From NCBI GenBank assembly GCA_030272155.1, contig CP126195.1:6245001-6309000 (forward strand): a stretch of 64,000 bases of DNA, read 5' to 3'. The translations under genes and the position numbers were made by a program. The notes under the pieces were generated by a model. The model had not been told where the DNA came from. It saw only the letters and a list, made by a program, of their open reading frames with translations, and did no database searches. Each line of letters opens with the position of its first letter. Positions within the stretch are counted from its first letter, which is position 1. This document shows, one piece after another, positions 1 to 64,000 of the stretch. This DNA comes from Tetradesmus obliquus. Its lineage: Eukaryota > Chlorophyta > Chlorophyceae > Sphaeropleales > Scenedesmaceae.

Positions 1-3000
1 CAGCAGGCTGCTGCACTGCACTTGTCTCGTTGGTGCTGCTGCTGCTGCCACTCTGCTGTACAGGGGTTGGTGGCTTCACATCACCATCAGCAGGAGTTCT
101 GCTCACACCGCTGAATGCAGGCGGCAGCGCATTGGATGCATTGCTTGCTGGCACTCTCAAAACATTGCTGCTGGCTGCGAGGGTGCTGCTGGCAGCAGGC
201 GCAGGGCTGGGGGAGGGCTGCGTTCCTTGTGGCACCTGCGGCTTGCTGGTGGCAGCTGCTGCAGTGTTGCCGCTCATGCCTGTCCCGTTTATTGCTGGCG
301 CAGCAGTTTTTATGGCTGTCACAGGACTAGCCACTACAGGAGTTGGCTTGCTATTAGTGCTGGCGCCAGGAGCAGCACCCTTCCCGGACGCAACCAGCTG
401 CTGCTGCTGCTGGCTCAAAGACAAGCCAGTGGCCGTCTTATTGAGTGTTGCTGTTGCTTTATTCGAGACATTGCTGCCAGCCTGAACAGCTGGCACAGGC
501 TTGGCTGCAGGCCGCGTAACTGTGCTAGACGCATTGTTAGCAGCTGGTGGCTGCCTCTGTACTGGAGTCACCGGGCTAACCACCCTGCTGCTGCTGCTGC
601 CGCCGCCGCTGTGTGAGTTGCTGCCAGGCACGCTAGGTGTTGCTGGTGGCACGTGCTGCCCCGTGAGCTGAGCCAGTGTGCGGGGGTTGCTTGCGAGCTT
701 TAGCCGCTGTGCGCGTGTTGCCTGCATGGCTGTGAGCAGGTTGGGTGGCCATACTCGCTCCATTGGCTTATACAGGATGAGCCAGTCCGCGGCCTGTGAA
801 TGTGGGGATTCAATGTGGGGATTCAATAAAAGCGAAGTAGCAGGCATGGCGGGCAGCAAGGGTGTCAGCAGCAAAGGATGGTAGCGCAGCGAATCTGTCA
901 CGCCAAGAGCACTGGGGTTGAGCTGCATGCCATGTTGGGACACCAGCGCTTCAAGCGCTTACACAGCAGCAGACACAGCGGCAAACATTGTGACTCAACG
1001 CGTGTACTTCAAGAGGGGATGCCAGGTGGTGTTGGATCGTACAGGGGCATGTCAACCACCAGTTGGCTGTCATTCTGTTGAAGCACAAACACATGTGCGT
1101 GTACAGGAGAACAGCTGGCGCATTGCATTGCATATCAGAACCCACATTAGAAATATAGGGTAGCGTACCTCCTTGATTGGGGGAACCTGGTTGTCCAGGG
1201 GCATGTCCACCACCACTTGAGCATAACCCTGTATGGATGCTGGCCGGCTCATCACCGGCAGCTTGGTCATGCGCCGCTGCAGGTACATGTCGGTACGGCG
1301 GTTGCTATTTGCGAGTCGGCCAACGTAATCGTATTCCACAGGCATGCGCGAGGCCCAGATGTTCCAGAACACGTTGTTGGCACCGGCGAAGGGGAAGTGC
1401 TGCGGGTCACCCGACCAGCGCATGGCTGCCTGGCCGGCACCCTGCAGCGAACAGAAGCAGCAGCGCAGAAGCGCAGTCAGGGCCTGAGTGATCATCAAGT
1501 TGCAGGCGGTTGCAGGTCGCCCGGCCAGCGCATTGCAGCCTGACCCCCGCCCTGCGGCATGCGGCGTGAACAGCAAGGCAGCGGTGCAGCCAGGAGGTGC
1601 GTGATGGCAATGATCACAAGCAGATCATGTTGTCTGATTGGAGGTGATATCTGCCACATCTCAGCATGCGTGGGCGGAAAGGACCAATGTATTACATGGC
1701 TGTGTGACTGCTCTCCGCACTCACCAGGTCGATGTCTGTCCACAGGTTGTTGTGTGGTGCGCCACCATGGTGGTCCAGGCACACGTCCACGCCGCTTCCG
1801 CCGGCAAACACATTATGCGCAGAGTACCCAGCCACCAGCAGCTGCAGGCACAGGCAGCACCAAACAGTGGAGCAGCATGGGCGTCAGGTTGCGCGGAGCA
1901 GATGCAGGCCGTGCAAACTGTGCCTTGCAGTGCTGAGTAACTGCGTCAAGGTCACATACACATACGCAAAAGTGTCCTGCTGATGTAGGCGTCTCTTGGG
2001 CTGCCGTGTCAGCGCACCTCGTGGTAGAAGATGGCGTTGGTGATGTTGAACTTCTCCACCAGGTTGTCAAAGGAGGCCCAGTGCAGCGCGATGGCCATGT
2101 GGCCGTCCTTCTCAGCAGCCTGCACCACGTGGTTGCGCCCGTACCACCTGACAGCAGCAGCAGCAACAGCGGCAGCAGCAGCGGACAGGGCGCAATTATT
2201 GGGTTGTGCACAAATTTACTCAGGTGGACAGCCGCCCCTCACAATGCTCTGCACAGAGTCAACAGGTGCTGCGCATCGCTTTGGTGGCTTGTCGCTGCAT
2301 CATGCTGCTTGCCACACGGGACTGACAACATCAAGCGCGCTGCTTGCAATGCAGCTGTTGTTCTGTGCTCGTCGCCTCACCTGCCGCCGCGCCTGGGCTT
2401 GGGTGTGATGACAATTCTCACACCCCACACCCTATTGAAGAAGGATGAACAGACCTTAGGCCCGACGCCAAATCATTGCTGCTGCTTCTACATCCACGAC
2501 CATCTGCTCACCTGCCGCCGCGCCGGGGCTTGGGTGTGATGCCGATCTCCACATCGCTCACGGTGTTGAAGATGGAAGAGTAGATCTTGATGCCGCTGTC
2601 CGCGTTGAGGATGCGCACGCGGCGCACCCAGCTGTTGACTGCTGCTTCATACTCGATGGCGTTGTAACCCGGCTCTGCATGCAGCAACACGATGCAAGCA
2701 AGCAGGCAGCAGGTGTGGATACCACATGTGATGCATATTCTGGGCCACCAATGCCCAGCTGTCAACTGCGGCCTGGTACTCGATGGCGTTGTAACCGGGC
2801 TCTGCATGTGGGCAACGAAGGAAAAGTGCCCAACATCCTGTGTCAAGCATGGTATCTGCACGCGCAGCTTACAACCTAGGCGGAGGGGCTAGCCTATGCG
2901 ATAGAGGCAGCTGGCTGCTAAACGAAGTGCTGCAGCTTATGCGGCTGACTGTTCATGCAGAGGTGCTTTGCTTGCACCATTGCCTGCGCGTGCATGCATG

Positions 3001-5318
3001 CACGCATGCTAATGCAGTGGCTGGCACTTGCACGTTTGTCCTCACCCTCGTGGTGTCCCAGGTAGGGCGTCCAGGGGAACTCAATCTGAAGGTCCTCAAC
3101 ACCCACTCCAGTCACCTTGAAGTTATTCGACCTGCAGCAGCGGCAGCGGCAGCCATCACGTGCATCAACGCAGGCAGGATTGTGCTGCACTCCCAAATTT
3201 CTGCACTCGCTACATTGTTGCTCGCACTGGTTTTTCACAGGCTCGTTCTACGCTTTGCATGGCCCAGCTCACCCCCCTTAACACAGCATGAAAAATATCA
3301 AGCAATACTGCCCAGCCGCACCTGTTTACTGCGGGCTGAAAGAGCAGCCTCACATCCACATGGTGCATGTACCACAGAATACGTACTGTATAGCCTTATA
3401 TGCCTGAAGCAAATGAACAGCTTACACATGATGCCATGATGCTGGACAGCCGCGCCTGCGTGGACAGCCCACTTGGAGCGCCAGGAGCCTTCAGACAGGG
3501 GGGCTTCTGGACCAGCATTGCTTGCAGGTGAACGGTTCTGCATTTACCATGCCTAAATCTGTCATATTACACACGGCATGGCTCTCCTTCTAGCTGCTTC
3601 AGCACTGTGGCACTGCCACCCTCCCAAACCATAACAAGACTGCCGAACCGCATCCCCCTGTACGCACATACGGCCGCACCTGTACACCGTGGGCTTGAAG
3701 AGCAGGCTCACGTCAACGTGCAGCGGCCGCTCAATGTCCACCCAGTCAGGGCCCACTGCAGTTACCCGCGTCATGTGCGTGAACATCTGGCGGTTGCCGA
3801 AATCGGGGCCCAGGCGGTTGCCTGGCTCGGTGCGGTTGTTGATCAGGTGCTTGGCCAGCTCAGCCTGCAGGGGTTTGAGGCAGCAGGAGGCAAGAGATGT
3901 GCAAAGCAGGAGGGATACTTCAGTATGCCAGCATGTGAGCACATGCGGAGAGTGAGGACGTGTAGCGGTTGTTGATGAGGTGCTTGGCCAGCTCAGCCTC
4001 CAGGGAGGGGGTGAAGGGCAAAAGTGTGTTGCCAGCATGTAAGAATGCCAGCATGTGAGCGCACACAAGCTGGCTGCGTTCGATTATTGATCAGGTGCTT
4101 GGCCAGCTCAGCCTGCAGGGAAGAGGAGTTGAGCAGCAGGAGTGTGAGCATGTGGGGGCGTCTAGGCTGTGCACAGCAGGTGTGTTTGAAGCATAGATGC
4201 ATGTGCGCACTGCCTGTTTGTTTGGCGCTGAGGTGGACGGGGGGACAGCATGTGGTGCGCGCTGCCTCTGCTGAGTAGCTGCTGCCACATTAAGTTATGC
4301 TGCATGGTAGAGGTGGCTGCCTACACAACTGTAGCTGCACTGCAATTTCATGGGCTGTGTCGCACAAGCCAGTGTGGTTTATAGCAGCAGCTGGAACGCT
4401 CTTCCTTGCTGTGCTGTTCGGTGGAAGCAGCCACCTTCAGCTGCTCAAATAAAAATAATAGTTCTCACCTTAGGCGTCTCCACCATGGTTAGCGACATCC
4501 ACTGTCCAGGCACAAGCAGCGCATCCGCCCGCTTCACATTGTCCCTGTAGAACCCCAAATGCAGCCGCGTGTCACCCCTGGCAGCAGGCCTTGTCAAATT
4601 TGCCAAATACAAACTGCGGGGATCGAACAGCCGCTTCTCCCGCTGCGTTGAAATGAGGCCTCCAGCCCAGGTGTAAGGGCTCTTCTCCATGCCTGCCTTC
4701 CAGTGTGGCCCCCAGCCATGCAGCTGCTGCAGCGATGTGTTGAAGAACAGGTTGGTGGCGTCCCTGCCTGCGCCACGCAGCACCTGGTTGCTGGTCAGGT
4801 TGAGCTGGTTGGTCAGCAGGTACCTGCAGGTAGCAGGTGGTGTGCAGCATGATTGTAAATTTATCACACCCTGCCGGCAGCACATCGGCAGCTGCATGTA
4901 AGGGGCGTTCTGGCACATAATTCCATCCATGCCAGCTGCTGCTAAGGCATTTGGTGCAACTGCAAGCGGTGTGGTAGGCAGAACAGCTGCGCCAGCAGCA
5001 CAGCCACCATGCACATCATGCCCTGCAAAGAACAGCCAGATCTACAAGCGTACAGATACTGTGCCTTACTCACTTTCCGGGAGGGAAGTAGATCACTCCT
5101 CCTGCCTCCCGTGTAGCTTTCAGTGCTGCCAGCACAGCAGCAGTATCATCTTTCTTGCCATCGCCTGCTGCCTGGAAGTCCCGCTTCACATCCACTGTCA
5201 CTGGCAGATCAGGAATCTTTTCCATGCCAGCGCCGTAGCCAGCAAACGCAAAGTCTGTCAGCGGTCCCGAGCTGTTAAACATCTCGCCATTGCAGCCCCA
5301 TAAGCTGCTCGGCACTGC

Positions 5319-5390
<72 letters not shown>

Positions 5391-5747
5391 TTGTGTGAGA
5401 AGTGACCAGTCAGCTGACAGATGAAGCTGGCATCACTTTTTGCACCTTCTGCTGCTTTGCAGGTTGTTGTAGACAAATTTCACCAATTTGCTGATAAGCA
5501 TAAGATCGTAGGTTGCTGGTCTGTGCATGGTCATCTGACTGGGTTCGAGTTGCTGTCCTGCTGCTGCCCACGTGCCCGTACCTTTGGATGCATTCCGCGC
5601 AGCTGCACAGGGTTGGCTAACGGGCTTCGGAGTAAAGCTGCTCCATCTCATGTACTGTGATGCGTTTGCTTGGCAAATCGCTGCACACACAAGAACACCG
5701 AGCACTAGGAAGCTGCGTGCTGCGCGGGTCACTCCTGATGACGCCAT
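1..5747 (-). CDS. Secreted parallel beta-helix (pectate-lyase-like) protein, copy 1, C-terminus cut by window edge
   Basis: Multi-exon gene. Phase-consistent exons: 5747-5582, 5314-5074, 4823-4469, 3864-3680, 3131-3046, 2674-2512, 2147-2018, 1841-1725, 1441-1169 and 793 to beyond base 1. Exon 1 encodes a signal peptide (hydrophobic run SFLVLGVLVCAAICQANA). Exons 2-3 carry the usual start of pectin-lyase-fold proteins: D-V-K-R-D-F-Q-A-A-G-D-G-K-K-D-D-T-A-A-V, then IYFPPGKY, then a beta-helix with RGAGRDATNLFF. The last exon gives ADWLILYKP and a long Ser/Ala/Pro/Gln/Thr-rich tail that leaves the window. By family it should be extracellular and bind or cleave an acidic polysaccharide; substrate and catalytic residues cannot be assigned by eye. 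Head-to-head with the 6265-11678 paralog. Introns contain partial copies of exon edges. A polygalacturonase or GH55-like role is an alternative. Confidence 0.82.
1010..1072 (-). repeat. Intronic partial copy of exon end (beta-helix copy 1, exon ending at 1169)
   Basis: The minus strand encodes Q-L-V-V-D-M-P-L-Y, matching Q-V-V-V-D-M-P-L-D near the end of exon 1441-1169. It lies about 120 bases downstream inside the following intron. Divergence is higher than in other copies; a possible GT donor follows. Confidence 0.6.
1510..1551 (-). repeat. Intronic partial copy of exon start (beta-helix copy 1, exon at 1441)
   Basis: Minus strand reads ...CCGCAG then GGCGGGGGTCAGGCTGCAATG, near-identical to the real exon start at 1441 (residues G-A-G-Q-A-A-M-R-W-S-G-D). 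The copy keeps an acceptor AG and lies 110 bases upstream. It is followed by unrelated intron, so it is a partial duplication and not a second full exon. Confidence 0.8.
2381..2410 (-). repeat. Intronic partial copy of exon end with donor (exon ending at 2512)
   Basis: The minus strand repeats the GGCGCGGCGGCAG/GTGAGx exon-donor junction of the real exon (end 2512) with the preceding Pro-Arg-Arg-Gly-Gly-coding bases. The spacing is 131 bases. The GT donor is preserved. Confidence 0.75.
2748..2801 (-). repeat. Intronic partial copy of exon start (exon starting at 2674)
   Basis: The minus strand has ATGCAG/AGCCCGGTTACAACG, encoding E-P-G-Y-N-A-I-E-Y-Q-A-A-V-D-S-W, against E-P-G-Y-N-A-I-E-Y-E-A-A-V-N-S-W in the real exon. 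The acceptor AG is conserved. Spacing to the real start is 127 bases. Confidence 0.85.
3960..4112 (-). repeat. Two intronic copies of an exon start (exon starting at 3864)
   Basis: The start of exon 3864-3680 (A-E-L-A-K-H-L-I-N-N-R-T) occurs three times on the minus strand: real start 3864, copies starting at 3997 and 4112 (spacing 133 and 115). Both copies end their upstream intron sequence in AG and then diverge after about 40 bases. Confidence 0.85.
5319..5389. repeat. CAG/CTG trinucleotide tract
   Basis: About 71 bases of uninterrupted CAG units in intron 1 of beta-helix copy 1. It sits directly upstream (minus strand, as CTG) of the acceptor of exon 2 and acts as the run leading into CCGCAG. 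Confidence 0.95.
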
Positions 5748-6264
5748 CGCTTCGTGCTCAAGCTGCTGATATATCGTCGATTTTATGTAACAGTGACTTA
5801 TTGTTCAGCAGTTGTGCTCTCTGATATGCAGGGCACCACTGTACAGCACGCCGCACACAGCGCACAGGCGCTGTCCTGTATGTACAGGCTGTACTATGTT
5901 GCCCAGACTATTCTACTTTTCTATATGCATTAGCTACATGTACCTGCACAACAGACGGCCATTCTGCGCTTGTACATGTTGGCTGGTCGACGATGCGCAC
6001 GGCCGGTACCATGGTTACAAACTAACATTCTCCCATTTACACGATACATAGATACATACTGGAGTTTGAGTCGATTGGTATTTGTATATACAGTGTGTTG
6101 ATTGGCAGCAGATCCGTATAGACTCCGCCACTCACGGACTATGGTCCGAGTAGTGCTGCCTTCATGCTTGCCAAGCGCATCTAGCAGCAAGTTGCGCAGA
6201 TACCTATCAGAGCACAACGCACTGACCAACTTCTGAAATCAAATCAACGTGTCTAAAGCGATGC
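5748..6264. promoter_or_regulatory. Shared divergent promoter between the two beta-helix genes
   Basis: 517 bases between the two start codons of head-to-head paralogs, so it must hold both promoters and 5' UTRs. AT-rich stretches occur (for example near 5769-5785 and 6043-6110), but no TATA box can be assigned with certainty. No ORF of interest. Co-regulation of the pair is an inference from layout only. Confidence 0.55.
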
Positions 6265-9200
6265 ATGCACACCATGTGTCGGAAGTCCATACTTCCCTCC
6301 TCCGTGCTGCTGCTGCTGCTGCTGCTGCTGGTCATAAGAGTGGCAGTGGCCATTCCAGTGAGAACGCCTAAAACTACAAGCCCTGTGACAGTCAACAAAA
6401 CATGTGACCAAGGCTTCTCTAATAACAGAGGTGAGGGCAGAAGGAGGATGTCGGCAATGCAGTGGCACCTTCAACACAGCGTTTAAACTTGACGGGTACC
6501 TGTCCAGTCCAGCAACCGGCTTGGCTGCCTCTGTCAAATATCATCAGGAATGTATCTTCTATTGTGCAAAACCAGCTGAAGCGAACCAGCAAGCATCTGC
6601 TGCCTCCACGTTTAATCATCAAAACCATGCTACGTTTATCCAAAGCTTGCTGAGTCATCTTTCAGTGACACGCTGCTTTGCGTGCAGTGCCAATCGTTCT
6701 GTGGGGCTGCCAGGGAGAGCTCTGGAGCAGCAAAGGCCCCCTGTCAGACTGGTCATTTGCAGGCTATGGCGCTGGTATGGAGAAGATTCCTGATCTGCCA
6801 GTGACTGTGGATGTGAAGAGGGACTTCCAGGCAGCAGGCGATGGCAAGGAAGATGACACTGCTGCTGTGCTGGCAGCACTCAAAGCTACACGGGAGGCAG
6901 GAGGAGCGATCTACTTCCCACCCGGAAAGTGAGAGATGGTGCAAGCGCTGTAGCTCAGCTGCGTGGATTGCCTGCTGATTGATGGTCGAGCAGTAACACA
7001 TTGCAGCTGCCCTGTGCCAAAGCTTGGCCATACAAAATGTGTGTAAGACAGCACAGCAATGGTGCTGCCCGTGCACTTCAGTTGCAGTAACTCAAACAGC
7101 AGCAGGCAGTGGTGCTGCCAGTGATGCGTGTGTTACATTCTGTTGTGCTGCGCACCTCCTGCTGCCCGCAGGTACCTGCTGACCAACCAGCTCAACCTGA
7201 CCAGCAACCAGGTGCTGCGCGGCGCAGGCAGGGACGCCACCAACCTGTTCTTCAACACCTCGCTGCAGCAGCTGCATGGCTGGGGGCCACACTATGCACC
7301 AGGCATGGAGAAGAGCCCATACACATGGGCAGGCGCGCTGATATCTACACAGAAAGAAACATATCTGTACAGCGGGTGGCGCATGCGGATGGCTGCAGTT
7401 GCCAAGCCTGCTGCAAGGGGAGAGCGGCGTCTGTATGTAACAGATCTCAGCAATGCAGCAGTCAGGGCCGATGAGGTGTTTGTGCCGGGGCAGTGGGTGG
7501 CGCTGCGCATGCGTGAGACCCGCCAGGTGAGCAGGGCTTTCACTTTCTGCCGGTCCAGTGGGTTGCGAGGCCGATGGCACACAGCAACCTCCAGTTCTGT
7601 CTGTCAGGTTCACGCTGGAAACACACCGCAGCGCAAATGTAGGCTGTGCCTTGATGCGTGAGACCCGTCAGGTGAGAAGGGCAGCGAACAGCTTAGCGGC
7701 TGACACAGCGTTGGTCCTGTATCTTCAGCTGCATTTCAACTGTCCGCTGTAGTGTCATCGGCATCATGCATGCTCAGCTATAGTAGAAATTATGCCTTGT
7801 AGGTGTGCTGCAAATTCGATGTCTGACTGAAGCAAGATGCTCAGCATCAGCGTGCAGTTTGGCGCCACGATGGTGCTGCCACGTGCAAGACACACATCCT
7901 GTAATCTATGCACTGCAGGCTGGCCTGGCCAAGGCGCTGTGCAACAGCCGCGGCGAGGTTGGGTCCACACTAGGTCAGGACTTTGGCGGCGCTGCCGTGG
8001 TGACACACAGCAGCAGGGTGCTGGCAGCAGGGCGTGACTGGCTGGAGCTGGAGCGGCCGCTGCACCTTGATGTGGCCCTGGAGTTTGGGCCAGAAATCTT
8101 CACGTGAGTCAACAGCCGATAACCATCGTGCATGCACAAACCAAGATTGAGGCAACATCAAGACACAACAAAGGGTAGTGCCGAGGTCGATGTAAACTTG
8201 CAGCTGCACCTCTTCTAGGCAAGCAAGCCTGGGCGGGTTGCTGCAGCTCTGGCATGGCAAATGACTTCTGTGTGCTGACCACAGCAGTAACTACATTAGT
8301 GAAAACCATTCGTACATTCCTTTGTGGCTCCTATCCTAGATGGTGCCAGGACCGACGTGTACTATCTCCTCCCTCATCTGTTGCCTGCAGCTCCCAGAAC
8401 TTCAAGGTGACTGGCGTGGGTGTTGAGGACCTGCAGATTGAGTTCCCCTGGACGCCCTACCTGGGACACCACGAGGGTGAGGACACAAGGACCAAGCGGC
8501 ACAAATGCCATTGTGGCTAGACATGTGGCTAGAAATGTGCCATTGTGGCTAGGCATGTGGCTAGAATGTGCCATTGTGGCTAGACATGTGTGCACGGCAG
8601 TGCATCCAAGCCATATGGAGCTGATGCAGATGTCAGGGCGCTGCACCAGTAGTGCCTTGATGATGTGAACAGGCATGCACGTCAACAAAAGTGCTCAGCA
8701 TGTTGATTAACGGAACGCTGCCCGCTGTTGTTCGTTGCCGTACAGAGCCCGGTTACAACGCCATCGAGTTCGAAAGCGCCACCAACAGCTGGGTGCGCCG
8801 CGTGCGCATCCTCAACGCGGACACAGCCATCAAACTATACGCATCAATTTTCAACACGATATCGGACGTGCAAATCGGCACCAGCCCCAGGTCTCGTAAA
8901 GGTGGCCGGTGGCACGGCAGGGACCACGTGATGCAGCTGGCAGATCAGGATGGCCACATGGCCATTGCTCTGCACTGGGCCTCACACGACAACTTGGTGG
9001 AGAAATTCAACATCACAGGGTGCGCATGCTTCATCTTCACCACTTAGCTGCATCTTGAACAGATATGTAATGGGGGTGCTTTGAGTTGGTGTGCTGTGAC
9101 TGGGAGGAGCCCATGCTGCTGCGCAAGTTGCATGCCTGACATCCCTGCACCGTATTTCTAGCATCTGCTCACCCACCAGCAAGAATGCAAGGCGCAGCTT

Positions 9201-11678
9201 GCTTACTCATTCCGATTGCGCACGTTGTGAAGAACAGTGCAGCATTGCTGCCTGCCAGGTCAGTGACCGCCAGTGGGGCCCACAGCTCTTTTGTTTGCTG
9301 GGACGGTGCACTGCATGTGTGCCTGCAGCACGTACCACCATGACCTGCTGGTGGCTGGCTACTCCAGCCACAACGTGTTCTGCAACGGCAGCGGCACAGA
9401 CCTCTGCCTAGACCACCACGGAGCAGCGCCACACAACAACCTGTGGACAGACATCGACCTGGTGAGTGCAGACAGCAGTTCAGGCCACCTTGTAACTGTC
9501 TAGACTAGATCTAGTAGCATATCTGCGTCAGTACCACACAACCTGTGGACAGACATCGACTTGGTGAGTGCAGCGTAGCGCAGCCACCTGCCTAGTCGCA
9601 AGCCAGGTGCCAATACCATGCAACAACCTGTGCCGTCCAGGACGAACATGGACCTGGTGAGCCCTTAGCTGATCGGATACCTGCAGCTGACGTCACTATA
9701 TGTTGTTACCGCAGGGCCTGTGCCAGCGCCGCCTGGCGGCGGCTGTTCTGGGGCCAACTGCAGTGTGGGGTGTGCACCAGATTGCGGCTGTCGAATGCCA
9801 GCTATTCACAGCTATACAAACTCAACAATATGTATGCTGCCTGTTACTCAATGGTTTGTCATCGCAGGGCCTGGGCCAGGCGGCGCTGCGCTGGTCAGGC
9901 GCGCCAGGGCACTTCCCAGTGAGTGTGGCCGGCTTGAAGTTATACAGCAGCTCAGCCCATAGTGACATGCAAGTGTATGTATGAGACAGCACAGCAGTCC
10001 GCTAACCAAGTTGGGATTCGGGTGCTCGACTGTGCTGGCAGTGCTTTACATTGCTGTAGCTGCTCCAGCATGCTGCCTACTCTGTGTGCAAGCCTGATGT
10101 GGTGCCTTGTGTGTTTTGTTGCCGCAGTTTGCCGGCGCCAACAACACCTTCTGGTCCATCTGGGCCAGCAGCATACCTGTGAGGCCTGACTATGCAGGGC
10201 TGCTGGCGCCAGGCGGTGAGCCATACTGCCGTACTGCCAAAATTTGTCATGTTGTACTGCCATACTGCCTTACTGAGCCGTACTGCCAGTACTGCCTTGT
10301 GGGTTTGAATCCTTTTGGCAACTGATGCTGCACACCGGAGACTGCGAGAGCTGCTCTTCCGTGTTTTTGGTTGAATGCTGCAGTCCAGTTTACTGGCTGC
10401 GCTGTACAAGGGACGAGCGTCCCTTGCAAGCTGCCGGTGCAACTGTCACCATGCCATGACACGCTTGCTGCTCTGCGTATGCAGCGTCCAACAAGCGCAT
10501 GAGCGCGCAGCACCTGCGCCGCCGCGCCACGCTTCCAATGATGAGTCGGCCCGCCCACCTGCAGGGCTTCGGCCAGCTGCTGGTGGACGTGCCTGTTGAC
10601 GCCAGCTACCCAACTATCAAAGAGGTGTGCGCTGTTTAAACACAACACAGCTGCTGTTGTGTTGTGCTAAGCCTTGGTTCTGTGCACTCACAGGGCAGCT
10701 GTGTGCAAAATGCGCAGCTGTGTGTGCAGAAGGTGGGTGCTGCTTGTTGAGCCTTGATTCTCTGAAAACAACGTCACAAAGCAGCTGTGTGTGCATAGTG
10801 TGCAGCTGTTTGTGCATGGTGGAGGCGAGCTCCCTCACTGTACAGGAGGTGGGTGCTTTGCAGTGCATTGCTGCACAAGCATCACAACCATCGACCATGG
10901 CATCAACGTGCACAAAGCACCCACATGTGCCGTGACCTGTCGGCCCTGCCATCAGTCTACAAAGAAGCAATAAACCCTGCATCACAACCCTCCATTTTTT
11001 GCATGTTGAGCGCAGGCTGGCGACTGGCGCATCTATTACAGCCCTGAACAGCGTGCCTGGCCAGCCAACCTATACAGTGCCATGCGGGACACCCAGCAGC
11101 AGCGGCTGCAGCTGTTCAAGCAATCAGCAGGCAGTACACCTGGCGGCAGCAGCAGCAGCAGCAGCGTGGAGCCTGGTGTTTCCAGTACAACAAGTCCTGT
11201 GCAAAGCCATTCAGTGCAAGGACAGTCTGTGCAAGCACGGCCAGTGCCAGCAGCGCAGCAAGCACTGCCTGCCCTGGAACAGGTGCTAAGGGACTTGAGC
11301 AAGCAGGTGACTCGGCCGTTGCTGAACGTGACCAGCAACAGCAGCAGCAGCAGCAGCAGATGTGCGAGCGCCAATGCAACTGGCGCTGCTGGTGCCGCAT
11401 CCGGCGGTGAGCGCTGCAGCTTGGCTGGCCCTTGCACTGAACCCTGCACACCACAGCTGTGGCAAGGCACTACTGCCGGCTGCTTCAACAGCAGCCATCA
11501 CAACAACAATGATCAGCATGTGGCTTCATCAACAGTTGAATCAGGCTTGCAGCTGTTAGTAACAGGCATGGCACAGGCGACAGAAGCCGCCGCTGCTGCA
11601 GCAGCAGCGGCGGCAGCTGCCACTGCCATGCTGGCAGTTGCTGCGCAGCAGACGGCTGCCGCACTTGCTGTGTGGTAG
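6265..11678 (+). CDS. Secreted parallel beta-helix (pectate-lyase-like) protein, copy 2
   Basis: Exons: 6265-6430, 6688-6928, 7172-7526, 7919-8103, 8391-8476, 8746-9019, 9329-9461, 9868-9918, 10128-10215, 10485-10624, 11016-11678. Exon 1 encodes a strongly hydrophobic signal peptide (poly-Leu, VIRVAVA). The domain start V-D-V-K-R-D-F-Q-A-A-G-D-G-K-E-D-D-T is followed by beta-helix coils and a tail from GDWRIYYSPEQR into Ser/Gln/Ala-rich sequence ending at TAG 11676-11678. The first five exons have exactly the lengths of copy 1 (166, 241, 355, 185, 86), so the pair is a clear duplication. Exon 6 here is one piece where copy 1 has two, and copy 1 exon 1441-1169 is three exons here. The family role is extracellular polysaccharide binding or cleavage; the substrate is unknown. 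Confidence 0.85.
7640..7671 (+). repeat. Intronic partial copy of exon end with donor (exon ending at 7526)
   Basis: ATGCGTGAGACCCGTCAG/GTGAG repeats the real exon end ATGCGTGAGACCCGCCAG/GTGAG (residues M-R-E-T-R-Q). The spacing is 145 bases, and the donor GT is intact. Confidence 0.85.
8509..8592 (+). repeat. Intronic minisatellite (GCCATTGTGGCTAGACATGT-type unit)
   Basis: Three imperfect tandem units built from CCATTGTGGCTAG and ATGTGGCTAGAA blocks in the intron after exon 8391-8476. There is no exon similarity, so this is a different kind of repeat from the exon-edge copies. Confidence 0.85.
9536..9656 (+). repeat. Two intronic copies of an exon end with donor (exon ending at 9461)
   Basis: The exon end coding N-L-W-T-D-I-D-L followed by /GTGAGT recurs with donors after 9563 (close copy) and 9656 (diverged copy). 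Spacing is 102 and 93 bases. Both keep GTGAG. Confidence 0.8.
9715..9765 (+). repeat. Intronic partial copy of exon start (exon starting at 9868)
   Basis: CCGCAG/GGCCTGTGCCAGCGCC resembles the real ATCGCAG/GGCCTGGGCCAGGCGG start. The acceptor AG is conserved and the copy lies 153 bases upstream. Similarity fades after about 25 bases. Confidence 0.6.
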
Positions 11679-11785
11679 GCCCGCAAGCAGAGCCATTGCT
11701 GTGTGGTGGCCCACAAGCACCGCCAGTTGCTGTGTGGTAGGCCTGCAAGCAAGGCCACCTGCTGTATGGTAGGCCCACAGGCACA
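11650..11785 (+). repeat. Tandem repeat spanning the stop codon of beta-helix copy 2
   Basis: Four imperfect units of about 35 bases sharing TGCTGTGTGGTAGGCC and GCAAGCA blocks. The first unit contains the stop codon TAG (11676-11678), so the end of the protein falls inside the repeat. Unit loss or gain would leave the coding end unchanged but alter the 3' UTR. Confidence 0.8.
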
Positions 11786-13483
11786 GCAACTCTAGATTAT
11801 TGCCACGGCCGTGGCCACTAAGAAATTACAATCAGAGAGATATGATATATCTGGCCTGGCCAGGCTCACGTTCGACTGGCAGCTGGTGGCCAACTGCTGC
11901 CGCCAGAAGCCTTGCCATGGTACCGCAGATTTGCTGCTTGCAAGTGCACACTTGTGTTTGATCCATTCCACTCGCCCAGAACCCAATGCGCTGCAACAGT
12001 TGTGCCATTGAACTGTGTTCAACAGAAGGTGTTGGTCGCTGTTGATGTCTGGACTTGCACTAGAGTTGATGCAGCAACCACGCATGTGTTGTGCTCTGTT
12101 GAAGCATTGCTGATGAAACAGAAACCAGCTCTACAGATGGGCTCAGCACAGATCTCCAACAAACACTCAGGGGCTTGCTGACTCAGCCTCGTTCTCAACA
12201 CTGGGAGTTGCATTCATCCGGCTGGCGAATTTTTCGTGGGTAATGGATGTTGATGCACCCCAGAGCCAGTCCCTGGAGCTTGCCGCGGCTGGCCGGTTTG
12301 TGCTCTGATGTCATTATTGATTCGAATGACAGCGCCCGGCGGGGGCCCCGCGGGCCGGAGGTGGCCCCTGCAGCTGGCACTAGTTGGGCAGTCTTGGCTG
12401 CTTGCGCATCCAGTGGTGATGCCAGCAGCACGTGCTTTAGACATAGATATTACCTATGTGTGTTCAGAGGCCACGGCACAGCTGTTGCATTTGCCAGACT
12501 GCAGTGCATTAATTTATGCGTGGCGCGCGGGACCGATTGGCATTGCTGCAATGGCTTGGATTGCATGCTGATAATGATGAGCGACAACTGTTACCATATG
12601 TCGCAAGCTTGAGTCTTCAAGTAACCTAGCTTTCACCTGCTGGCTTTACAAGCATGCCTTTCACAACCAACAATACTGCTGTCAATAACAGATATGCACC
12701 GACCATATGACAGTCTGCAGGAGGCTGATCACGAGTAGCTGCTAGCGGAAAAACAACCTGCACATGCGCTCTCGCGCATGCCTCACAGTCAACTCTACAA
12801 CCCCTCCACTGTTCCAATCGGTGGCAAACTGCCTCCTCATACAACATCATGGTGTCACAATCATGCCCATGCCAGCAGCCCCGGTTATAGATCAGGCTGC
12901 AGCAATACCTATATTTCAAATAAGGTTGGCAAGCCTCCGTAACAAGCTGGCCAGCTGCCATGGCAGCCCAGCGATCCCAGTATAGATATGTAACTCACAT
13001 GGAATCGGCAAGCCTCCATGACAAGCTGAGAGCGTGCGTCATGAGCCACAGATGATGATGACATGCGCCCCGCTGCCCTGCTGGCATGCATCCAAATGCA
13101 GTGCAAATTGCACAGAGGGATCCCTCTGTTGACGTGCATGCACAGCCGCAAACCTGTCGGGCCAGCCCTCAAGGTTGTGCCTGGACAGTGGCGGGCAAAG
13201 TACCGCACACAACAATGGACCGACCAAGATACGTACTAAAACATGCAATCGTGTTGCACTGCCCAAGTCGAGGGGCGGCCGCAAACAGCAAAACAGCAAA
13301 ATCTCAAAGACCAGTACAGCCTCCTGATGGTGTGGCAACCAGCCGGAGCAAGTCCAGCAGCCCGCAGAGCACACCAAGCGGGCCGCTGCTGCCTTGTCCC
13401 CCCACGCCAGGTTGCTGGCAGTACAATGCTTGGCTCAGCACCGTTCCTGAGGGTGCCAGCATGCCAGCAGCAGCCAGTCAAAG

Positions 13484-13566
<83 letters not shown>

Positions 13567-14424
13567 GTGCCAGGCTACGGCACACACACGGCATCACATA
13601 ACCCCTGATACACACAGTTGCATAACACCTGTGCAGTTCCCTGCTGTGCAATGCTGTGCAGTTCATCCCCACAGCAGAGGATGCACTGCTGCAATGCAAG
13701 GCTGGCACGGCCCTGCAATCACGCTCTCCAGTTCTGCTGGATGAGAGCAGCCAACCAGAACAGTAAATCATGCCCCGCCAATGCTATTGACGAGGGACCA
13801 CCCCCGCATTGCGTGCAGTCAACAGCACCCCCACAAGCCTGAAAAACAAGTGCCAGCTCCGTTGATGGCATGCCTCAGGCCAACCCATCAAGCATCAAGT
13901 ACTTGACACATGGCCTGTGATTGGCAGGCACACACAAAACCGTCCGTTTCTGTGCGAACTGTGCCAGATAGACCTCACAATGGAGCATGCCACAGCACGC
14001 AGCCAAAGAGACTCGCAGCATTGTTTCATTCAGTGCAGCAATGCTAGCGAGAACCAGACTACACAAATGGTACGTTGGCTAGCGATTTTCAAGGTCAGTG
14101 TGCACATGATGCATGATGCAGCATACATCAGACCTTGAGCCCCCCACAAGCCAGCACAGGTGCTGCACCTGCCGCTGCAATACCACACGCAGCTACTGTG
14201 CCACCCCAAAACAGTGCACGCCGCCATGTAAAACAGCGCCGCCGACGACTTGGGAGATTTGGCCACAGACACATTTCATAATACAACTGCAAACAGATGT
14301 GCAGGCCGATAGCTTGGTTGGAGTATATATTTTTTGCTGACCCAAACTGTCAAGCGCTATGCCGCAGCACAGCACAGCCGCCAGCAGCAGCGTGTGCACC
14401 AGAGCAGCTTGCGCTGCGCAGCTG
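11786..14424. other. Convergent intergenic region, no gene recognised
   Basis: Lies between the 3' ends of beta-helix copy 2 and bZIP-like gene A. Open frames here are short and show no recognisable family. It contains a long CA dinucleotide tract (13487-13564). From about 13640 on it is similar to 33820 onward, that is, the downstream flank of the duplicated bZIP-like gene. Confidence 0.5.
13487..13564. repeat. CA/TG dinucleotide microsatellite
   Basis: About 78 bases of almost pure CA units with one AAAC interruption near 13500. It produces artificial Thr-His and Cys-Val open frames that are not genes. Confidence 0.97.
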
Positions 14425-14966
14425 TCACTGCCAGTCCAGCTCATCCATGGCTTCACACACTGCACGGCAGAGCAGCAATGCAAAGGGGTTATCACCATGA
14501 CATGAAGAGCTGCTGCTGTGACAGGACTGGCCGTCAGCTGTGCTTTGCAGGCGCTGTGTCACACAGTGCACAACTCATGTCGCAACGTTTGCAACATGCA
14601 ACATGCATTTGCCATGCACAGGGTGACCTTGCCATGAGTGACAGCATTGACAACACCTGGGTGTTGCAGTGCTGCTGTCGTAAGCTGGCACACACAGTGC
14701 GCACGGGCAACTTTATCAGCAATCAACTGTTGTAAGTGGCATACACTGTGTAAGCCTGACTGCTCACTGACAGAGCAAGGGGCACTCACCTGAGAACGCA
14801 TCAGGCACAAAGGGCCAAGCGTCGACGTAGGTGCCTGCCAGCTGCTTGTACGTGAGCACGTTGTAGAACTGCAGGAACATGCAGAAGTGCTGCATCTTCA
14901 GCTTTTCAATGATGACATCCAGCTGCTGCTCGATGCCTCGCTGCTCTTTGCATGACGCCTGCAGCA

Positions 14967-15002
<36 letters not shown>

Positions 15003-17655
15003 AGCAACAGTGCCAATGAGCGCCTGCTAGTCATGTGCCAGTGTTTTGCAGCAGTAGCAGCAGCAGCAGCCCCCTAGGCGGCCTTGTTGAATTGTTTGTT
15101 CTGCTTGCACGCAGTACACGTGTCACCGCTATCATATCATGCATGTGCCACACATACATATTCGCACATCACAGCACACACACAGCAACCAAACTCCTTT
15201 CCAGCATCTGGTGAGCATGCCAGCAACCCCTGTGACCAGCAACCCCTGTGCCAGCAAGACATGGGACCAGGCAGAGCCGCCTGCCACGCCCAGCTCACCG
15301 GCAGCAGCATCGCCTCTGGGTTGGACACTGCACTGTTAAAGCTGCCGCGTGATGTCTCAGCTGGAACTGTCGCATCAGCTGACAGCTCCCGCGAGAGCGC
15401 TGCAGCACTGCCGGAGCTGGTGGAGGCCTGCGCCTCGTGCAGCTGCTGCAGCTCAAACCTAACAGCCGGCCGATGCACGCCAGTGATTACAGGGACGTAC
15501 ACCCGCTGCTGCTGCTGCTGTTGCTGCTGCTGCTCAGCCTTGTGCTGCTCAGCCTTGTGCTGCTCTGCAAGCCGCGCGAAGGGCTGGGCATCTGCCTTCA
15601 GCGTCCCCGTCAGCAAATGACACTGACCCTGTGCATGCTGCTGCTGTCCCTCTGGCGGCGTCCAGGGCTGGCGCCATGGCACTGCAACACCAGGCTGTGG
15701 CGTGCTGACAGCTGGGCCTTGCTGCAGCGCATGGCATGGCGAGCCATCCTGTGTGCCCTGCTGCTGCTGACTCGCCCTTGCCTGTTGTTGTTGCTGCTGC
15801 TGCTGCTGCAGCAGCAGCGCCTCCTTGGTACGGCGTGCTTGCTTCACACTGTAGGGTCGCTGCAGGTCCTGCAGGTGCGCTGCCTGCATCTCAAACTCCA
15901 GCTGCACCTGCTGCTGCTGCAACTGCAGCGTCTCCAGCCGCGCACTCAGCCTGCTGTGCTGCTCTGTCAGCGCTGCCTTGTTTGCTTTTACGCTCGCCCA
16001 GCACAGCTTGAAAGCTGCCTTCTGGTCGGCTGTGAGCTGCATGTTGCGCGCAACGGCTCGCCAGTAGCCTGCAACGGCACCCCCAAAAGCACAGCACATG
16101 AGCAGCAGCAGGACAACAGTGCTGATACACCAGAGCAGCAGATGCAAACGAGGGACCAATACTCATCCGTTGCTCCTGTGCGCCAGAAGCCACCAGCCAG
16201 GTAACACGCCAGCACAGCTGCTGCCATGGCTACAGGCAGAAGCACCTGCTGTGCAGCTGCCACAACACCTGCGTGCCGCTGCTAAAGCTGCACAGCGGCC
16301 TGCTGCTGCATTGCACCGCAAACTCACAAACCTTGTGGGTATGGTTCAGGCTCCAGCGTCTCTAGGTTGACCAGCATGTTGCCGAGCTTCTTTGCAGGAG
16401 GGTCCAGCAGCCCCGCCACGATCACGCGCTCAGAGAGCGCGTCCACGACTGCATGCAGCTGCTCCTGCGCACTGCCGAGGCTGGTGGTAGGGCCGGGGCT
16501 GTCATATTTGCGCAGCAGCACCGCCATGCGCTGCACCGCAGTCACGAGGCACTGCAGCCGCTCACTGCCAGGGAACCTCACGATGGCCAGCGCAGCTGCT
16601 GGGTCAGCGGTCGCCCTGCGCAGCAGGCGCGTGCTGTAGAGCTCATCGTAGCTGCCGCCGCTGCTGCTGCTGCAGCAGCCCAGCTGCGCTAAGGCGGCCT
16701 GCGCTTGCTGCTCCTTGGCCTCTAGCGCTTGCAGGACAGCCTGGGCAGCACAGGTCAGAGGGTGTGTGCATGTCTGTTAGTAGCAGGCAGTGGACAGAGA
16801 GGACATGCACCGTCGTGCCGATCAAAGAAAAGGAGTCGAGGGAACAGGTGATGCTTCTTGAATGCAGGGGCGAGCTGGCACAGCACAGCAGCGCCATAAG
16901 CTTGCACTGCGCTTCTTGCTGCCACTTCCTGGCCTATTGCTGCCAAAGCGCCTGAGCGCGCGGGTGCTCTGCTACTGCGAAACCTGGGTGCTACAACATG
17001 AAGCTTGCAGGAAAGCAATTTCCAGGCAACATGTTACTCCCAAAGCCCACCTGCGTCGCTGCTGAGCTAGCTGCACTAATGGTCTGTTCACAGCCGCTTG
17101 TGCCAGCAGCACCAAGCAGGTCGCCACTGGCACTGTCGGCGCAGCCTGCTCCTGCGCTTCTGCTGGTGGTGGCAGTGCCAGCGGCGCTTTCCAAGTGTGC
17201 TTCAAGTTCAAGCATTGCCCTGGTGGCTGCCACACTGCCCTCAATGCCTTGGATGCAGCTCTGCAGCGCCTGCTCCTTCTGCTTCAACAGAGCGTTCTCT
17301 GTCTCCAAGACAGCTAGTTGGGCTATCCTGCTGCTCAGGATGTCCTCCAACTGTATGACTTGCTTGCTGCACACACAACAGCGTGCAGAGGCTGGATGCC
17401 ATCAGCAAAGAATGAAGAGAACCAACACTGTGCTGGCCGGGGTGTTGAAGCAGAGCAGCACTACGCACGATGCCCACGATTATACATACACAACTGCACA
17501 TAAAACATATCAACAGCTTGATGACTGGCTGAACACCATTCAAGAGATGTAGACCTCCGGTTTGGTCCCAAGTGCTGCATCCCGGACGATTTCTGCTGAT
17601 GCCAGCCATCGGTGCGCACCTGTAGTGGTTGCCGCTCATGTTGAGTTTTACCTTC
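14425..17655 (-). CDS. Coiled-coil protein resembling green-algal bZIP factors, copy A (5' end unresolved)
   Basis: Phase-consistent exons: 17655-17620, 17366-17051, 16740-16332, 16068-15299, 14958-14790, 14459-14425 (stop). Together they encode roughly 575 residues. Exon 2 encodes a leucine-zipper-like coil (QLEDILSSRIAQL, then ETENALLKQKEQAL). The large exon has a helical block beginning NMQLTADQKAAFKLCWASVK, a Gln-rich coil and polyQ. The next exon has EQQLDVIIEKLK, then VLTYKQLAGTYVDAWPFVPDAF, which resembles the C-terminal motif I know from chlorophyte bZIP proteins. The product ends in DELDWQ. The diagnostic basic region (N-x7-R) is not visible before the zipper, where the sequence reads KLNMSGNHYSKQ. 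A further exon probably lies in 17755-18099. Transcription factor is therefore a family-based guess. Close paralog at 34632-37677. Confidence 0.6.
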
Positions 17656-18099
17656 CTGTAAAATATCTTTGATTGCGAACAGCCTCCTGTGCTGGTTGCA
17701 CCAGCGAACGTCTTCAACCCATCACGACCTTTGTTTTGTTTCGCACTGTGCCCATCACTTTCCATCAACCATGATGAACACCTCAATCATTTCCTGACAT
17801 CGTATGATGTTGAGCAGCGTCGCGTCGTCAGGCAGTGCCGTTCCGGGTTCACGTAAGTAACTGTGCTGCTGCAGCGGGCCTGTTGAGCTGCCAGAAAGAA
17901 TCTGAAGCAGCCAAAGTTGCTTATGAGGCGTCTGAAACAACTTGAGGCTGCCATCTGGAACGCACTGCACACCAGACAGCTCCAGACATTGTTTGTGGCC
18001 TCTACCTGATCCTCCAGAACCGCCTGCTGTTGCTGCTGATGCCCCATGAGAAGGTTCAAGGCAGGCAAAGTCACAGCCCAGACTCACCAGCCGGCACAA

Positions 18100-19545
18100 C
18101 GAATCTCAAAGGAACAGCACAACCTGAATTCAGCCACTAAGGCCACTGTTGAGAAGTTGCAAGTTGCACATCACACTGCATGTGTAGCTGTTGATGCTGG
18201 CACTGCACTGCAAACATGGATAACAACGAATTTCACGTCTTGCCGCATCATGCAGCCAATGGTTCAACAGCATGAACAGCTCCAGCAGCCCTGCTCATAA
18301 TAAAGGTTGCAAGGCATGATTGGCGCTGCTTGCCTCTGGTCAAACGCAATAGCCTGAGAAAGCAGTGGCTGTAATGATACATCACTGCTTTCTGGTTCGG
18401 GATAATCTTGAGACGATTGCTTTGCTTCCTGGTGATTCTAGTGCTTCAGAGACTGAGTAATCTGAGCTTGTGGAGGTCTCCGACGCTTGATAGTTGTCAC
18501 TCCTTTCTTTTAGCAAGTTTATTTGGATTCTTTGCTGGACCCTATGAGCCTTGTCTGGCTCCTTCGTGGGTGGGCCTGTGCCCTACTTTGGTAACTGGTA
18601 ACTGGTAATGCAACACATAACGCATGAAATTAATTGCTATCCTGCTGGCATGCCGCCAAATCCAACCTTGTCAAAACGCAGCCATGGCATTGCTTATCAA
18701 CACTACGGCTTGAGAAGTAACTTGACGCTGACATGTCAGTTATACATCAGATAATAATAATAGTCTTCTTGTAAGCCATACCTTGTCATCGGCAGTTATA
18801 CATCAGATGCACAGCAGTAGACCGCTATAACTGATACAGTAATGCAGTTTGTCCAGGCCCAACAACTGTGCCTGAGCATTGCTTGCATGCTGGAACGCTT
18901 CCATCAGCCGCAGAAACATCACCCTGCAGCACACAGCTCTTTGTGACACTGCTGATCAGCCACGATTCATCATCATCATGTTACTCATCAAGCCATAGCA
19001 TCAACGCCATCGGCCCCGCATCAGCCACGATTGTGCCGCATCACAACCTGAGGCGCAACAGCAACATCTATCACCATATGAGCCACAATGGGATGAGCAC
19101 ACGCTCAAATACCAGCGCCTAAGAGGCGCACCATTCATTAAGATGCAAAGACTCTGCATTACAGTGCGCAGGTAGATGGGTGCTGCTAGAGCACATCATG
19201 ATAAACAGTCGCCTGACTCAGTGAGGGTGGGGCAAGCTAGCGTGCCAAGAGGAAATGACCAAACACAAACACTGCTGCAACCCTCATAACCTATCTGCAC
19301 TATTGGTGCAGTTACGGTGCTATAACAATGCCAGTACATTTGCTCTGCCACACATATCTCAATAATACTAGCACAACTCCGTGGCATGATGCCACGGCCC
19401 CAAGGGCATACTCCTGACACAGGAGTCCTGTGCGTAACATTAGTTGAAAGCAGCAACAGATGGTGACCGTCTCTGGCCGATGGAGCGGCATCAGAGTTGT
19501 TTTCACTCAAATCTTGTGTCTTCCATATTTTAGCAAATTGATAAC
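18100..19545. other. Left flank of transposon island, no gene recognised
   Basis: No ORF with recognisable family content and no clear repeat of its own. The base composition is more AT-rich than the surrounding genes. It ends at the 5-bp target site GTCTC (19546-19550) of the Copia-type element. Confidence 0.5.
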
Positions 19546-19550
19546 GTCTC
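19546..19550. repeat. Target-site duplication GTCTC (left)
   Basis: GTCTC directly before the 5' LTR, matching GTCTC at 26209-26213 directly after the 3' LTR. A 5-bp duplication is typical of LTR retrotransposon integrase. Confidence 0.88.
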
Positions 19551-19960
19551 TGACAAAATGTGTTATTACAGCCTGCATACTGCAGCACACAGTTTGTCTC
19601 GGCACTCTACAATGCTACTCGCATATGACAGAGTGCCAAGTGATTACGCTCTGCAAAGAGCCACATACATGCTTTAGTATATTATCAGTATCACGTAGAT
19701 TGCTGTGTTGTCAGCAATGGAGCAGTTCTGACGGAGAACCTCCTGTCCTATTCCACAGGCAGTATACTACGCCTGGTCCGTGATATGATGGACCGACCTC
19801 TTTAGTGGGCTTTTGCCCCTTCGGTTGTGCCTCTTGTCTATTGGTATTCTAGGCTCCAGCCTATATAAGCAGTGTCACCGGCAGTGAAATGTAACAGTTC
19901 TCTCGATGCTTTCGGCTGAGTCCTTCGGCAGGTCTCACCTACGGACGCCAAATTCTATCA
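19551..19960 (+). repeat. 5' LTR of the Copia-type element
   Basis: 410 bases, TG...CA ends, with a likely TATA box in CCTATATAAGCAG (about 19859-19871) followed by a presumed transcription start. It is nearly identical over the shared parts to 22819-23089 and 25814-26208. Confidence 0.9.
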
Positions 19961-19973
19961 GGTTATGAGCCCA
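19961..19973 (+). other. Primer-binding site complementary to the initiator tRNA-Met anticodon arm
   Basis: GGTTATGAGCCCA begins immediately after the LTR end. Its complement, TGGGCTCATAACC, matches the anticodon stem-loop of eukaryotic initiator tRNA-Met (CAT anticodon) with one difference from the common TGGGCCCATAACC. Priming by a cleaved half-tRNA-Met is known from Drosophila copia and relatives, so this supports Copia assignment. Confidence 0.75.
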
Positions 19974-20135
19974 TGCTCTCCAGGCGCTAACTGAGCAGCT
20001 AGGGTGATCGATACTTCGTCGAAAGCAGTGTAGCAGTGTTGTGGCTTTGCTTGTAGGAACCCTGGAAGGTGAAGGCAGCAAGTCGTTATCTTGCTCACCA
20101 AGGAACTGGGTTCAGCAAACCAAACGGCAGGCAGT

Positions 20136-20873
20136 ATGACGACTAAGTCGCAGCTTGAGGAGAAGCTGGGCACTGCTAACTATGCTACATGGTGCATCGA
20201 CATGAAGTGGCTCCTTGTGTCAAAGGGGCTGTGGGCGATCGTTGAGGCTGATGCCCTGCCAATTGACTCTGAGGAAGATGATCTTGAAGAGGAGGCTAAG
20301 AACAATGGCAAGGCCCTGGTAGTCATGGTCCTGAACGTGGAGAAGTTCCACAAGGCCACCATTGCCGCATGCGCTTCGGCAAAGGAAGCGTGGGAGCGGC
20401 TCAAGGCGCAGTTCCAGGCCAAGTCCACAGCACGAAGGCTGCAGCTGCGCAAGGACCTGCACCAGCTGAAGCTGCACAGCAGCGAGACCATCCCTCAGTA
20501 CGTGGCGCGTGGTCGCGCCCTGTACGACGAGCTGCTCTCCATTGGGCACACCATCGAGGAGCAGGAGGTTGCGTGGTCGGTGCTGGGCGGCCTGTCCGGG
20601 GACTACATGAACATGGTGACGACCATCGAGGCCAATGCAACAAACGGCGAGCTGGAGCTGGACGACATCATGGCCAAGCTGATGATTGTGGAGCAGCGCG
20701 ACGGCCCCAAGTACGGCGAGGCGGAGGCATACTACGGCAACACGGCAGTCAAGTGCTACAAGTGCGGCGAGGAGGGCCACATCCGCCGCGACTGCCCCAA
20801 GAAGTTCCAGCAGTACACGCCGCTGGCAGCGAGGAACAAACGGCTGGCAGGAGGCCGGGTGATGACGCTGTGA
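20136..20873 (+). CDS. Copia-type Gag polyprotein with zinc knuckle
   Basis: 245 residues from the ATG at 20136; the open frame extends a little upstream without an ATG. The N-terminal half has the Copia Gag (UBN2/DUF4219-like) pattern: NYATWCIDMKWLLVSKGLW, then A-K-E-A-W-E-R-L, then LRKDLHQLKLHSSETIPQYV, and L-G-G-L-S-G-D-Y. Near residue 207 there is a CCHC zinc knuckle (C-Y-K-C-G-E-E-G-H-I-R-R-D-C) that would bind element RNA. Length is typical of a free-standing Copia Gag. No pol frame follows, so the stop at 20871-20873 ends the element's only protein. Composition is strongly coding-like with no frame breaks, suggesting that it is recent or maintained. Confidence 0.93.
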   Translation: MTTKSQLEEKLGTANYATWCIDMKWLLVSKGLWAIVEADALPIDSEEDDLEEEAKNNGKALVVMVLNVEKFHKATIAACASAKEAWERLKAQFQAKSTARRLQLRKDLHQLKLHSSETIPQYVARGRALYDELLSIGHTIEEQEVAWSVLGGLSGDYMNMVTTIEANATNGELELDDIMAKLMIVEQRDGPKYGEAEAYYGNTAVKCYKCGEEGHIRRDCPKKFQQYTPLAARNKRLAGGRVMTL

Positions 20874-21488
20874 GCAGTGACAGCTATGTGAGCTGCTAGC
20901 GGGGGTCAAGCAGCTATGTGAGCTACTAGCGTGGGTTGATGTGACACTGTGTGGAAGACCGCGCAGTGAAAGCGTGTGGCTGGTAGTACCGCAGTGGAAG
21001 CGTGCATGTAGTGTGAAAGGGCGCAATATGTAGCATTGGCCATGCTACTGGAGAATTGTGTGAAAGGACACTCGGTTGCAGGGAGCGTGTGTGCATGGCA
21101 CACGGTGCACGTGGGAGCCACGTATTTGGTCCCCGTGGGAGCTAGCCAAGTTGAGGCTAGGTGGGAGCATGCCGAGTGATGATGGCATGGTTAACGTCTA
21201 GTTGCACACACTATGTGCGTGGGAGCTAGGAGGAGAATGGAATAGGCAGCATCATGGCTGCGTGGTAGTATTGGGTTGTGTCCCAGTTTGCATTTGACCG
21301 TATTGCAAATGGTACAACAGTTGAAGTGAGCATGAAGAGGGACCTTGTACTGCCAGCAAGTTTTATGTTGCGTCGCCTTGGCATCAGAACTGAACAGTTA
21401 CATCGCTGGAAACCCACAAACGACAGCAAAACCACACCACAAACCACAACCCCAACAACAGCAGCCAACGAAGAGGGGCGGGCGGGCG

Positions 21489-21666
21489 GGTAATTCGACT
21501 GACTGGCTGCTGCCTCAAGGGCAGCAGCCAAGAAGAGGTCGACCACGGCGACGCACAAGTGCTAAGTACAATGCAAGCACTCACTGAACCCTTCAAGAGC
21601 TGCACCCACCCTCCACCCTGGTGAGCCACGGCTCCTGCCATAAACGCCTTAAAAGGCTAATTTATG
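21489..21666 (+). repeat. 178-bp direct repeat, copy 1
   Basis: Begins GGTAATTCGACTGACTGG and ends AAGGCTAATTTATG. It is essentially identical (one clear substitution) to 22558-22735. No target duplication was found around the pair, so it may be an internal duplication or a miniature LTR element. Confidence 0.9.
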
Positions 21667-22557
21667 TTGCGTCGCCTTGGCATCAGAACTAACACCCACA
21701 CATCCAACACATGCTACCACATGAACAAGTAAGAGGCCTTGCATACCAACTGCACTGAAGGAGTACGCGCTTAGCAAGCGCCCCATTGAAAACAAGGGCA
21801 CAACCATGACCCATCAGCAAATGCAGGAAGGGTGGTCACGGAGACCGGCTGTGCAAAGCTCCCTCCACAGGAGCCCACAGACTGCAAACGCCTAAGACCA
21901 CCGCTGCTTCCTTGCAGACAACGCCAACCACCTAGCTGCGTGATATGCACCCAAGAGGCCGGCCTGAGAGGTACATAGTGGTAAACCACGTCTCCAATGC
22001 TACCGTCCCAGGAGGCACGAAGTTTTTGCTTGCACCCACTGAGTGAAGTCCGCCATGCTGCAAGCCACTACTGGCTGACAGCAAGAGACATACCACCTGA
22101 TGCATCATTACCAGCTGGTGGTGGATCCTGACAATTTTGCTGCCTCGAACAACAAAACTGCATCCAGAACAGCCAGCCCCGAAGGATGTTGGAAGCACGC
22201 TAAGCACATTGCCCGAAGCCTCCAGCTGCCCCTGCTGCTGCTCCAACTTCGGTCACCAAAGCTCCAGCTTCTAAGCGTTTCCGCTAAAGACTGACAGCGT
22301 GGGTCCCTAGAATTGGAGGATGGCCGAAGCCACGCGAGGCGTAGAACTCCACAAGCACCAGCACCCTCATCCGCGCGAGTGATGACGCCCAGGCCTAGGC
22401 GCTCGACGTAGGGGAATCTGATCGGGACCTCCTGGATTATCTACGGAGATAAACGCCTAGGGACTGCAGCACATAGCCGTAGGGTGTAGGCCAACTGCCG
22501 TCCAGACTGCTCCGCAGATCCAGCGTGTATCAGTTAAATTCGAATTAACAATAAATT

Positions 22558-22735
22558 GGTAATTCGACTGACTGGCTGCTGCCTCAAGGGCAGCAGCCAA
22601 GAAGAGGTCGACCACGGCGACGCACAAGGGCTAAGTACAATGCAAGCACTCACTGAACCCTTCAAGAGCTGCACCCACCCTCCACCCTGGTGAGCCACGG
22701 CTCCTGCCATAAACGCCTTAAAAGGCTAATTTATG
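22558..22735 (+). repeat. 178-bp direct repeat, copy 2
   Basis: Second copy of the 21489-21666 sequence, 891 bases downstream, inside the same element interior. Confidence 0.9.
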
Positions 22736-22818
22736 GTAGTACCCCTACATGTCTCAGGTGTTTTTATGTCAATCTGGACATGTATGTGTATGTGTGATGT
22801 ATGCAGTCTGCGTGGGAG

Positions 22819-23089
22819 TGACAAAATGTGTTATTACAGCCTGCATACTGCAGCACACAGTTTGTCTCGGCACTCTACAATGCTACTCGCATATGACAGA
22901 GTGCCAAGTGATTACGCTCTGCAAAGAGCCACATACATGCTTTAGTATATTATCAGTATCACGTAGATTGCTGTGTTGTCAGCAATGGAGCAGTTCTGAC
23001 GGAGAACCTCCTGTCCTATTCCACAGGCAGTATACTACGCCTGGTCCGTGATATGATGGACCGACCTCTTTAGTGGGCTTTTGCCCCTT
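22819..23089 (+). repeat. 3' LTR, left fragment (LTR positions 1-271)
   Basis: Identical in order to the 5' LTR from TGACAAAATG to TTTTGCCCCTT, where the CACTA element begins. The remaining LTR sequence lies at 25814-26208. Confidence 0.9.
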
Positions 23090-25813
23090 CACTATGGTCA
23101 CCGAGATGTCCAGCTGCATGTCCAGGCATGTCCAGTTGCATGGTGTGCAACTGGACATGCCATGTGGCATGTCCAGTGTGAGACTGGACATGGCCATGTC
23201 CAGCATGCTGCTGGACATCGAGTAGGTGACTGGACACGATACTGGACACGGCAATTGGACTTTCATCAACTGCCTATTACCGTTATATCAAACGTATTTG
23301 ATGCAGTAAACAAGTGTTCGCGGCAGGACAGCAATGTCGAGGTGCTTGGGTTTGCGCCCTCGACCCCCTGGTACCAAGTCACTGCAGCTGCAACTGCCAA
23401 GTGGGCAAGTGACCCATGGGCTGTAACACAATCAGCATGTAGCTGCTGCAATACAAACAGAATCTGGCAGCTGCTGCAATCACAACAACATTAACAGCAC
23501 GCAGCTGCTGCATGACAGCAAAGGCACCCAGCTGCTGCAATCACAACATAAGCAGCGAGGACACCACGCGGAACAGCTGCCAAGAACTGCATTGACAAGA
23601 TTGCGTCTCTACCACTTGTACAGATGATGCCTATGCCAACTGCATTCACTGTGCATCCTGTTGCAGGCAGCGCCAGCACAGCAACGCACCAGCTGCCACT
23701 ACCGCTGCATGCCACCATCTGCCAACGAAAACATACAAGTTCCAGCAGCTGCTGATCGCGCACTGGTGTCTGCGTAGCCGGCATCAACTGCGAGTTGGCA
23801 GGCTGCCACTGCCTGCATTGTACATGTGTAGCGGTTGTTTCAAAGAACACCCCTGCAGCAGTGCAGCAGAAACAGAGCAGCTGCACTTACATTTGCATGC
23901 TGCAGCTTAGGATGTGGCACTTGTTGAGGTTGGCGTTATCTCAATCAAGGTCTGGGCCAACCGGCGTTTGCGCGTTGATTGGCGCCCGCCACGCACCACT
24001 ACATGCAACACTACAGAGCAGCAGCATTTGCGCCAACATAATCGCTGCCACTGAATCGCACATATGAGGCAGACTGCTAGCAATGCCACACCGCTCAAGC
24101 TCACCAGGAAGTGCATCAGCCATGCCACGCTGCCGGAAAGTCGGCCCCTGTGTCTCTATAGGGAAGGTCTGCGCACCAACAGAGGTCTCATGTCAATATA
24201 TCACAATGGTGGTCTCCAAGCAGGCTGTCTGCTGCTGCATTAGATACAGTGGCGCCATGCTGACTGCAATCAAGTAGGACCCATGCACGCAGGAAGTAGA
24301 AGCTGGATGGGTGGCGCGCACACCACATGGAGGGCATTGCGAGCAAGTATGGTGTGTGTGAAGTGCGTCGCAAGCACGTTCCACATTATGCAACTGCTGG
24401 CCTGCTGGGCATGCTGTCTGCTGCGTGCGTATGTTCATGCACGCGTTGCCAAGAATTATCACGACAAGCCCTGCAGCAAGTGGCATGCTCTTGATTGGGA
24501 GAGCTGTCACTTCACAGCAGCAGCAGCAGTAGCAGCAGCTGTAACCTGCTACCTGTTATGTTCTAACGTTTTCGTTGTTCTGACCTACCTGTGATGCTGG
24601 GAGACGGGCAGCTGACAGGAGCCTGCACACAGCAGCAGCAGCCACGCAGGTGACACACAACTGCACCTGTGGACAACCTGCATGCACCCAGCCTCTACAG
24701 CTGACATAGCACTGCTGATGCTGCTGTACCTGAAACTGATCTTGATCTGGTGATGGTGTGATCATTCCTGCGACAGTACTGCTGCACTGCTGCAACTGTA
24801 GCTGCTGCTGCTGCTGCTGCTGTGAGCTGGGCGCCCTAGCAGCTGCAGGGCTGGGTGCTGTCGTTTCAGCCGCTGCTGATCTGGGTAAGAGTCGCTCACC
24901 ATGTCATCAAAGTATCAAGATAAGCAGTAGCAGCTCCATGCGCTTTCTACAGCATTGAAATCCTGCAGGATCAACCTTGCAGCTGCATAGTGCTTCAAGG
25001 ACTGCTGCTGCTCAATGAGCAGGCGTCTGCAGCCTCACAAACGCCCAATAACCGCTTTGATCTGTTGTCATTCATTAACGCTTTCAGCGATGGTCTCTGC
25101 CAGTGGACACGAGCTTGCAGTCTGTTTCAGCCGCGTGCACCATATGCAACGCAGCAGCAGTGCGCGACACAGGTGCGATCGCTGTAATGCTTCAGCAGTA
25201 ATCATATTGATCATCGTTTGCAGCTGTTTGCTTACCAGTAGACGAACAGTTCACGAGCGTATGCCATCTGACCATTTTGTATTTTAACAAGTGACACACC
25301 TTGCAGCAGCGCGCAATGGGGCTATACGGGCCACTAAACTTACTGTAATAGAACTAAACGATGTGTTTGGAAGGCTGCTGCTTCGGCAGCGGGGGAAAGT
25401 CGTGCAATGCTGTAGTGACATGCTGATCTTCGTCTTGAGGCGCTGTCGTGCCATAAGACACCATAAATGCTGCTATATATGATGATTCTTTGCTTTATCG
25501 CACGCTTTGGCGTGAATATCAAGCCGGTGTTGACGTGATATCGACAAACCCTACAGCAAGCCCATGGGCTGGCCAGCTGACGTGCTGCTGTTCAGCGACA
25601 CAGTGTAAGCGGCATACATGCAACAACACCTACTTGCGGCGTTTCAGCTGGGTATCGTGCCGTACAACGCATCAGCAGCAGCACATGTCCATCTGCAGGC
25701 AGACTGCCAGTCCAGTGGACCTGCAACTGGACATGCAAACCCACCAACTGGACACGATTTGGTGCCACTGGACATGGCTGGACATGCAGCTGGACATCTC
25801 GGTGACCATAGTG
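23090..25813. mobile_element. Non-autonomous CACTA (EnSpm/CMC) DNA transposon
   Basis: 2,724 bases with inverted termini that start CACTATGGTCACCGAGATGT and end in its complement; the terminal repeats match over about 46 bases with one mismatch. Next to both ends are many TGTCCAG/CTGGACA motifs (about 23100-23260 and 25685-25795), the arrangement used for transposase binding in CACTA elements. Flanking TT on both sides is compatible with a very short target duplication. The interior has no recognisable transposase, so it depends on another copy for movement. Confidence 0.85.
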
Positions 25814-26208
25814 TTACAGCCTGCATACTGCAGCACACAGTTTGTCTCGGCACTCTACAATGCTACTCGCATATGACAGAGTGCCAAGTGATTACGCTCT
25901 GCAAAGAGCCACATACATGCTTTAGTATATTATCAGTATCACGTAGATTGCTGTGTTGTCAGCAATGGAGCAGTTCTGACGGAGAACCTCCTGTCCTATT
26001 CCACAGGCAGTATACTACGCCTGGTCCGTGATATGATGGACCGACCTCTTTAGTGGGCTTTTGCCCCTTCGGTTGTGCCTCTTGTCTATTGGTATTCTAG
26101 GCTCCAGCCTATATAAGCAGTGTCACCGGCAGTGAAATGTAACAGTTCTCTCGATGCTTTCGGCTGAGTCCTTCGGCAGGTCTCACCTACGGACGCCAAA
26201 TTCTATCA
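25814..26208 (+). repeat. 3' LTR, right fragment (LTR positions about 14-410)
   Basis: Starts TTACAGCCTGCATACTG directly after the CACTA end and runs to the LTR terminus TTCTATCA. It overlaps the left fragment by about 258 LTR bases, so the insertion is not a clean split. Confidence 0.9.
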
Positions 26209-26213
26209 GTCTC
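26209..26213. repeat. Target-site duplication GTCTC (right)
   Basis: Right-hand partner of the GTCTC at 19546-19550. It confirms that 19551 and 26208 are the outer ends of one insertion. Confidence 0.88.
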
Positions 26214-26691
26214 GGGACCCCGTTCGTCCTTTGCTCGCCCTCACACTTGCACGTTCTCACTTTTGTTTACATCCTCAAGCGCCCTCCGCTATTTCCGCTC
26301 CCTGCAAAGAGAGCGTAGACACTTTAATCTGGTGTGTTGCTGTTGGCGTAAAGTATGATTTACTTCTTTTCCCGTACTCGTAAATACCTACAAACATGCA
26401 GCTACCTTCATGCTGCATACTTGTCAGTGTCACAACATGTTTCCCAGTCAAACATGTTGCACACCACCGTCAAAACAGGTCACCACCCTTATTTCCCTTA
26501 GTCAATGCGATACACAAACAACATGCCAACGTACTACTGCATCTGCCTACATGCAGCAGCTTGGGGGAAGTTGTGCATGGGCTGCTGCTCACAGAGCACT
26601 GCTGCTTCACTGCAAGCATGCTATGAGCCACCAGCCCACACTGCACAAAGCCAACAAACCCTGCAGTGCATACCAGCACTGCCTCCTCCCC

Positions 26692-27783
26692 CTACGACCC
26701 ACCAGCCGGCCAAGCGCGGTTCACCTGGCTCAGCATGGCAGCCGAGATCCGCAACATGTCACGCAAGCCCAGGGTGTAGTAGCGGAGGTAGCACTCCGAC
26801 TTCCAGTCACCCTGGAACCGCGTGAAGAACGGCGCCAGACCCGATGCAAGGGCCCCAGACGCACCACCACGCCGCAGCGAGTGTGACGCATACTGGCTGG
26901 GATCCAGCCCCAGCAGCGCCACCAGCTCCTTCACACCACTGGCCAAGCCGTCAAAAGTGAGCGGCTGCAGCACTCCATCCGCACCCCTAAACATGAAGAA
27001 GGGGTCAGCGGGGGCTGCGGGGTGCGCTGCCACATAATCCTGATACAAGCGAACAGGATCCAGCGGCGCACCCTTGCTGCCCGTCACAAAGATAACATGC
27101 TCCCGCTCGCGAAACTGCAGCGTCTTTGTCTCACGCAGCGTGAGGCGCAGCGCATACAGCTCAGGCACAAACACCACATCGCAGCGACGCAGGTGTTTGC
27201 GCCCTTCAAATAAAACACTGCTGCCAGGCACCAGGTTGGACCTGCGCAGCATGCCAAACACGCCTATCACACAGGCAAGCACCAAGCACTGCACCCTGCT
27301 ATGCCAGCCACGCTGCAGCTGCAGCACCCAGCACAGCAGCATCTCCATGGTGATGGGGCGCTTCTGCTGCTGGCAGGCACCGCGCACCCGCCGGATGCCC
27401 TTCAGCTGCCGCTGCAGCAGCGTGTAGCCAGACCAATCGACCGGCCCAAACGACCCCAGATGGTACTTGAGGCCAGCCAGCTGATTCTTGATGGTGGCGG
27501 CTGAACACGTGGCTGCAAGGAAGGCCGCATAGGCTCGCAGCAATCCTTCTGTGGGATGTAGCCAGCAGGGGTCCAGGGGCAGGCCGCACGCCAGCAGCCA
27601 CCGCACGTAGTACAGGGCGGAATCACTGTACTTGGCGGCCGTGCTGCCGGCAAGGCCCTGGCTGGAGTACGCCAGAGCCCGCAGCCCAAACAGGAGCAGC
27701 GCAGGTGTAGGCTGTACGCCTGCCAAACAACACACCGGTACACACGCAGAGCATACATGATGCTGTAAGAGAGAGACGGCCAC
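26692..27783 (-). CDS. DIRS tyrosine recombinase
   Basis: 363-codon open frame. The N-terminal part is an SAM-like core-binding region (GSTAAKYSDSALYYVRWLLA). The C-terminal catalytic region has the family residues in order: Arg in G-M-L-R-R-S-N near residue 178, H-S-L-R-R near residue 300, and the nucleophile Tyr in Y-L-R-Y-Y near residue 331. The enzyme would integrate the circular cDNA without making target duplications. The first ~25 residues (Cys/Leu-rich) may be upstream of the real start. No frame breaks. Confidence 0.9.
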   Translation of the reverse strand: MAVSLLQHHVCSACVPVCCLAGVQPTPALLLFGLRALAYSSQGLAGSTAAKYSDSALYYVRWLLACGLPLDPCWLHPTEGLLRAYAAFLAATCSAATIKNQLAGLKYHLGSFGPVDWSGYTLLQRQLKGIRRVRGACQQQKRPITMEMLLCWVLQLQRGWHSRVQCLVLACVIGVFGMLRRSNLVPGSSVLFEGRKHLRRCDVVFVPELYALRLTLRETKTLQFREREHVIFVTGSKGAPLDPVRLYQDYVAAHPAAPADPFFMFRGADGVLQPLTFDGLASGVKELVALLGLDPSQYASHSLRRGGASGALASGLAPFFTRFQGDWKSECYLRYYTLGLRDMLRISAAMLSQVNRAWPAGGS

Positions 27784-28029
27784 AAGAAAGATGTTGAATC
27801 AGGACAGGGGGGCCAAACCTGCCATGAAGAAGCAGCGGACTGCAGCGGGCATAATACACGTGAGCGGGGGCGATGCACAGGCAATGCAAAGAACGCAGCG
27901 ACAACATGTGCACGTGCACAGCACGACCCAGACAAGACCAGGCCACAATGCCATCCTGACGCTGCGGCAATCACCCCGCCCCGCCCAACCCGCTGCACCG
28001 CCCGCTGCCAGTTGCTGGCGGCTGACACA

Positions 28030-29406
28030 TCAGCAAGGCTGCAGGAACGCCAGCGTAGGCACGGGGCTGCGGCCCTGCTGCCGCAGCCAGTCGCGCAGCG
28101 CTGAGCGGAAGGTGCCCCATTCCTGCCGCGACGCTGCATCCGCCAGAACATTGGTGCTGCTGCTGATCCAGAAAGGCTGCAGCCGAAAATCCAGCTGCAC
28201 CTCAAGTGTGAACAGCTGCAGCAGGTACTGCAAGGCCTGCTCATAGCAGACCTTTCCCTTAACCGTCCCCTTGCTGAGCCAGGCGAAGACGTTGCTGTTG
28301 TCAACGCCCAGCTGCCAGTACTGGACCTGCAGGTAAGAGCCGTACAGCCGCGCCATCACCAGCACAGCATACAGCTCCCACAGCTGGATCGGCGCCTCTA
28401 CTGCCGGTGCATCCTCATACAGCTGCCGGCACTGCTGTGCTGTCAGGCCACAGAAGCCACCATCCACAAAGATCCCAATTCCTGGCACCTCGGTGTCCCA
28501 AACCCCGCAGGCGTCAGTGCTGAGAAGCTGCCAGGGGCGTGGCTGCCGGCCCAAAATGCTGCGGCAGCCATTGAACTGCTGCAGCGCTGCATGCCACCAC
28601 CGCAAGGCCAGCCGCGCCTCGCTCCGCAGGTACACCTTGTGGTGCGGCTTGCGGCACCGCAGGCCACACTGGCGGATGGGGTTAAGCAGCAGTGGGCCAC
28701 CCCAAACCACGTCGCTGGCCCACTGAAGCCTGCCCACCACTGAATCCAGCTCCCGCTTGGTGCAGCGGCTGTTACCGCTGAACTGCCGCACCAGCTGCTG
28801 CAGCTGCGCCACACGCCCAGCTGTCAAACGCAGCTGCATGCTGCAGCTGTCAATCTCCAACCCCAGCGTCTGCATCACCTGGGCAGGCGGTGCAGACTTG
28901 TGCAAGCTGGGCACAAAGCCAATGTGCAGCAGCGCTGCACACAAGACATGGAAGCCCAGCAAGCAGCGCAGACGGTCGCTGTCGAAGATATTAAAGTCAT
29001 CCAGAAGCGCATACACCACCTGCCATCCTAGGCGCTGCATCAGCCTGACAAGCGCCTGGCTGAACCTGTCAGCCACCTCAGGCCCGTGTCGCAGGCCGAA
29101 CAGCACCCGTGTGCCCCATACCTCAACCTCCGCTGCCCGGTCACCATTGCTGTGGCTGCTGCTGCCGCAGGTGCCGCTGCTGCTGCTGCTGCTGCCAGAG
29201 CTGTGGTGATCGCCGCTGCTGTTGTCACGGCTGCCGGCTGCCATGCCACCAGACAAAGACACTGCCGGCACCCGGAAGGCCAGGTACGGCCAATGCCAAG
29301 GGCTGGCCGGCAGCTGGTGGAAGTACGAATGCACATCCACCTTGCACATCCAGCCGCCAGGCTGCACTGCCTCTGCAAACTGCCGTGCTGTCATGAAGCG
29401 GCGGGG
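28030..29406 (-). CDS. DIRS reverse transcriptase / RNase H (C-terminal part of pol)
   Basis: In frame with the upstream ORF but separated by TAG at 29409-29407; the first ATG is 29394. RT landmarks: K-V-D-V-H-S-Y-F-H-Q-L-P, F-G-L-R-H-G-P-E-V, and the catalytic Y-A-L-L-D-D-F. The RNase H part follows with S-T-D-A-C, Q-L-W-E-L, L-G-V-D-N-S-N and N-V-L-A-D-A-A-S, supplying the acidic residues. A Ser/Gly-rich insertion (about 29145-29245) coincides with a triplet tract in the fingers region. The protein ends before the recombinase ORF with a gap of about 250 bases. Confidence 0.92.
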   Translation of the reverse strand, partial: PRRFMTARQFAEAVQPGGWMCKVDVHSYFHQLPASPWHWPYLAFRVPAVSLSGGMAAGSRDNSSGDHHSSGSSSSSSGTCGSSSHSNGDRAAEVEVWGTRVLFGLRHGPEVADRFSQALVRLMQRLGWQVVYALLDDFNIFDSDRLRCLLGFHVLCAALLHIGFVPSLHKSAPPAQVMQTLGLEIDSCSMQLRLTAGRVAQLQQLVRQFSGNSRCTKRELDSVVGRLQWASDVVWGGPLLLNPIRQCGLRCRKPHHKVYLRSEARLALRWWHAALQQFNGCRSILGRQPRPWQLLSTDACGVWDTEVPGIGIFVDGGFCGLTAQQCRQLYEDAPAVEAPIQLWELYAVLVMARLYGSYLQVQYWQLGVDNSNVFAWLSKGTVKGKVCYEQALQYLLQLFTLEVQLDFRLQPFWISSSTNVLADAASRQEWGTFRSALRDWLRQQGRSPVPTLAFLQPC

Positions 29407-31527
29407 CTAGTAGCGAATGTGGTCATTAACAGCAGCGCCAGACGGTCGAGCAAAGTCATGTATACGACGAGCTCCAGTCGGCGCTGCTGCCGGCCCTTTG
29501 GGCACCACACCAGTGGCATGCACCCAAGGAGAGTGCACGCCAGCTGGGGGCACCGCCACGTGGCCTTCACCAAGCTCCTGTGCTGCCGCCTCTGCTGCAA
29601 ACGCGGCAAGGCCAGGCCGCACAGAGTAGTTTGTGCAATCAAACGCTGGCACCACATGGCCGGGGTGCACAATAGGCACACCATCCTCCAGCCAGCGTAC
29701 CAGCGCATCGCAGTCCGGGTCCCCGGCAAACAACTGCCGTGCATGAGCTGCATTGAGGGGCCACCGACTGCGCTGCGCAGCCACCCAGTCCATGAGGCCC
29801 GGGCCCCACTGCTGCGGCTGTAGGCGGCTGCCAGACGTAGCGTCTGCTGGGTCGTTCACTCTGCAGTCCATCCTGCTAGGCGACGGCTGGTGGGGCTGGG
29901 CTGCTGCTGCAGCACGCTGCGGCTGCAGATCATCAACAACCCCTGGGCTGCCACTGCTGTCAGCTGACGGCTCATCACCCCACTCCCAGCGTTCTGCGTA
30001 CGATGAATCAAGCACCTCCAGCAGCACCGCGGCACGCTGCTTGATGACAGACAAAGGGTACAATGTCACCAGCTCGCGCACCAGCGGCGGGAACTCCAGC
30101 AGCAACGTGTCGTAATCAACATGATCCGGCACATCACCAGCCGCCACGGGCTGGCACTGCTGCAAAGGCTGCTGCCCTGGCCCTGTCAAACGCTGCTGCT
30201 GCAGCTGCTGCTGCTGCGGCTGAGGGGGCGCCGGGCTACGGGCTGCTGCGCGGATGGCAGCAGCCAAGGAGGTGGCGTGGCTGACGTACAAGATAGGCGC
30301 TTGCCATATTAGCGCTGAGACTGCACAAGCATGTTGTGCTGAACAAAGCTTTGCAGATGATTGGCTGCTTAGACAGCAGTATATGCGTGCTGATGCAGTG
30401 GGCTGAGGCACAGGCAACCACTTCTCTGCAGCACTAACCCCTGCAGGAGGGCTGATCGCACAGCCTTGGCACTGCCATAACTGCTTGATCGCCTGCACCA
30501 CATCTCTGCAGCACTAACCCCTGCAGGAGGGCTGATCGCACAGCCTTGGCACTGCCATAACTGCTTGATCGCCTGCGTGCAGTTACACTAAGGTTTGCAT
30601 TCCCGCGGAGTGGCACCCGTGGCTACTGCCGACCTACAGACACACTGCAGGCTCACAGAGCCGAGATCTCAGGTCGTGCGGTTACATCTCGACAGACTGT
30701 TGGTGTAAGTCACAAGAACTCAGATCGGGGTGATTCTTCGCGTGCCGCAGCACGGCACACGCGCCAAGGAAATACACACTCGCAGGGTAGATCAATCGGC
30801 ATCAATGACAGTCACTTTGACTTGCCAGTGCCACTTGAACCACCAAAGCATGACAAAATGCACATCCATGCATGCACAAGCTGCAGAACTAGCACAGCAG
30901 GAGCCAATCGGACAAAGGAGCTGAACGGTTACGTCAGCTGACGTACAAGATAGGCGCTTGCCATATTAGCGCTGAGACTGCACAAGCATGTTGTGCTGAA
31001 CAAAGCTTTGCAGATGATTGGCTGCTTAGACAGCAGTATATGCGTGCTGATGCAGTGGGCTGAGGCACAGGCAACCACACCCCCCAAACACCAGATGCTT
31101 ACTGGCAAGCAACGGGTGTTTGCCAAAGCCGTAGCCCACAAGCACTGCAAATCATGTGGTAATTGTGTACAATGGCTGAACACATGTGCAACACACAACC
31201 AGATGTAAGTGAGTGTGATAGTCATTCCAAAGTTGAGTCAAGCTGCCATGGCTACACAGTGCCTGCACTCAAGGCTACTGCTGCATGATGAGCTTCTGGC
31301 GCTGTTCCACCACACCACCGCTGCAGGATCACAGTGCCTACCATGACGTTGCTCGCCTGGCGTACGGTCACTGCTGTGATGAGCTTCTGTCGCTATTCCA
31401 CCACACCCTACAACTGGCTTTGCCGCTGGCTCATGGCTCAGGAAGGAAATGACCAACCACTAGCTGCAAGCAAAAACCCATATCGTGCGACACAGCCAAC
31501 AGTACTCGCTGCTGAAGCCCAGCACTG

Positions 31528-31562
<35 letters not shown>

Positions 31563-32948
31563 AGCACTGACATGCCTGCTCAGTCACAACTGGCTTCAGA
31601 CGGGTCACTGGCTGTCTTTGAGCTCAGTCTAGCCTGGCCTTGGAAGTGCTGGTTGAGATTCATGCCATCATGGTAGGTTCTTCTTGCCTCCAGGTGGTGC
31701 TTGGACACGGTGTCCTGCTGTTGCTGCCACACATGTCGAGTCAGCCTTCTGGTGCTGCATGAAGTCGATACTGCTGCTAAACAGCTTAACGATAAATACT
31801 AGCTTTGTTTTTGCCAAACACTGCAAAGCCGAAGCTCACTGCACGCAGGGGGACGCGAAGAATATCTCTGCAGCACTAACCCCTGCAGGAGGGCTGATCG
31901 CACAGCCTTGGCACTGCCATAACTGCTTGATCGCCTGCGTGCAGTTACACTAAGGTTTGCATTCCCGCGGAGTGGCACCCGTGGCTACTGCCGACCTACA
32001 GACACACTGCAGGCTCACAGAGCCGAGATCTCAGGTCGTGCGGTTACATCTCGACAGACTGTTGGTGTAAGTCACAAGAACTCAGATCGGGGTGATTCTT
32101 CGCGTGCCGCAGCACGGCACACGCGCCAAGGAAATACACACTCGCAGGGTAGATCAATCGGCATCAATGACAGTCACTTTGACTTGCCAGTGCCACTTGA
32201 ACCACCAAAGCATGACAAAATGCACATCCATGCATGCACAAGCTGCAGAACTAGCACAGCAGGAGCCAATCGGACAAAGGAGCTGAACGGTTACGTCATG
32301 GCTGGCGACCGGAGCCACGCTGGTCGTAGCGGCAGCAGCAACAGGCTGGTCCTGAGCTGCGGCTGCACCGCTACTAATGTTGGCCGGGGCGCCACCCTGC
32401 TTGCAGGCAGGTGGCCGCACCGCCAAGGACGGCACAGCACTGGACATCCCAAGTGCTGCCCTGCCCGTTGCTACATCGCACCCGGGCGTGGTGGAGCCGG
32501 CGCCAAGGCCCACACCAGGCAGGTCAGCATCTGCGACACTGCCAGACTCATCAGGCGCAGCAGCAGCCTCCGCCGCTGCTGCCCTATAAACTGAAGGTGC
32601 AGTGCCAGGCGTGACGGAAGGCACGGCTGGCCAACTGCAAGGACCATCACTGCTGCTGCTGCTGCTGCTGCTGCTGTCGCGGCTGCTGTTGCAGCCGCTG
32701 CGGCTGCTGCTGCTACTGCTGCTGCCGCTGCTGCTGCCGCCACAACACTCCGGCACGACCAGAGGCGCCGCGCGCAGCACAGCCCTGTGGCACGGGCTGG
32801 CGTGCGGCAAGGGGCTGCCACAGGACGGGTGCTGCATCTGCAGCGGCACCCTGCTAGACCCCTTGCCCATGCCGACGCTGCTAAGACTTTGGAAAGGTGC
32901 CGGACACCTTGCCACCAGCGCCGGCCTTGCCTGGCGCTCCGCCGCCAC
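29407..32948 (-). pseudogene. DIRS pol N-terminal region, split by a 2017-bp insertion and ending at an in-frame TAG
   Basis: Two parts, 32948-32299 and 30281-29407, form one reading frame if the insertion at 30282-32298 plus one TGGC copy (2021 bases, 2 mod 3, matching the frame offset) is discounted. The distal part is Ser/Ala/Gln-rich, then L-V-R-W-L-E-D-G-V-P and G-V-V-P-K-G, R-R-I-H-D-F-A-R-P-S-G-A-A-V-N-D, which is the start of the RT domain. It stops at TAG (29409-29407), and RT continues in the same frame directly after. As it stands the copy is broken by the insertion; the TAG may be a second lesion or a readthrough site. Confidence 0.8.
30282..32298. mobile_element. Compound non-autonomous element with TGACGTA inverted ends inside DIRS pol
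   Basis: Starts TGACGTACAAG, ends GGTTACGTCA, flanked by a 4-bp duplication TGGC (30278-30281 and 32299-32302). It consists of two units that both start TGACGTAC and end TTACGTCA: 30282-30936 (655 bases) and 30939-32298 (1360 bases), joined by GC. Both units share a ~139-base left part and a ~435-base right part. The longer unit has about 785 unique bases in the middle (31078-31862, with a CTG tract at about 31527-31561), while the shorter one has an internal ~80-base duplication instead. No transposase. It could be an LTR-type miniature element (TG...CA) or a short-TIR DNA element. Confidence 0.75.
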
Positions 32949-33294
32949 TGCCGCCGCTGCCTCCGCTGCCGCTGCCGTGCTGCTGTGGCCGCCACAGCAG
33001 GTACGGCATCACCAGGCAGACATCCACCCTGCCACCATCTGCGTCTGGGGGCAGGCCGCGCTCCCACATGGCCATCCAGACCTTGTGGTTTGCTGCCAGG
33101 AAGCCGCCCCAGTTCTTGAGCAGCTGAAACTGCTCTGACAGCGCCTGCCACGCTGCGAAGTGCACCTGCCAGCGAGGCAGGGTCTCCAGCGTGACCAGGC
33201 CCCGCCTGGCCATAGCCCGTAGTGTCTCCAGGAAAGCGCGCTCCCAGACACCCGGGTGCGGCATCTTCTCCACCAACTTGGCTGGCTCTTTCAA
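32881..33294 (-). CDS. DIRS gag-like ORF
   Basis: 138 codons beginning M-K-E-P-A-K-L-V-E-K-M-P-H-P-G-V-W-E. The middle is rich in Trp and Leu (W-Q-V-H-F-A-A-W-Q-A-L, then N-W-G-G-F-L-A-A-N-H-K-V-W), which looks like a capsid-type helical region; the tail is Gly/Ser-rich. It overlaps the next ORF by about 68 bases in a different frame, as is common between DIRS gag and pol. No zinc knuckle is seen. Assignment rests on position in the element; no direct family match is recognised. Confidence 0.55.
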   Translation of the reverse strand: MKEPAKLVEKMPHPGVWERAFLETLRAMARRGLVTLETLPRWQVHFAAWQALSEQFQLLKNWGGFLAANHKVWMAMWERGLPPDADGGRVDVCLVMPYLLWRPQQHGSGSGGSGGSGGGAPGKAGAGGKVSGTFPKS

Positions 33295-34631
33295 CGTTCA
33301 ACTTCCTCAAGCGCCCTCTGATGCAGCCGATCGCTGAGAAATTAAATCTTTGCAAAAAAAAATTGTTTGAGCTGTGAGGCACTGTGGTTGCATCGTGCCG
33401 TTTCGGAGGAAACGCCCCTGAAAGGGTCTTCTGCGGCCTTTTCTCCGATCGGGGGCAGCCACTTGCCCTCAAGCTTCCGCAAACACCTTTCCTATTATAC
33501 TTCAATACATTAAAGCAGTGCATGCGGCCTGCAGCTGCCTGGCTTGTCCCCACCAGGGGGTCACCTTATTCTTTTGTTATATAGGATAGGTGTGCCACAG
33601 TCGGCACCATGATAATCACTAGCCGGCCAGAGCCCAGCAGCCCATGAGGCGCATCCCTGCTGCCTCGTCTCTCCAACCAGCCCAGAATCGAGTAGTTGGC
33701 AAAACACTGCTGCTGAGGATTCTTGATGGCCAGCACGCCAGCAGCAGCTGGTTGAGGCGCACAGTACCAGGGTATGGCAGACACAAACTACAGTCATCCA
33801 CCTATATGCAAACGCAGCCAATGTTGTGCAGTTCTCGTGCACTTCCTTCCCATAGCAATGTTGTCATCTGCTGCAAGGCAAGGCAAGGCTGCCGCAGCCC
33901 TGCAAGCACGCTCTCCTGTTCTGCTGGAAAAGCAGTCCACCCAAACACTTGATGTAACGCTGTCTACTAGATGTAGTACACCCTCAGACACATGTGTATA
34001 CGAGCTGTCAGTAACACCATCACACGCATGAGCAGCATCTGATCCCAGCTCAGCCAATGCCATACTCACGGCCACAAACACCACCAAAGAACCAAGCCTA
34101 AATAACTCCGCAGACTGCGTGTGATGTACCGGCGCGCATCATACTGTGTCATGTTCAGTGACATATGTGCCAAATAAGCGCGCAATGGAGCACAGGCAGA
34201 GCATAGAACCCAAGCGGAAGAGACTCGCAGCAACATATTATTGAGCAAGCCATGTTGCTAACCTGAGCGGCAACGCTGATGACAACCAGACATCACCACT
34301 GCCAGGCTTCCATTGGTGCTTCCGGATGCCAAAGGGTGCTCATCGTGCACAATCTAGCATTCAACAGAACATTGCTTACCCACAAGCACGACAGTGTAGT
34401 CCCCCACACAGCTACCTCCTGCCTCATTGCAGTGCACCACGCCATGGCACTGCCAGATGCAGCACCGGTGCCAAAAAGGGGCTTCCTTCCACAGCATCCG
34501 CCACCAGATATGCAGGCCCTAGCTTGGTCCGAGTGGATGCTACCACCACACAAGTTGCTGGGAGCTTCGCACAGCGCAGCACAGCCGCCAGCAGCAGCGC
34601 ACAGGCCAGCGCGGCTTCTGTTGCGCAGCTG
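33295..34631. other. Right flank of DIRS element and downstream flank of bZIP-like gene B
   Basis: 33295-33560 holds the leader side of the DIRS element, with a short A tract at 33355-33362 and no ORF of interest. From about 33820 the sequence resembles 13640 onward (for example the CAAGCACGCTCTCCTGTTCTGCTGG block), showing that the bZIP-like gene was duplicated with its 3' flank. No gene is recognised. Confidence 0.5.
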
Positions 34632-35154
34632 TCACTGCCAGTCCAGCTCGTCCAGGGCCTCACACACTGCACGGCAGAGGAATCACATCGAGGCAGGCAT
34701 TGGCAGAGTTGTTGTTCAAGTTTGACCCGGAGCTGGATTGCAGCCAGCAAGTTGTGTCTCAGCTGTCGCAAGATACCATATGCCTTGCACCCATGCACAA
34801 GACAGCCGGTGCCATGCATAACACTGTTGACAGCATCTGGGGGTTTGCATGTATGTTCTGTTGTATGGTTGCACACAATGCGCGGACAGGCAGCTCAACA
34901 ACCAAATGACTGGCGTGGGTGGCACACAGAATGCATATGGACAGGAAAACAAATCGCGCAAGCGGCACCTACTTGAGAACCCATCAGGCACAAAGGGCCA
35001 GGCGTCGACGTAGTTGCCTGCAAGCTGCTTGCAAGTGAGCACATTGAAGAACTGCAGCATCTGGCAGAAGTACTGCATCTTCAGCTGCTCGATGATCACA
35101 TCCAGCTGCTGCTCAATGTCCCGCTGCTCCTTGCTGGAAACCTGCAGCAGCAAC

Positions 35155-35207
<53 letters not shown>

Positions 35208-37677
35208 GCAGCAGCAGCAGCCGCAGCAGCCGCAGCAGCACACAACACTGCCATTGAGTGCCGGTGTGATAGAGCAGGCGCAGCAGCATCAGCAGCAGCA
35301 GGCGCAGCAGCAGCCCCCCCTTCGGCCCCCTGGTCATATGTTCCCTGCGCGCACGCCATGCAAGCGCCGCCATCCAGCGGCGCTATGCCTATCACATGCA
35401 CGCAAATCCCAATCCGCATGATGCAGCACCCGCTCAGCAGCCAGGCTTCCTTTCAACGCTTCTTGTGCGTGCCAGCAAGACCTGCGGGCAGAGCCGCCTG
35501 CCAATGAGCAGCTCACCAGCAGCAGCATCGCCTCTGGGTTGGACACTGCGCTGCCAACGCCAGTCATCCGCGACGGCCCTGCGCCGGTAAGCTCTGACAT
35601 GCTTGCAGACGCGGTTTGTGGCAGCTGATGGCTCGCTGAGCTGTCCTGTGCGCCCTGCTGCTGCCGCCTTGGCTTTGTCTGCTGCTGCTGCTGCTGCTGC
35701 TGCAGTGCCTCCTTGGTGCGCCGCGTTTGCTGCACGCTGTGAGGTCGCTGCAGCTCGTGTAGGTGCGCTGCCTGCTGCTCAAAGTCCAGCTGCACTTGCT
35801 GCTGCTGCAGCTGCAGCAGCTCCAGCTGCGCACTCAGGATGCTGTGCTGCTCTGTCAGCGCTATCTTGTTTGCTTTCACGCGTGCCCAACACAGCTTGAG
35901 CGCTTCCTTCTGTTCGGCCGTCAGCTGCATGTTGCGCGCGACACGCGTCCAGTAACCTGCAGAGGCAACCCCAGAGAACAGCGCATGAGCAGGAGCAACA
36001 CAGCTACCAAGAACATTGCCCATCAACAGCCCGTGGGGCTAATTGCCACCAAGCAGATGCAGCCAATATGGCACAGACAAGCTTGCACTGAACATTGAAC
36101 TGCAGGTCATGGTTCCTGCAAAGACGTTAACTGCAGGAAAGCCACAGCACCACCTGCAGAAACTGTATTGATTGCCGGACGCACGTTGGGCGGCAACTGC
36201 AAACACGGGCCAAGCAACTCCGCAGCTGCTCCTGTGCATCAGTCACCGCTAACCAGCCAACAAGCCAGCACAGCTGCTGCCAAGGCTATCGGAGGATGCA
36301 CCTGTAACTGAGCTTGAATTTGCCTGCCGCAGCTAGAGCTCGCAGCTTTCTGCTGCTGAGTTTCATCACAAACCTGGTGGGTATGCCTCAAACTCCAATC
36401 TCTCCAGGTTGACCAACATGTTGGCCATCTTCTTTGCAGGAGGGTCCAGCAGCCCAGCCACAACCACGCATTCCACCAGACCATCCACGACTGCATGCAG
36501 CTGCTGTCGTGCAGTGCCGAGGCTGGTGCTTGGCGCGTTGCTGTCGTATTTGGGCAGCAGCAGCGCCATCTTCTTCACAGCAGCCACGATGTGCTGCAAG
36601 CGCTCGCTGCGAGGCTTGTTAACGATGGCCAGCGCATACGCTGGGTCAGCAGTAGCCCTGCGCAGCAGGCGCGTGGTGTACAGCTCATCGTAGCTACTGC
36701 TGCTGCCGCTGCTGCCGCTACTGCTGCTGCTGCTGCACCAGCCCAGCTGCGCCAGGGCGGCCTGCGCCTGCTGCTCCTTGGCCTCTAGCGCTTGCAGGAC
36801 AGCCTGCGGTGCACAGGTGAAACATGATGCGCAAGTGTAATGAGCGTTTCTTTGAGTAGCAGGCAGCAACTTGCCGAGTGCTGCTGATCTGGTCAATGCT
36901 GGAGCAACACGGTCGGCTGCGGTTGCCGGTTGCCGGGGACGAACATGCTAAGCACAGCACAGCCACAATCTTGTACTGCATCGCTGCTTGCTGCTACAAC
37001 CTGGCCAAGCGCTGCACGTGCTTGTGCTGCGCTGCTACCATACTCAGGTGCTACAACACATAGCTTGCAGGAAAGGCGGCTTGCAGACAGCATGCGCATC
37101 ACATAGCGCACCTGTGCCACTGCTGAGCCGGGTGCACTGATGCTCTGTTCAACGCCACTTGTGCCAGCAGCACCAAGAAGGTCGCCATTGGCAGTGTCGG
37201 CGCGCCCTGATTCTCCACTGTTCTTGCTGTCAGCACTGACAGCCGTGCTCGTCAAGTGGGCCTCTAGCACTGCCCTGGTGGTTGCCAAACTGCCCTCAAT
37301 GCCTTGGATGCAGCTCTGCAGAGCATGCTCCTTCTGCTTCAAACGAGCGTTTTCTGTTTCTAAGAGAGTCAGCTGGGCTATCCTGTTGCTCAGGATCTCC
37401 TCCAGCTGCTGTTGCGCTTGCTTACTGCAGACGCAACACGGTACACAGGTTGGATGTCAGCGGCAAAGAACACTGTGCAACAGCCAACTGCTGTGCTGGC
37501 TGGGGCTGTAGCACAGCATGTCTGCGCGTGACACCCACGAAACAAGTTATTTTATTTCACGCTCTGCGTGTTTCATAAGCTTGTTGACTCGCTGAACACC
37601 ATCCACAGTCACCTAGAACTCAGATATGCTGCCAAGTGCTGCATGCCTGATTCCCATTGGGGCCAGCCAACGGTACC
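34632..37677 (-). CDS. Coiled-coil protein resembling green-algal bZIP factors, copy B (5' end unresolved)
   Basis: Exons matching copy A one to one: (5' part) to 37677, 37424-37112, 36803-36374, 35956-35517, 35141-34973, 34666-34632 (stop). About 470 residues. It encodes K-H-R-M-S-S-N-Y-Y-S-K-Q before a leucine zipper (QQLEEILSNRIAQLTLLE, then T-E-N-A-R-L-K-Q-K-E), then R-N-M-Q-L-T-A-E-Q-K-E-A-L-K-L-C-W, a polyQ coil, and V-D-A-W-P-F-V-P-D-G-F, ending E-L-D-W-Q. The penultimate exon is 169 bases in both copies and the last is 35 bases in both. The large exon is 330 bases shorter than in A (Gln-rich spacer missing). As in A, a canonical basic DNA-binding region is not seen. Confidence 0.6.
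35156..35240. repeat. CAG/CTG tract at an acceptor
   Basis: About 85 bases of CAG units with CCG interruptions (plus strand), lying immediately upstream of the acceptor of exon 35141-34973 on the minus strand. Copy A has a shorter CTG tract at the same place (about 14964-14998). Confidence 0.92.
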
Positions 37678-37724
37678 TGTAGTAATTGCTGCTCATTCTG
37701 TGTTTCGTATTGGCAGTGGCTTCT

Positions 37725-38328
37725 CGTGTGAACAGTCTTCTCTGCTGGTTGCACCAGCTGCGGCCGCTTCAAGGTGAAGAAGACTTCAAGCAGCGACTGA
37801 TGCTAGAAGCTGAGCATCTGACGCAGCTATCAAACATCATCTTCAATTGCGCATCGTCAGCCATATCCACATGTCTGGCACCAACGCTGGCATTACAGAT
37901 TTGGTGGGGTCTGGACGGGAAAGCCAACCTGCTGAGCTGCCAGAATGCGAGTACAAGACCACGATTCCACTACAAGATCGCAAATCAACACGGTGCCATC
38001 GGACATTAACCATGCATCGTCCAGCTTACATTCTGTCTGTCTGCTCTACCCCACCTCAGGCTAGGAGGGTTCAACTTCAGAGCAGGACACCCCGCCAACC
38101 CCTAAGCCCACTGTTCACGTGTTGTGAGTCAGCACGTTGGGCCTGCTGGTGCTTTCACGTGCTGTCCAGATAGCTGCAGCATGTGGGCAAGGGGCCAAAC
38201 ACTGCCGACAGCTCTGAGCGTCAGCAAGACTCGTCCTGTGAAAGCCACCTTGCTTGTGACAAGCAACGCAGCTCCCAATCATGTCTGCCCAGAGCCAGCC
38301 ACAGCTACATCAACCCGGTCACACTGCA
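37725..38328. other. Upstream flank of bZIP-like gene B and 3' flank of TPP2
   Basis: The minus strand holds the TPP2 3' UTR and then the promoter/5' exons of bZIP-like gene B. The part around 37800-38000 has weak similarity to 17755-18099, where copy A probably has a 5' exon. No independent gene is recognised. Confidence 0.45.
38026..38030 (-). terminator. Possible TGTAA polyadenylation signal for TPP2
   Basis: TGTAA on the minus strand about 300 bases after the TPP2 stop (38329). TGTAA is the usual poly(A) signal in chlorophycean algae. A five-base match is weak on its own. Confidence 0.35.
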
Positions 38329-39975
38329 TCACAGCGGCGGCAGCTTTGCTGGGAACTTCACACGCGCCCAGGCCTCATCGTATGCTGCCCAGTGCTGCCA
38401 GCCCAGCTGCTGCAGCAGCGTGCGCTTCAGCTGTGACGCCTCAGGGGCAGCAGCAGCAGGCACCTCGTCTGATGGAGCCAGCAGCTTGTCCAGCGCAGTA
38501 AGGGCGGCAGCAGGCCTGCAGGCAGCAGTGTGCATGCAGATTTGATGGTATTAAGCTGCAACTGATGTGATTCATGCAGATGTACAGACACGGCAACGCA
38601 AGGCAGCCAAGACATTGCAGCATTCTACAGAGGGCAGCATGCAGCAGCAGCACACCATCAACTGCGCTGCGCAGACACCAGAATAGACCGAGACGCACCC
38701 GCAACGCGTGCGCCGCAACAGCGCCTGCCGTAACACACATGATGTTTCCCTTGTCCTGCTTCATTGCACCAAAAGCTGCAGTGGGCCTTGAACCACTAGA
38801 AACACATCGCCATCTGCAATGGCAGCGCACCTGCCAGCTGCCGCCTCCACGCGTGCGTGCAGCAGCAGGTATTCCTTGTCTGCTGACGTGTCCACCCATT
38901 GCCGCAGCTGCGCCGCTGTGGCAGCCACATCAGCTGCTGCAGCTGCATCACCCGGCACCACCTGCAACACAAACAGCAGATAGGTGTGGGACAGCACATA
39001 AAAAAACATAATTGTGCTGGCAGTGCGAGCTATGCCAGCAGCTGTAACAGCGCTGGCGGCCGCCATACAGCAGTGCTCATTGTACATGTCTATAGTGCAT
39101 TGCTGCACCTGCGCCTCTGCTGGTCGGTGCGCTGCCTCACTTGCACCGACGGTCACGCGAGGCTCGACCTGATGCAAGGTCTGCTGCAGGCTTGCCGCAT
39201 ATGCATTGCTCGCATGAACTGTAACTCAACACAGGCAGTGCAGCCGCAACAAACAACGCTTCCTCAAACAAGCGCCACCCACCTCGGCCACCTCCAGCTG
39301 CGCCTTTGAGCCTCGCGCCAGAAATTGTAGCTCAGCAAAGGCAGGTTTGCAACAAAGCAGAATGTTCACACATAACAACTAGCAACTGTCAGCAGCATCA
39401 CCCACCTCTGCAGCCTCCAGTTGCGCCTTGAGCTTCACCCGCAGCGCTTCAAGTAAAGCAGCCTTGGCAGCATCCTTCTCAGCCTTCTGCTGCTTGTAGC
39501 TGCTGCTGCTGCTGCCGCTGCTGCTGCTGCTGACCTCACTGCTGCTGCTGCTGCTGCTGTTGGCTTCGTCTGCGTCTGCAGGCGCCCGCAGTGCCAAGAA
39601 TGCAGCCAGCTCTGGCACGTTGATGGCAGCAATGACTGCATCTGCTGCTGCGATGATGGCAGGCAGTTGCGCTGCACGTGCCTCGCCCTTAGCTGCAGCA
39701 GCCCTCCTGCAATACGAGTAGCAAGAAGCAGCAAGCGACATGCAGGGGAGACAGCAGTTCAGAATGGCTGCAATGGGTGCTGCCTAGATGCAGAGTATGC
39801 GGGGCTGTGGGTGGCAACTTGAGGCATGAAGAACTTGCTACAGCGCAACTCACACAGGCGAATCTGGTGGTATGCACAGAGCAGGGTGCAGGCAGCATCA
39901 TGCGGTGCCAGCATCAGCGCGCGCTGGCTGCACTCAGCATGTGCGCAGATACGCAAGATAGCCTCACAAGCAACA

Positions 39976-40009
<34 letters not shown>

Positions 40010-43000
40010 CCAGCCGCACCTCTTCAGGACCTCCAGCAGTAGCGGCAGGTGGCTTGGTGCCTCAGCCAGCAGCTCTGTGCTGAGGTCCTCTGCTGCTGCT
40101 GCCTCTTCTGGCTGGTCTGCCTTGAGCTCCTTCAGCAGCGCCAGCTTGGCATCACGCAGCGCCTCAGACAGCTGCAGGAGACAGGAGACAGGCAGACAGA
40201 CGGTCATGCAGACAGAAAGGCAAACACACAGACAGCCTTGAGCTCCTTCAGCAGCGCCAGCTTGGCATCACGCAGCGCCTCACACAGCTGCAGCAGCAAC
40301 AATAATTGAGCTTCCGATTAGGTTGGAACTTAGGCAGTAGTAGGCACAGGAAGGCGACAGGGGACAGGGTAGTGATGTGTTGTGGGAGTGTCAGGGAGCA
40401 GATGCGTATCAGCAGGCTATGGCATCACGCAGCGCCTCAGACAGCTGCACGGCCGGCCAGGCTTGTGGTGCTGAACAGGGTTGACAAGCGCTGATTGAGG
40501 TTTTGAATCGGGGATGTAAGTGAACGCGCCAGGAGGCAGGCGACAGAGCAGGCGACATGCCAGACAGGGCAGTGATGTGGTGGGATAAAAAACAGGTGAT
40601 GGAAAAGTAAGAGCGCAGGAGACAGGGCAGTTGGGAACAGGCACAGCAAGGACGCACATTTGTGCCGCACACAGCCCGGCGGTGGCTGGTCCAACTAGCA
40701 GCTGCATCCTGTGCCAAACCCCATTTCTCACAGCTCTGCATGCTCAGCCCAAGCAGCAGCGCTGCTGCGCACTCACCCTCTCTGCTGGCGGCTTGGGTGG
40801 CGGCTTGCTGCTGCTGCTGCTGTCGCCCTTGCCTGCCGCCTTGTCTGCTGCTGGCGGCGGCGGCAGGTACGCAAAGGGCGTCACGGCTGGCGCTGCCCCA
40901 CTGCCTCTTCGCAGCTGGCCCAGGCTGAGGGTGCCCTCCAGCACACGGCCTGCATTTGAAAACAGTGAGGTAACACAGCGCACCGTGTCACTAACACATT
41001 GTAACATGTGACATCACTATCCCCATGTGCTGTACGTAGTGTATACGCAGGTGCTGTCTTTTGCTGCGTTCCATGACAGTAGAAAGGCTACCTGACGGGC
41101 GCTCACCCATCTTCGCGTCAACTTGCCAGACGTTGTCAAACATCAGCATTCAACTTGATTTCTCAACAAATCAACGGGAGAGTTGTGCCCTGTGTAACAG
41201 AAGTGGCGCCGTGACTTTTTGGCTGCTGTGCCAATGCTTACCCTGTCCATGCTTGGGCAGCTTGCCATCTGGCAGCGACCAATGAAAACTGGCGCACTAT
41301 GCACCAGATATGCGTACCATGTGCATGCGCATGTATTGCTGACATAGTACCAGGCACTGTGCAACCCCACTGGCACGATGCTACTGCTGGCACCATTCCC
41401 CTTTCACTGATCCTCGGGGGCAAGCTTGTTGCACACCACCCAAAGGAAAGCAGTCAGCAGCTGAGGTGCAATCAAGTGGATCCCATTCGACTACACCGCA
41501 ACCACTGCCTGCTTCCCTTGAATGTATGTCCATCAAGCTTGCCCACAACTTCAGGGGAAAGTTACAGTGGTGCAGGAGGTCAAGATTGAAGCCAAACAGC
41601 AGCAACATTTGTTGACCCTGTGCATCTTTGGGCAGGTTGTCCCCGGGCACAGGCCCCAGCCCCAGCATGGCCCTGCCACAGTATTGTGTCCCAGGCACTT
41701 GCTGCATGCACTGCCTTTGCAGCTTCCAGTGTATATCATACAACAGCAAAGCGACTCCTCTCGACACTAACTCGCCCTCAACATAATCACCAGACAGGCA
41801 ACCAAGCCAATAAAGAATCAAACCTTACAAAAACAAACTCCGCCCACCTTGTGCATCCTTGGGCAGTTTGTCCTCGGGCACCGGCCCCAGCCACAGCATA
41901 GCCCTGTCGCCAGCAGACAGGAAGCACTCGCCCGCTGCGCTGCCGCCCGTGAGTGCTGCCGCGTGGCTGCTGTACACAGGCACTGCTACGGGGCTGTCTA
42001 GCTTGCGGCTGAGCACCTGCAGCAGCAGCAGCGGGTGCAGCAAGAGATGCAACAGGAAGCAGCAGCAGCATTGGAGGTGGTTAAGCAGCAGCAAAAACAG
42101 ACTTGCAACCTGGCTGCTGTACACATGTACTGCCACGGGGCTGTCCAGCTTGCGGCTGAGCACCTGCAGAAGCAGCAGCGGCAGAAGATGCAGCAGGAAG
42201 CAGCAGCAGCAAAGGGAGTTGGCGGCAGCGAATCAGACACGCATGCTGGCTGCTGTACACAGGTGCTGCCACAGGGCTGTCCAGCTTGCAACTCAGCACC
42301 TGGTGGAGGTGACAGCAGTGGCAGCAGGAACAGCAGCAGCAGCAGCAGAGGGTGGTCAAGCAGCATCAGGAACAGACACGCATGCTGGCTGCTGTACACA
42401 GGCACTGCCACGGGGCTGTCCAGCTTGCTGCTGAGCACCTGCAGGGGCAGCAGCAGCAGTGGAGGGTGGTTGAGCAGCCGCACAACTAACGTGCACGGGG
42501 GCTGGTGTAGGGTCACAGGGCTGTCCAGCTTGCGATTGAACCCCTGGGGATGGCAGCAGGTGCAGCAGCAGCAACAGGTGCGGCAGCTGCAGCAGCAGAG
42601 GGTGGTTAAGCAGCATCAGAAACAGACATGCATGCTGGCTGCTGTACGCCGGCACTGCCATGTGGCTGATCATCTGCAGGGGCGGCAGTGGGCAAGTGCC
42701 TTCACGCCTTCAGTTTAACTTGCCAACCTTGCACACAGCTCACCAGGCAAGTGCCCTTCAGCTTCTCCATCAGGGCCCTGTGGTCATGCCCTTGCAACCA
42801 CACGGAAGCATATTGCATACCTAAAAATCACTGATGTACCTCCCAACCTCGTGTCACTCGCGCGCTACTTACCAGGCAGGTGCCCTTCAGCTTCTCCAGC
42901 AGGGCTGTTGAATGGTGCAGCTGTATGATCTTTGCAAGCTTGCGTCAAACACCTGTCACCCAAGCTCCGCTGCCCAATTTGCAACTTTGCTGCTCACCAG

Positions 43001-46000
43001 GCAGGTGCCCTTCAGCTTTTCCAGCAGGGCCCTGTCGTCGTGCCGCAGCAGCAGCCGCGCGCTGTGCTCGCCCTTGGCCAGCGCCACCTCATCAGGCACG
43101 GCGTCACCCGTGTACAGCAGCCGCTTGTGCGAATCGAAGATCTGCAGATTGAATGAAAGTTAGCGGGTGCACAGCACAGCAGGGGTTCTCATCAGGCACA
43201 GCATCACCCGTGCACAGCAGCCGCTTGTGTGATTAAACATCTGCAAATCCACCAAACAGCAGGGGCACAGCACAGCAGGGGCACCTCATCAGGCGCAGTG
43301 ACACCCTTGATATACGGGTACAGGCACAGCGCCACCCCAGGACAGCAGCCGCGTGTGCGCCTCCAAATTCTGTGCAGTATCCGTGTAATTTTGGCTATGT
43401 TCATCGTGTACATGCCAGTAACAATATCACGGCCGCTATGGCTATCAGCACCGCAGAGCAGGCAACAACAGGCTGCTGCCCTGCCAGTGCTGCCCCGCCC
43501 ATCAACCAAAACCCAAAACCCAAGCCCACCTGCGTCAGCTGCGCCTCCAGGGGGCTGTCATACAGGTACCTGCACCACAGCAAAGCAGCAGCCACAGAGT
43601 GTTTTCGGTTTCATGTCTCTGGGCTTGCCTACAACCTGGTCCTGGCACGCGCAACTTAAGAACAGGAACCTGCGCCCCACCGCGCACACAGCAGCGATAG
43701 CAGAGCATTCGGGTTCTTGTTTCTGGAGTTTTTGTACACACGGGTCCTGCTAGACCTTAGAGCATTGAGAATGCGGGCGCTGTGCCACATGGCATCTGGC
43801 GCCTACAGATGTGCAGTTGCTGCCAGCTGCCATCACAAAAAAGTGGCTGCAACGCTGTTTGTCACAAGTAGAAGGCGTACACTACGTCCTGCATTGCCAA
43901 TCGCGGTTGCTCAACCAGACAACAAACAACACTAAACACCCGCCACGCCGCACCTGTTGGTGAGCAGACACACACAGCAGTCACGCCTGGCCCATACAAC
44001 TGCAGTTCAAAGCTCAGCGCCAAGCAGCACCCAACCACTTAACATAAGGACACAGCCGCCACGCCGCACCTGTTGGTCAGCGGCACGCAGGGCTTGTACT
44101 TCCCACCCTCAGTCACATTGAACCCATAGGTCAGCACCAGCCGGTACGCCACCCTGCCCCCAGGCAGGCAATCCCTGGGATCAAGCAGCGGCTCCACAGT
44201 TGCCTCTTTTGGCTTGATGCTGAGGTTGGCGTGTGTCAGCTTTGCTTCCGGCTTGACTTTCTGCCGGCGCAGCGGGCACTCCACCAGCAGCTGCAGCAGG
44301 ACAGGCAGTGTGCGGGATGATGGGGGTGTGAGGGCAGTGCAGTTAGCGGCGTGTCGGTTTTTGTTGGAGCATGTGGTGCTGGGGTGCTAGTGGCGCAGGC
44401 TGGTGTTGGCATGGCTGAGCTTGGCCTGCGGCTTGACTTTCCGCCGGCGCAGCGGGCACTCTACCAGCAGCTGCAGCGGTGTAAGGGATGAGGAGGGGCG
44501 TGAGGAATGAGGACAGTGCAGCAGGCGGCGCGTCAGGGTGTACTTGCGCGGAGAGCATGGGAGTGCAGTGGGCAGCGCTTCAGTGTTTGTTATGACATGT
44601 GGTGCTGGGGTGCTAGTGACACAGGCTCCTGGCGCAGCAGGCAGTCCACTAGCAGCTGCAGGCGAGTGTGCAGGGGCTGAAGGAAATGCAAGGTGCAGAG
44701 TGCGCCGCGTAAGCAATTGCTGTTTGTGCGGTTGCTGCTGGATGGCTGGCGGGGCAGGTGTATGAATTGGTAACAGATGCTCAGCAGAGCAGCAGACAGC
44801 GCTGCAGCAGAAGCCGCATGCTATGCTCGACGGCAGTCATATGTGCGGTTTCTGCACTGCCGACGAGCTGAGCGGCTGTCGCCCTGCCATCAGCCACAAC
44901 AATTTATCATGCACAGTGCAGGCAGTTGATCATGCGGGTTCTGCCTGCAACAAGCCTATTAGCTGGGCCCTGCCACCAGCCACACCACACCTTGAGTGGC
45001 CCTGCGGCACCTTCCAGCAGCAGCCCTGCGCCGGCAGCAGCAGCAGGCCCGCCCACCCCCAGCACGCCTGCATGACATCACATCAAAAGAAACAGCAGCA
45101 GCAGGGGCAGTTGCAGCAGCAGCATCAATAACATTTTCGCCCTATTCAAGGAAGGCACTGGAACTCTGAACCTGAGGCCCTGCTGCTGCTTGCGATGCCG
45201 CTCACTCTGCAAAAACCACCGAACACCAAACGTTTGTATGTTATAGTACTAGTCACTCTCTTGCACCACAACTGTCTTCGAAGGGCGCAGGGCGTGCGCG
45301 GCCGCACCTGCTGCAGCTTGTGCCGCCAGGCCATGGAAGGAGAGCTCCACCTCCAGGCTGCGGCTGCCGCCAAGGATTTAACAACTGCAATGAAATAAAC
45401 CAAACAAAGTACAAAGCCTGCACACCTGCCGTGGGCCGCGCATCGAGCCCATGGAAGGAGAGCTCCACCTCCAGGCTGCGGCTGCCCTGCTGCTACAGGT
45501 CTGCCGCACCGCACCGAACACCCTTCATACATTTACAACTGTATTTCAATGTACTTCACCATGGTGCATGATAAGCGCCGCACACCTGCTGCTGGCTGTG
45601 CAGCCAAGCCGTGGAAGGACAGCTCCACCTCCAGGCTGCTGCCCCCCAGGCTGCTCCAGAACTGGCTCAGAGTGAGCTCCAGCGTGGCCTCACCAGCAAC
45701 CTGCAGGAGAACACAACACACCAGAGCTTCAGAATTTAGAGGTATAACAAGGACACTGGCATGCATCACCATACCAGCATGCATGCATGCGTGCGTGAGC
45801 GCACAGCACAGAGTTCAGCCGCACAGCGCTTCAGCGTGCCAGCCACCTGGCTGAAGCGTAGCGCAGCACAGCCAGCACATAGCGGAGTCAGCAGCAGGCG
45901 CAGCAGCATGCAGTGATGGGCATACAGTGTGCTTGCATAGCGCAACAGGATGGACTGCCGCCACCATATGCAGATCAGAGAACGGTGCAGCCCAAGGTCA

Positions 46001-46536
46001 AACCAATGACACACGAAGCAAGCCGTGGCTGTGCCGAATGCATACGCTGTGGCCTGTTCTACCACAGTTGCTTGCCAGCACGCAGCATGCACAGCGCACC
46101 TTGAATGCCGCGCTGTACTCGCTGTTGGGTGAGAGCGTGAGTGTGGTGCGGTACTCGCTGTCGCTGTAGCGCACGTCAGGCAGCAGCTGCGTGGCCCTGC
46201 AAGCAACAAGGGATGCAGCAGAAAGACGCGTTGAGACCCGCACTGCAGGCGAACAGGCATGCAGCTGTCGCTGTAGTGCACGTCAGGCAGCAGCTGCGTG
46301 GCCCTACAGACACAGGTGAGACGGCACACAAGGATGCAAGGGCATGCAGCGCAGTGGCTGTATCGACACGCCAGGCAGGAGAAGAGCAGGGAGGAGACCT
46401 GCATGCTGTTTGTGCTGCTTGTTCTGTTTGCGCCCAGCACTCTTTGGGATCAGCGCTTGGCAACCGCACAAGTACGGGCGGTACATACAGATGCAAGTGC
46501 AGCAACACACAGCAGCGCAGCTGCTCGGCTGCAACC

Positions 46537-46578
<42 letters not shown>

Positions 46579-47757
46579 GCGCACCTGATCATGTACACCT
46601 TGGGCGTGTTGAAGCTGCCCCCACGGGTGACCATCTCAGCCCAGCTGGCGCCAGCAGGCGCGACCACAAAGTGGCGCAGCTCCTGCACATGTTTGAAAAC
46701 ATGGCGGCAGCATAAACAGCACGTGCATGAACAGCCGATGAGTCGCCTTGCTGTGACAAAGTGGCACAGCTTTTGCAGCATATGTCGGCACATGGAGCGG
46801 CACCATCAAGGCGGCACGTGCGTGAACAGCCGATGTGCCCACAATCTGCAGTGCAGCGGCACATGCAACAACAAAGTGGCGCAGCTCCTGCGGTGCATGT
46901 TGGCAGATGCAGCGACAGCATCCAGGCGGCACGTGTGACAACAGCCGAAGCACAGCGATAAGTGCAGCTGAGCATGCAGCGACAACAGGCGGCAAAGGAC
47001 GCAGTACACCATTGCAAGGAGTGACACACCCCACAAAACAGCACAAGCAGCACAGCAGCACCACATTACCCTGCTGCCCTCACCTGGCCAGGTTGCAGTG
47101 TCAGGGGCCCTAGCCGCAGCGTGTGCGGCGGCACATCTCCCCCAGCAGCAGCAGCAGCAGCACCAGCAGCAGCAGCAGCAGCACCACCTGCTGCGCCCCC
47201 AAACCCTGCCGGCGGCTGCTCAACAGCCGCCGTGGCCCCCGCAGCCGCAGCCGCATCAATGTCAGGGCTTTGCAACAGGTCCTGGGGTTTAACCACCGTC
47301 ACCGGAACCCTAAACAGCGGCCCGCGCCAATCCTGATCGGGGTTTATGGCCAGAACCTCGCCGTAATGCAGGCCTGGCGGCAGCGCTGTTGGGTCTACCC
47401 TCAGCTCAAAGGTGCGGCCGTTGTGGTGCAGCAGCAGCAGCTCGGGCGCTGACAGCCAGGGTGCGGTTGTGTGCAGCACTAGGTGCTCTTCAACTGCTAG
47501 CTTGTCATCAACAGATGCATCCTGCAGCCAGGCAGGCAGGCAGGCAGGCAGCAGGTGGGTAGGTATGCATGCAGACAGCCAGGGCACGGTAACGCGCAGC
47601 ACCAAGTGCTTTTCAAGTGTCATTGTCGTTGACAGAAGCATCCTGCAGCCAGGCAGCAGGCAACAAGTAATTCATTATGCACGCAGAGAGCCAGGGAGCG
47701 GTTGTGCTGCACGAGGTGGTCCTCCACTGCTAGCTTGTCGTCAACAGATGCATCCGG

Positions 47758-47793
<36 letters not shown>

Positions 47794-47894
47794 CTTTAGG
47801 CGGTTGGGTGTGCATGCGACCAGGGGGCAGCTCGTCCGGCGCGCAGCACCAAGTGCTCCTCTACTGCCAGCTTGTTATCAACAGACGCATCCTG

Positions 47895-47929
<35 letters not shown>

Positions 47930-50900
47930 CAGGTGGGTGGGTATGCATGCAGCCAGGCAGCCAGCCATGGTGCTGTGGCGCGCAAGCACCAAGTGCTCTT
48001 CGACTGCCAGCTTGTCATCAACAGATGCATCCTGCAGGCAGGCAAGCAGGCAGCAGGTGGTTGGGTTTGCATGCAGCCAGGCAGCCAGCCATGGTGCTGT
48101 GGCGCGCAAGCACCAAGTTCTCCTCTACTGCCAGCTTGTCATCAACAGAAGCATCCTGCAGGCAGGCAGGCAGGCAGGCAGTCAGGCAGGCAGGCAGGCA
48201 GGCAGGCACGCATTAGGCGGTTGTATGCAGTTATGCGCACAGCCAGGCAGGCAGCAGGCCAAGGGCGTAGGCAGCAGGTAGCAGGCAGTTTGAATACGCA
48301 TGCAGCCAGCCAGGGAGGGGTGGTACCTCCTGCAGCGCTGGCACACAACTGCACGCAACTGAAGACTGGTACGTAACACGTGAGGCAGAAGCTTCCCCAA
48401 TAGCAGCAGCCTTGCCTCTGTTCAACGCAACAAGGCACGGGTGGGCATGCACGGGCCAAAGCACGTAGACATAGCATACCAAGAGATTCATAGTTGCTGC
48501 GCATACGTCAGCCATACAAACGGCTCGGTCTGGTTTGGGTTGTGCTACACGCATGGCCGGCGGCAGGCGCCTTCAAATGTCTTTGCCACGCACACGTGGC
48601 GAAGACAAATGATGCCGGCGGCAGCCAGGCATGCGTGCCAACAGCAACACAGCCACAACCGGCCGATGCAGAAATACCACATGGCTATGTAAAAGTGGGA
48701 AATTGCATGAGGGTACTGGCCCCATCTATTACTAGTTCTGACAGGCGGTGCTCTCAGAGTGCAGCCATGCTGCGCTTTCAACAGCCTATACCGTTTTGAC
48801 TCCTGTTGTGATTAGTTCAGAGTGCTTTGCCGGCCCATAATTATACCAGTGACTGTCACACAGAGTATCTGCAGGCATACCACGATCCCAGAACCCGCCG
48901 CATCACACCACAAAACATGCACGTCATGCAGCGCTGGCACCATGTCAAGGCAGCAGACATAATACGCTTGACACTTCAACAGAACTGCAGGACCAGCAAA
49001 ACAAGCGCCGCAGCCTCACCTTGTGCAGCGCTGGCGTCACGTTGACGGTGTAGCTGGCCGGCCCAGTCGCTACTTGCTGCATACTTGTTACCGTCACCGC
49101 CGCAGAAGCTGCCACAATGCACTTCACACACCTCGTGCAAAGCTGGCAAGGGCAGCGACACAACCCGCCAATCCACAACTCTAGCCTGCTTGCATGCAAT
49201 CGATGGCCATTGCGCCGTCAAAAGCACACGCACCTCATGCAGCGCAGGCGTCACGCTGACGGTGAAGCTGACCCGCCCTGCTGCCTCATGTGTTTAGCGC
49301 ACTGATCAAAAGTGTAAGCACCACCAGACCTGCAGAATCTACTACAACACAACGCCGCAGCCGCACTCGCGCAGCGCTGGCATGTGTCCTGAAAAGGGGC
49401 CAGTGCCAGCGGCCATCGCGTGCTTCGTACAAGTCCAGCCATCACCAGAACAGCACATGACATGTTTGAACAAAACACGCGCCAACCCCACCTCATGCAG
49501 CGCAGGCGTCACGCTGACGGTGTAGCTGGCCGGCCCTGCCGCCTCGTGAGGCTGGCGCATGTACACGCCACGCCGCGGGGCGCCCAGACCGGCACTGCTG
49601 CCAGGGCCGCCCGACACGGTCACGTCATACCTGCGGGTGCAAAGCCACAGGAGCGGACAGGCGCACCGTCAGGATATACTCTTCCGTTCTACAGACAATG
49701 TCCTGCGAGCATCCGGCCCCTGTCTGGTGCAGCCAGGCCGGCGCTGCTGCCGGTGCCGGCCGACACGGTCACGTCATACCTGCGGCAGCAAGTGCACAGC
49801 CACAGGAGCGGACAGGCACAGAGTCAGGAGCTTGCTGTATGAAGCGCCACAAGCAGATGAATGGGATGGCGCAACCAAGGCAGGGTTGTGCTGTGCTGAG
49901 CACAATGAGGCGAAACAACGATCATCCTTTATGTTGGATGACACCAGTCAGGTTTGCTGCTGATCGCCGCTGTCAGGGTTACGTCATCAACAGCACAATA
50001 TGACGTGGTAACACTATAACACTGCACCTGACGTCCGGCAGGTCCACGTCAGCAGACTTGAGCAGGTAGTCAAAAGCGGCATCCACCTGCAGCCACATGC
50101 AGCACATACATGCATGGCAGCAGCAGAATGATCTGCATCAGGCAAGCTGACCTGGCCAGCCAGCACAGGAGCGGGAGGCAGCCAAACACACCACCAGCCT
50201 GCAGGTGCTGATACTGTTGTCAGGTGGCTGTGCAGGCGACTGGAAAAGTGCAGAAGCAATGCAGCCACAACCAGTGTACTTTGGTGCAGTCGCCTGCTGG
50301 CAGCAGAAGCAGCAAGCGAGCCAGCACACAATGCCATCCCAAAGCGCAGTCGCGCCTGCACACAGTGCAAGCAGCACAGCGTGCACACCCGGCGCTGCTG
50401 CTCCAGCTGCTATTGACGCCGCTGCTGCGCTACACATCACACGCCTGCTGCCCCGCCACGCACCTGCAGCAGGCCCCTGCCGTATGTCAGCACAGCATCA
50501 GGCGCAGCACCACCCAGCGGCTGGCAGGTGGCTTCCACGGCCCTGCGCACCCGGTTTGGGCTGATCCACTGCTTGCCGGAACCTGCTGCTGCTGCTGCTG
50601 CCGGATCACTGCTGCTGCTGCTGCTGCTGCCCTTGGGCCCTGCTGCTCCGTGTGCTTTGAGGCCTGACAGGATCAGCGCTATGCCGCCAGCTGCGCAGGG
50701 GCTCGCCATGCTACAGTAGCAGCAGCAGCGGACGCAAAACACGTTATCAGGAGCAGCGTCAGCAGCATGTGGCGCAGGTTGATAACATGCTGCAGTCGTA
50801 ATCAGCCCAGCAGGTTGATAACATGCTGCAGTCGTAATCAGCCCAGCAGGACGCAGCCAGGGCAGAGGTAGGGTTGGAACCCAACTGGCAGCGCTGCCAT

Positions 50901-50952
50901 TGCTCACGAACGGCCAGCAGGTACATACATGCGCGCAAAATGCAGAAGCGAG

Positions 50953-51001
<49 letters not shown>

Positions 51002-54000
51002 CCTACCTTGTGCCATTCATCAGCTGCCGCTTCTGCAGCGTCCAGCCGGGCACTGTAGACACACAACAACGCAGCAGCAAGACGCGGTACAGTCTAGGTC
51101 TTGAGGCTTTGGGGTTTTTGAGGGACTGGCACTACATCAAATAGCATGAGCACCAGCAGCACAGCTACAGGTGGTGCTTGCTGCCATTCCAATGTGCCGT
51201 ACAGCGTATCATCACCCACATCCGTACATAACCGATCACTCAAGCACCCACTAGCCAAGCCTGGGCTTGCTGGCCATGCTGTGGATGCAGCGCTGTGCCG
51301 TGCAGCTGCCGGCAAAATTGCAGAGCCTAATGTGCTGCGCTTGTGTAAAAATGCTGCAACTGCAGGGCCAGGTTGCCTCACCGGGCGCGATGGCGCCTCC
51401 AGGGGCTGACAGTGCCACACCAATGTCACCATCCTGCGATAGCAGAGTAACGACACAGCAGCGCAATCAGTATCACGGCTTAGTTTACTATTGTAACAAG
51501 GAGTGCGCGAACTCTTACTGCTTTGCACACACACTACAACAGGTAAGCAGGCACTGCAACAGCCACACCAGCCGCAGCGCTCACATGTGTGGCCCCCCTG
51601 CTGCTCCAGGTGTACTGCTGGCCCTGCATGGGGCACACAAACATTTGTGGCCCTAAAACCAAATACAACAGCCACGCAGACGCTACAACAGCCACACCAG
51701 CCGCAGCGCTCACATGCGTGGGCCCCCTGCTGCTCCAGGTGTACTGCTGGCCTTGCTGCAGCTCCTGCCGCAGGCTGTGCCCAGCAGCAGCAAGGTCAGG
51801 GCTCACGTAGGCGCCTATGCCCAACAGGGCACTGCTGGTGCCTCCTGGCGCACCAACTGTGCTTAGCGCAGGGCCTGCAGGGGCAGCAGCAACACGCAAT
51901 ACAGTGCAAGTCACGTGGTGATGTAGGCGCCGATGCCCGGCAGGGCACTGCTGGTGCCCCCTGACGCACCCACCATGCTCAGCGCAGGGCCTGCAGAGAC
52001 AGAGGCGAGCAAGACATATGATTTGTGTGGTGGTGTAAGCAGCAGGTATGCACTGCTGGTGCCTCCTGGGCGCCCATCGTGCTCAGCGCAGGGCCTGCGG
52101 GGACAGGATTTGGGGGCAGGTGAGAGGATGTGTTGGGTGTGATTTGAACTGGCAAAGGCAGCAGCCAGGTCAGGGCTCACGTAGGCGCCGATGCCCAGCA
52201 GGGCACTGCTGGTGCCGCCTGGGGCACCAACTGTGCTCAGCGCAGGGCCTGCAGGGACAAACAGAAACAGGGAGTGCAGCATGTGTTACATAGCGGTGCA
52301 CCAACTGTGCTGCGCCTGCAGAGGAAGGCAGCAAATAGCAATGCGGGGTATGTAGGGGCATTTGCCCAGCAGCGCTCTGCTGGTGCCACCCGGGGCACCC
52401 ACAGTGCTCAACGCAGGCCCTGCAGGGACAGCGGTGAGCAGTTGACACATATGTCTTGTGTTGTGGTGTAAGCAGCAGGTATGCACTGCTAGTGACTCTT
52501 GGGGCGCCCATCGTGCTCAGCGCAGGGCCTGCGGGGACAGGATTTGGGGGCAGGTGAGAGGATGTGTTGGGTGTGATTTGAACTGGCAAAGGCAGCAGCA
52601 AGGCCGGGGCTCACGTACGCGCCGATGCCCAACAGGGCACTGCTGGTGCCGCCCGGAGCACCCACCGTGCTCAGCGCAGGGCCTGCAGGGGCAAAAGGTT
52701 GGCGTTGCGACAAGGTTGCGATGTGTGTTACATGGTGATGTAGGCGCCGCTGCCCAGCAGTACGGCACCTGTTGCGCCAACTGTACTCAATGCAGGCCCT
52801 CCAGGGGGCAGGGGTAAGAAGCGCAGCATATGTGACGTTGTGATTGTCAGCAGCAGCCAGGGCAGGGCTCATGTACGCGCCGATGCCCAGCAGCGCGCTG
52901 CTGGTGCCACCTGGGGCACCAACTGTGCTTAGCGCAGGGCCTGCAGGGGCGGGGGCAAGCAAGACGTGCAGCTATGTGTGTTGTGTTAGGGTGTCAGCAG
53001 CAAGTGCGTGCTGCTGGTGCCACCTGGGGCACCAACTGTGCTTAGCGCAGGGCCTGCAGGCGGCGGAGGCAAGCAAGGAGCGTAGATACTTGTGTCATGT
53101 TGCAGAACGCCTGATGCACCAGAACTGCTGCGTGGAATGCACCCGGACCTGCTTCACTTGCGCTGCCTGCGCTGGCCACAAAAATGACGCCGGCCTTGCA
53201 GCAACAGCAGTAACAGGCACAGCATAACACCTGGCCTGCTGCATTGACAAACCCTGCTCACCTGCATTGCCTGCGCTGGCCACGAAGATCACTCCGGCCT
53301 TGTGGACGGTCTCAGCAGCAATGTCGATGGCGCGCCCCACATCAGCGCGGGAGGCGGGCTGCGGCAGCAGCAGCGGCAGCAGCAGTACCATATGCGCACA
53401 TCAGCATTACCGCATGCACCGCATCAGCAGTACGGCATGTGCCACAGCAGCAGTACGGCATGCGCCACGGTGATGTGGCAGGCATGGTGTTTGGTGAGCA
53501 TGAGAGCAAGATGATTTGCCCTGCCTCGCCGCAGCTGCTGCTGATGAGCTTAGCGTTCTCAAAACGGACATGCCATGCATTGCTGTGATCTTTCATTGGC
53601 CCCACGTGCAGGACACTCAATGATCAAACTGCCTGCCTGGCTCGCAGCAACCACTGCGCAGCATGCAACGAATGACCGCCATTTGTTGTGTCCTTTGTGG
53701 TTCGTAAAACTCGTTGCATGCTTTTGCTGCATGACATGAGCATCACAAGCAACTTGACCGCACCGCACCGCACCTCGCCGTAGCTCATGTTGATGATGTC
53801 TGCTCCCGCCTCCATGACCGCGGCCAGAGCGCGCACCAGCCCCGTGCCCGTCTCCATGCTGCCCAGGCGGCTGTCGCCGATCTTGCAGGAAATAATTTGC
53901 GCGCCTGCACAGATTGAACGAACAAAGTGAAGTGAGCACAGCAGGCAACGAAGACAATGCTCAGCATGTTTACCTCCATAGGAGTGAAATTGTGCCAACA

Positions 54001-54311
54001 TTGTCGGCGCTCTTGCGGGAGATGATCTGAGCTCCTGCGCAGGCGGGCACAGCAACCGGAGAGCATGATTGGCCGCAGATGTTGCACTGAAAAAGCAATG
54101 CTTTTGCCAGGCACATGCTGCCAATCATGCAGAAGTTGATTTAGATGCTTGCACAGCCAGACGCAGCAGGCAGATGCCACAGCCAGATCCCATCCCCCAC
54201 ATTCATATCACGACATTCACATCACGACAGCAGAAGATCAGCAGCGGTCACTGTGTATAACACATAGCAAGCCAGCACCACATGCACCCCATAGTGATGG
54301 GCTGCTGCCGC

Positions 54312-54359
<48 letters not shown>

Positions 54360-54878
54360 ACTTCAATGCAGTGTTGCGCGTGTGCCGCCCACCTGGAGCC
54401 ATGCCATTGGCTGCGGGGTCATCAGGGAAGTGAGCCGCTACAATGCCTGCACGCAGCGACAGCGCACAGCCGTCCTCAACATATGAAGGTGGCGAGTTGC
54501 ACGACAAGCTGGTTGCATAGACAACACAACAAGAGCACAAGCATAGCTGAGGTGACTCTTGCCAATCTCTGGAAGTGAAGGGGGGCGATCTCGCAAAACG
54601 CAGCCGGTGCATGTGTGCCAGAAAACCCTGCGGCTACCTGGCCTGCGCATGCAAAGGTGACACATGGATAGAACTGTACATATGCTGCCTCTACCACTGC
54701 TCTTTGAACTCCTGCTGCTGCACTAAATCGGTTGCCACCACATGCTCTCAGGCGACTGCGGCGGGCTCGATTGTCTACGGCAATCTGCGTTTGCTGCTGC
54801 TCACCAGCGACGTGTGTGCCGTGTGCGCCAGCGTCCACCACAATGCACAGCGTGTTGCCCTCGTCATACACCTGCCAG

Positions 54879-54935
<57 letters not shown>

Positions 54936-55501
54936 GCTCGGTGTTGTGAAACTGCAGGCACTCATCCTGTGCAGCAGCACTCCTGGCAGCAGAAGCTCTG
55001 CAATCTTACAACACAACAAAGACAGCAGGGGCCCAAACATGCAGCACGCACCAGCAACATACAAGCCGCAGCAATGCGTGCTGGTGCTGCGCCAGCTACT
55101 GCGCCGGCTGCTGCGTCCCTCACCTTGAGTGCCTACAAGCAGCCATCTCAGCCGCTGCATCCCGCTGCGCGCGATCTAAGTATAATTGCTGCCAAAGGCC
55201 TGGAGTAGAAGCAGACAATGTATTTGGTGAGCATGACGCGCGCCTCACCTTGACTGCGTACGCGCAGCCGTCCTGGCCGCTGAACTTGCCATATTGCCGC
55301 TCCTCTTTAAAGTCAGCCAGCGGCGTGAAATCAGCCAGTAGGCCCTGCCTTCTGGCACCCCCCTGCTGCTGCTGCTGCTCCTCATCCTTTTCATTGCTGC
55401 TGCTGCTGCTGCTGCTGTAGTCAGGGTACATGTCAGATGTGTCCAGGGCCACACGCCAGGTGGATCCATCATGCCACACCACGCAGTCCACCACAGGGCC
55501 T

Positions 55502-55534
<33 letters not shown>

Positions 55535-57001
55535 GCAGCGGCAGACACCTGATGAGACACTGTGCGGGCCTTCAGGATGACTTATGCAGTTGAGATGGAC
55601 AAACATCCAGTAACAGCGCGAGCGCATTGCATGCTGCTGGTTGCTCAGCACTGCAAGGCGCGCCGTCCATACTATCTGTGCACCACCATGCCATGTGCCT
55701 GCTTCACCTGGCCATCATCAACGCTAGGGCACCCCAACTCAACCTACCCACCCACCCACCTCCCATATAACAAACCCACCCGCCCACCCAGCCTGCCCAA
55801 CCACCTGGGTCATCATAGCTCTTCCAGCAGCACTCCAGGAATGCCAACCTAGCCTCAAGCTCCTGCTTAGTCGGACCACCAAACGGCTGCGCCGCTGTTA
55901 TTGCACACCTCGCGGCTGCTGCGGCCGCCGCATCAGCATTGCAACCACCACCACTGCTGCTGCTAGCGCTATCATCTTGCCAGCTGTGTGCGTCACTGGA
56001 CAGCTCTCCATTCTCCACAGCCAGCCACCCACCTGCATCGTCGTATGACTTGAAGCTGTCCTGCAGGTAGGTGAGCCGCGCCTCCAGCTCTGACTTGGAC
56101 GGCCCAGCAGCAGCAGCAGCAGCAGCAGGCCTGGTGCCATCTGCTGCTGCTGCTGCTGCTGCTGCTGCAGGCGCAGCTGGTGTTGCGCCGTCAGATGATG
56201 TGTTGCTGCTGCTGGCGGCTGCTGCTGTTGGTGGGGCCTTGGCGGCTGCCGCCAGCGCTGCTGCTGCTGCTGCCACTGCTGCACGCTGAGCCTCCTCAAA
56301 GGCCTTCTTGCGCTGCTCCTTCACACGCGTCTGCGGCAGGTGGTGCATTTGGCAGTGTGCATTTTGGCAGTGTGCATGTGACAGGGTGCAAATGGCAGGG
56401 CGCAAATGGCAGGGTGCATTTTATGGGATCCCCAGGACACACTGTGTTGGGCGGGTTCAGGGCCGCAGTCGTGCATGCAAGCGTGTAAACCATCAAGCCG
56501 TTGACACCAGAAATGAGCGGCTGCTGTTGTCAACATGCTGCTAGAGGTGGATGCCTTAAAAACGCTCTCGAATACAACCCACCTGCAGGGATTCAGGAAC
56601 AGCTCAAACAGCCTCCCTGCAGCCCACATGCCTCCCATGCACAACTATAAGGCAATGTCTGCCATTGATCACTATCTTAGATGGACGAATCTTCTGCCGG
56701 CCACTTCGCTCAAATGTCAACCTGGAGAATGCAACCTCTCTGTCAACAAACTCTCTGTCAAAACGCCACAAGCAATATCTATATACAGCAAATCACCCGC
56801 GCAACGCACCTGCAGCGGTTTAGGGAACAGCTCAAACAGCCGCCTGCAGCCCACATGCCACTGGCCGCTGGGGTTCACCCAATCAGGGTTCAGCCGCAGC
56901 CGCCGGCCTGATGCCCCCGTGATGCAGCCGCCCTCATCTGCTGCTGCTATGGTGGAGGTGTCCACGTCACCGCTGCCTGTGCAGTCCATGACATCGATGA
57001 T

Positions 57002-57063
<62 letters not shown>

Positions 57064-57933
57064 GGTCAAAGCTGTTAAGGATGAGCGTGAAATGATGCAG
57101 AGCCACTGCACGCACCTGCAAACTGCAGCAGCACCCCTGCACACACGCCTCACCCTCACACACAAGCTGCAGCAATCTGCAGCTGCCATCCACACACCTT
57201 AGGCTGGCCACCCAATCTGAGCTGCACACACCTAGCGCCTGTACACACCAGACACCGCACACACACCAGAGTGCTGCCCGCACTGCCCTCCACACCTTGG
57301 GCTTGCCCTCACTGGTGAGCTGTAGCCCCGCAGCGCTGGGGTCCACGCCCCTGTCAAACACATGGCCCCTACACACGCACATAACACAACTGCAATTGCA
57401 ATGCAGCACAACATTTGCTACCCACCTTGGGCTTGCCGTCTGTGGTGACCTGCAGCCCTGCTGCGCTGGGGTCCACGCCCGTGCCAAAAACATGGCCCTA
57501 CACCCCCACAGAACACAGCTGCAATTGCAATGCAGCACAACATTTGCTACCCACCTTAGGCTTGCCATCTGTCGTGACCTGCAGCCCAGCAGCGCTGGGG
57601 TCCACGCCCGTGCCATACACATGGCCCCTACACACACAGAGTGACACTGCAGCTGGCCCAAAACACACCTTGGGCTTGCCGTCTGTTGTGAGCTGCAGCC
57701 CCGCAGCGCTGGGGTCCACGCCCGTGTCAAAACACGTTCCCCCTTTGCGCACATCATTTTGAGCTACTGCAGCTGGCCCAAAACCCACCTTGGGCTTGCC
57801 ATCTGTCGTGACCTGCAGGCCTGCAGCGCTTGGGTCCACGCCGGTATCGAAGATGGCCACCACCACGCCGCGCCCATCACACTGCGGGTGCTGATCCAGG
57901 AAGCGCAGCGCGCCTGAGGAGAGATGATTTGGG

Positions 57934-57967
<34 letters not shown>

Positions 57968-58771
57968 TGTTACAGGTGTAGAAGCAAAAATCAGCCGTCA
58001 CACTGCGGGTGCTGCTCCAGGAAGCGCAGCGCGCCTGCGGACAGTTGATTACACAACGCAGCAGCAGCAGCAGCAGCAGCAGCAGGTGCATACAAGTATC
58101 AGCCGTCACACTGCGGGTGCTGCTCCAGGAAGCGCAGCGCGCCTGCAGAGGGATTAATTAGAAAGCAGCAGCAGCAGCAGGTGTACACAAGTGTCAACAG
58201 CAATCAGCCGTGATGCTCTTGGTGCTGCTCCAGGAAGCGCAGCGCGCGTGAGCAGAGGTGGGGAAACAAAGCAGCAGCCGCAGCAGGTGCGCACACGTGT
58301 TGCAGCCGATGAGTCGCTACAGTGCACATATTGTTTAGAAGGCGCAGCGCGCCTGGGGGAGATGCATTCCTAGCAAGCTGCTGAGCAGCGTGAGTCTGAA
58401 ACGCACCTATCTCTGACTTTGGCATTGCGCCAGCAAACAGCTGCAGTGCGTCTCCCAGCGATGAACCTGCTGCTGCTGCTGCTCCTGCCGGGCGCTGTGC
58501 CATGTCTTGACTACCTGCAGCGCTGCTGCTGCTGCTGCTGCCACTGCCAGCTACCACTGACTGCTGCGCAGTAGGTGCCTTGCTGCTGCTGGCGGATTGC
58601 CCCTGCTGCTGCTGCTGCTGCTGCAGCTGCTGCTGCTGTTGTGGTCTAGGCGGCTTTGGTTTCAATGGGTGACTGCTGGCGCCAGTGCTGTTGCTGCTGC
58701 TGCTGCTACTGGTGCTGTATACGGTGGCGTTGTGCACTGCAGAGCACTTGACTGATGCACGGGCAGCGGTC
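38329..58771 (-). CDS. TPP2: Tripeptidyl peptidase II (subtilisin-family), at least 29 exons
   Basis: Serine exopeptidase that removes tripeptides from N-termini of peptides, normally a giant cytosolic complex downstream of the proteasome. Exons: 58771-58407, 57913-57789, 57001-56810, 56330-56033, 55499-55249, 54871-54805, 54446-54393, 53904-53774, 53358-53262, 51874-51714, 51433-51382, 51052-51007, 50710-50464, 50086-50028, 49630-49492, 47521-47084, 46682-46585, 46196-46100, 45700-45586, 45025-44991, 44290-44070, 43569-43530, 43141-42998, 42016-41848, 40949-40777, 40171-40020, 39706-39406, 38961-38831, 38515-38329. Phases agree across joins. Catalytic sites: Asp in A-I-F-D-T-G-V-D (exon 2), His in A-H-G-T-H-V-A (exon 6), oxyanion Asn in A-S-A-G-N-A-G (exon 9), Ser in N-G-T-S-M-A-S-P split between exons 12 and 13. 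The end [18 protein letters not shown] is the family C-terminus. About 1,500 residues, longer than plant TPP2 because of polyS/Q/A inserts. The true start is unresolved: exon 1 has an in-frame ATG at 58737, but an acceptor-like site precedes 58771. Confidence 0.95.
39283..39312 (-). repeat. Decoy exon end with donor after TPP2 exon 39706-39406
   Basis: Repeats the exon end coding K-A-Q-L-E-A-A-E before /GTGGGT, here K-A-Q-L-E-V-A-E before /GTGGGT. Lies 123 bases downstream in the intron. Confidence 0.8.
40225..40444 (-). repeat. Two decoy exon starts upstream of TPP2 exon 40171-40020
   Basis: The exon start (acceptor CAG, then [17 protein letters not shown]) recurs at 40287 (L-C-E-A-L-R-D-A..., ~50 bases) and 40444 (L-S-E-A-L-R-D-A, ~30 bases). 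Spacing is 116 and 157. Confidence 0.88.
41242..41690 (-). repeat. Two decoy exon ends after TPP2 exon 42016-41848
   Basis: Copies of the exon end [14 protein letters not shown]: one ending near 41617 ([14 protein letters not shown]) and one ending at 41242 (D-G-K-L-P-K-H-G-Q) followed by GTAAGC. They are more diverged and more widely spaced than other arrays. Confidence 0.75.
42100..42673 (-). repeat. Five decoy exon starts upstream of TPP2 exon 42016-41848
   Basis: The exon start ([17 protein letters not shown]) recurs with acceptors before 42163, 42299, 42438, 42543 and 42673. Spacing is 147, 136, 139, 105 and 130. The first four keep a clear S-x-K-L-D-S-P core or its frameshifted remnant; the outermost keeps only V-P-A-Y-S-S. 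CAG-rich spacers lie between the copies. Confidence 0.88.
42744..42910 (-). repeat. Two decoy exon ends with donors after TPP2 exon 43141-42998
   Basis: The exon end [10 protein letters not shown] / GTGAGC recurs with ends at 42873 (/GTAAGT) and 42744 (/GTGAGC). Spacing is 125 and 129. Both donors are consensus. Confidence 0.9.
43190..43400 (-). repeat. Two decoy exon starts upstream of TPP2 exon 43141-42998
   Basis: The exon start region coding [14 protein letters not shown] recurs with starts at about 43240 and 43355. The copies carry frameshifts, so they match at DNA level only. Confidence 0.75.
43954..43975 (-). repeat. Decoy exon end with donor after TPP2 exon 44290-44070
   Basis: CTCACCAACAG/GTGCGGCGTGGCGG recurs 116 bases after the real CTGACCAACAG/GTGCGGCGTGGCGG junction. 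It keeps the donor and about 12 bases of intron as well as the exon edge. Confidence 0.85.
44395..44655 (-). repeat. Two decoy exon starts upstream of TPP2 exon 44290-44070
   Basis: The exon start [14 protein letters not shown] recurs at 44470 (about 70 bases, [14 protein letters not shown]) and 44655 (about 28 bases, L-L-V-D-C-L-L-R-Q). Acceptors are retained. Spacing is 180 and 185. Confidence 0.88.
45308..45480 (-). repeat. Two decoy exon ends with donors after TPP2 exon 45700-45586
   Basis: The exon end [18 protein letters not shown] recurs, ending at 45426 (/GTGTGC) and 45308 (/GTGCGG). Spacing is 160 and 118. About 55 bases of exon are conserved in each. Confidence 0.9.
46260..46303 (-). 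repeat. Decoy exon start upstream of TPP2 exon 46196-46100
   Basis: TAG/GGCCACGCAGCTGCTGCC ([13 protein letters not shown]) repeats the real start ([13 protein letters not shown]) 107 bases upstream. Confidence 0.9.
46740..46890 (-). repeat. Two decoy exon starts upstream of TPP2 exon 46682-46585
   Basis: The exon start E-L-R-H-F-V-V-A recurs at 46887 (acceptor CGCAG kept) and near 46773 (K-L-C-H-F-V-T-A, acceptor AG degraded). Spacing is about 91 and 114. Confidence 0.85.
47580..48155 (-). repeat. Five decoy exon starts with CCTG-repeat acceptors upstream of TPP2 exon 47521-47084
   Basis: The exon start [16 protein letters not shown] recurs at 47642, about 47754, 47891, 48031 and 48155 (spacing 121, 112, 137, 140, 124). 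In several the pyrimidine tract is a pure CCTG tetranucleotide run (GGCAGGCAGG on the plus strand, for example 47757-47795 and 48160-48208). The copy at about 47754 has lost its AG (reads CCGG). Confidence 0.92.
49020..49290 (-). repeat. Two decoy exon ends with donors after TPP2 exon 49630-49492
   Basis: The exon end S-V-T-P-A-L-H-E / GTGGGG recurs ending at 49234 (/GTGCGT) and 49020 ([14 protein letters not shown]). Each carries about 50 bases of exon. Spacing is 258 and 214, about double the usual period, suggesting loss of intervening copies. Confidence 0.88.
49715..49779 (-). repeat. Decoy exon start upstream of TPP2 exon 49630-49492
   Basis: CCGCAG/GTATGACGTGACCGTGTCG repeats the real start (Y-D-V-T-V-S-G-G) 149 bases upstream, with about 60 bases conserved. 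Confidence 0.9.
50768..50850. repeat. 33-base tandem repeat in a TPP2 intron
   Basis: Two copies of a unit containing GATAACATGCTGCAGTCGTAAT followed by CAGCCCAGCAG. It is unrelated to exon sequence. Confidence 0.9.
51585..51640 (-). repeat. Decoy exon end with donor after TPP2 exon 51874-51714
   Basis: Repeats the exon end [11 protein letters not shown] / GTGAGC as [11 protein letters not shown] / GTGAGC, 129 bases downstream. Confidence 0.92.
51915..53053 (-). repeat. Nine decoy exon starts upstream of TPP2 exon 51874-51714 (ten acceptors in all)
   Basis: The exon start [15 protein letters not shown] occurs ten times on the minus strand, with first bases at 53053, 52940, 52798, 52682, 52528, 52419, 52248, 52094, 51990 and 51874 (real). 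Spacing is 104-171. All end their upstream sequence in AG, nine of ten in CAG. The copies at 52682 and 52248 extend through G-I-G-A-Y-V-S-P and beyond; others stop after 45-70 bases or are frameshifted. The string G-A-Y-V-S is written TAC/GTGAGC, itself a donor consensus, so some copies could even act as mini-exons. Confidence 0.95.
53149..53205 (-). repeat. Decoy exon end after TPP2 exon 53358-53262
   Basis: Repeats [13 protein letters not shown] as [13 protein letters not shown], about 113 bases downstream. The donor-like GTCCGG after 53149 is weaker than the real GTGAGC. Confidence 0.88.
54000..54034 (-). repeat. Decoy exon start upstream of TPP2 exon 53904-53774
   Basis: GCGCAG/GAGCTCAGATCATCTCC (A-Q-I-I-S-R-K) repeats the real start [10 protein letters not shown], 130 bases upstream, with the acceptor conserved. 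Confidence 0.88.
54880..54942. repeat. CAG/CTG tract at the acceptor of TPP2 exon 6
   Basis: About 60 bases of CAG units with CAA interruptions on the plus strand, upstream (minus strand) of the acceptor before 54871. Confidence 0.95.
55124..55160 (-). repeat. Decoy exon end with donor after TPP2 exon 55499-55249
   Basis: Repeats the G-C-A-Y-A-V-K / GTGAGG end as a diverged copy ending at 55124 (/GTGAGG), 125 bases downstream. Confidence 0.8.
55805..55890 (-). repeat. Second copy of the TPP2 exon 4 end, in frame, with its own donor
   Basis: Exon 4 ends [14 protein letters not shown], then S-Y-D-D-A (donor after 56033). The frame stays open to a second version, [14 protein letters not shown] then S-Y-D-D-P, with a donor after 55805 in the same phase. 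Either donor joins correctly to exon 5, so two protein forms differing by 76 residues are possible. Confidence 0.85.
56583..56632 (-). repeat. Decoy exon end with donor after TPP2 exon 57001-56810
   Basis: The end [11 protein letters not shown] / GTGCGT recurs as [11 protein letters not shown] / GTGGG, ending at 56583, 227 bases downstream. Confidence 0.88.
57003..57062. repeat. CAG/CTG tract at the acceptor of TPP2 exon 3
   Basis: About 57 bases of CAG units on the plus strand directly upstream (minus strand) of the acceptor before 57001. Confidence 0.95.
57296..57735 (-). repeat. Four decoy exon ends with donors after TPP2 exon 57913-57789
   Basis: The exon end [20 protein letters not shown], each followed by GT, recurs ending at 57670, 57555, 57426 and 57296 (spacing 119, 115, 129, 130). 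55-65 bases of exon are almost unchanged. Donors read GTGTGT, GTGGGT, GTGGGT and GTGTGG. Confidence 0.95.
58000..58352 (-). repeat. Four decoy exon starts upstream of TPP2 exon 57913-57789
   Basis: The exon start [13 protein letters not shown] recurs at 58034, 58142, about 58247 and 58352 (spacing 121, 108, 105, 105). Three keep the acceptor AG; the one at 58247 reads ACG. CAG tracts separate the units. The repeats thus sit on both sides of the same exon. Confidence 0.95.
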
Positions 58772-60136
58772 CTGCACAGACATCAAGGTGCAATGACAAA
58801 TGCAGCATAACCCAAGACAATCCAAGCAGCACAAAGACGTCTCTGCAGACAGGCGCTTTGCTCTAAATTGTCCCATTGTTGAGTGGTTGTGTTGCTCCAG
58901 TACAAGAGACAGCGCACAAGAAATGCACAACACAGCTGCGAAGCAGACAAGAAGGCAGCAGGCTGGATCTGTTACCTGAACGTCTGGCGTGTTACTGACG
59001 TGGCGACACGGCTGCAGGTGCTGCCGAGGCGTGATCTGCTGCTTGTGTTGAGGGCAGGTGTCCTCACAGCAGGGCTGGCTCTCATCTACCACGATCACCG
59101 CGCATGCGCTGAGCTTATACACTCGGAGAGAGATTAAATTGAATTTGGGTTGCGTCAAACAGCAACAACCCGCTTATCTGCAAGCAAGACGCCCCAGCAG
59201 GTACACCAGGCAAAAGCCTAGAGCGGGCATGCGGATCGTGCAGCAACACAGGATTAATCACGCCTGCAACTTCGTCAATGGTATCACTTAGGTAAGCACA
59301 AAGGTTATATGGCAAACCCTTGTGCTGGGCGCGTAAGCCCTACCACCAGTTGTGGTCCACCTACATCCCTCTGGGCACTTGACCCTTGTTAAGCCAGGCC
59401 AACTGCAGCCCGGATGCCACCTTCAGCACGTTATTGCACCATGACGTTACAGCCCTTCCATGCTCATAGCACTCCAGAGACAGCACAACTGCTGCTGCAA
59501 CTTGCCATGCGCAACGCTGCAGCTAGCTGTGTTCAAGTACAGTGTACTGCAGGCTGCTGGCCCAGCACCCCAATGGGGTAGCTGGGCAGCTGCAGCAACT
59601 GCGCCCTCTGCCACGGCTGCGACAATCGGCAGAGACAAATGGTTGAAAGTCTAAGAACGCTGCAAATGTCTGTAAAAAGGCACACTACAGGGCAGCGTGT
59701 GTGTGACTAAACTGATGGCAAACTGATCCCATCTATTCTTCTGCTACCAAGCAGCCATGGGCAAAGCAACCTCAAAGCAACTGCTAACTGCTTGACAACA
59801 ACAGCAAGCATGCACATGCAAATGCCAAAGCACTTGTTTCAAAATGAGTAGTGCAAATCACACTGTGGCATCACTTCTCCACCAATCGGTGCTTCTCCAT
59901 TGCTAATCACCACTTCATCCTGCATGAGTTACTTGACTGCTGTACAGCGTGCAAGAGCACAACCCCACACAAAGCACAATCAACTGCACGGCCGCCTCAC
60001 TGCTCAACCGCCCCTTGCGCACAATTGCGCTGGTGCACAGCGGCTGGTACACTTTGCTGTCAGAGCTCGTTCCACAGCGCCACGGATTCACAGCAAGGTG
60101 CGCAGCTGTGCATTTATCTTGTATAGAATTGTCTGT
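58772..60136. other. Region between TPP2 and the ZADH2-like gene, no gene recognised
   Basis: The right-hand flank of TPP2: on the minus strand it should hold the TPP2 promoter and possibly a 5' exon, then the 3' flank of the ZADH2-like gene. Open frames are short and match nothing recognisable. No transposon ends seen. Confidence 0.45.
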
Positions 60137-60141
60137 TTACA
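60137..60141 (-). terminator. Possible TGTAA polyadenylation signal for the ZADH2-like gene
   Basis: TGTAA on the minus strand just beyond the downstream repeat array, about 545 bases after the stop at 60685. If used, the whole array would lie in the 3' UTR. Confidence 0.35.
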
Positions 60142-60180
60142 GCTTTGCAGCATCCACAGCAGGCAGCAAATCAGCCACCT

Positions 60181-60728
60181 GCACCACCACCTTGCCGCTG
60201 CTGGCGCCACACTGCAGCCTCGCTACTGCATCAGGCACTGCACCAAAGCCCTGGGAGCGCCCCGCACAGCTTCACTTCACAGCGGCCTCAACGGCCGGCA
60301 GAGACTCGGCAAATTGCACCACCACCTTGCCGCTGCTGGCGCCGCCCTGCAGCCTTGCCACCGCATCAGGCACTGCAGCCAGCCCAGTGAAGCGATCAGC
60401 ACAGCTTCATTCACAGCTTCGCGGCCTCTGCGGCTGGCAGAGACTCAGCCAGCTGCACCACCACCTTGCCGCTGCTGGCGCCGCCCTGCAGCCTTGCCAC
60501 CGCATCAGGCACTGCACCAAAGCCCTGGGAGCGCCCCGCACAGCTTCACTTCACAGCGGCCTCAACGGCCGGCAGAGACTCGGCAAATTGCACCACCACC
60601 TTGCCGCTGCTGGCGCCGCCCTGCAGCCTTGCCACCGCATCAGGCACTGCAGCCAGCCCAGTGAAGCGATCAGCACAGCTTCATTCACAGCTTCGCGGCC
60701 TCTGCGGCTGGCAGAGACTCAGCCAGCT
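60181..60728 (-). repeat. Higher-order repeat of the ZADH2-like gene's last coding segment
   Basis: The GCACCACCACCTTGCCGCTG block starts at 60181, 60316, 60455, 60590 and 60729 (spacing 135, 139, 135, 139). Two alternating spacer types (one with CACCAAAGCCCTGGGAGCGC, one with AGCCAGCCCAGTGAAGCGAT) give an A-B-A-B pattern with a 274-base super-period. Only the copy at 60729 is coding (P-D-A-V-A-R-L-Q-G-G to V-V-Q-L-A-E-S); the other four lie after the stop codon. Confidence 0.93.
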
Positions 60729-60878
60729 GCACCACCACCTTGCCGCTGCTGGCGCCGCCCTGCAGCCTTGCCACCGCATCAGGCACTGACCCCAGCCCAG
60801 TGAAGCGCTGACTGTCCAGGGCCACTGCCAGCTGCCCTGACTGCACCAGCGCGCACAGCCGCGCCAGGTGGGGCCTGC

Positions 60879-60912
<34 letters not shown>

Positions 60913-63432
60913 CAGCAGCAGCAGCAGCGGCAAGAACACATATGAGGTCTCGTTGTGTTTGGTGTACAGCAATGAGCAGCAGCACACGCGACAGTGCGCA
61001 TGCATGCACATGATCCTGTGCCTTACAGTTGGCATCGCGCCTGGAGCAAGCACAGCAGCTGACAACAAACATCAACTCAAACCATGGCTTGCATTTGCAC
61101 TGCAGGTGACCTGCACATCTACATGCACGTACAGCAATGCGCCACATGCGCTCCCAAACCCGCTCACCCCCAGAGCCTGGCTGTGCGCAGCAGGAAGAAG
61201 CCGCCACCGCCACACCATCAGCACACACAAAAACAGCACGCACATGCATGTACTTTGCTATATCATGCTAGCTTTCCCCAAAACCTGGGGCACCCACCCC
61301 CAGAGGCTGGCGTAGCGCAGCAGGAAGAAGCCCGCCACTGCCGCACCAGCAGCACTCGAGAATATACCACAAACGTATAAACACTGCTGTAAAATGCTTC
61401 ACATTGCTTGATAAAGCTACATTTCCCTGCACCTCTCACTCACCCCCACAGGGCAGCATATCTCAGCAGGAAGAAACCTGCCACTGCCGCATTCTTCCAG
61501 AGCAGCTTCTCAGGCAGGCCCGCGTGGGCGCTGGGCTGCCAGCCCTCCGCATACGCGCTCATCATGCCGATGATGATGAGCGTGCCTTTGGGGGCTAGTG
61601 CATCCACGCACAGCGCAAACATGTCGCCACCCACAGACTGCAGCGTAGCAACAGCAGGATGCGAGAAGGTGTGGCAGGGTGAGAAGAAAAAGCGGCGGCT
61701 GGAGCAGCAGCAGATGAAATTGAAGTGGGCGCAAAGGCTTGCTGCAATGTTGACATGGGGGGCTGCTCATGCCGATGATGGTGAGCGTGCCTTTGGGGGT
61801 CTAGTGCATCAACGCACAGCGCAAACATGTCGCCGCCCACAGACTGCAGCACGGCAGCAGGGTGTTCAACAGCAGGATGGACACCAGTGAGCATGCGGCA
61901 GCAGTGGCATCAGTAGCAGAAGAAGTTGAAAAGGTTTCAGGGGTGTTGCGTGTCACACAACATGCTGACGGTGACCAAAGCGTGCCCGCAGATGTTACTC
62001 TGTGAAACTTCTGTTACATTTTCAGCACACACAGATCGGCTGCAACACGTCGCCCACACCTAACCTTGGGCACAAGAAACGCCAGCCCTGTTTCTTGCTT
62101 GATCAGCAGGCTTTCACCTCTGCCAGGCCTCTGCTGCTACCTGCTGTGTGTTTGCTGTTCATGTTGTAAACTCGCTTACACATGGCATGCAGTCATCTGA
62201 GCGAAACAGTCATTGTGTCACTTGCTTGGTCCCGGGCCCCACCTCGTAAATGAGGTCTATGCCAGCCGCGTACTCCTGCTTCAGCACCGCCTTCACCGAC
62301 TCAGCCCTGCAGCAGCAGCAGCAGCAGCAGCCAGCCAGGCATGAAACGGCAGCAGTGTTGGCTGTGCTTGCACTGATATATGTAACACTGCCGCCAACAT
62401 CAGCCAGCACGCCGGCGTCTTCACCACCACCACCACCACCACCACAGGCAAGCCTGGCAGACACAACCCACCTAAATCTGTTCCATGCCCTGTTCCAATC
62501 AACAACCCATGTCACATGGCATGTCACATGTCACATGCTACCACTCACTTGTAGTCGATAACGCGGTCCACGCCCAGCTGCCGCAGCAGCGCAGCCTTGG
62601 CAGGCCCGCCGCACGTGGCCACCACATGGCAGCCAGCAAGCTTGGCCAGTTGCACAGCAAACTGCCCAGTGCCGCCCGCAGCAGCCGTCACCAGCACCGT
62701 CTTCTGCTTCTGCGACTTATCGCTGTTACTAACCGTCATATGACTGTTATTTTTGTTGTTACTTTTGGGGAGCTGCAGCCGCCCGACCTCTTCCAGTGCA
62801 ATGGAGGCGGTGAGGCCGCTGGTGAGAAGAGCCACTACCTCAGGTGCTGCGCAGGGCACTGGCAGTGCGCGGCGCGCCTGCAGCACTGCATATTCTGAGA
62901 AGCCGCTCTCCATGGTGGCCACAGCAGACCCCACTGGCAAACCTGCGGTGCATGCAGGAGGTGAAGCGCAACACAGCCGTGTCAGTGGCAGCAGCAGCAG
63001 CGGCAACGGCTGTAAAAGGTGCGAAGTGCCTGCAGCAGTGCATATAGAGAAGCCGCTCTCCATGGTGGCCACAGCAGACCCCACCGGCAGGCCTGCGGTT
63101 GATGCAGACACAGACAAAACAGTATCATCAGCGGCAGCGGCAGCAGCAGCAACAATTGATGGGACTAGCTTAGCAGGTGCAGAAGAATGCTCAAACAACC
63201 AGCGACACTGCCCGGAGGCACCGGCCTGCACGCTGATGTACCTACAGGGACGCGTTCGAACTCCACCAAACAGCAAGAAAGCAGCGCAAGCCTCAACCAT
63301 AGGCAACAGCTGTACCGGCCAGCCACCCCACCTGCTGCTGCATCTGCTGCTGCTGCCACCACGATGCCCACACTCTCAAAGCCAGCATCATACGGCAGCG
63401 CCGCCTTGGCTGCTGCTGCACTGCCATGGTAC
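60685..63432 (-). CDS. NADPH-dependent zinc-type alcohol dehydrogenase / quinone reductase (ZADH2/PTGR3-like), 5' end unresolved
   Basis: Medium-chain reductase of the kind that reduces alpha,beta-unsaturated ketones with NADPH. Exons that join in phase: 63432-63332, 62942-62549, 62306-62243, 61637-61444, 60874-60685 (stop). Landmarks in order: R-Y-H-G-S then L-P-Y-D-A-G-F-E-S-V-G-I-V, G-S-A-V-A-T-M-E-S-G-F-S-E-Y, T-S-G-L-T-A-S-I-A-L, the cofactor loop V-L-V-T-A-A-A-G-G-T-G-Q-F-A-V-Q-L-A-K-L-A-G, G-V-D-R-V-I-D-Y-K, Y-E-S-V-G-G-D-M-F, and the C-terminal G-K-V-V-V-Q-L-A-E-S. Order and spacing fit ZADH2/PTGR3 better than crystallin-type QOR. A Ser/Asn/Lys-rich insert (about 62700-62760) precedes the cofactor loop. 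N-terminal exons upstream of 63432, toward the window edge, could not be placed. Confidence 0.88.
61168..61345 (-). repeat. Two decoy exon ends with donors after ZADH2-like exon 61637-61444
   Basis: The end G-F-F-L-L-R-Y-A-A-L-W-G / GTGAG recurs ending at 61298 (G-F-F-L-L-R-Y-A-S-L-W-G /GTGGG) and 61168 (G-F-F-L-L-R-T-A-R-L-W-G /GTGAG). Spacing is 146 and 130. Confidence 0.92.
61745..61843 (-). repeat. Decoy exon start upstream of ZADH2-like exon 61637-61444
   Basis: CTGCAG/TCTGTGGGCGGCGACATGTT repeats the real start S-V-G-G-D-M-F-A-L-C-V-D-A-L for about 95 bases, 206 bases upstream, with a frameshift after D-A-L. Confidence 0.92.
63035..63092 (-). repeat. Decoy exon start upstream of ZADH2-like exon 62942-62549
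   Basis: CCGCAG/GCCTGCCGGTGGGGTCTGC (G-L-P-V-G-S-A-V-A-T-M-E-S-G-F-S) repeats the real start 150 bases upstream; the acceptor is intact. Confidence 0.92.
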
Positions 63433-64000
63433 CTGGCAGCAGACCATTCAACACAGAGCAGCACAGAGGTCAGTGCTGCAGGCTTCCAGCATTGGTGTAG
63501 TTGATGTGGTACCTGGCAGCAGACCATGCAGCACAGAGCAGCACAGTGCAGCATGGTACATCACACAGAGGAGATTAATGCTTCAGGCTTCCAGCATTGG
63601 TGTAGTTGATGTGGTGCTGCAGGCAGACAGCAGACACGGCGCAGCACAGCACAGCATGGTACAGCGCAGAGAGGCGATCAGTGTGCTGCAGCTTCCAGCA
63701 TTGGCGTGGATGGTGCAGGGTAGCAGACACGCAGCACACAGCAGGACAGACGCCAGCGCATCACACAGAGGAGGGCGGTGCGCAAACTTTGGCAACTCTG
63801 TAGTCCATTGTGGAAGGTGCATGCAGGCAGGGGAGACGCAGACTGGAAGACACTGCCACATGGCCGCCACCTGCAGCCGCGCTGCGATGGTGTGCGAACG
63901 AGAGCACCAAACAAAACTGCGTGTCCAGAAACGGCTTCACAAAGGCTTAGACTGTTGACTGTTGTACGCTGATTCACAATAGCAGTAGAATTTTTGCGCG
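63433..64000 (-). other. 5' region of the ZADH2-like gene with repeated segments
   Basis: Contains three to four imperfect copies of a segment with CTTCCAGCATTGG and GTGGTACCTGGCAGCAGACC or related text (63482, 63589, 63687), at least one of which copies the real acceptor CTGCCAG/GTACCA of exon 63432. The minus strand of these copies reads I-N-Y-T-N-A, which resembles the N-A-S-D-I-N-Y region expected just upstream in this family. The first exons could not be fixed before the window ends. Confidence 0.5.

Follow-up and report, generated by a model that had tools for sequence, protein, structure and literature searches.

Mirage-like tandem copies of exon edges in introns of the green alga Tetradesmus obliquus

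Introduction

According to excerpts of two reports on lancelets, minisatellite-like tandem duplications across intron-exon boundaries, termed "mirages", occur in Adh3, TnC, the globins BflGb6 and BflGb9, and PGBD5 (PMC3087553, PMC3902484). The excerpts put unit length at 10-72 bp for Adh3, 150-160 bp for BflGb6, 157 bp for BflGb9, and 60 and 108 bp for PGBD5; the units lie at 5′ and 3′ boundaries, and their copies often, though not always, carry AG or GT. Splicing there seems to be normal on the data given, and haplotypes varied in copy number (PMC3087553, PMC3902484). In potato RdRp, a tandem duplication across an intron-exon boundary yielded a copy that joined a new exon-intron structure, which RNA reads support (PMC4974935). 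Rogers-type intron gain, as excerpted, involves an exonic unit, with the new intron placed between duplicated AGGT sites (PMC3443670). A preliminary description of the DNA examined here had assigned its intronic exon-edge copies to no named class; lancelet mirages, as excerpted, are such a class, and it is the lineage and scale that appear new.

Results and Discussion

Exon-edge copies are evident in two genes of Tetradesmus obliquus. The window, a 64-kb stretch of contig CP126195.1, contains a tripeptidyl-peptidase 2 (TPP2) gene modeled by homology (PDB 3lxu match, E 5.9e-91) and a zinc-dehydrogenase (ZADH2-like) gene whose protein matched Pfam ADH_zinc_N (PF00107, E 2.9e-24). For each exon edge only the adjoining intron was scanned, and a copy was called where 18/24 or more of the seed bases at the edge were identical. 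Two TPP2 edges, the intron 2 acceptor and the intron 7 donor, are approximate and lack AG or GT as placed. About 45 copies, most with AG or GT, had been proposed, which the scan bears out: 48 copies were found in 33 introns (Table 1), 21 of which carried at least one (18 of 27 in TPP2 and three of six in the zinc-dehydrogenase-like gene). AG was kept in 29 of 31 acceptor-edge copies and GT in 16 of 17 donor-edge copies, or 45 of 48 overall when tallied by hand from the seed-scan table. The exon at 57789-57913 was copied at both edges, its acceptor into TPP2 intron 1 and its donor into intron 2. The span from 38329 to 63092, earlier attributed to splice-edge copies, also includes the array at 60171-60807, which is the same process at an edge other than a splice site.

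Table 1 Gene models and exon-edge copies in the window (window positions)
Feature	Position	Strand	Details
TPP2 (tripeptidyl-peptidase 2) gene	38329-58475	-	28 exons modeled, 27 introns
TPP2 intron 1, three acceptor-side copies (58034, 58142, 58247)	57914-58310	-	upstream of exon 57789-57913; AG kept 2/3
TPP2 intron 2, four donor-side copies (57668, 57554, 57425, 57295)	57293-57788	-	of exon 57789-57913; spacing 114-130; GT kept 4/4
TPP2 intron 5, donor-side copy	55124-55157	-	seed 19/24; GT kept
TPP2 intron 7, weak acceptor-side copy	54002-54034	-	seed 18/24; AG kept
TPP2 intron 8, weak donor-side copy	53525-53547	-	seed 19/24; GT lost
TPP2 intron 9, donor-side copy	53158-53198	-	of exon 53262-53358
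TPP2 intron 9, nine acceptor-side copies	51875-53077	-	of exon 51714-51874; lags 116-1179; AG kept 9/9
TPP2 intron 10, donor-side copy	51535-51627	-	lag 129
TPP2 intron 13, acceptor-side copy	49726-49829	-	lag 149
TPP2 intron 14, two donor-side copies (49233, 49019)	49020-49301	-	
TPP2 intron 14, four acceptor-side copies (47754, 47891, 48031, 48155)	47522-48208	-	copy-to-copy spacing 124-140; AG kept 3/4
TPP2 intron 15, acceptor-side copy	46865-46985	-	
TPP2 intron 16, acceptor-side copy	46264-46308	-	lag 107
TPP2 intron 18, donor-side copy	45308-45364	-	lag 278
TPP2 intron 19, two acceptor-side copies (44470, 44655)	44399-44655	-	
TPP2 intron 21, weak acceptor-side copy	43321-43369	-	seed 18/24
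TPP2 intron 22, two donor-side copies (42872, 42743)	42744-42905	-	
TPP2 intron 22, four acceptor-side copies (42163, 42299, 42438, 42543)	42017-42668	-	spacing 105-147; AG kept 4/4
TPP2 intron 23, two donor-side copies (41616, 41241)	41242-41675	-	
TPP2 intron 24, two acceptor-side copies (40287, 40444)	40235-40449	-	40287: 52/53 nt identical
TPP2 intron 26, donor-side copy	39283-39321	-	lag 123
Zinc-dehydrogenase (ZADH2-like) gene	60689-63412	-	7 exons found; 5′ end provisional
Zinc-dehydrogenase-like intron 1, acceptor-side copy	62946-63153	-	lag 150
Zinc-dehydrogenase-like intron 4, acceptor-side copy	61767-61850	-	95% over 84 nt; lag 206
Zinc-dehydrogenase-like intron 6, donor-side copy	61168-61268	-	lag 130
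Stop-codon array, last ~100 nt of zinc-dehydrogenase-like CDS including stop, into 3′ flank	60171-60807	-	tandem; period 139/274

Copies adjoin their own exon edges beyond chance and beyond the window. In a 264-kb sample from five contigs, predicted by a gene finder seeded on TPP2 alone and with copy-exons masked by a rule of our own, 227 of 484 predicted introns were kept after low-complexity edges (<13-14 distinct 3-mers), exons <45 nt and introns <90 or >3000 nt were dropped. Fifty-three of the 227, about a quarter, contained edge copies (27 with acceptor copies, 35 with donor copies, nine with both), and in the four 50-kb blocks outside the window the figure was 32 of 174. At a threshold of at least 18/24, direct copies in the adjoining intron were found for 27/209 acceptor and 35/211 donor edges, whereas inverted copies in the sampled introns numbered 0/209 and 2/211 and introns flanking the opposite end of the exon matched at 1/140 and 0/143. 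With at least 20/24 identities required, the edge 24-mer recurred in the adjoining intron at 24/201 acceptors and 28/198 donors; when edges were searched in another intron the counts were 0/201 and 0/198, with at most one match at any other offset (Fisher p 6e-8, taking the acceptor result as the chance level). The self-comparison on which the preliminary description had staked its claim thus came out in its favor. Introner elements also place repeated sequence in many introns, but the T. obliquus copies match their own exon edge and not other introns in this comparison, which concerned exon edges rather than spacers.

The signal (at least 20/24) was sharply confined to the boundary, dropping to 1/140 at 24 nt into the intron for acceptors and 1/178 at 30 nt for donors, and deeper in the exon to 2/179 (+40, acceptor) and 1/164 (-56, donor). 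This profile was unchanged with a stricter gene finder (233 introns). Across the 227 introns, those with copies were longer (median 461 versus 272), in agreement with the earlier suggestion that the copies expand introns, and 17.5% of intronic bases fell between an edge and its farthest copy.

Whole units are duplicated in most arrays that could be tested. Copies with <18-20 nt of exon homology were left out of the indel, distance, frame, singleton, codon-position, far-end splice-site, site-strength, spacer, CAG/CTG and exon-length analyses. Distances to the nearest copy fell within 100-139 bp for 37 of 57 edges, and the earlier figure of mostly 105-185 bases does not fully describe this period. 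Exon boundaries are copied, though not fully as had been proposed: the exon part comprises only 29-146 nt from the start or end of the exon (median 53; 48 nearest copies, lag up to 180), and it exceeds 70 nt in 10 of 48, versus 21.7 expected under uniform placement. Spacing was without frame preference, with multiples of three in 17/51 acceptor and 16/48 donor copies. Successive spacers within arrays were homologous (z>3) in 14/18 real-copy and 14/19 copy-copy pairs, indicating that whole units were duplicated in these 28 of 37 cases; among copy-copy pairs with such homology, identity reached 89.5% for the exon part and 84.8% for the spacer, with 6 gaps per 100. The insertion of unrelated filler along with the copied edge was also considered and is weakened by this homology. 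Nearest-copy spacers were homologous at p<=0.02 at 22 of 57 edges. Some units were identical (spacers 50/50 and 61/61), so some duplication events are recent, as expected of the ongoing process proposed earlier.

Copies were also found at stop-codon edges (3/16, plus the array at 60171-60807), which tells against the supposed tie to splice sites as such. We consider it probable that the copies are mirage-type minisatellites, produced by recurrent tandem duplication of units straddling coding edges, with the intronic half decaying faster. Short tandem duplications (unit ~100-140 bp) across an acceptor, donor or stop codon would arise repeatedly by some replication or repair route, and those inside exons would be removed by selection. 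Splicing or translation termination would continue at the edge contiguous with the exon body; the duplicate would then be tolerated as non-coding DNA, lengthening the intron and leaving a spare, strong-looking splice site. The exon-derived half would stay recognizable for long while the intronic half gathered indels and faded from view, and the remnant would therefore resemble a copy of the exon edge alone. Arrays would then grow and turn over through further whole-unit duplication.

This arrangement resembles the lancelet mirages in that units hold the exon edge plus adjoining intron, both boundaries are affected, and AG or GT is frequent without being universal (50/54 of the acceptor copies and 47/52 of the donor copies in the sample). 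It differs in occurring in a green alga in 53 of 227 introns, where the excerpted lancelet reports proceed gene by gene, in the preferred 100-139 bp distance of the nearest copy, and in the copying of stop-codon edges. Compared with potato RdRp, the T. obliquus copies look intronic and are many. Surplus splice sites come from tandem duplication both here and in Rogers-type gain, but the T. obliquus unit takes in a boundary already present, splice motif included, and lengthens a pre-existing intron; the copies bear boundaries and are separated within arrays by homologous intronic spacers, rather than being wholly exonic units with an intron between AGGT sites.

Unit duplication with decay does not fully explain the sharpness at the boundary. 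In a decay simulation with uniform units and roughly measured rates (three runs), 0.36-0.62 of the edge signal was left at 24-30 nt on the intron side, rising to 0.85-0.89 when rates were equal, as against 0.06 observed. The earlier argument that satellites would not respect exon boundaries thus holds in part: some of the respect comes from faster intronic decay, but the simulation falls short of the observed sharpness. With positions 20.9-38.2 kb of the window (mobile-element-like repeats) left out, near-identical repeats (at least 38/40) touched modeled exons at 37 of 45 loci, and pairs at least 90% identical were 33 at exon edges versus three within introns only; some real edge preference may therefore exist. 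Copying of the edge and splice motif with a different spacer could instead be triggered at the boundary itself, by a break, a template switch or some chromatin feature, which we regard as unlikely. The sharp offset profile (within about 10-20 nt of the boundary), the excess over the simulation and the short exon parts are in its favor, as are copies that have diverged little in the exon but have unrelated spacers. For 4 of 57 edges, the exon difference was <=3.5% and the spacer was without homology at p<=0.1; one example is TPP2 intron 24, with 52/53 exon identity and a spacer p of 0.84. The spacer homology in 28 of 37 within-array pairs argues against it, and the copied stop-codon edges speak against a splicing-linked trigger. 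We likewise judge it unlikely that duplication is anchored at coding edges, each stereotyped step of ~120 bp carrying over ~30-80 nt of exon together with the splice motif, at a rate sufficient for about a sixth of intronic sequence, and that introns are thereby continually supplied with ready-made splice sites. If this were true, intron growth would be boundary-directed and not a by-product of random tandem duplication.

The copies lack coding constraint. That they are functional, serving under selection as alternative exon ends with a role in translation or in the regulation of splicing, appears very unlikely, although some observations would fit it. AG or GT was retained in 97 of 106 sample copies (one of 107 omitted, having no reading frame), with splice sites nearly as strong as the real ones, so that surplus splice sites are present as the preliminary description held; this retention, in which copies of one array were counted separately and are not independent, is however about that expected at 5% divergence per site (0.95 squared = 0.90). 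Real-copy differences fell mostly at codon position 3 (40/35/142 at positions 1/2/3, 58 edges), and between real edges and nearest copies there were 148 third-position versus 83 first- and second-position differences, above a simple clock (p 3e-9). Against function, 13 of 14 indels in copies were frameshifting (5156 aligned nt; copies of one array again counted separately and at least three indels recurring in one array). Copy-private singletons were only slightly commoner at position 3 (24/40/42), whereas all 15 real-edge singletons fell there (22 arrays). No second splice site was marked at the far end of copies, the strong-site share being 0.17 versus 0.21 in controls for acceptors and 0.17 versus 0.19 for donors. 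Translated copies, a candidate prompted by the third-position excess, were dropped given the indels, polarized singletons and far-end splice sites. Judged from their sequence, the copies look passive and free of coding constraint. By rough reckoning, correcting for the copies' own third-position share shrinks the excess but does not remove it, and high allelic divergence with recombination is a possible cause: a Scenedesmus relative is likely diploid, with alleles separated in its assembly according to the excerpted report (PMC7955037), and the assembly of another published relative is almost twice the size of a sister strain's.

Slippage or repair at CAG/CTG or CCTG tracts beside splice sites, the origin first suggested, is hardly plausible: the genome is CAG/CTG-rich and some spacers are CTG runs, but CAG/CTG lay within 5 nt of 22 of 57 exon-side ends (the only ends compared) against an exon background of 54%, and the units, at ~120 bp, are complex in sequence. 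An assembly artifact, through haplotypes collapsed or wrongly joined, is the least plausible source; the allele-separated Scenedesmus assembly and, as excerpted, one draft that mis-assembled a lancelet mirage (PMC3087553, PMC3902484) would be precedents, but copies were recorded in 53 of 227 introns spread over five contigs, always adjoining their edge and directly oriented, and the units are diverged and carry frameshift indels.

The lancelet-type anatomy recurs across many genes in a lineage far from lancelets, where one step length is preferred and the contribution to intron sequence can be measured. It offers a system in which intron growth, the origin of surplus splice sites and the passage from duplicated boundary to new intron could be measured in large numbers. 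Gene annotation is also affected, since copies called as in-frame exons would add false repeats to predicted proteins. An ab initio gene finder predicted many of the copies as additional in-frame exons.

The introns of two Tetradesmus obliquus genes hold tandem copies of their exon edges

The introns of TPP2 and of the neighboring dehydrogenase (ZADH2-like) gene contain, as the preliminary description had claimed, tandem copies of the adjoining exon edges together with their splice sites. At a seed of at least 18/24 matches, 48 copies lie in 21 of the 33 introns, 31 from acceptor and 17 from donor edges (split counted by hand), and AG or GT is retained in 45. Self-alignment of the window with blastn recovered the same arrays. 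A tandem array that immediately precedes the first dehydrogenase exon of the model may mark the edge of a 5' exon that the model lacks.

Features of the window and of two other stretches (L011 and L026, local positions)
Feature	Position	Description
Exon with arrays	57789-57913	arrays flank both sides
TPP2 intron 9		nine acceptor-side copies spanning 1.2 kb
Dehydrogenase 3' array	60171-60807	last ~100 nt of coding sequence and stop codon, repeated in 3' flank
Dehydrogenase 5' array	63427-63740	105-bp tandem array
GCA/GCT runs	54301-57062	long runs, also found elsewhere
Repeat region	21489-32298	exact or near-exact direct repeats in split arrangement
Direct repeat	30280-30421 = 30937-31078	
Direct repeat	30502-30801 = 31864-32163	extends to 435 nt in blastn self-alignment
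Direct repeat	22834-23090 = 25814-26070	
Direct repeat	21489-21666 = 22558-22735	99%
RAD54/SNF2-like gene	L026 550-1927	consecutive introns with donor-side arrays, at most five copies each
Acceptor-side copy	L011 7308-7559	at least 97 nt; its 8 differences fall only at third codon positions

Exon models came from a purpose-written hidden-Markov gene finder seeded with the TPP2 exons recognized by reading. Because the copies carry coding statistics and splice sites, the unmasked finder calls many of them extra exons, and these were taken out by an automatic masking step. With all copies removed, the exon chain of TPP2 matches, in its N-terminal half, TPP2 in PDB 3lxu (E 5.9e-91, two significant stretches), so the real edges can be identified there. 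The second gene encodes a zinc-dehydrogenase (PF00107, E 2.9e-24). Elsewhere the gene finder yielded models of ClpP (E 6e-49), of an aspartokinase-like amino-acid kinase carrying ACT domains, of an SNF2/RAD54-like helicase and of STT3, and five of the seven proteins submitted had a Pfam match. Long GCA/GCT runs are found in introns and also in predicted exons, where they appear as poly-Ala, poly-Ser and poly-Gln, and exon ends beside such runs are hard to place as a result.

Copying is concentrated at the exon boundary and in its own intron

The sample outside the window comprised four 50-kb blocks, one from each of four other contigs, and 227 of 484 predicted introns were kept (exons of at least 45 nt, introns of 90-3000 nt). 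A 24-mer was slid across each boundary, and a match of at least 20/24 in the adjoining intron was counted as a copy. Acceptor counts were 24/201 at the edge, 21/185 at 8 nt into the intron, 4/162 at 15, 1/140 at 24, 1/144 at 30, 5/161 at 60 and 9/156 at 100, and on the exon side 13/209 at 24 nt and 2/179 at 40. Donor edges behaved similarly, with 28/198 at the edge, 22/204 at +8, 8/200 at +15, 1/178 at +30 and 5/159 at +100, and 15/196 at -24 and 1/164 at -56 in the exon. When edges were compared with another intron, none of 201 acceptors and none of 198 donors matched at the edge, and no offset gave more than one match; copies thus meet splice junctions more often than chance. At 18/24, direct copies in the adjoining intron (27/209 acceptor, 35/211 donor) compare with 0/209 and 2/211 inverted copies and 1/140 and 0/143 in the wrong-side intron. 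A stricter gene finder left the boundary picture unchanged (acceptor 26/207 at the edge versus 2/144 at an intronic offset of 24 nt; donor 29/201 versus 2/186 at +30), and Fisher tests gave p 3e-5 to 5e-9.

Because stop-codon edges are copied as well, what the copied sites share seems to be a coding edge rather than a splice site. In addition to the dehydrogenase, 3 of 16 predicted stop edges have downstream copies, as does 1 of 14 predicted start edges, counts that are small and depend on gene ends placed by the finder with less certainty than splice edges.

Whole units are duplicated and spacers decay faster than exon parts

At 37 of 57 edges the nearest copy is 100-139 bp away (at 15 edges, 120-129). 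Among the 48 nearest copies with a lag of at most 180, the exon part (gapped alignment) has a median of 53 nt and is longer than 70 nt in 10, versus 21.7 predicted by uniform placement. Homology of the nearest-copy spacer, the intronic part of the unit, has p<=0.02 at 22 of 57 edges and p>0.3 at 21. Within arrays, successive spacers are homologous (z>3) in 14/18 real-copy and 14/19 copy-copy pairs and sometimes identical (50/50, 61/61), indicating that whole units were duplicated, some of them recently. Homologous real-copy pairs are 93.2% identical in the exon part and 81.2% in the spacer, and copy-copy pairs 89.5% and 84.8%. Spacers in these pairs have 6-7 gaps per 100 bases versus 14 indels per 5156 aligned bases in exon parts; spacers therefore decay faster, mainly via indels.

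Copies evolve like non-coding DNA but carry near-normal splice sites

Real edges and their best copies differ at 40/35/142 sites at codon positions 1/2/3 (58 edges), an excess that first suggested translated copies. This was overruled: of 14 indels, 13 are frameshifts (at least three from one array); in 22 arrays, copy-private changes fall at 24/40/42 while those found in the real edge alone are 15/15 at position 3; copies have no splice site at their far end; and copy spacing has no multiple-of-three preference. By these patterns the copies behave as non-coding DNA. AG or GT is kept in 97 of 106 copies, about as expected from 5% change per site, so no special selection is needed. Site scores are 5.55 for copies versus 6.45 for real acceptors (random intronic AG about 0), and 6.08 versus 6.26 for donors (random GT about 0.9). 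The surplus splice sites proposed earlier are thus nearly equal in score to real ones and, judged from sequence, could be used. In the L011 copy, 7 changed codons are synonymous and 1 is not; it may be a true duplicated exon start, possibly an alternative one.

Random duplication with selection would probably account for part of the boundary effect

In the favored mechanism, units of ~120 bp would be tandemly duplicated at random; duplications within exons would be lost through selection, those spanning an edge would survive, and the exon half of the survivor would stay visible longest. For intronic offsets of 24-30 nt, decay simulations at roughly measured rates (three runs) predicted a signal of 0.36-0.62 relative to the edge versus 0.06 observed, which is the right direction but short of the full sharpness. 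It is possible that part of the duplication is anchored at the edge itself, given this excess sharpness, the short exon parts and the preference of near-identical repeats (38/40) for edges, with 37 of 45 loci touching a modeled exon even though the complexity filter retains a larger share of introns (0.736) than of exons (0.604). Concerted evolution, reported within lancelet arrays in the part of PMC3087553 consulted, could be a further cause of alike exon parts; the surplus of third-position differences separating the real edge from its nearest copy (148 versus 83 at positions 1 and 2) is only partly explained. An origin at CAG/CTG tracts, also suggested earlier, finds no enrichment at exon-side ends (22/57 versus a background of 0.54).

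Split direct repeats in the window adjoin minus-strand frames that read like parts of a DIRS/PAT-like retroelement, namely its reverse transcriptase and tyrosine recombinase; Pfam (five single frames) and PDB (one frame) searches there gave nothing significant.

The copies extend a known class to a new lineage

The preliminary description knew of no named class for the copies, but they share the three defining features checkable here (boundary-spanning units, both boundaries, AG/GT mostly kept) with lancelet mirages, which are intron-exon boundary duplications. This is a confirmed case of a known, little-studied class in a new lineage, its boundary effect quantified and explained only in part. 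In the portions consulted, the mirage authors' data suggest undisturbed splicing (PMC3087553, PMC3902484), the potato RdRp gene differs in having one boundary-spanning duplication turned into a new intron (PMC4974935), and the AGGT model (PMC3443670) has an unlike anatomy. Among the open-licence matches listed (titles and abstract openings, subscription papers being outside this set), none described such copies in algae or across a whole genome.

The source genome, of which the window covers 64 kb, has 104.7 Mb in 17 contigs, 57% GC and abundant CAG/CTG triplets, figures that resemble those tabulated for T. obliquus in PMC5966456 (57% GC, introns averaging 462 bp and 7.8 of them per gene). Copies occur in all five regions sampled and in 53 of 227 introns. 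With 21/53 in the window versus 32/174 elsewhere (9/33, 5/47, 7/41 and 11/53 per block), the window is rich but not unique. In the homology-supported genes (TPP2, dehydrogenase, ClpP, aspartokinase-like, RAD54-like and STT3), 28 of 62 introns have copies. Two units of the RAD54/SNF2-like gene are identical in exon part (64/64) and spacer (61/61), and its arrays are a good site for comparing copy number between strains.
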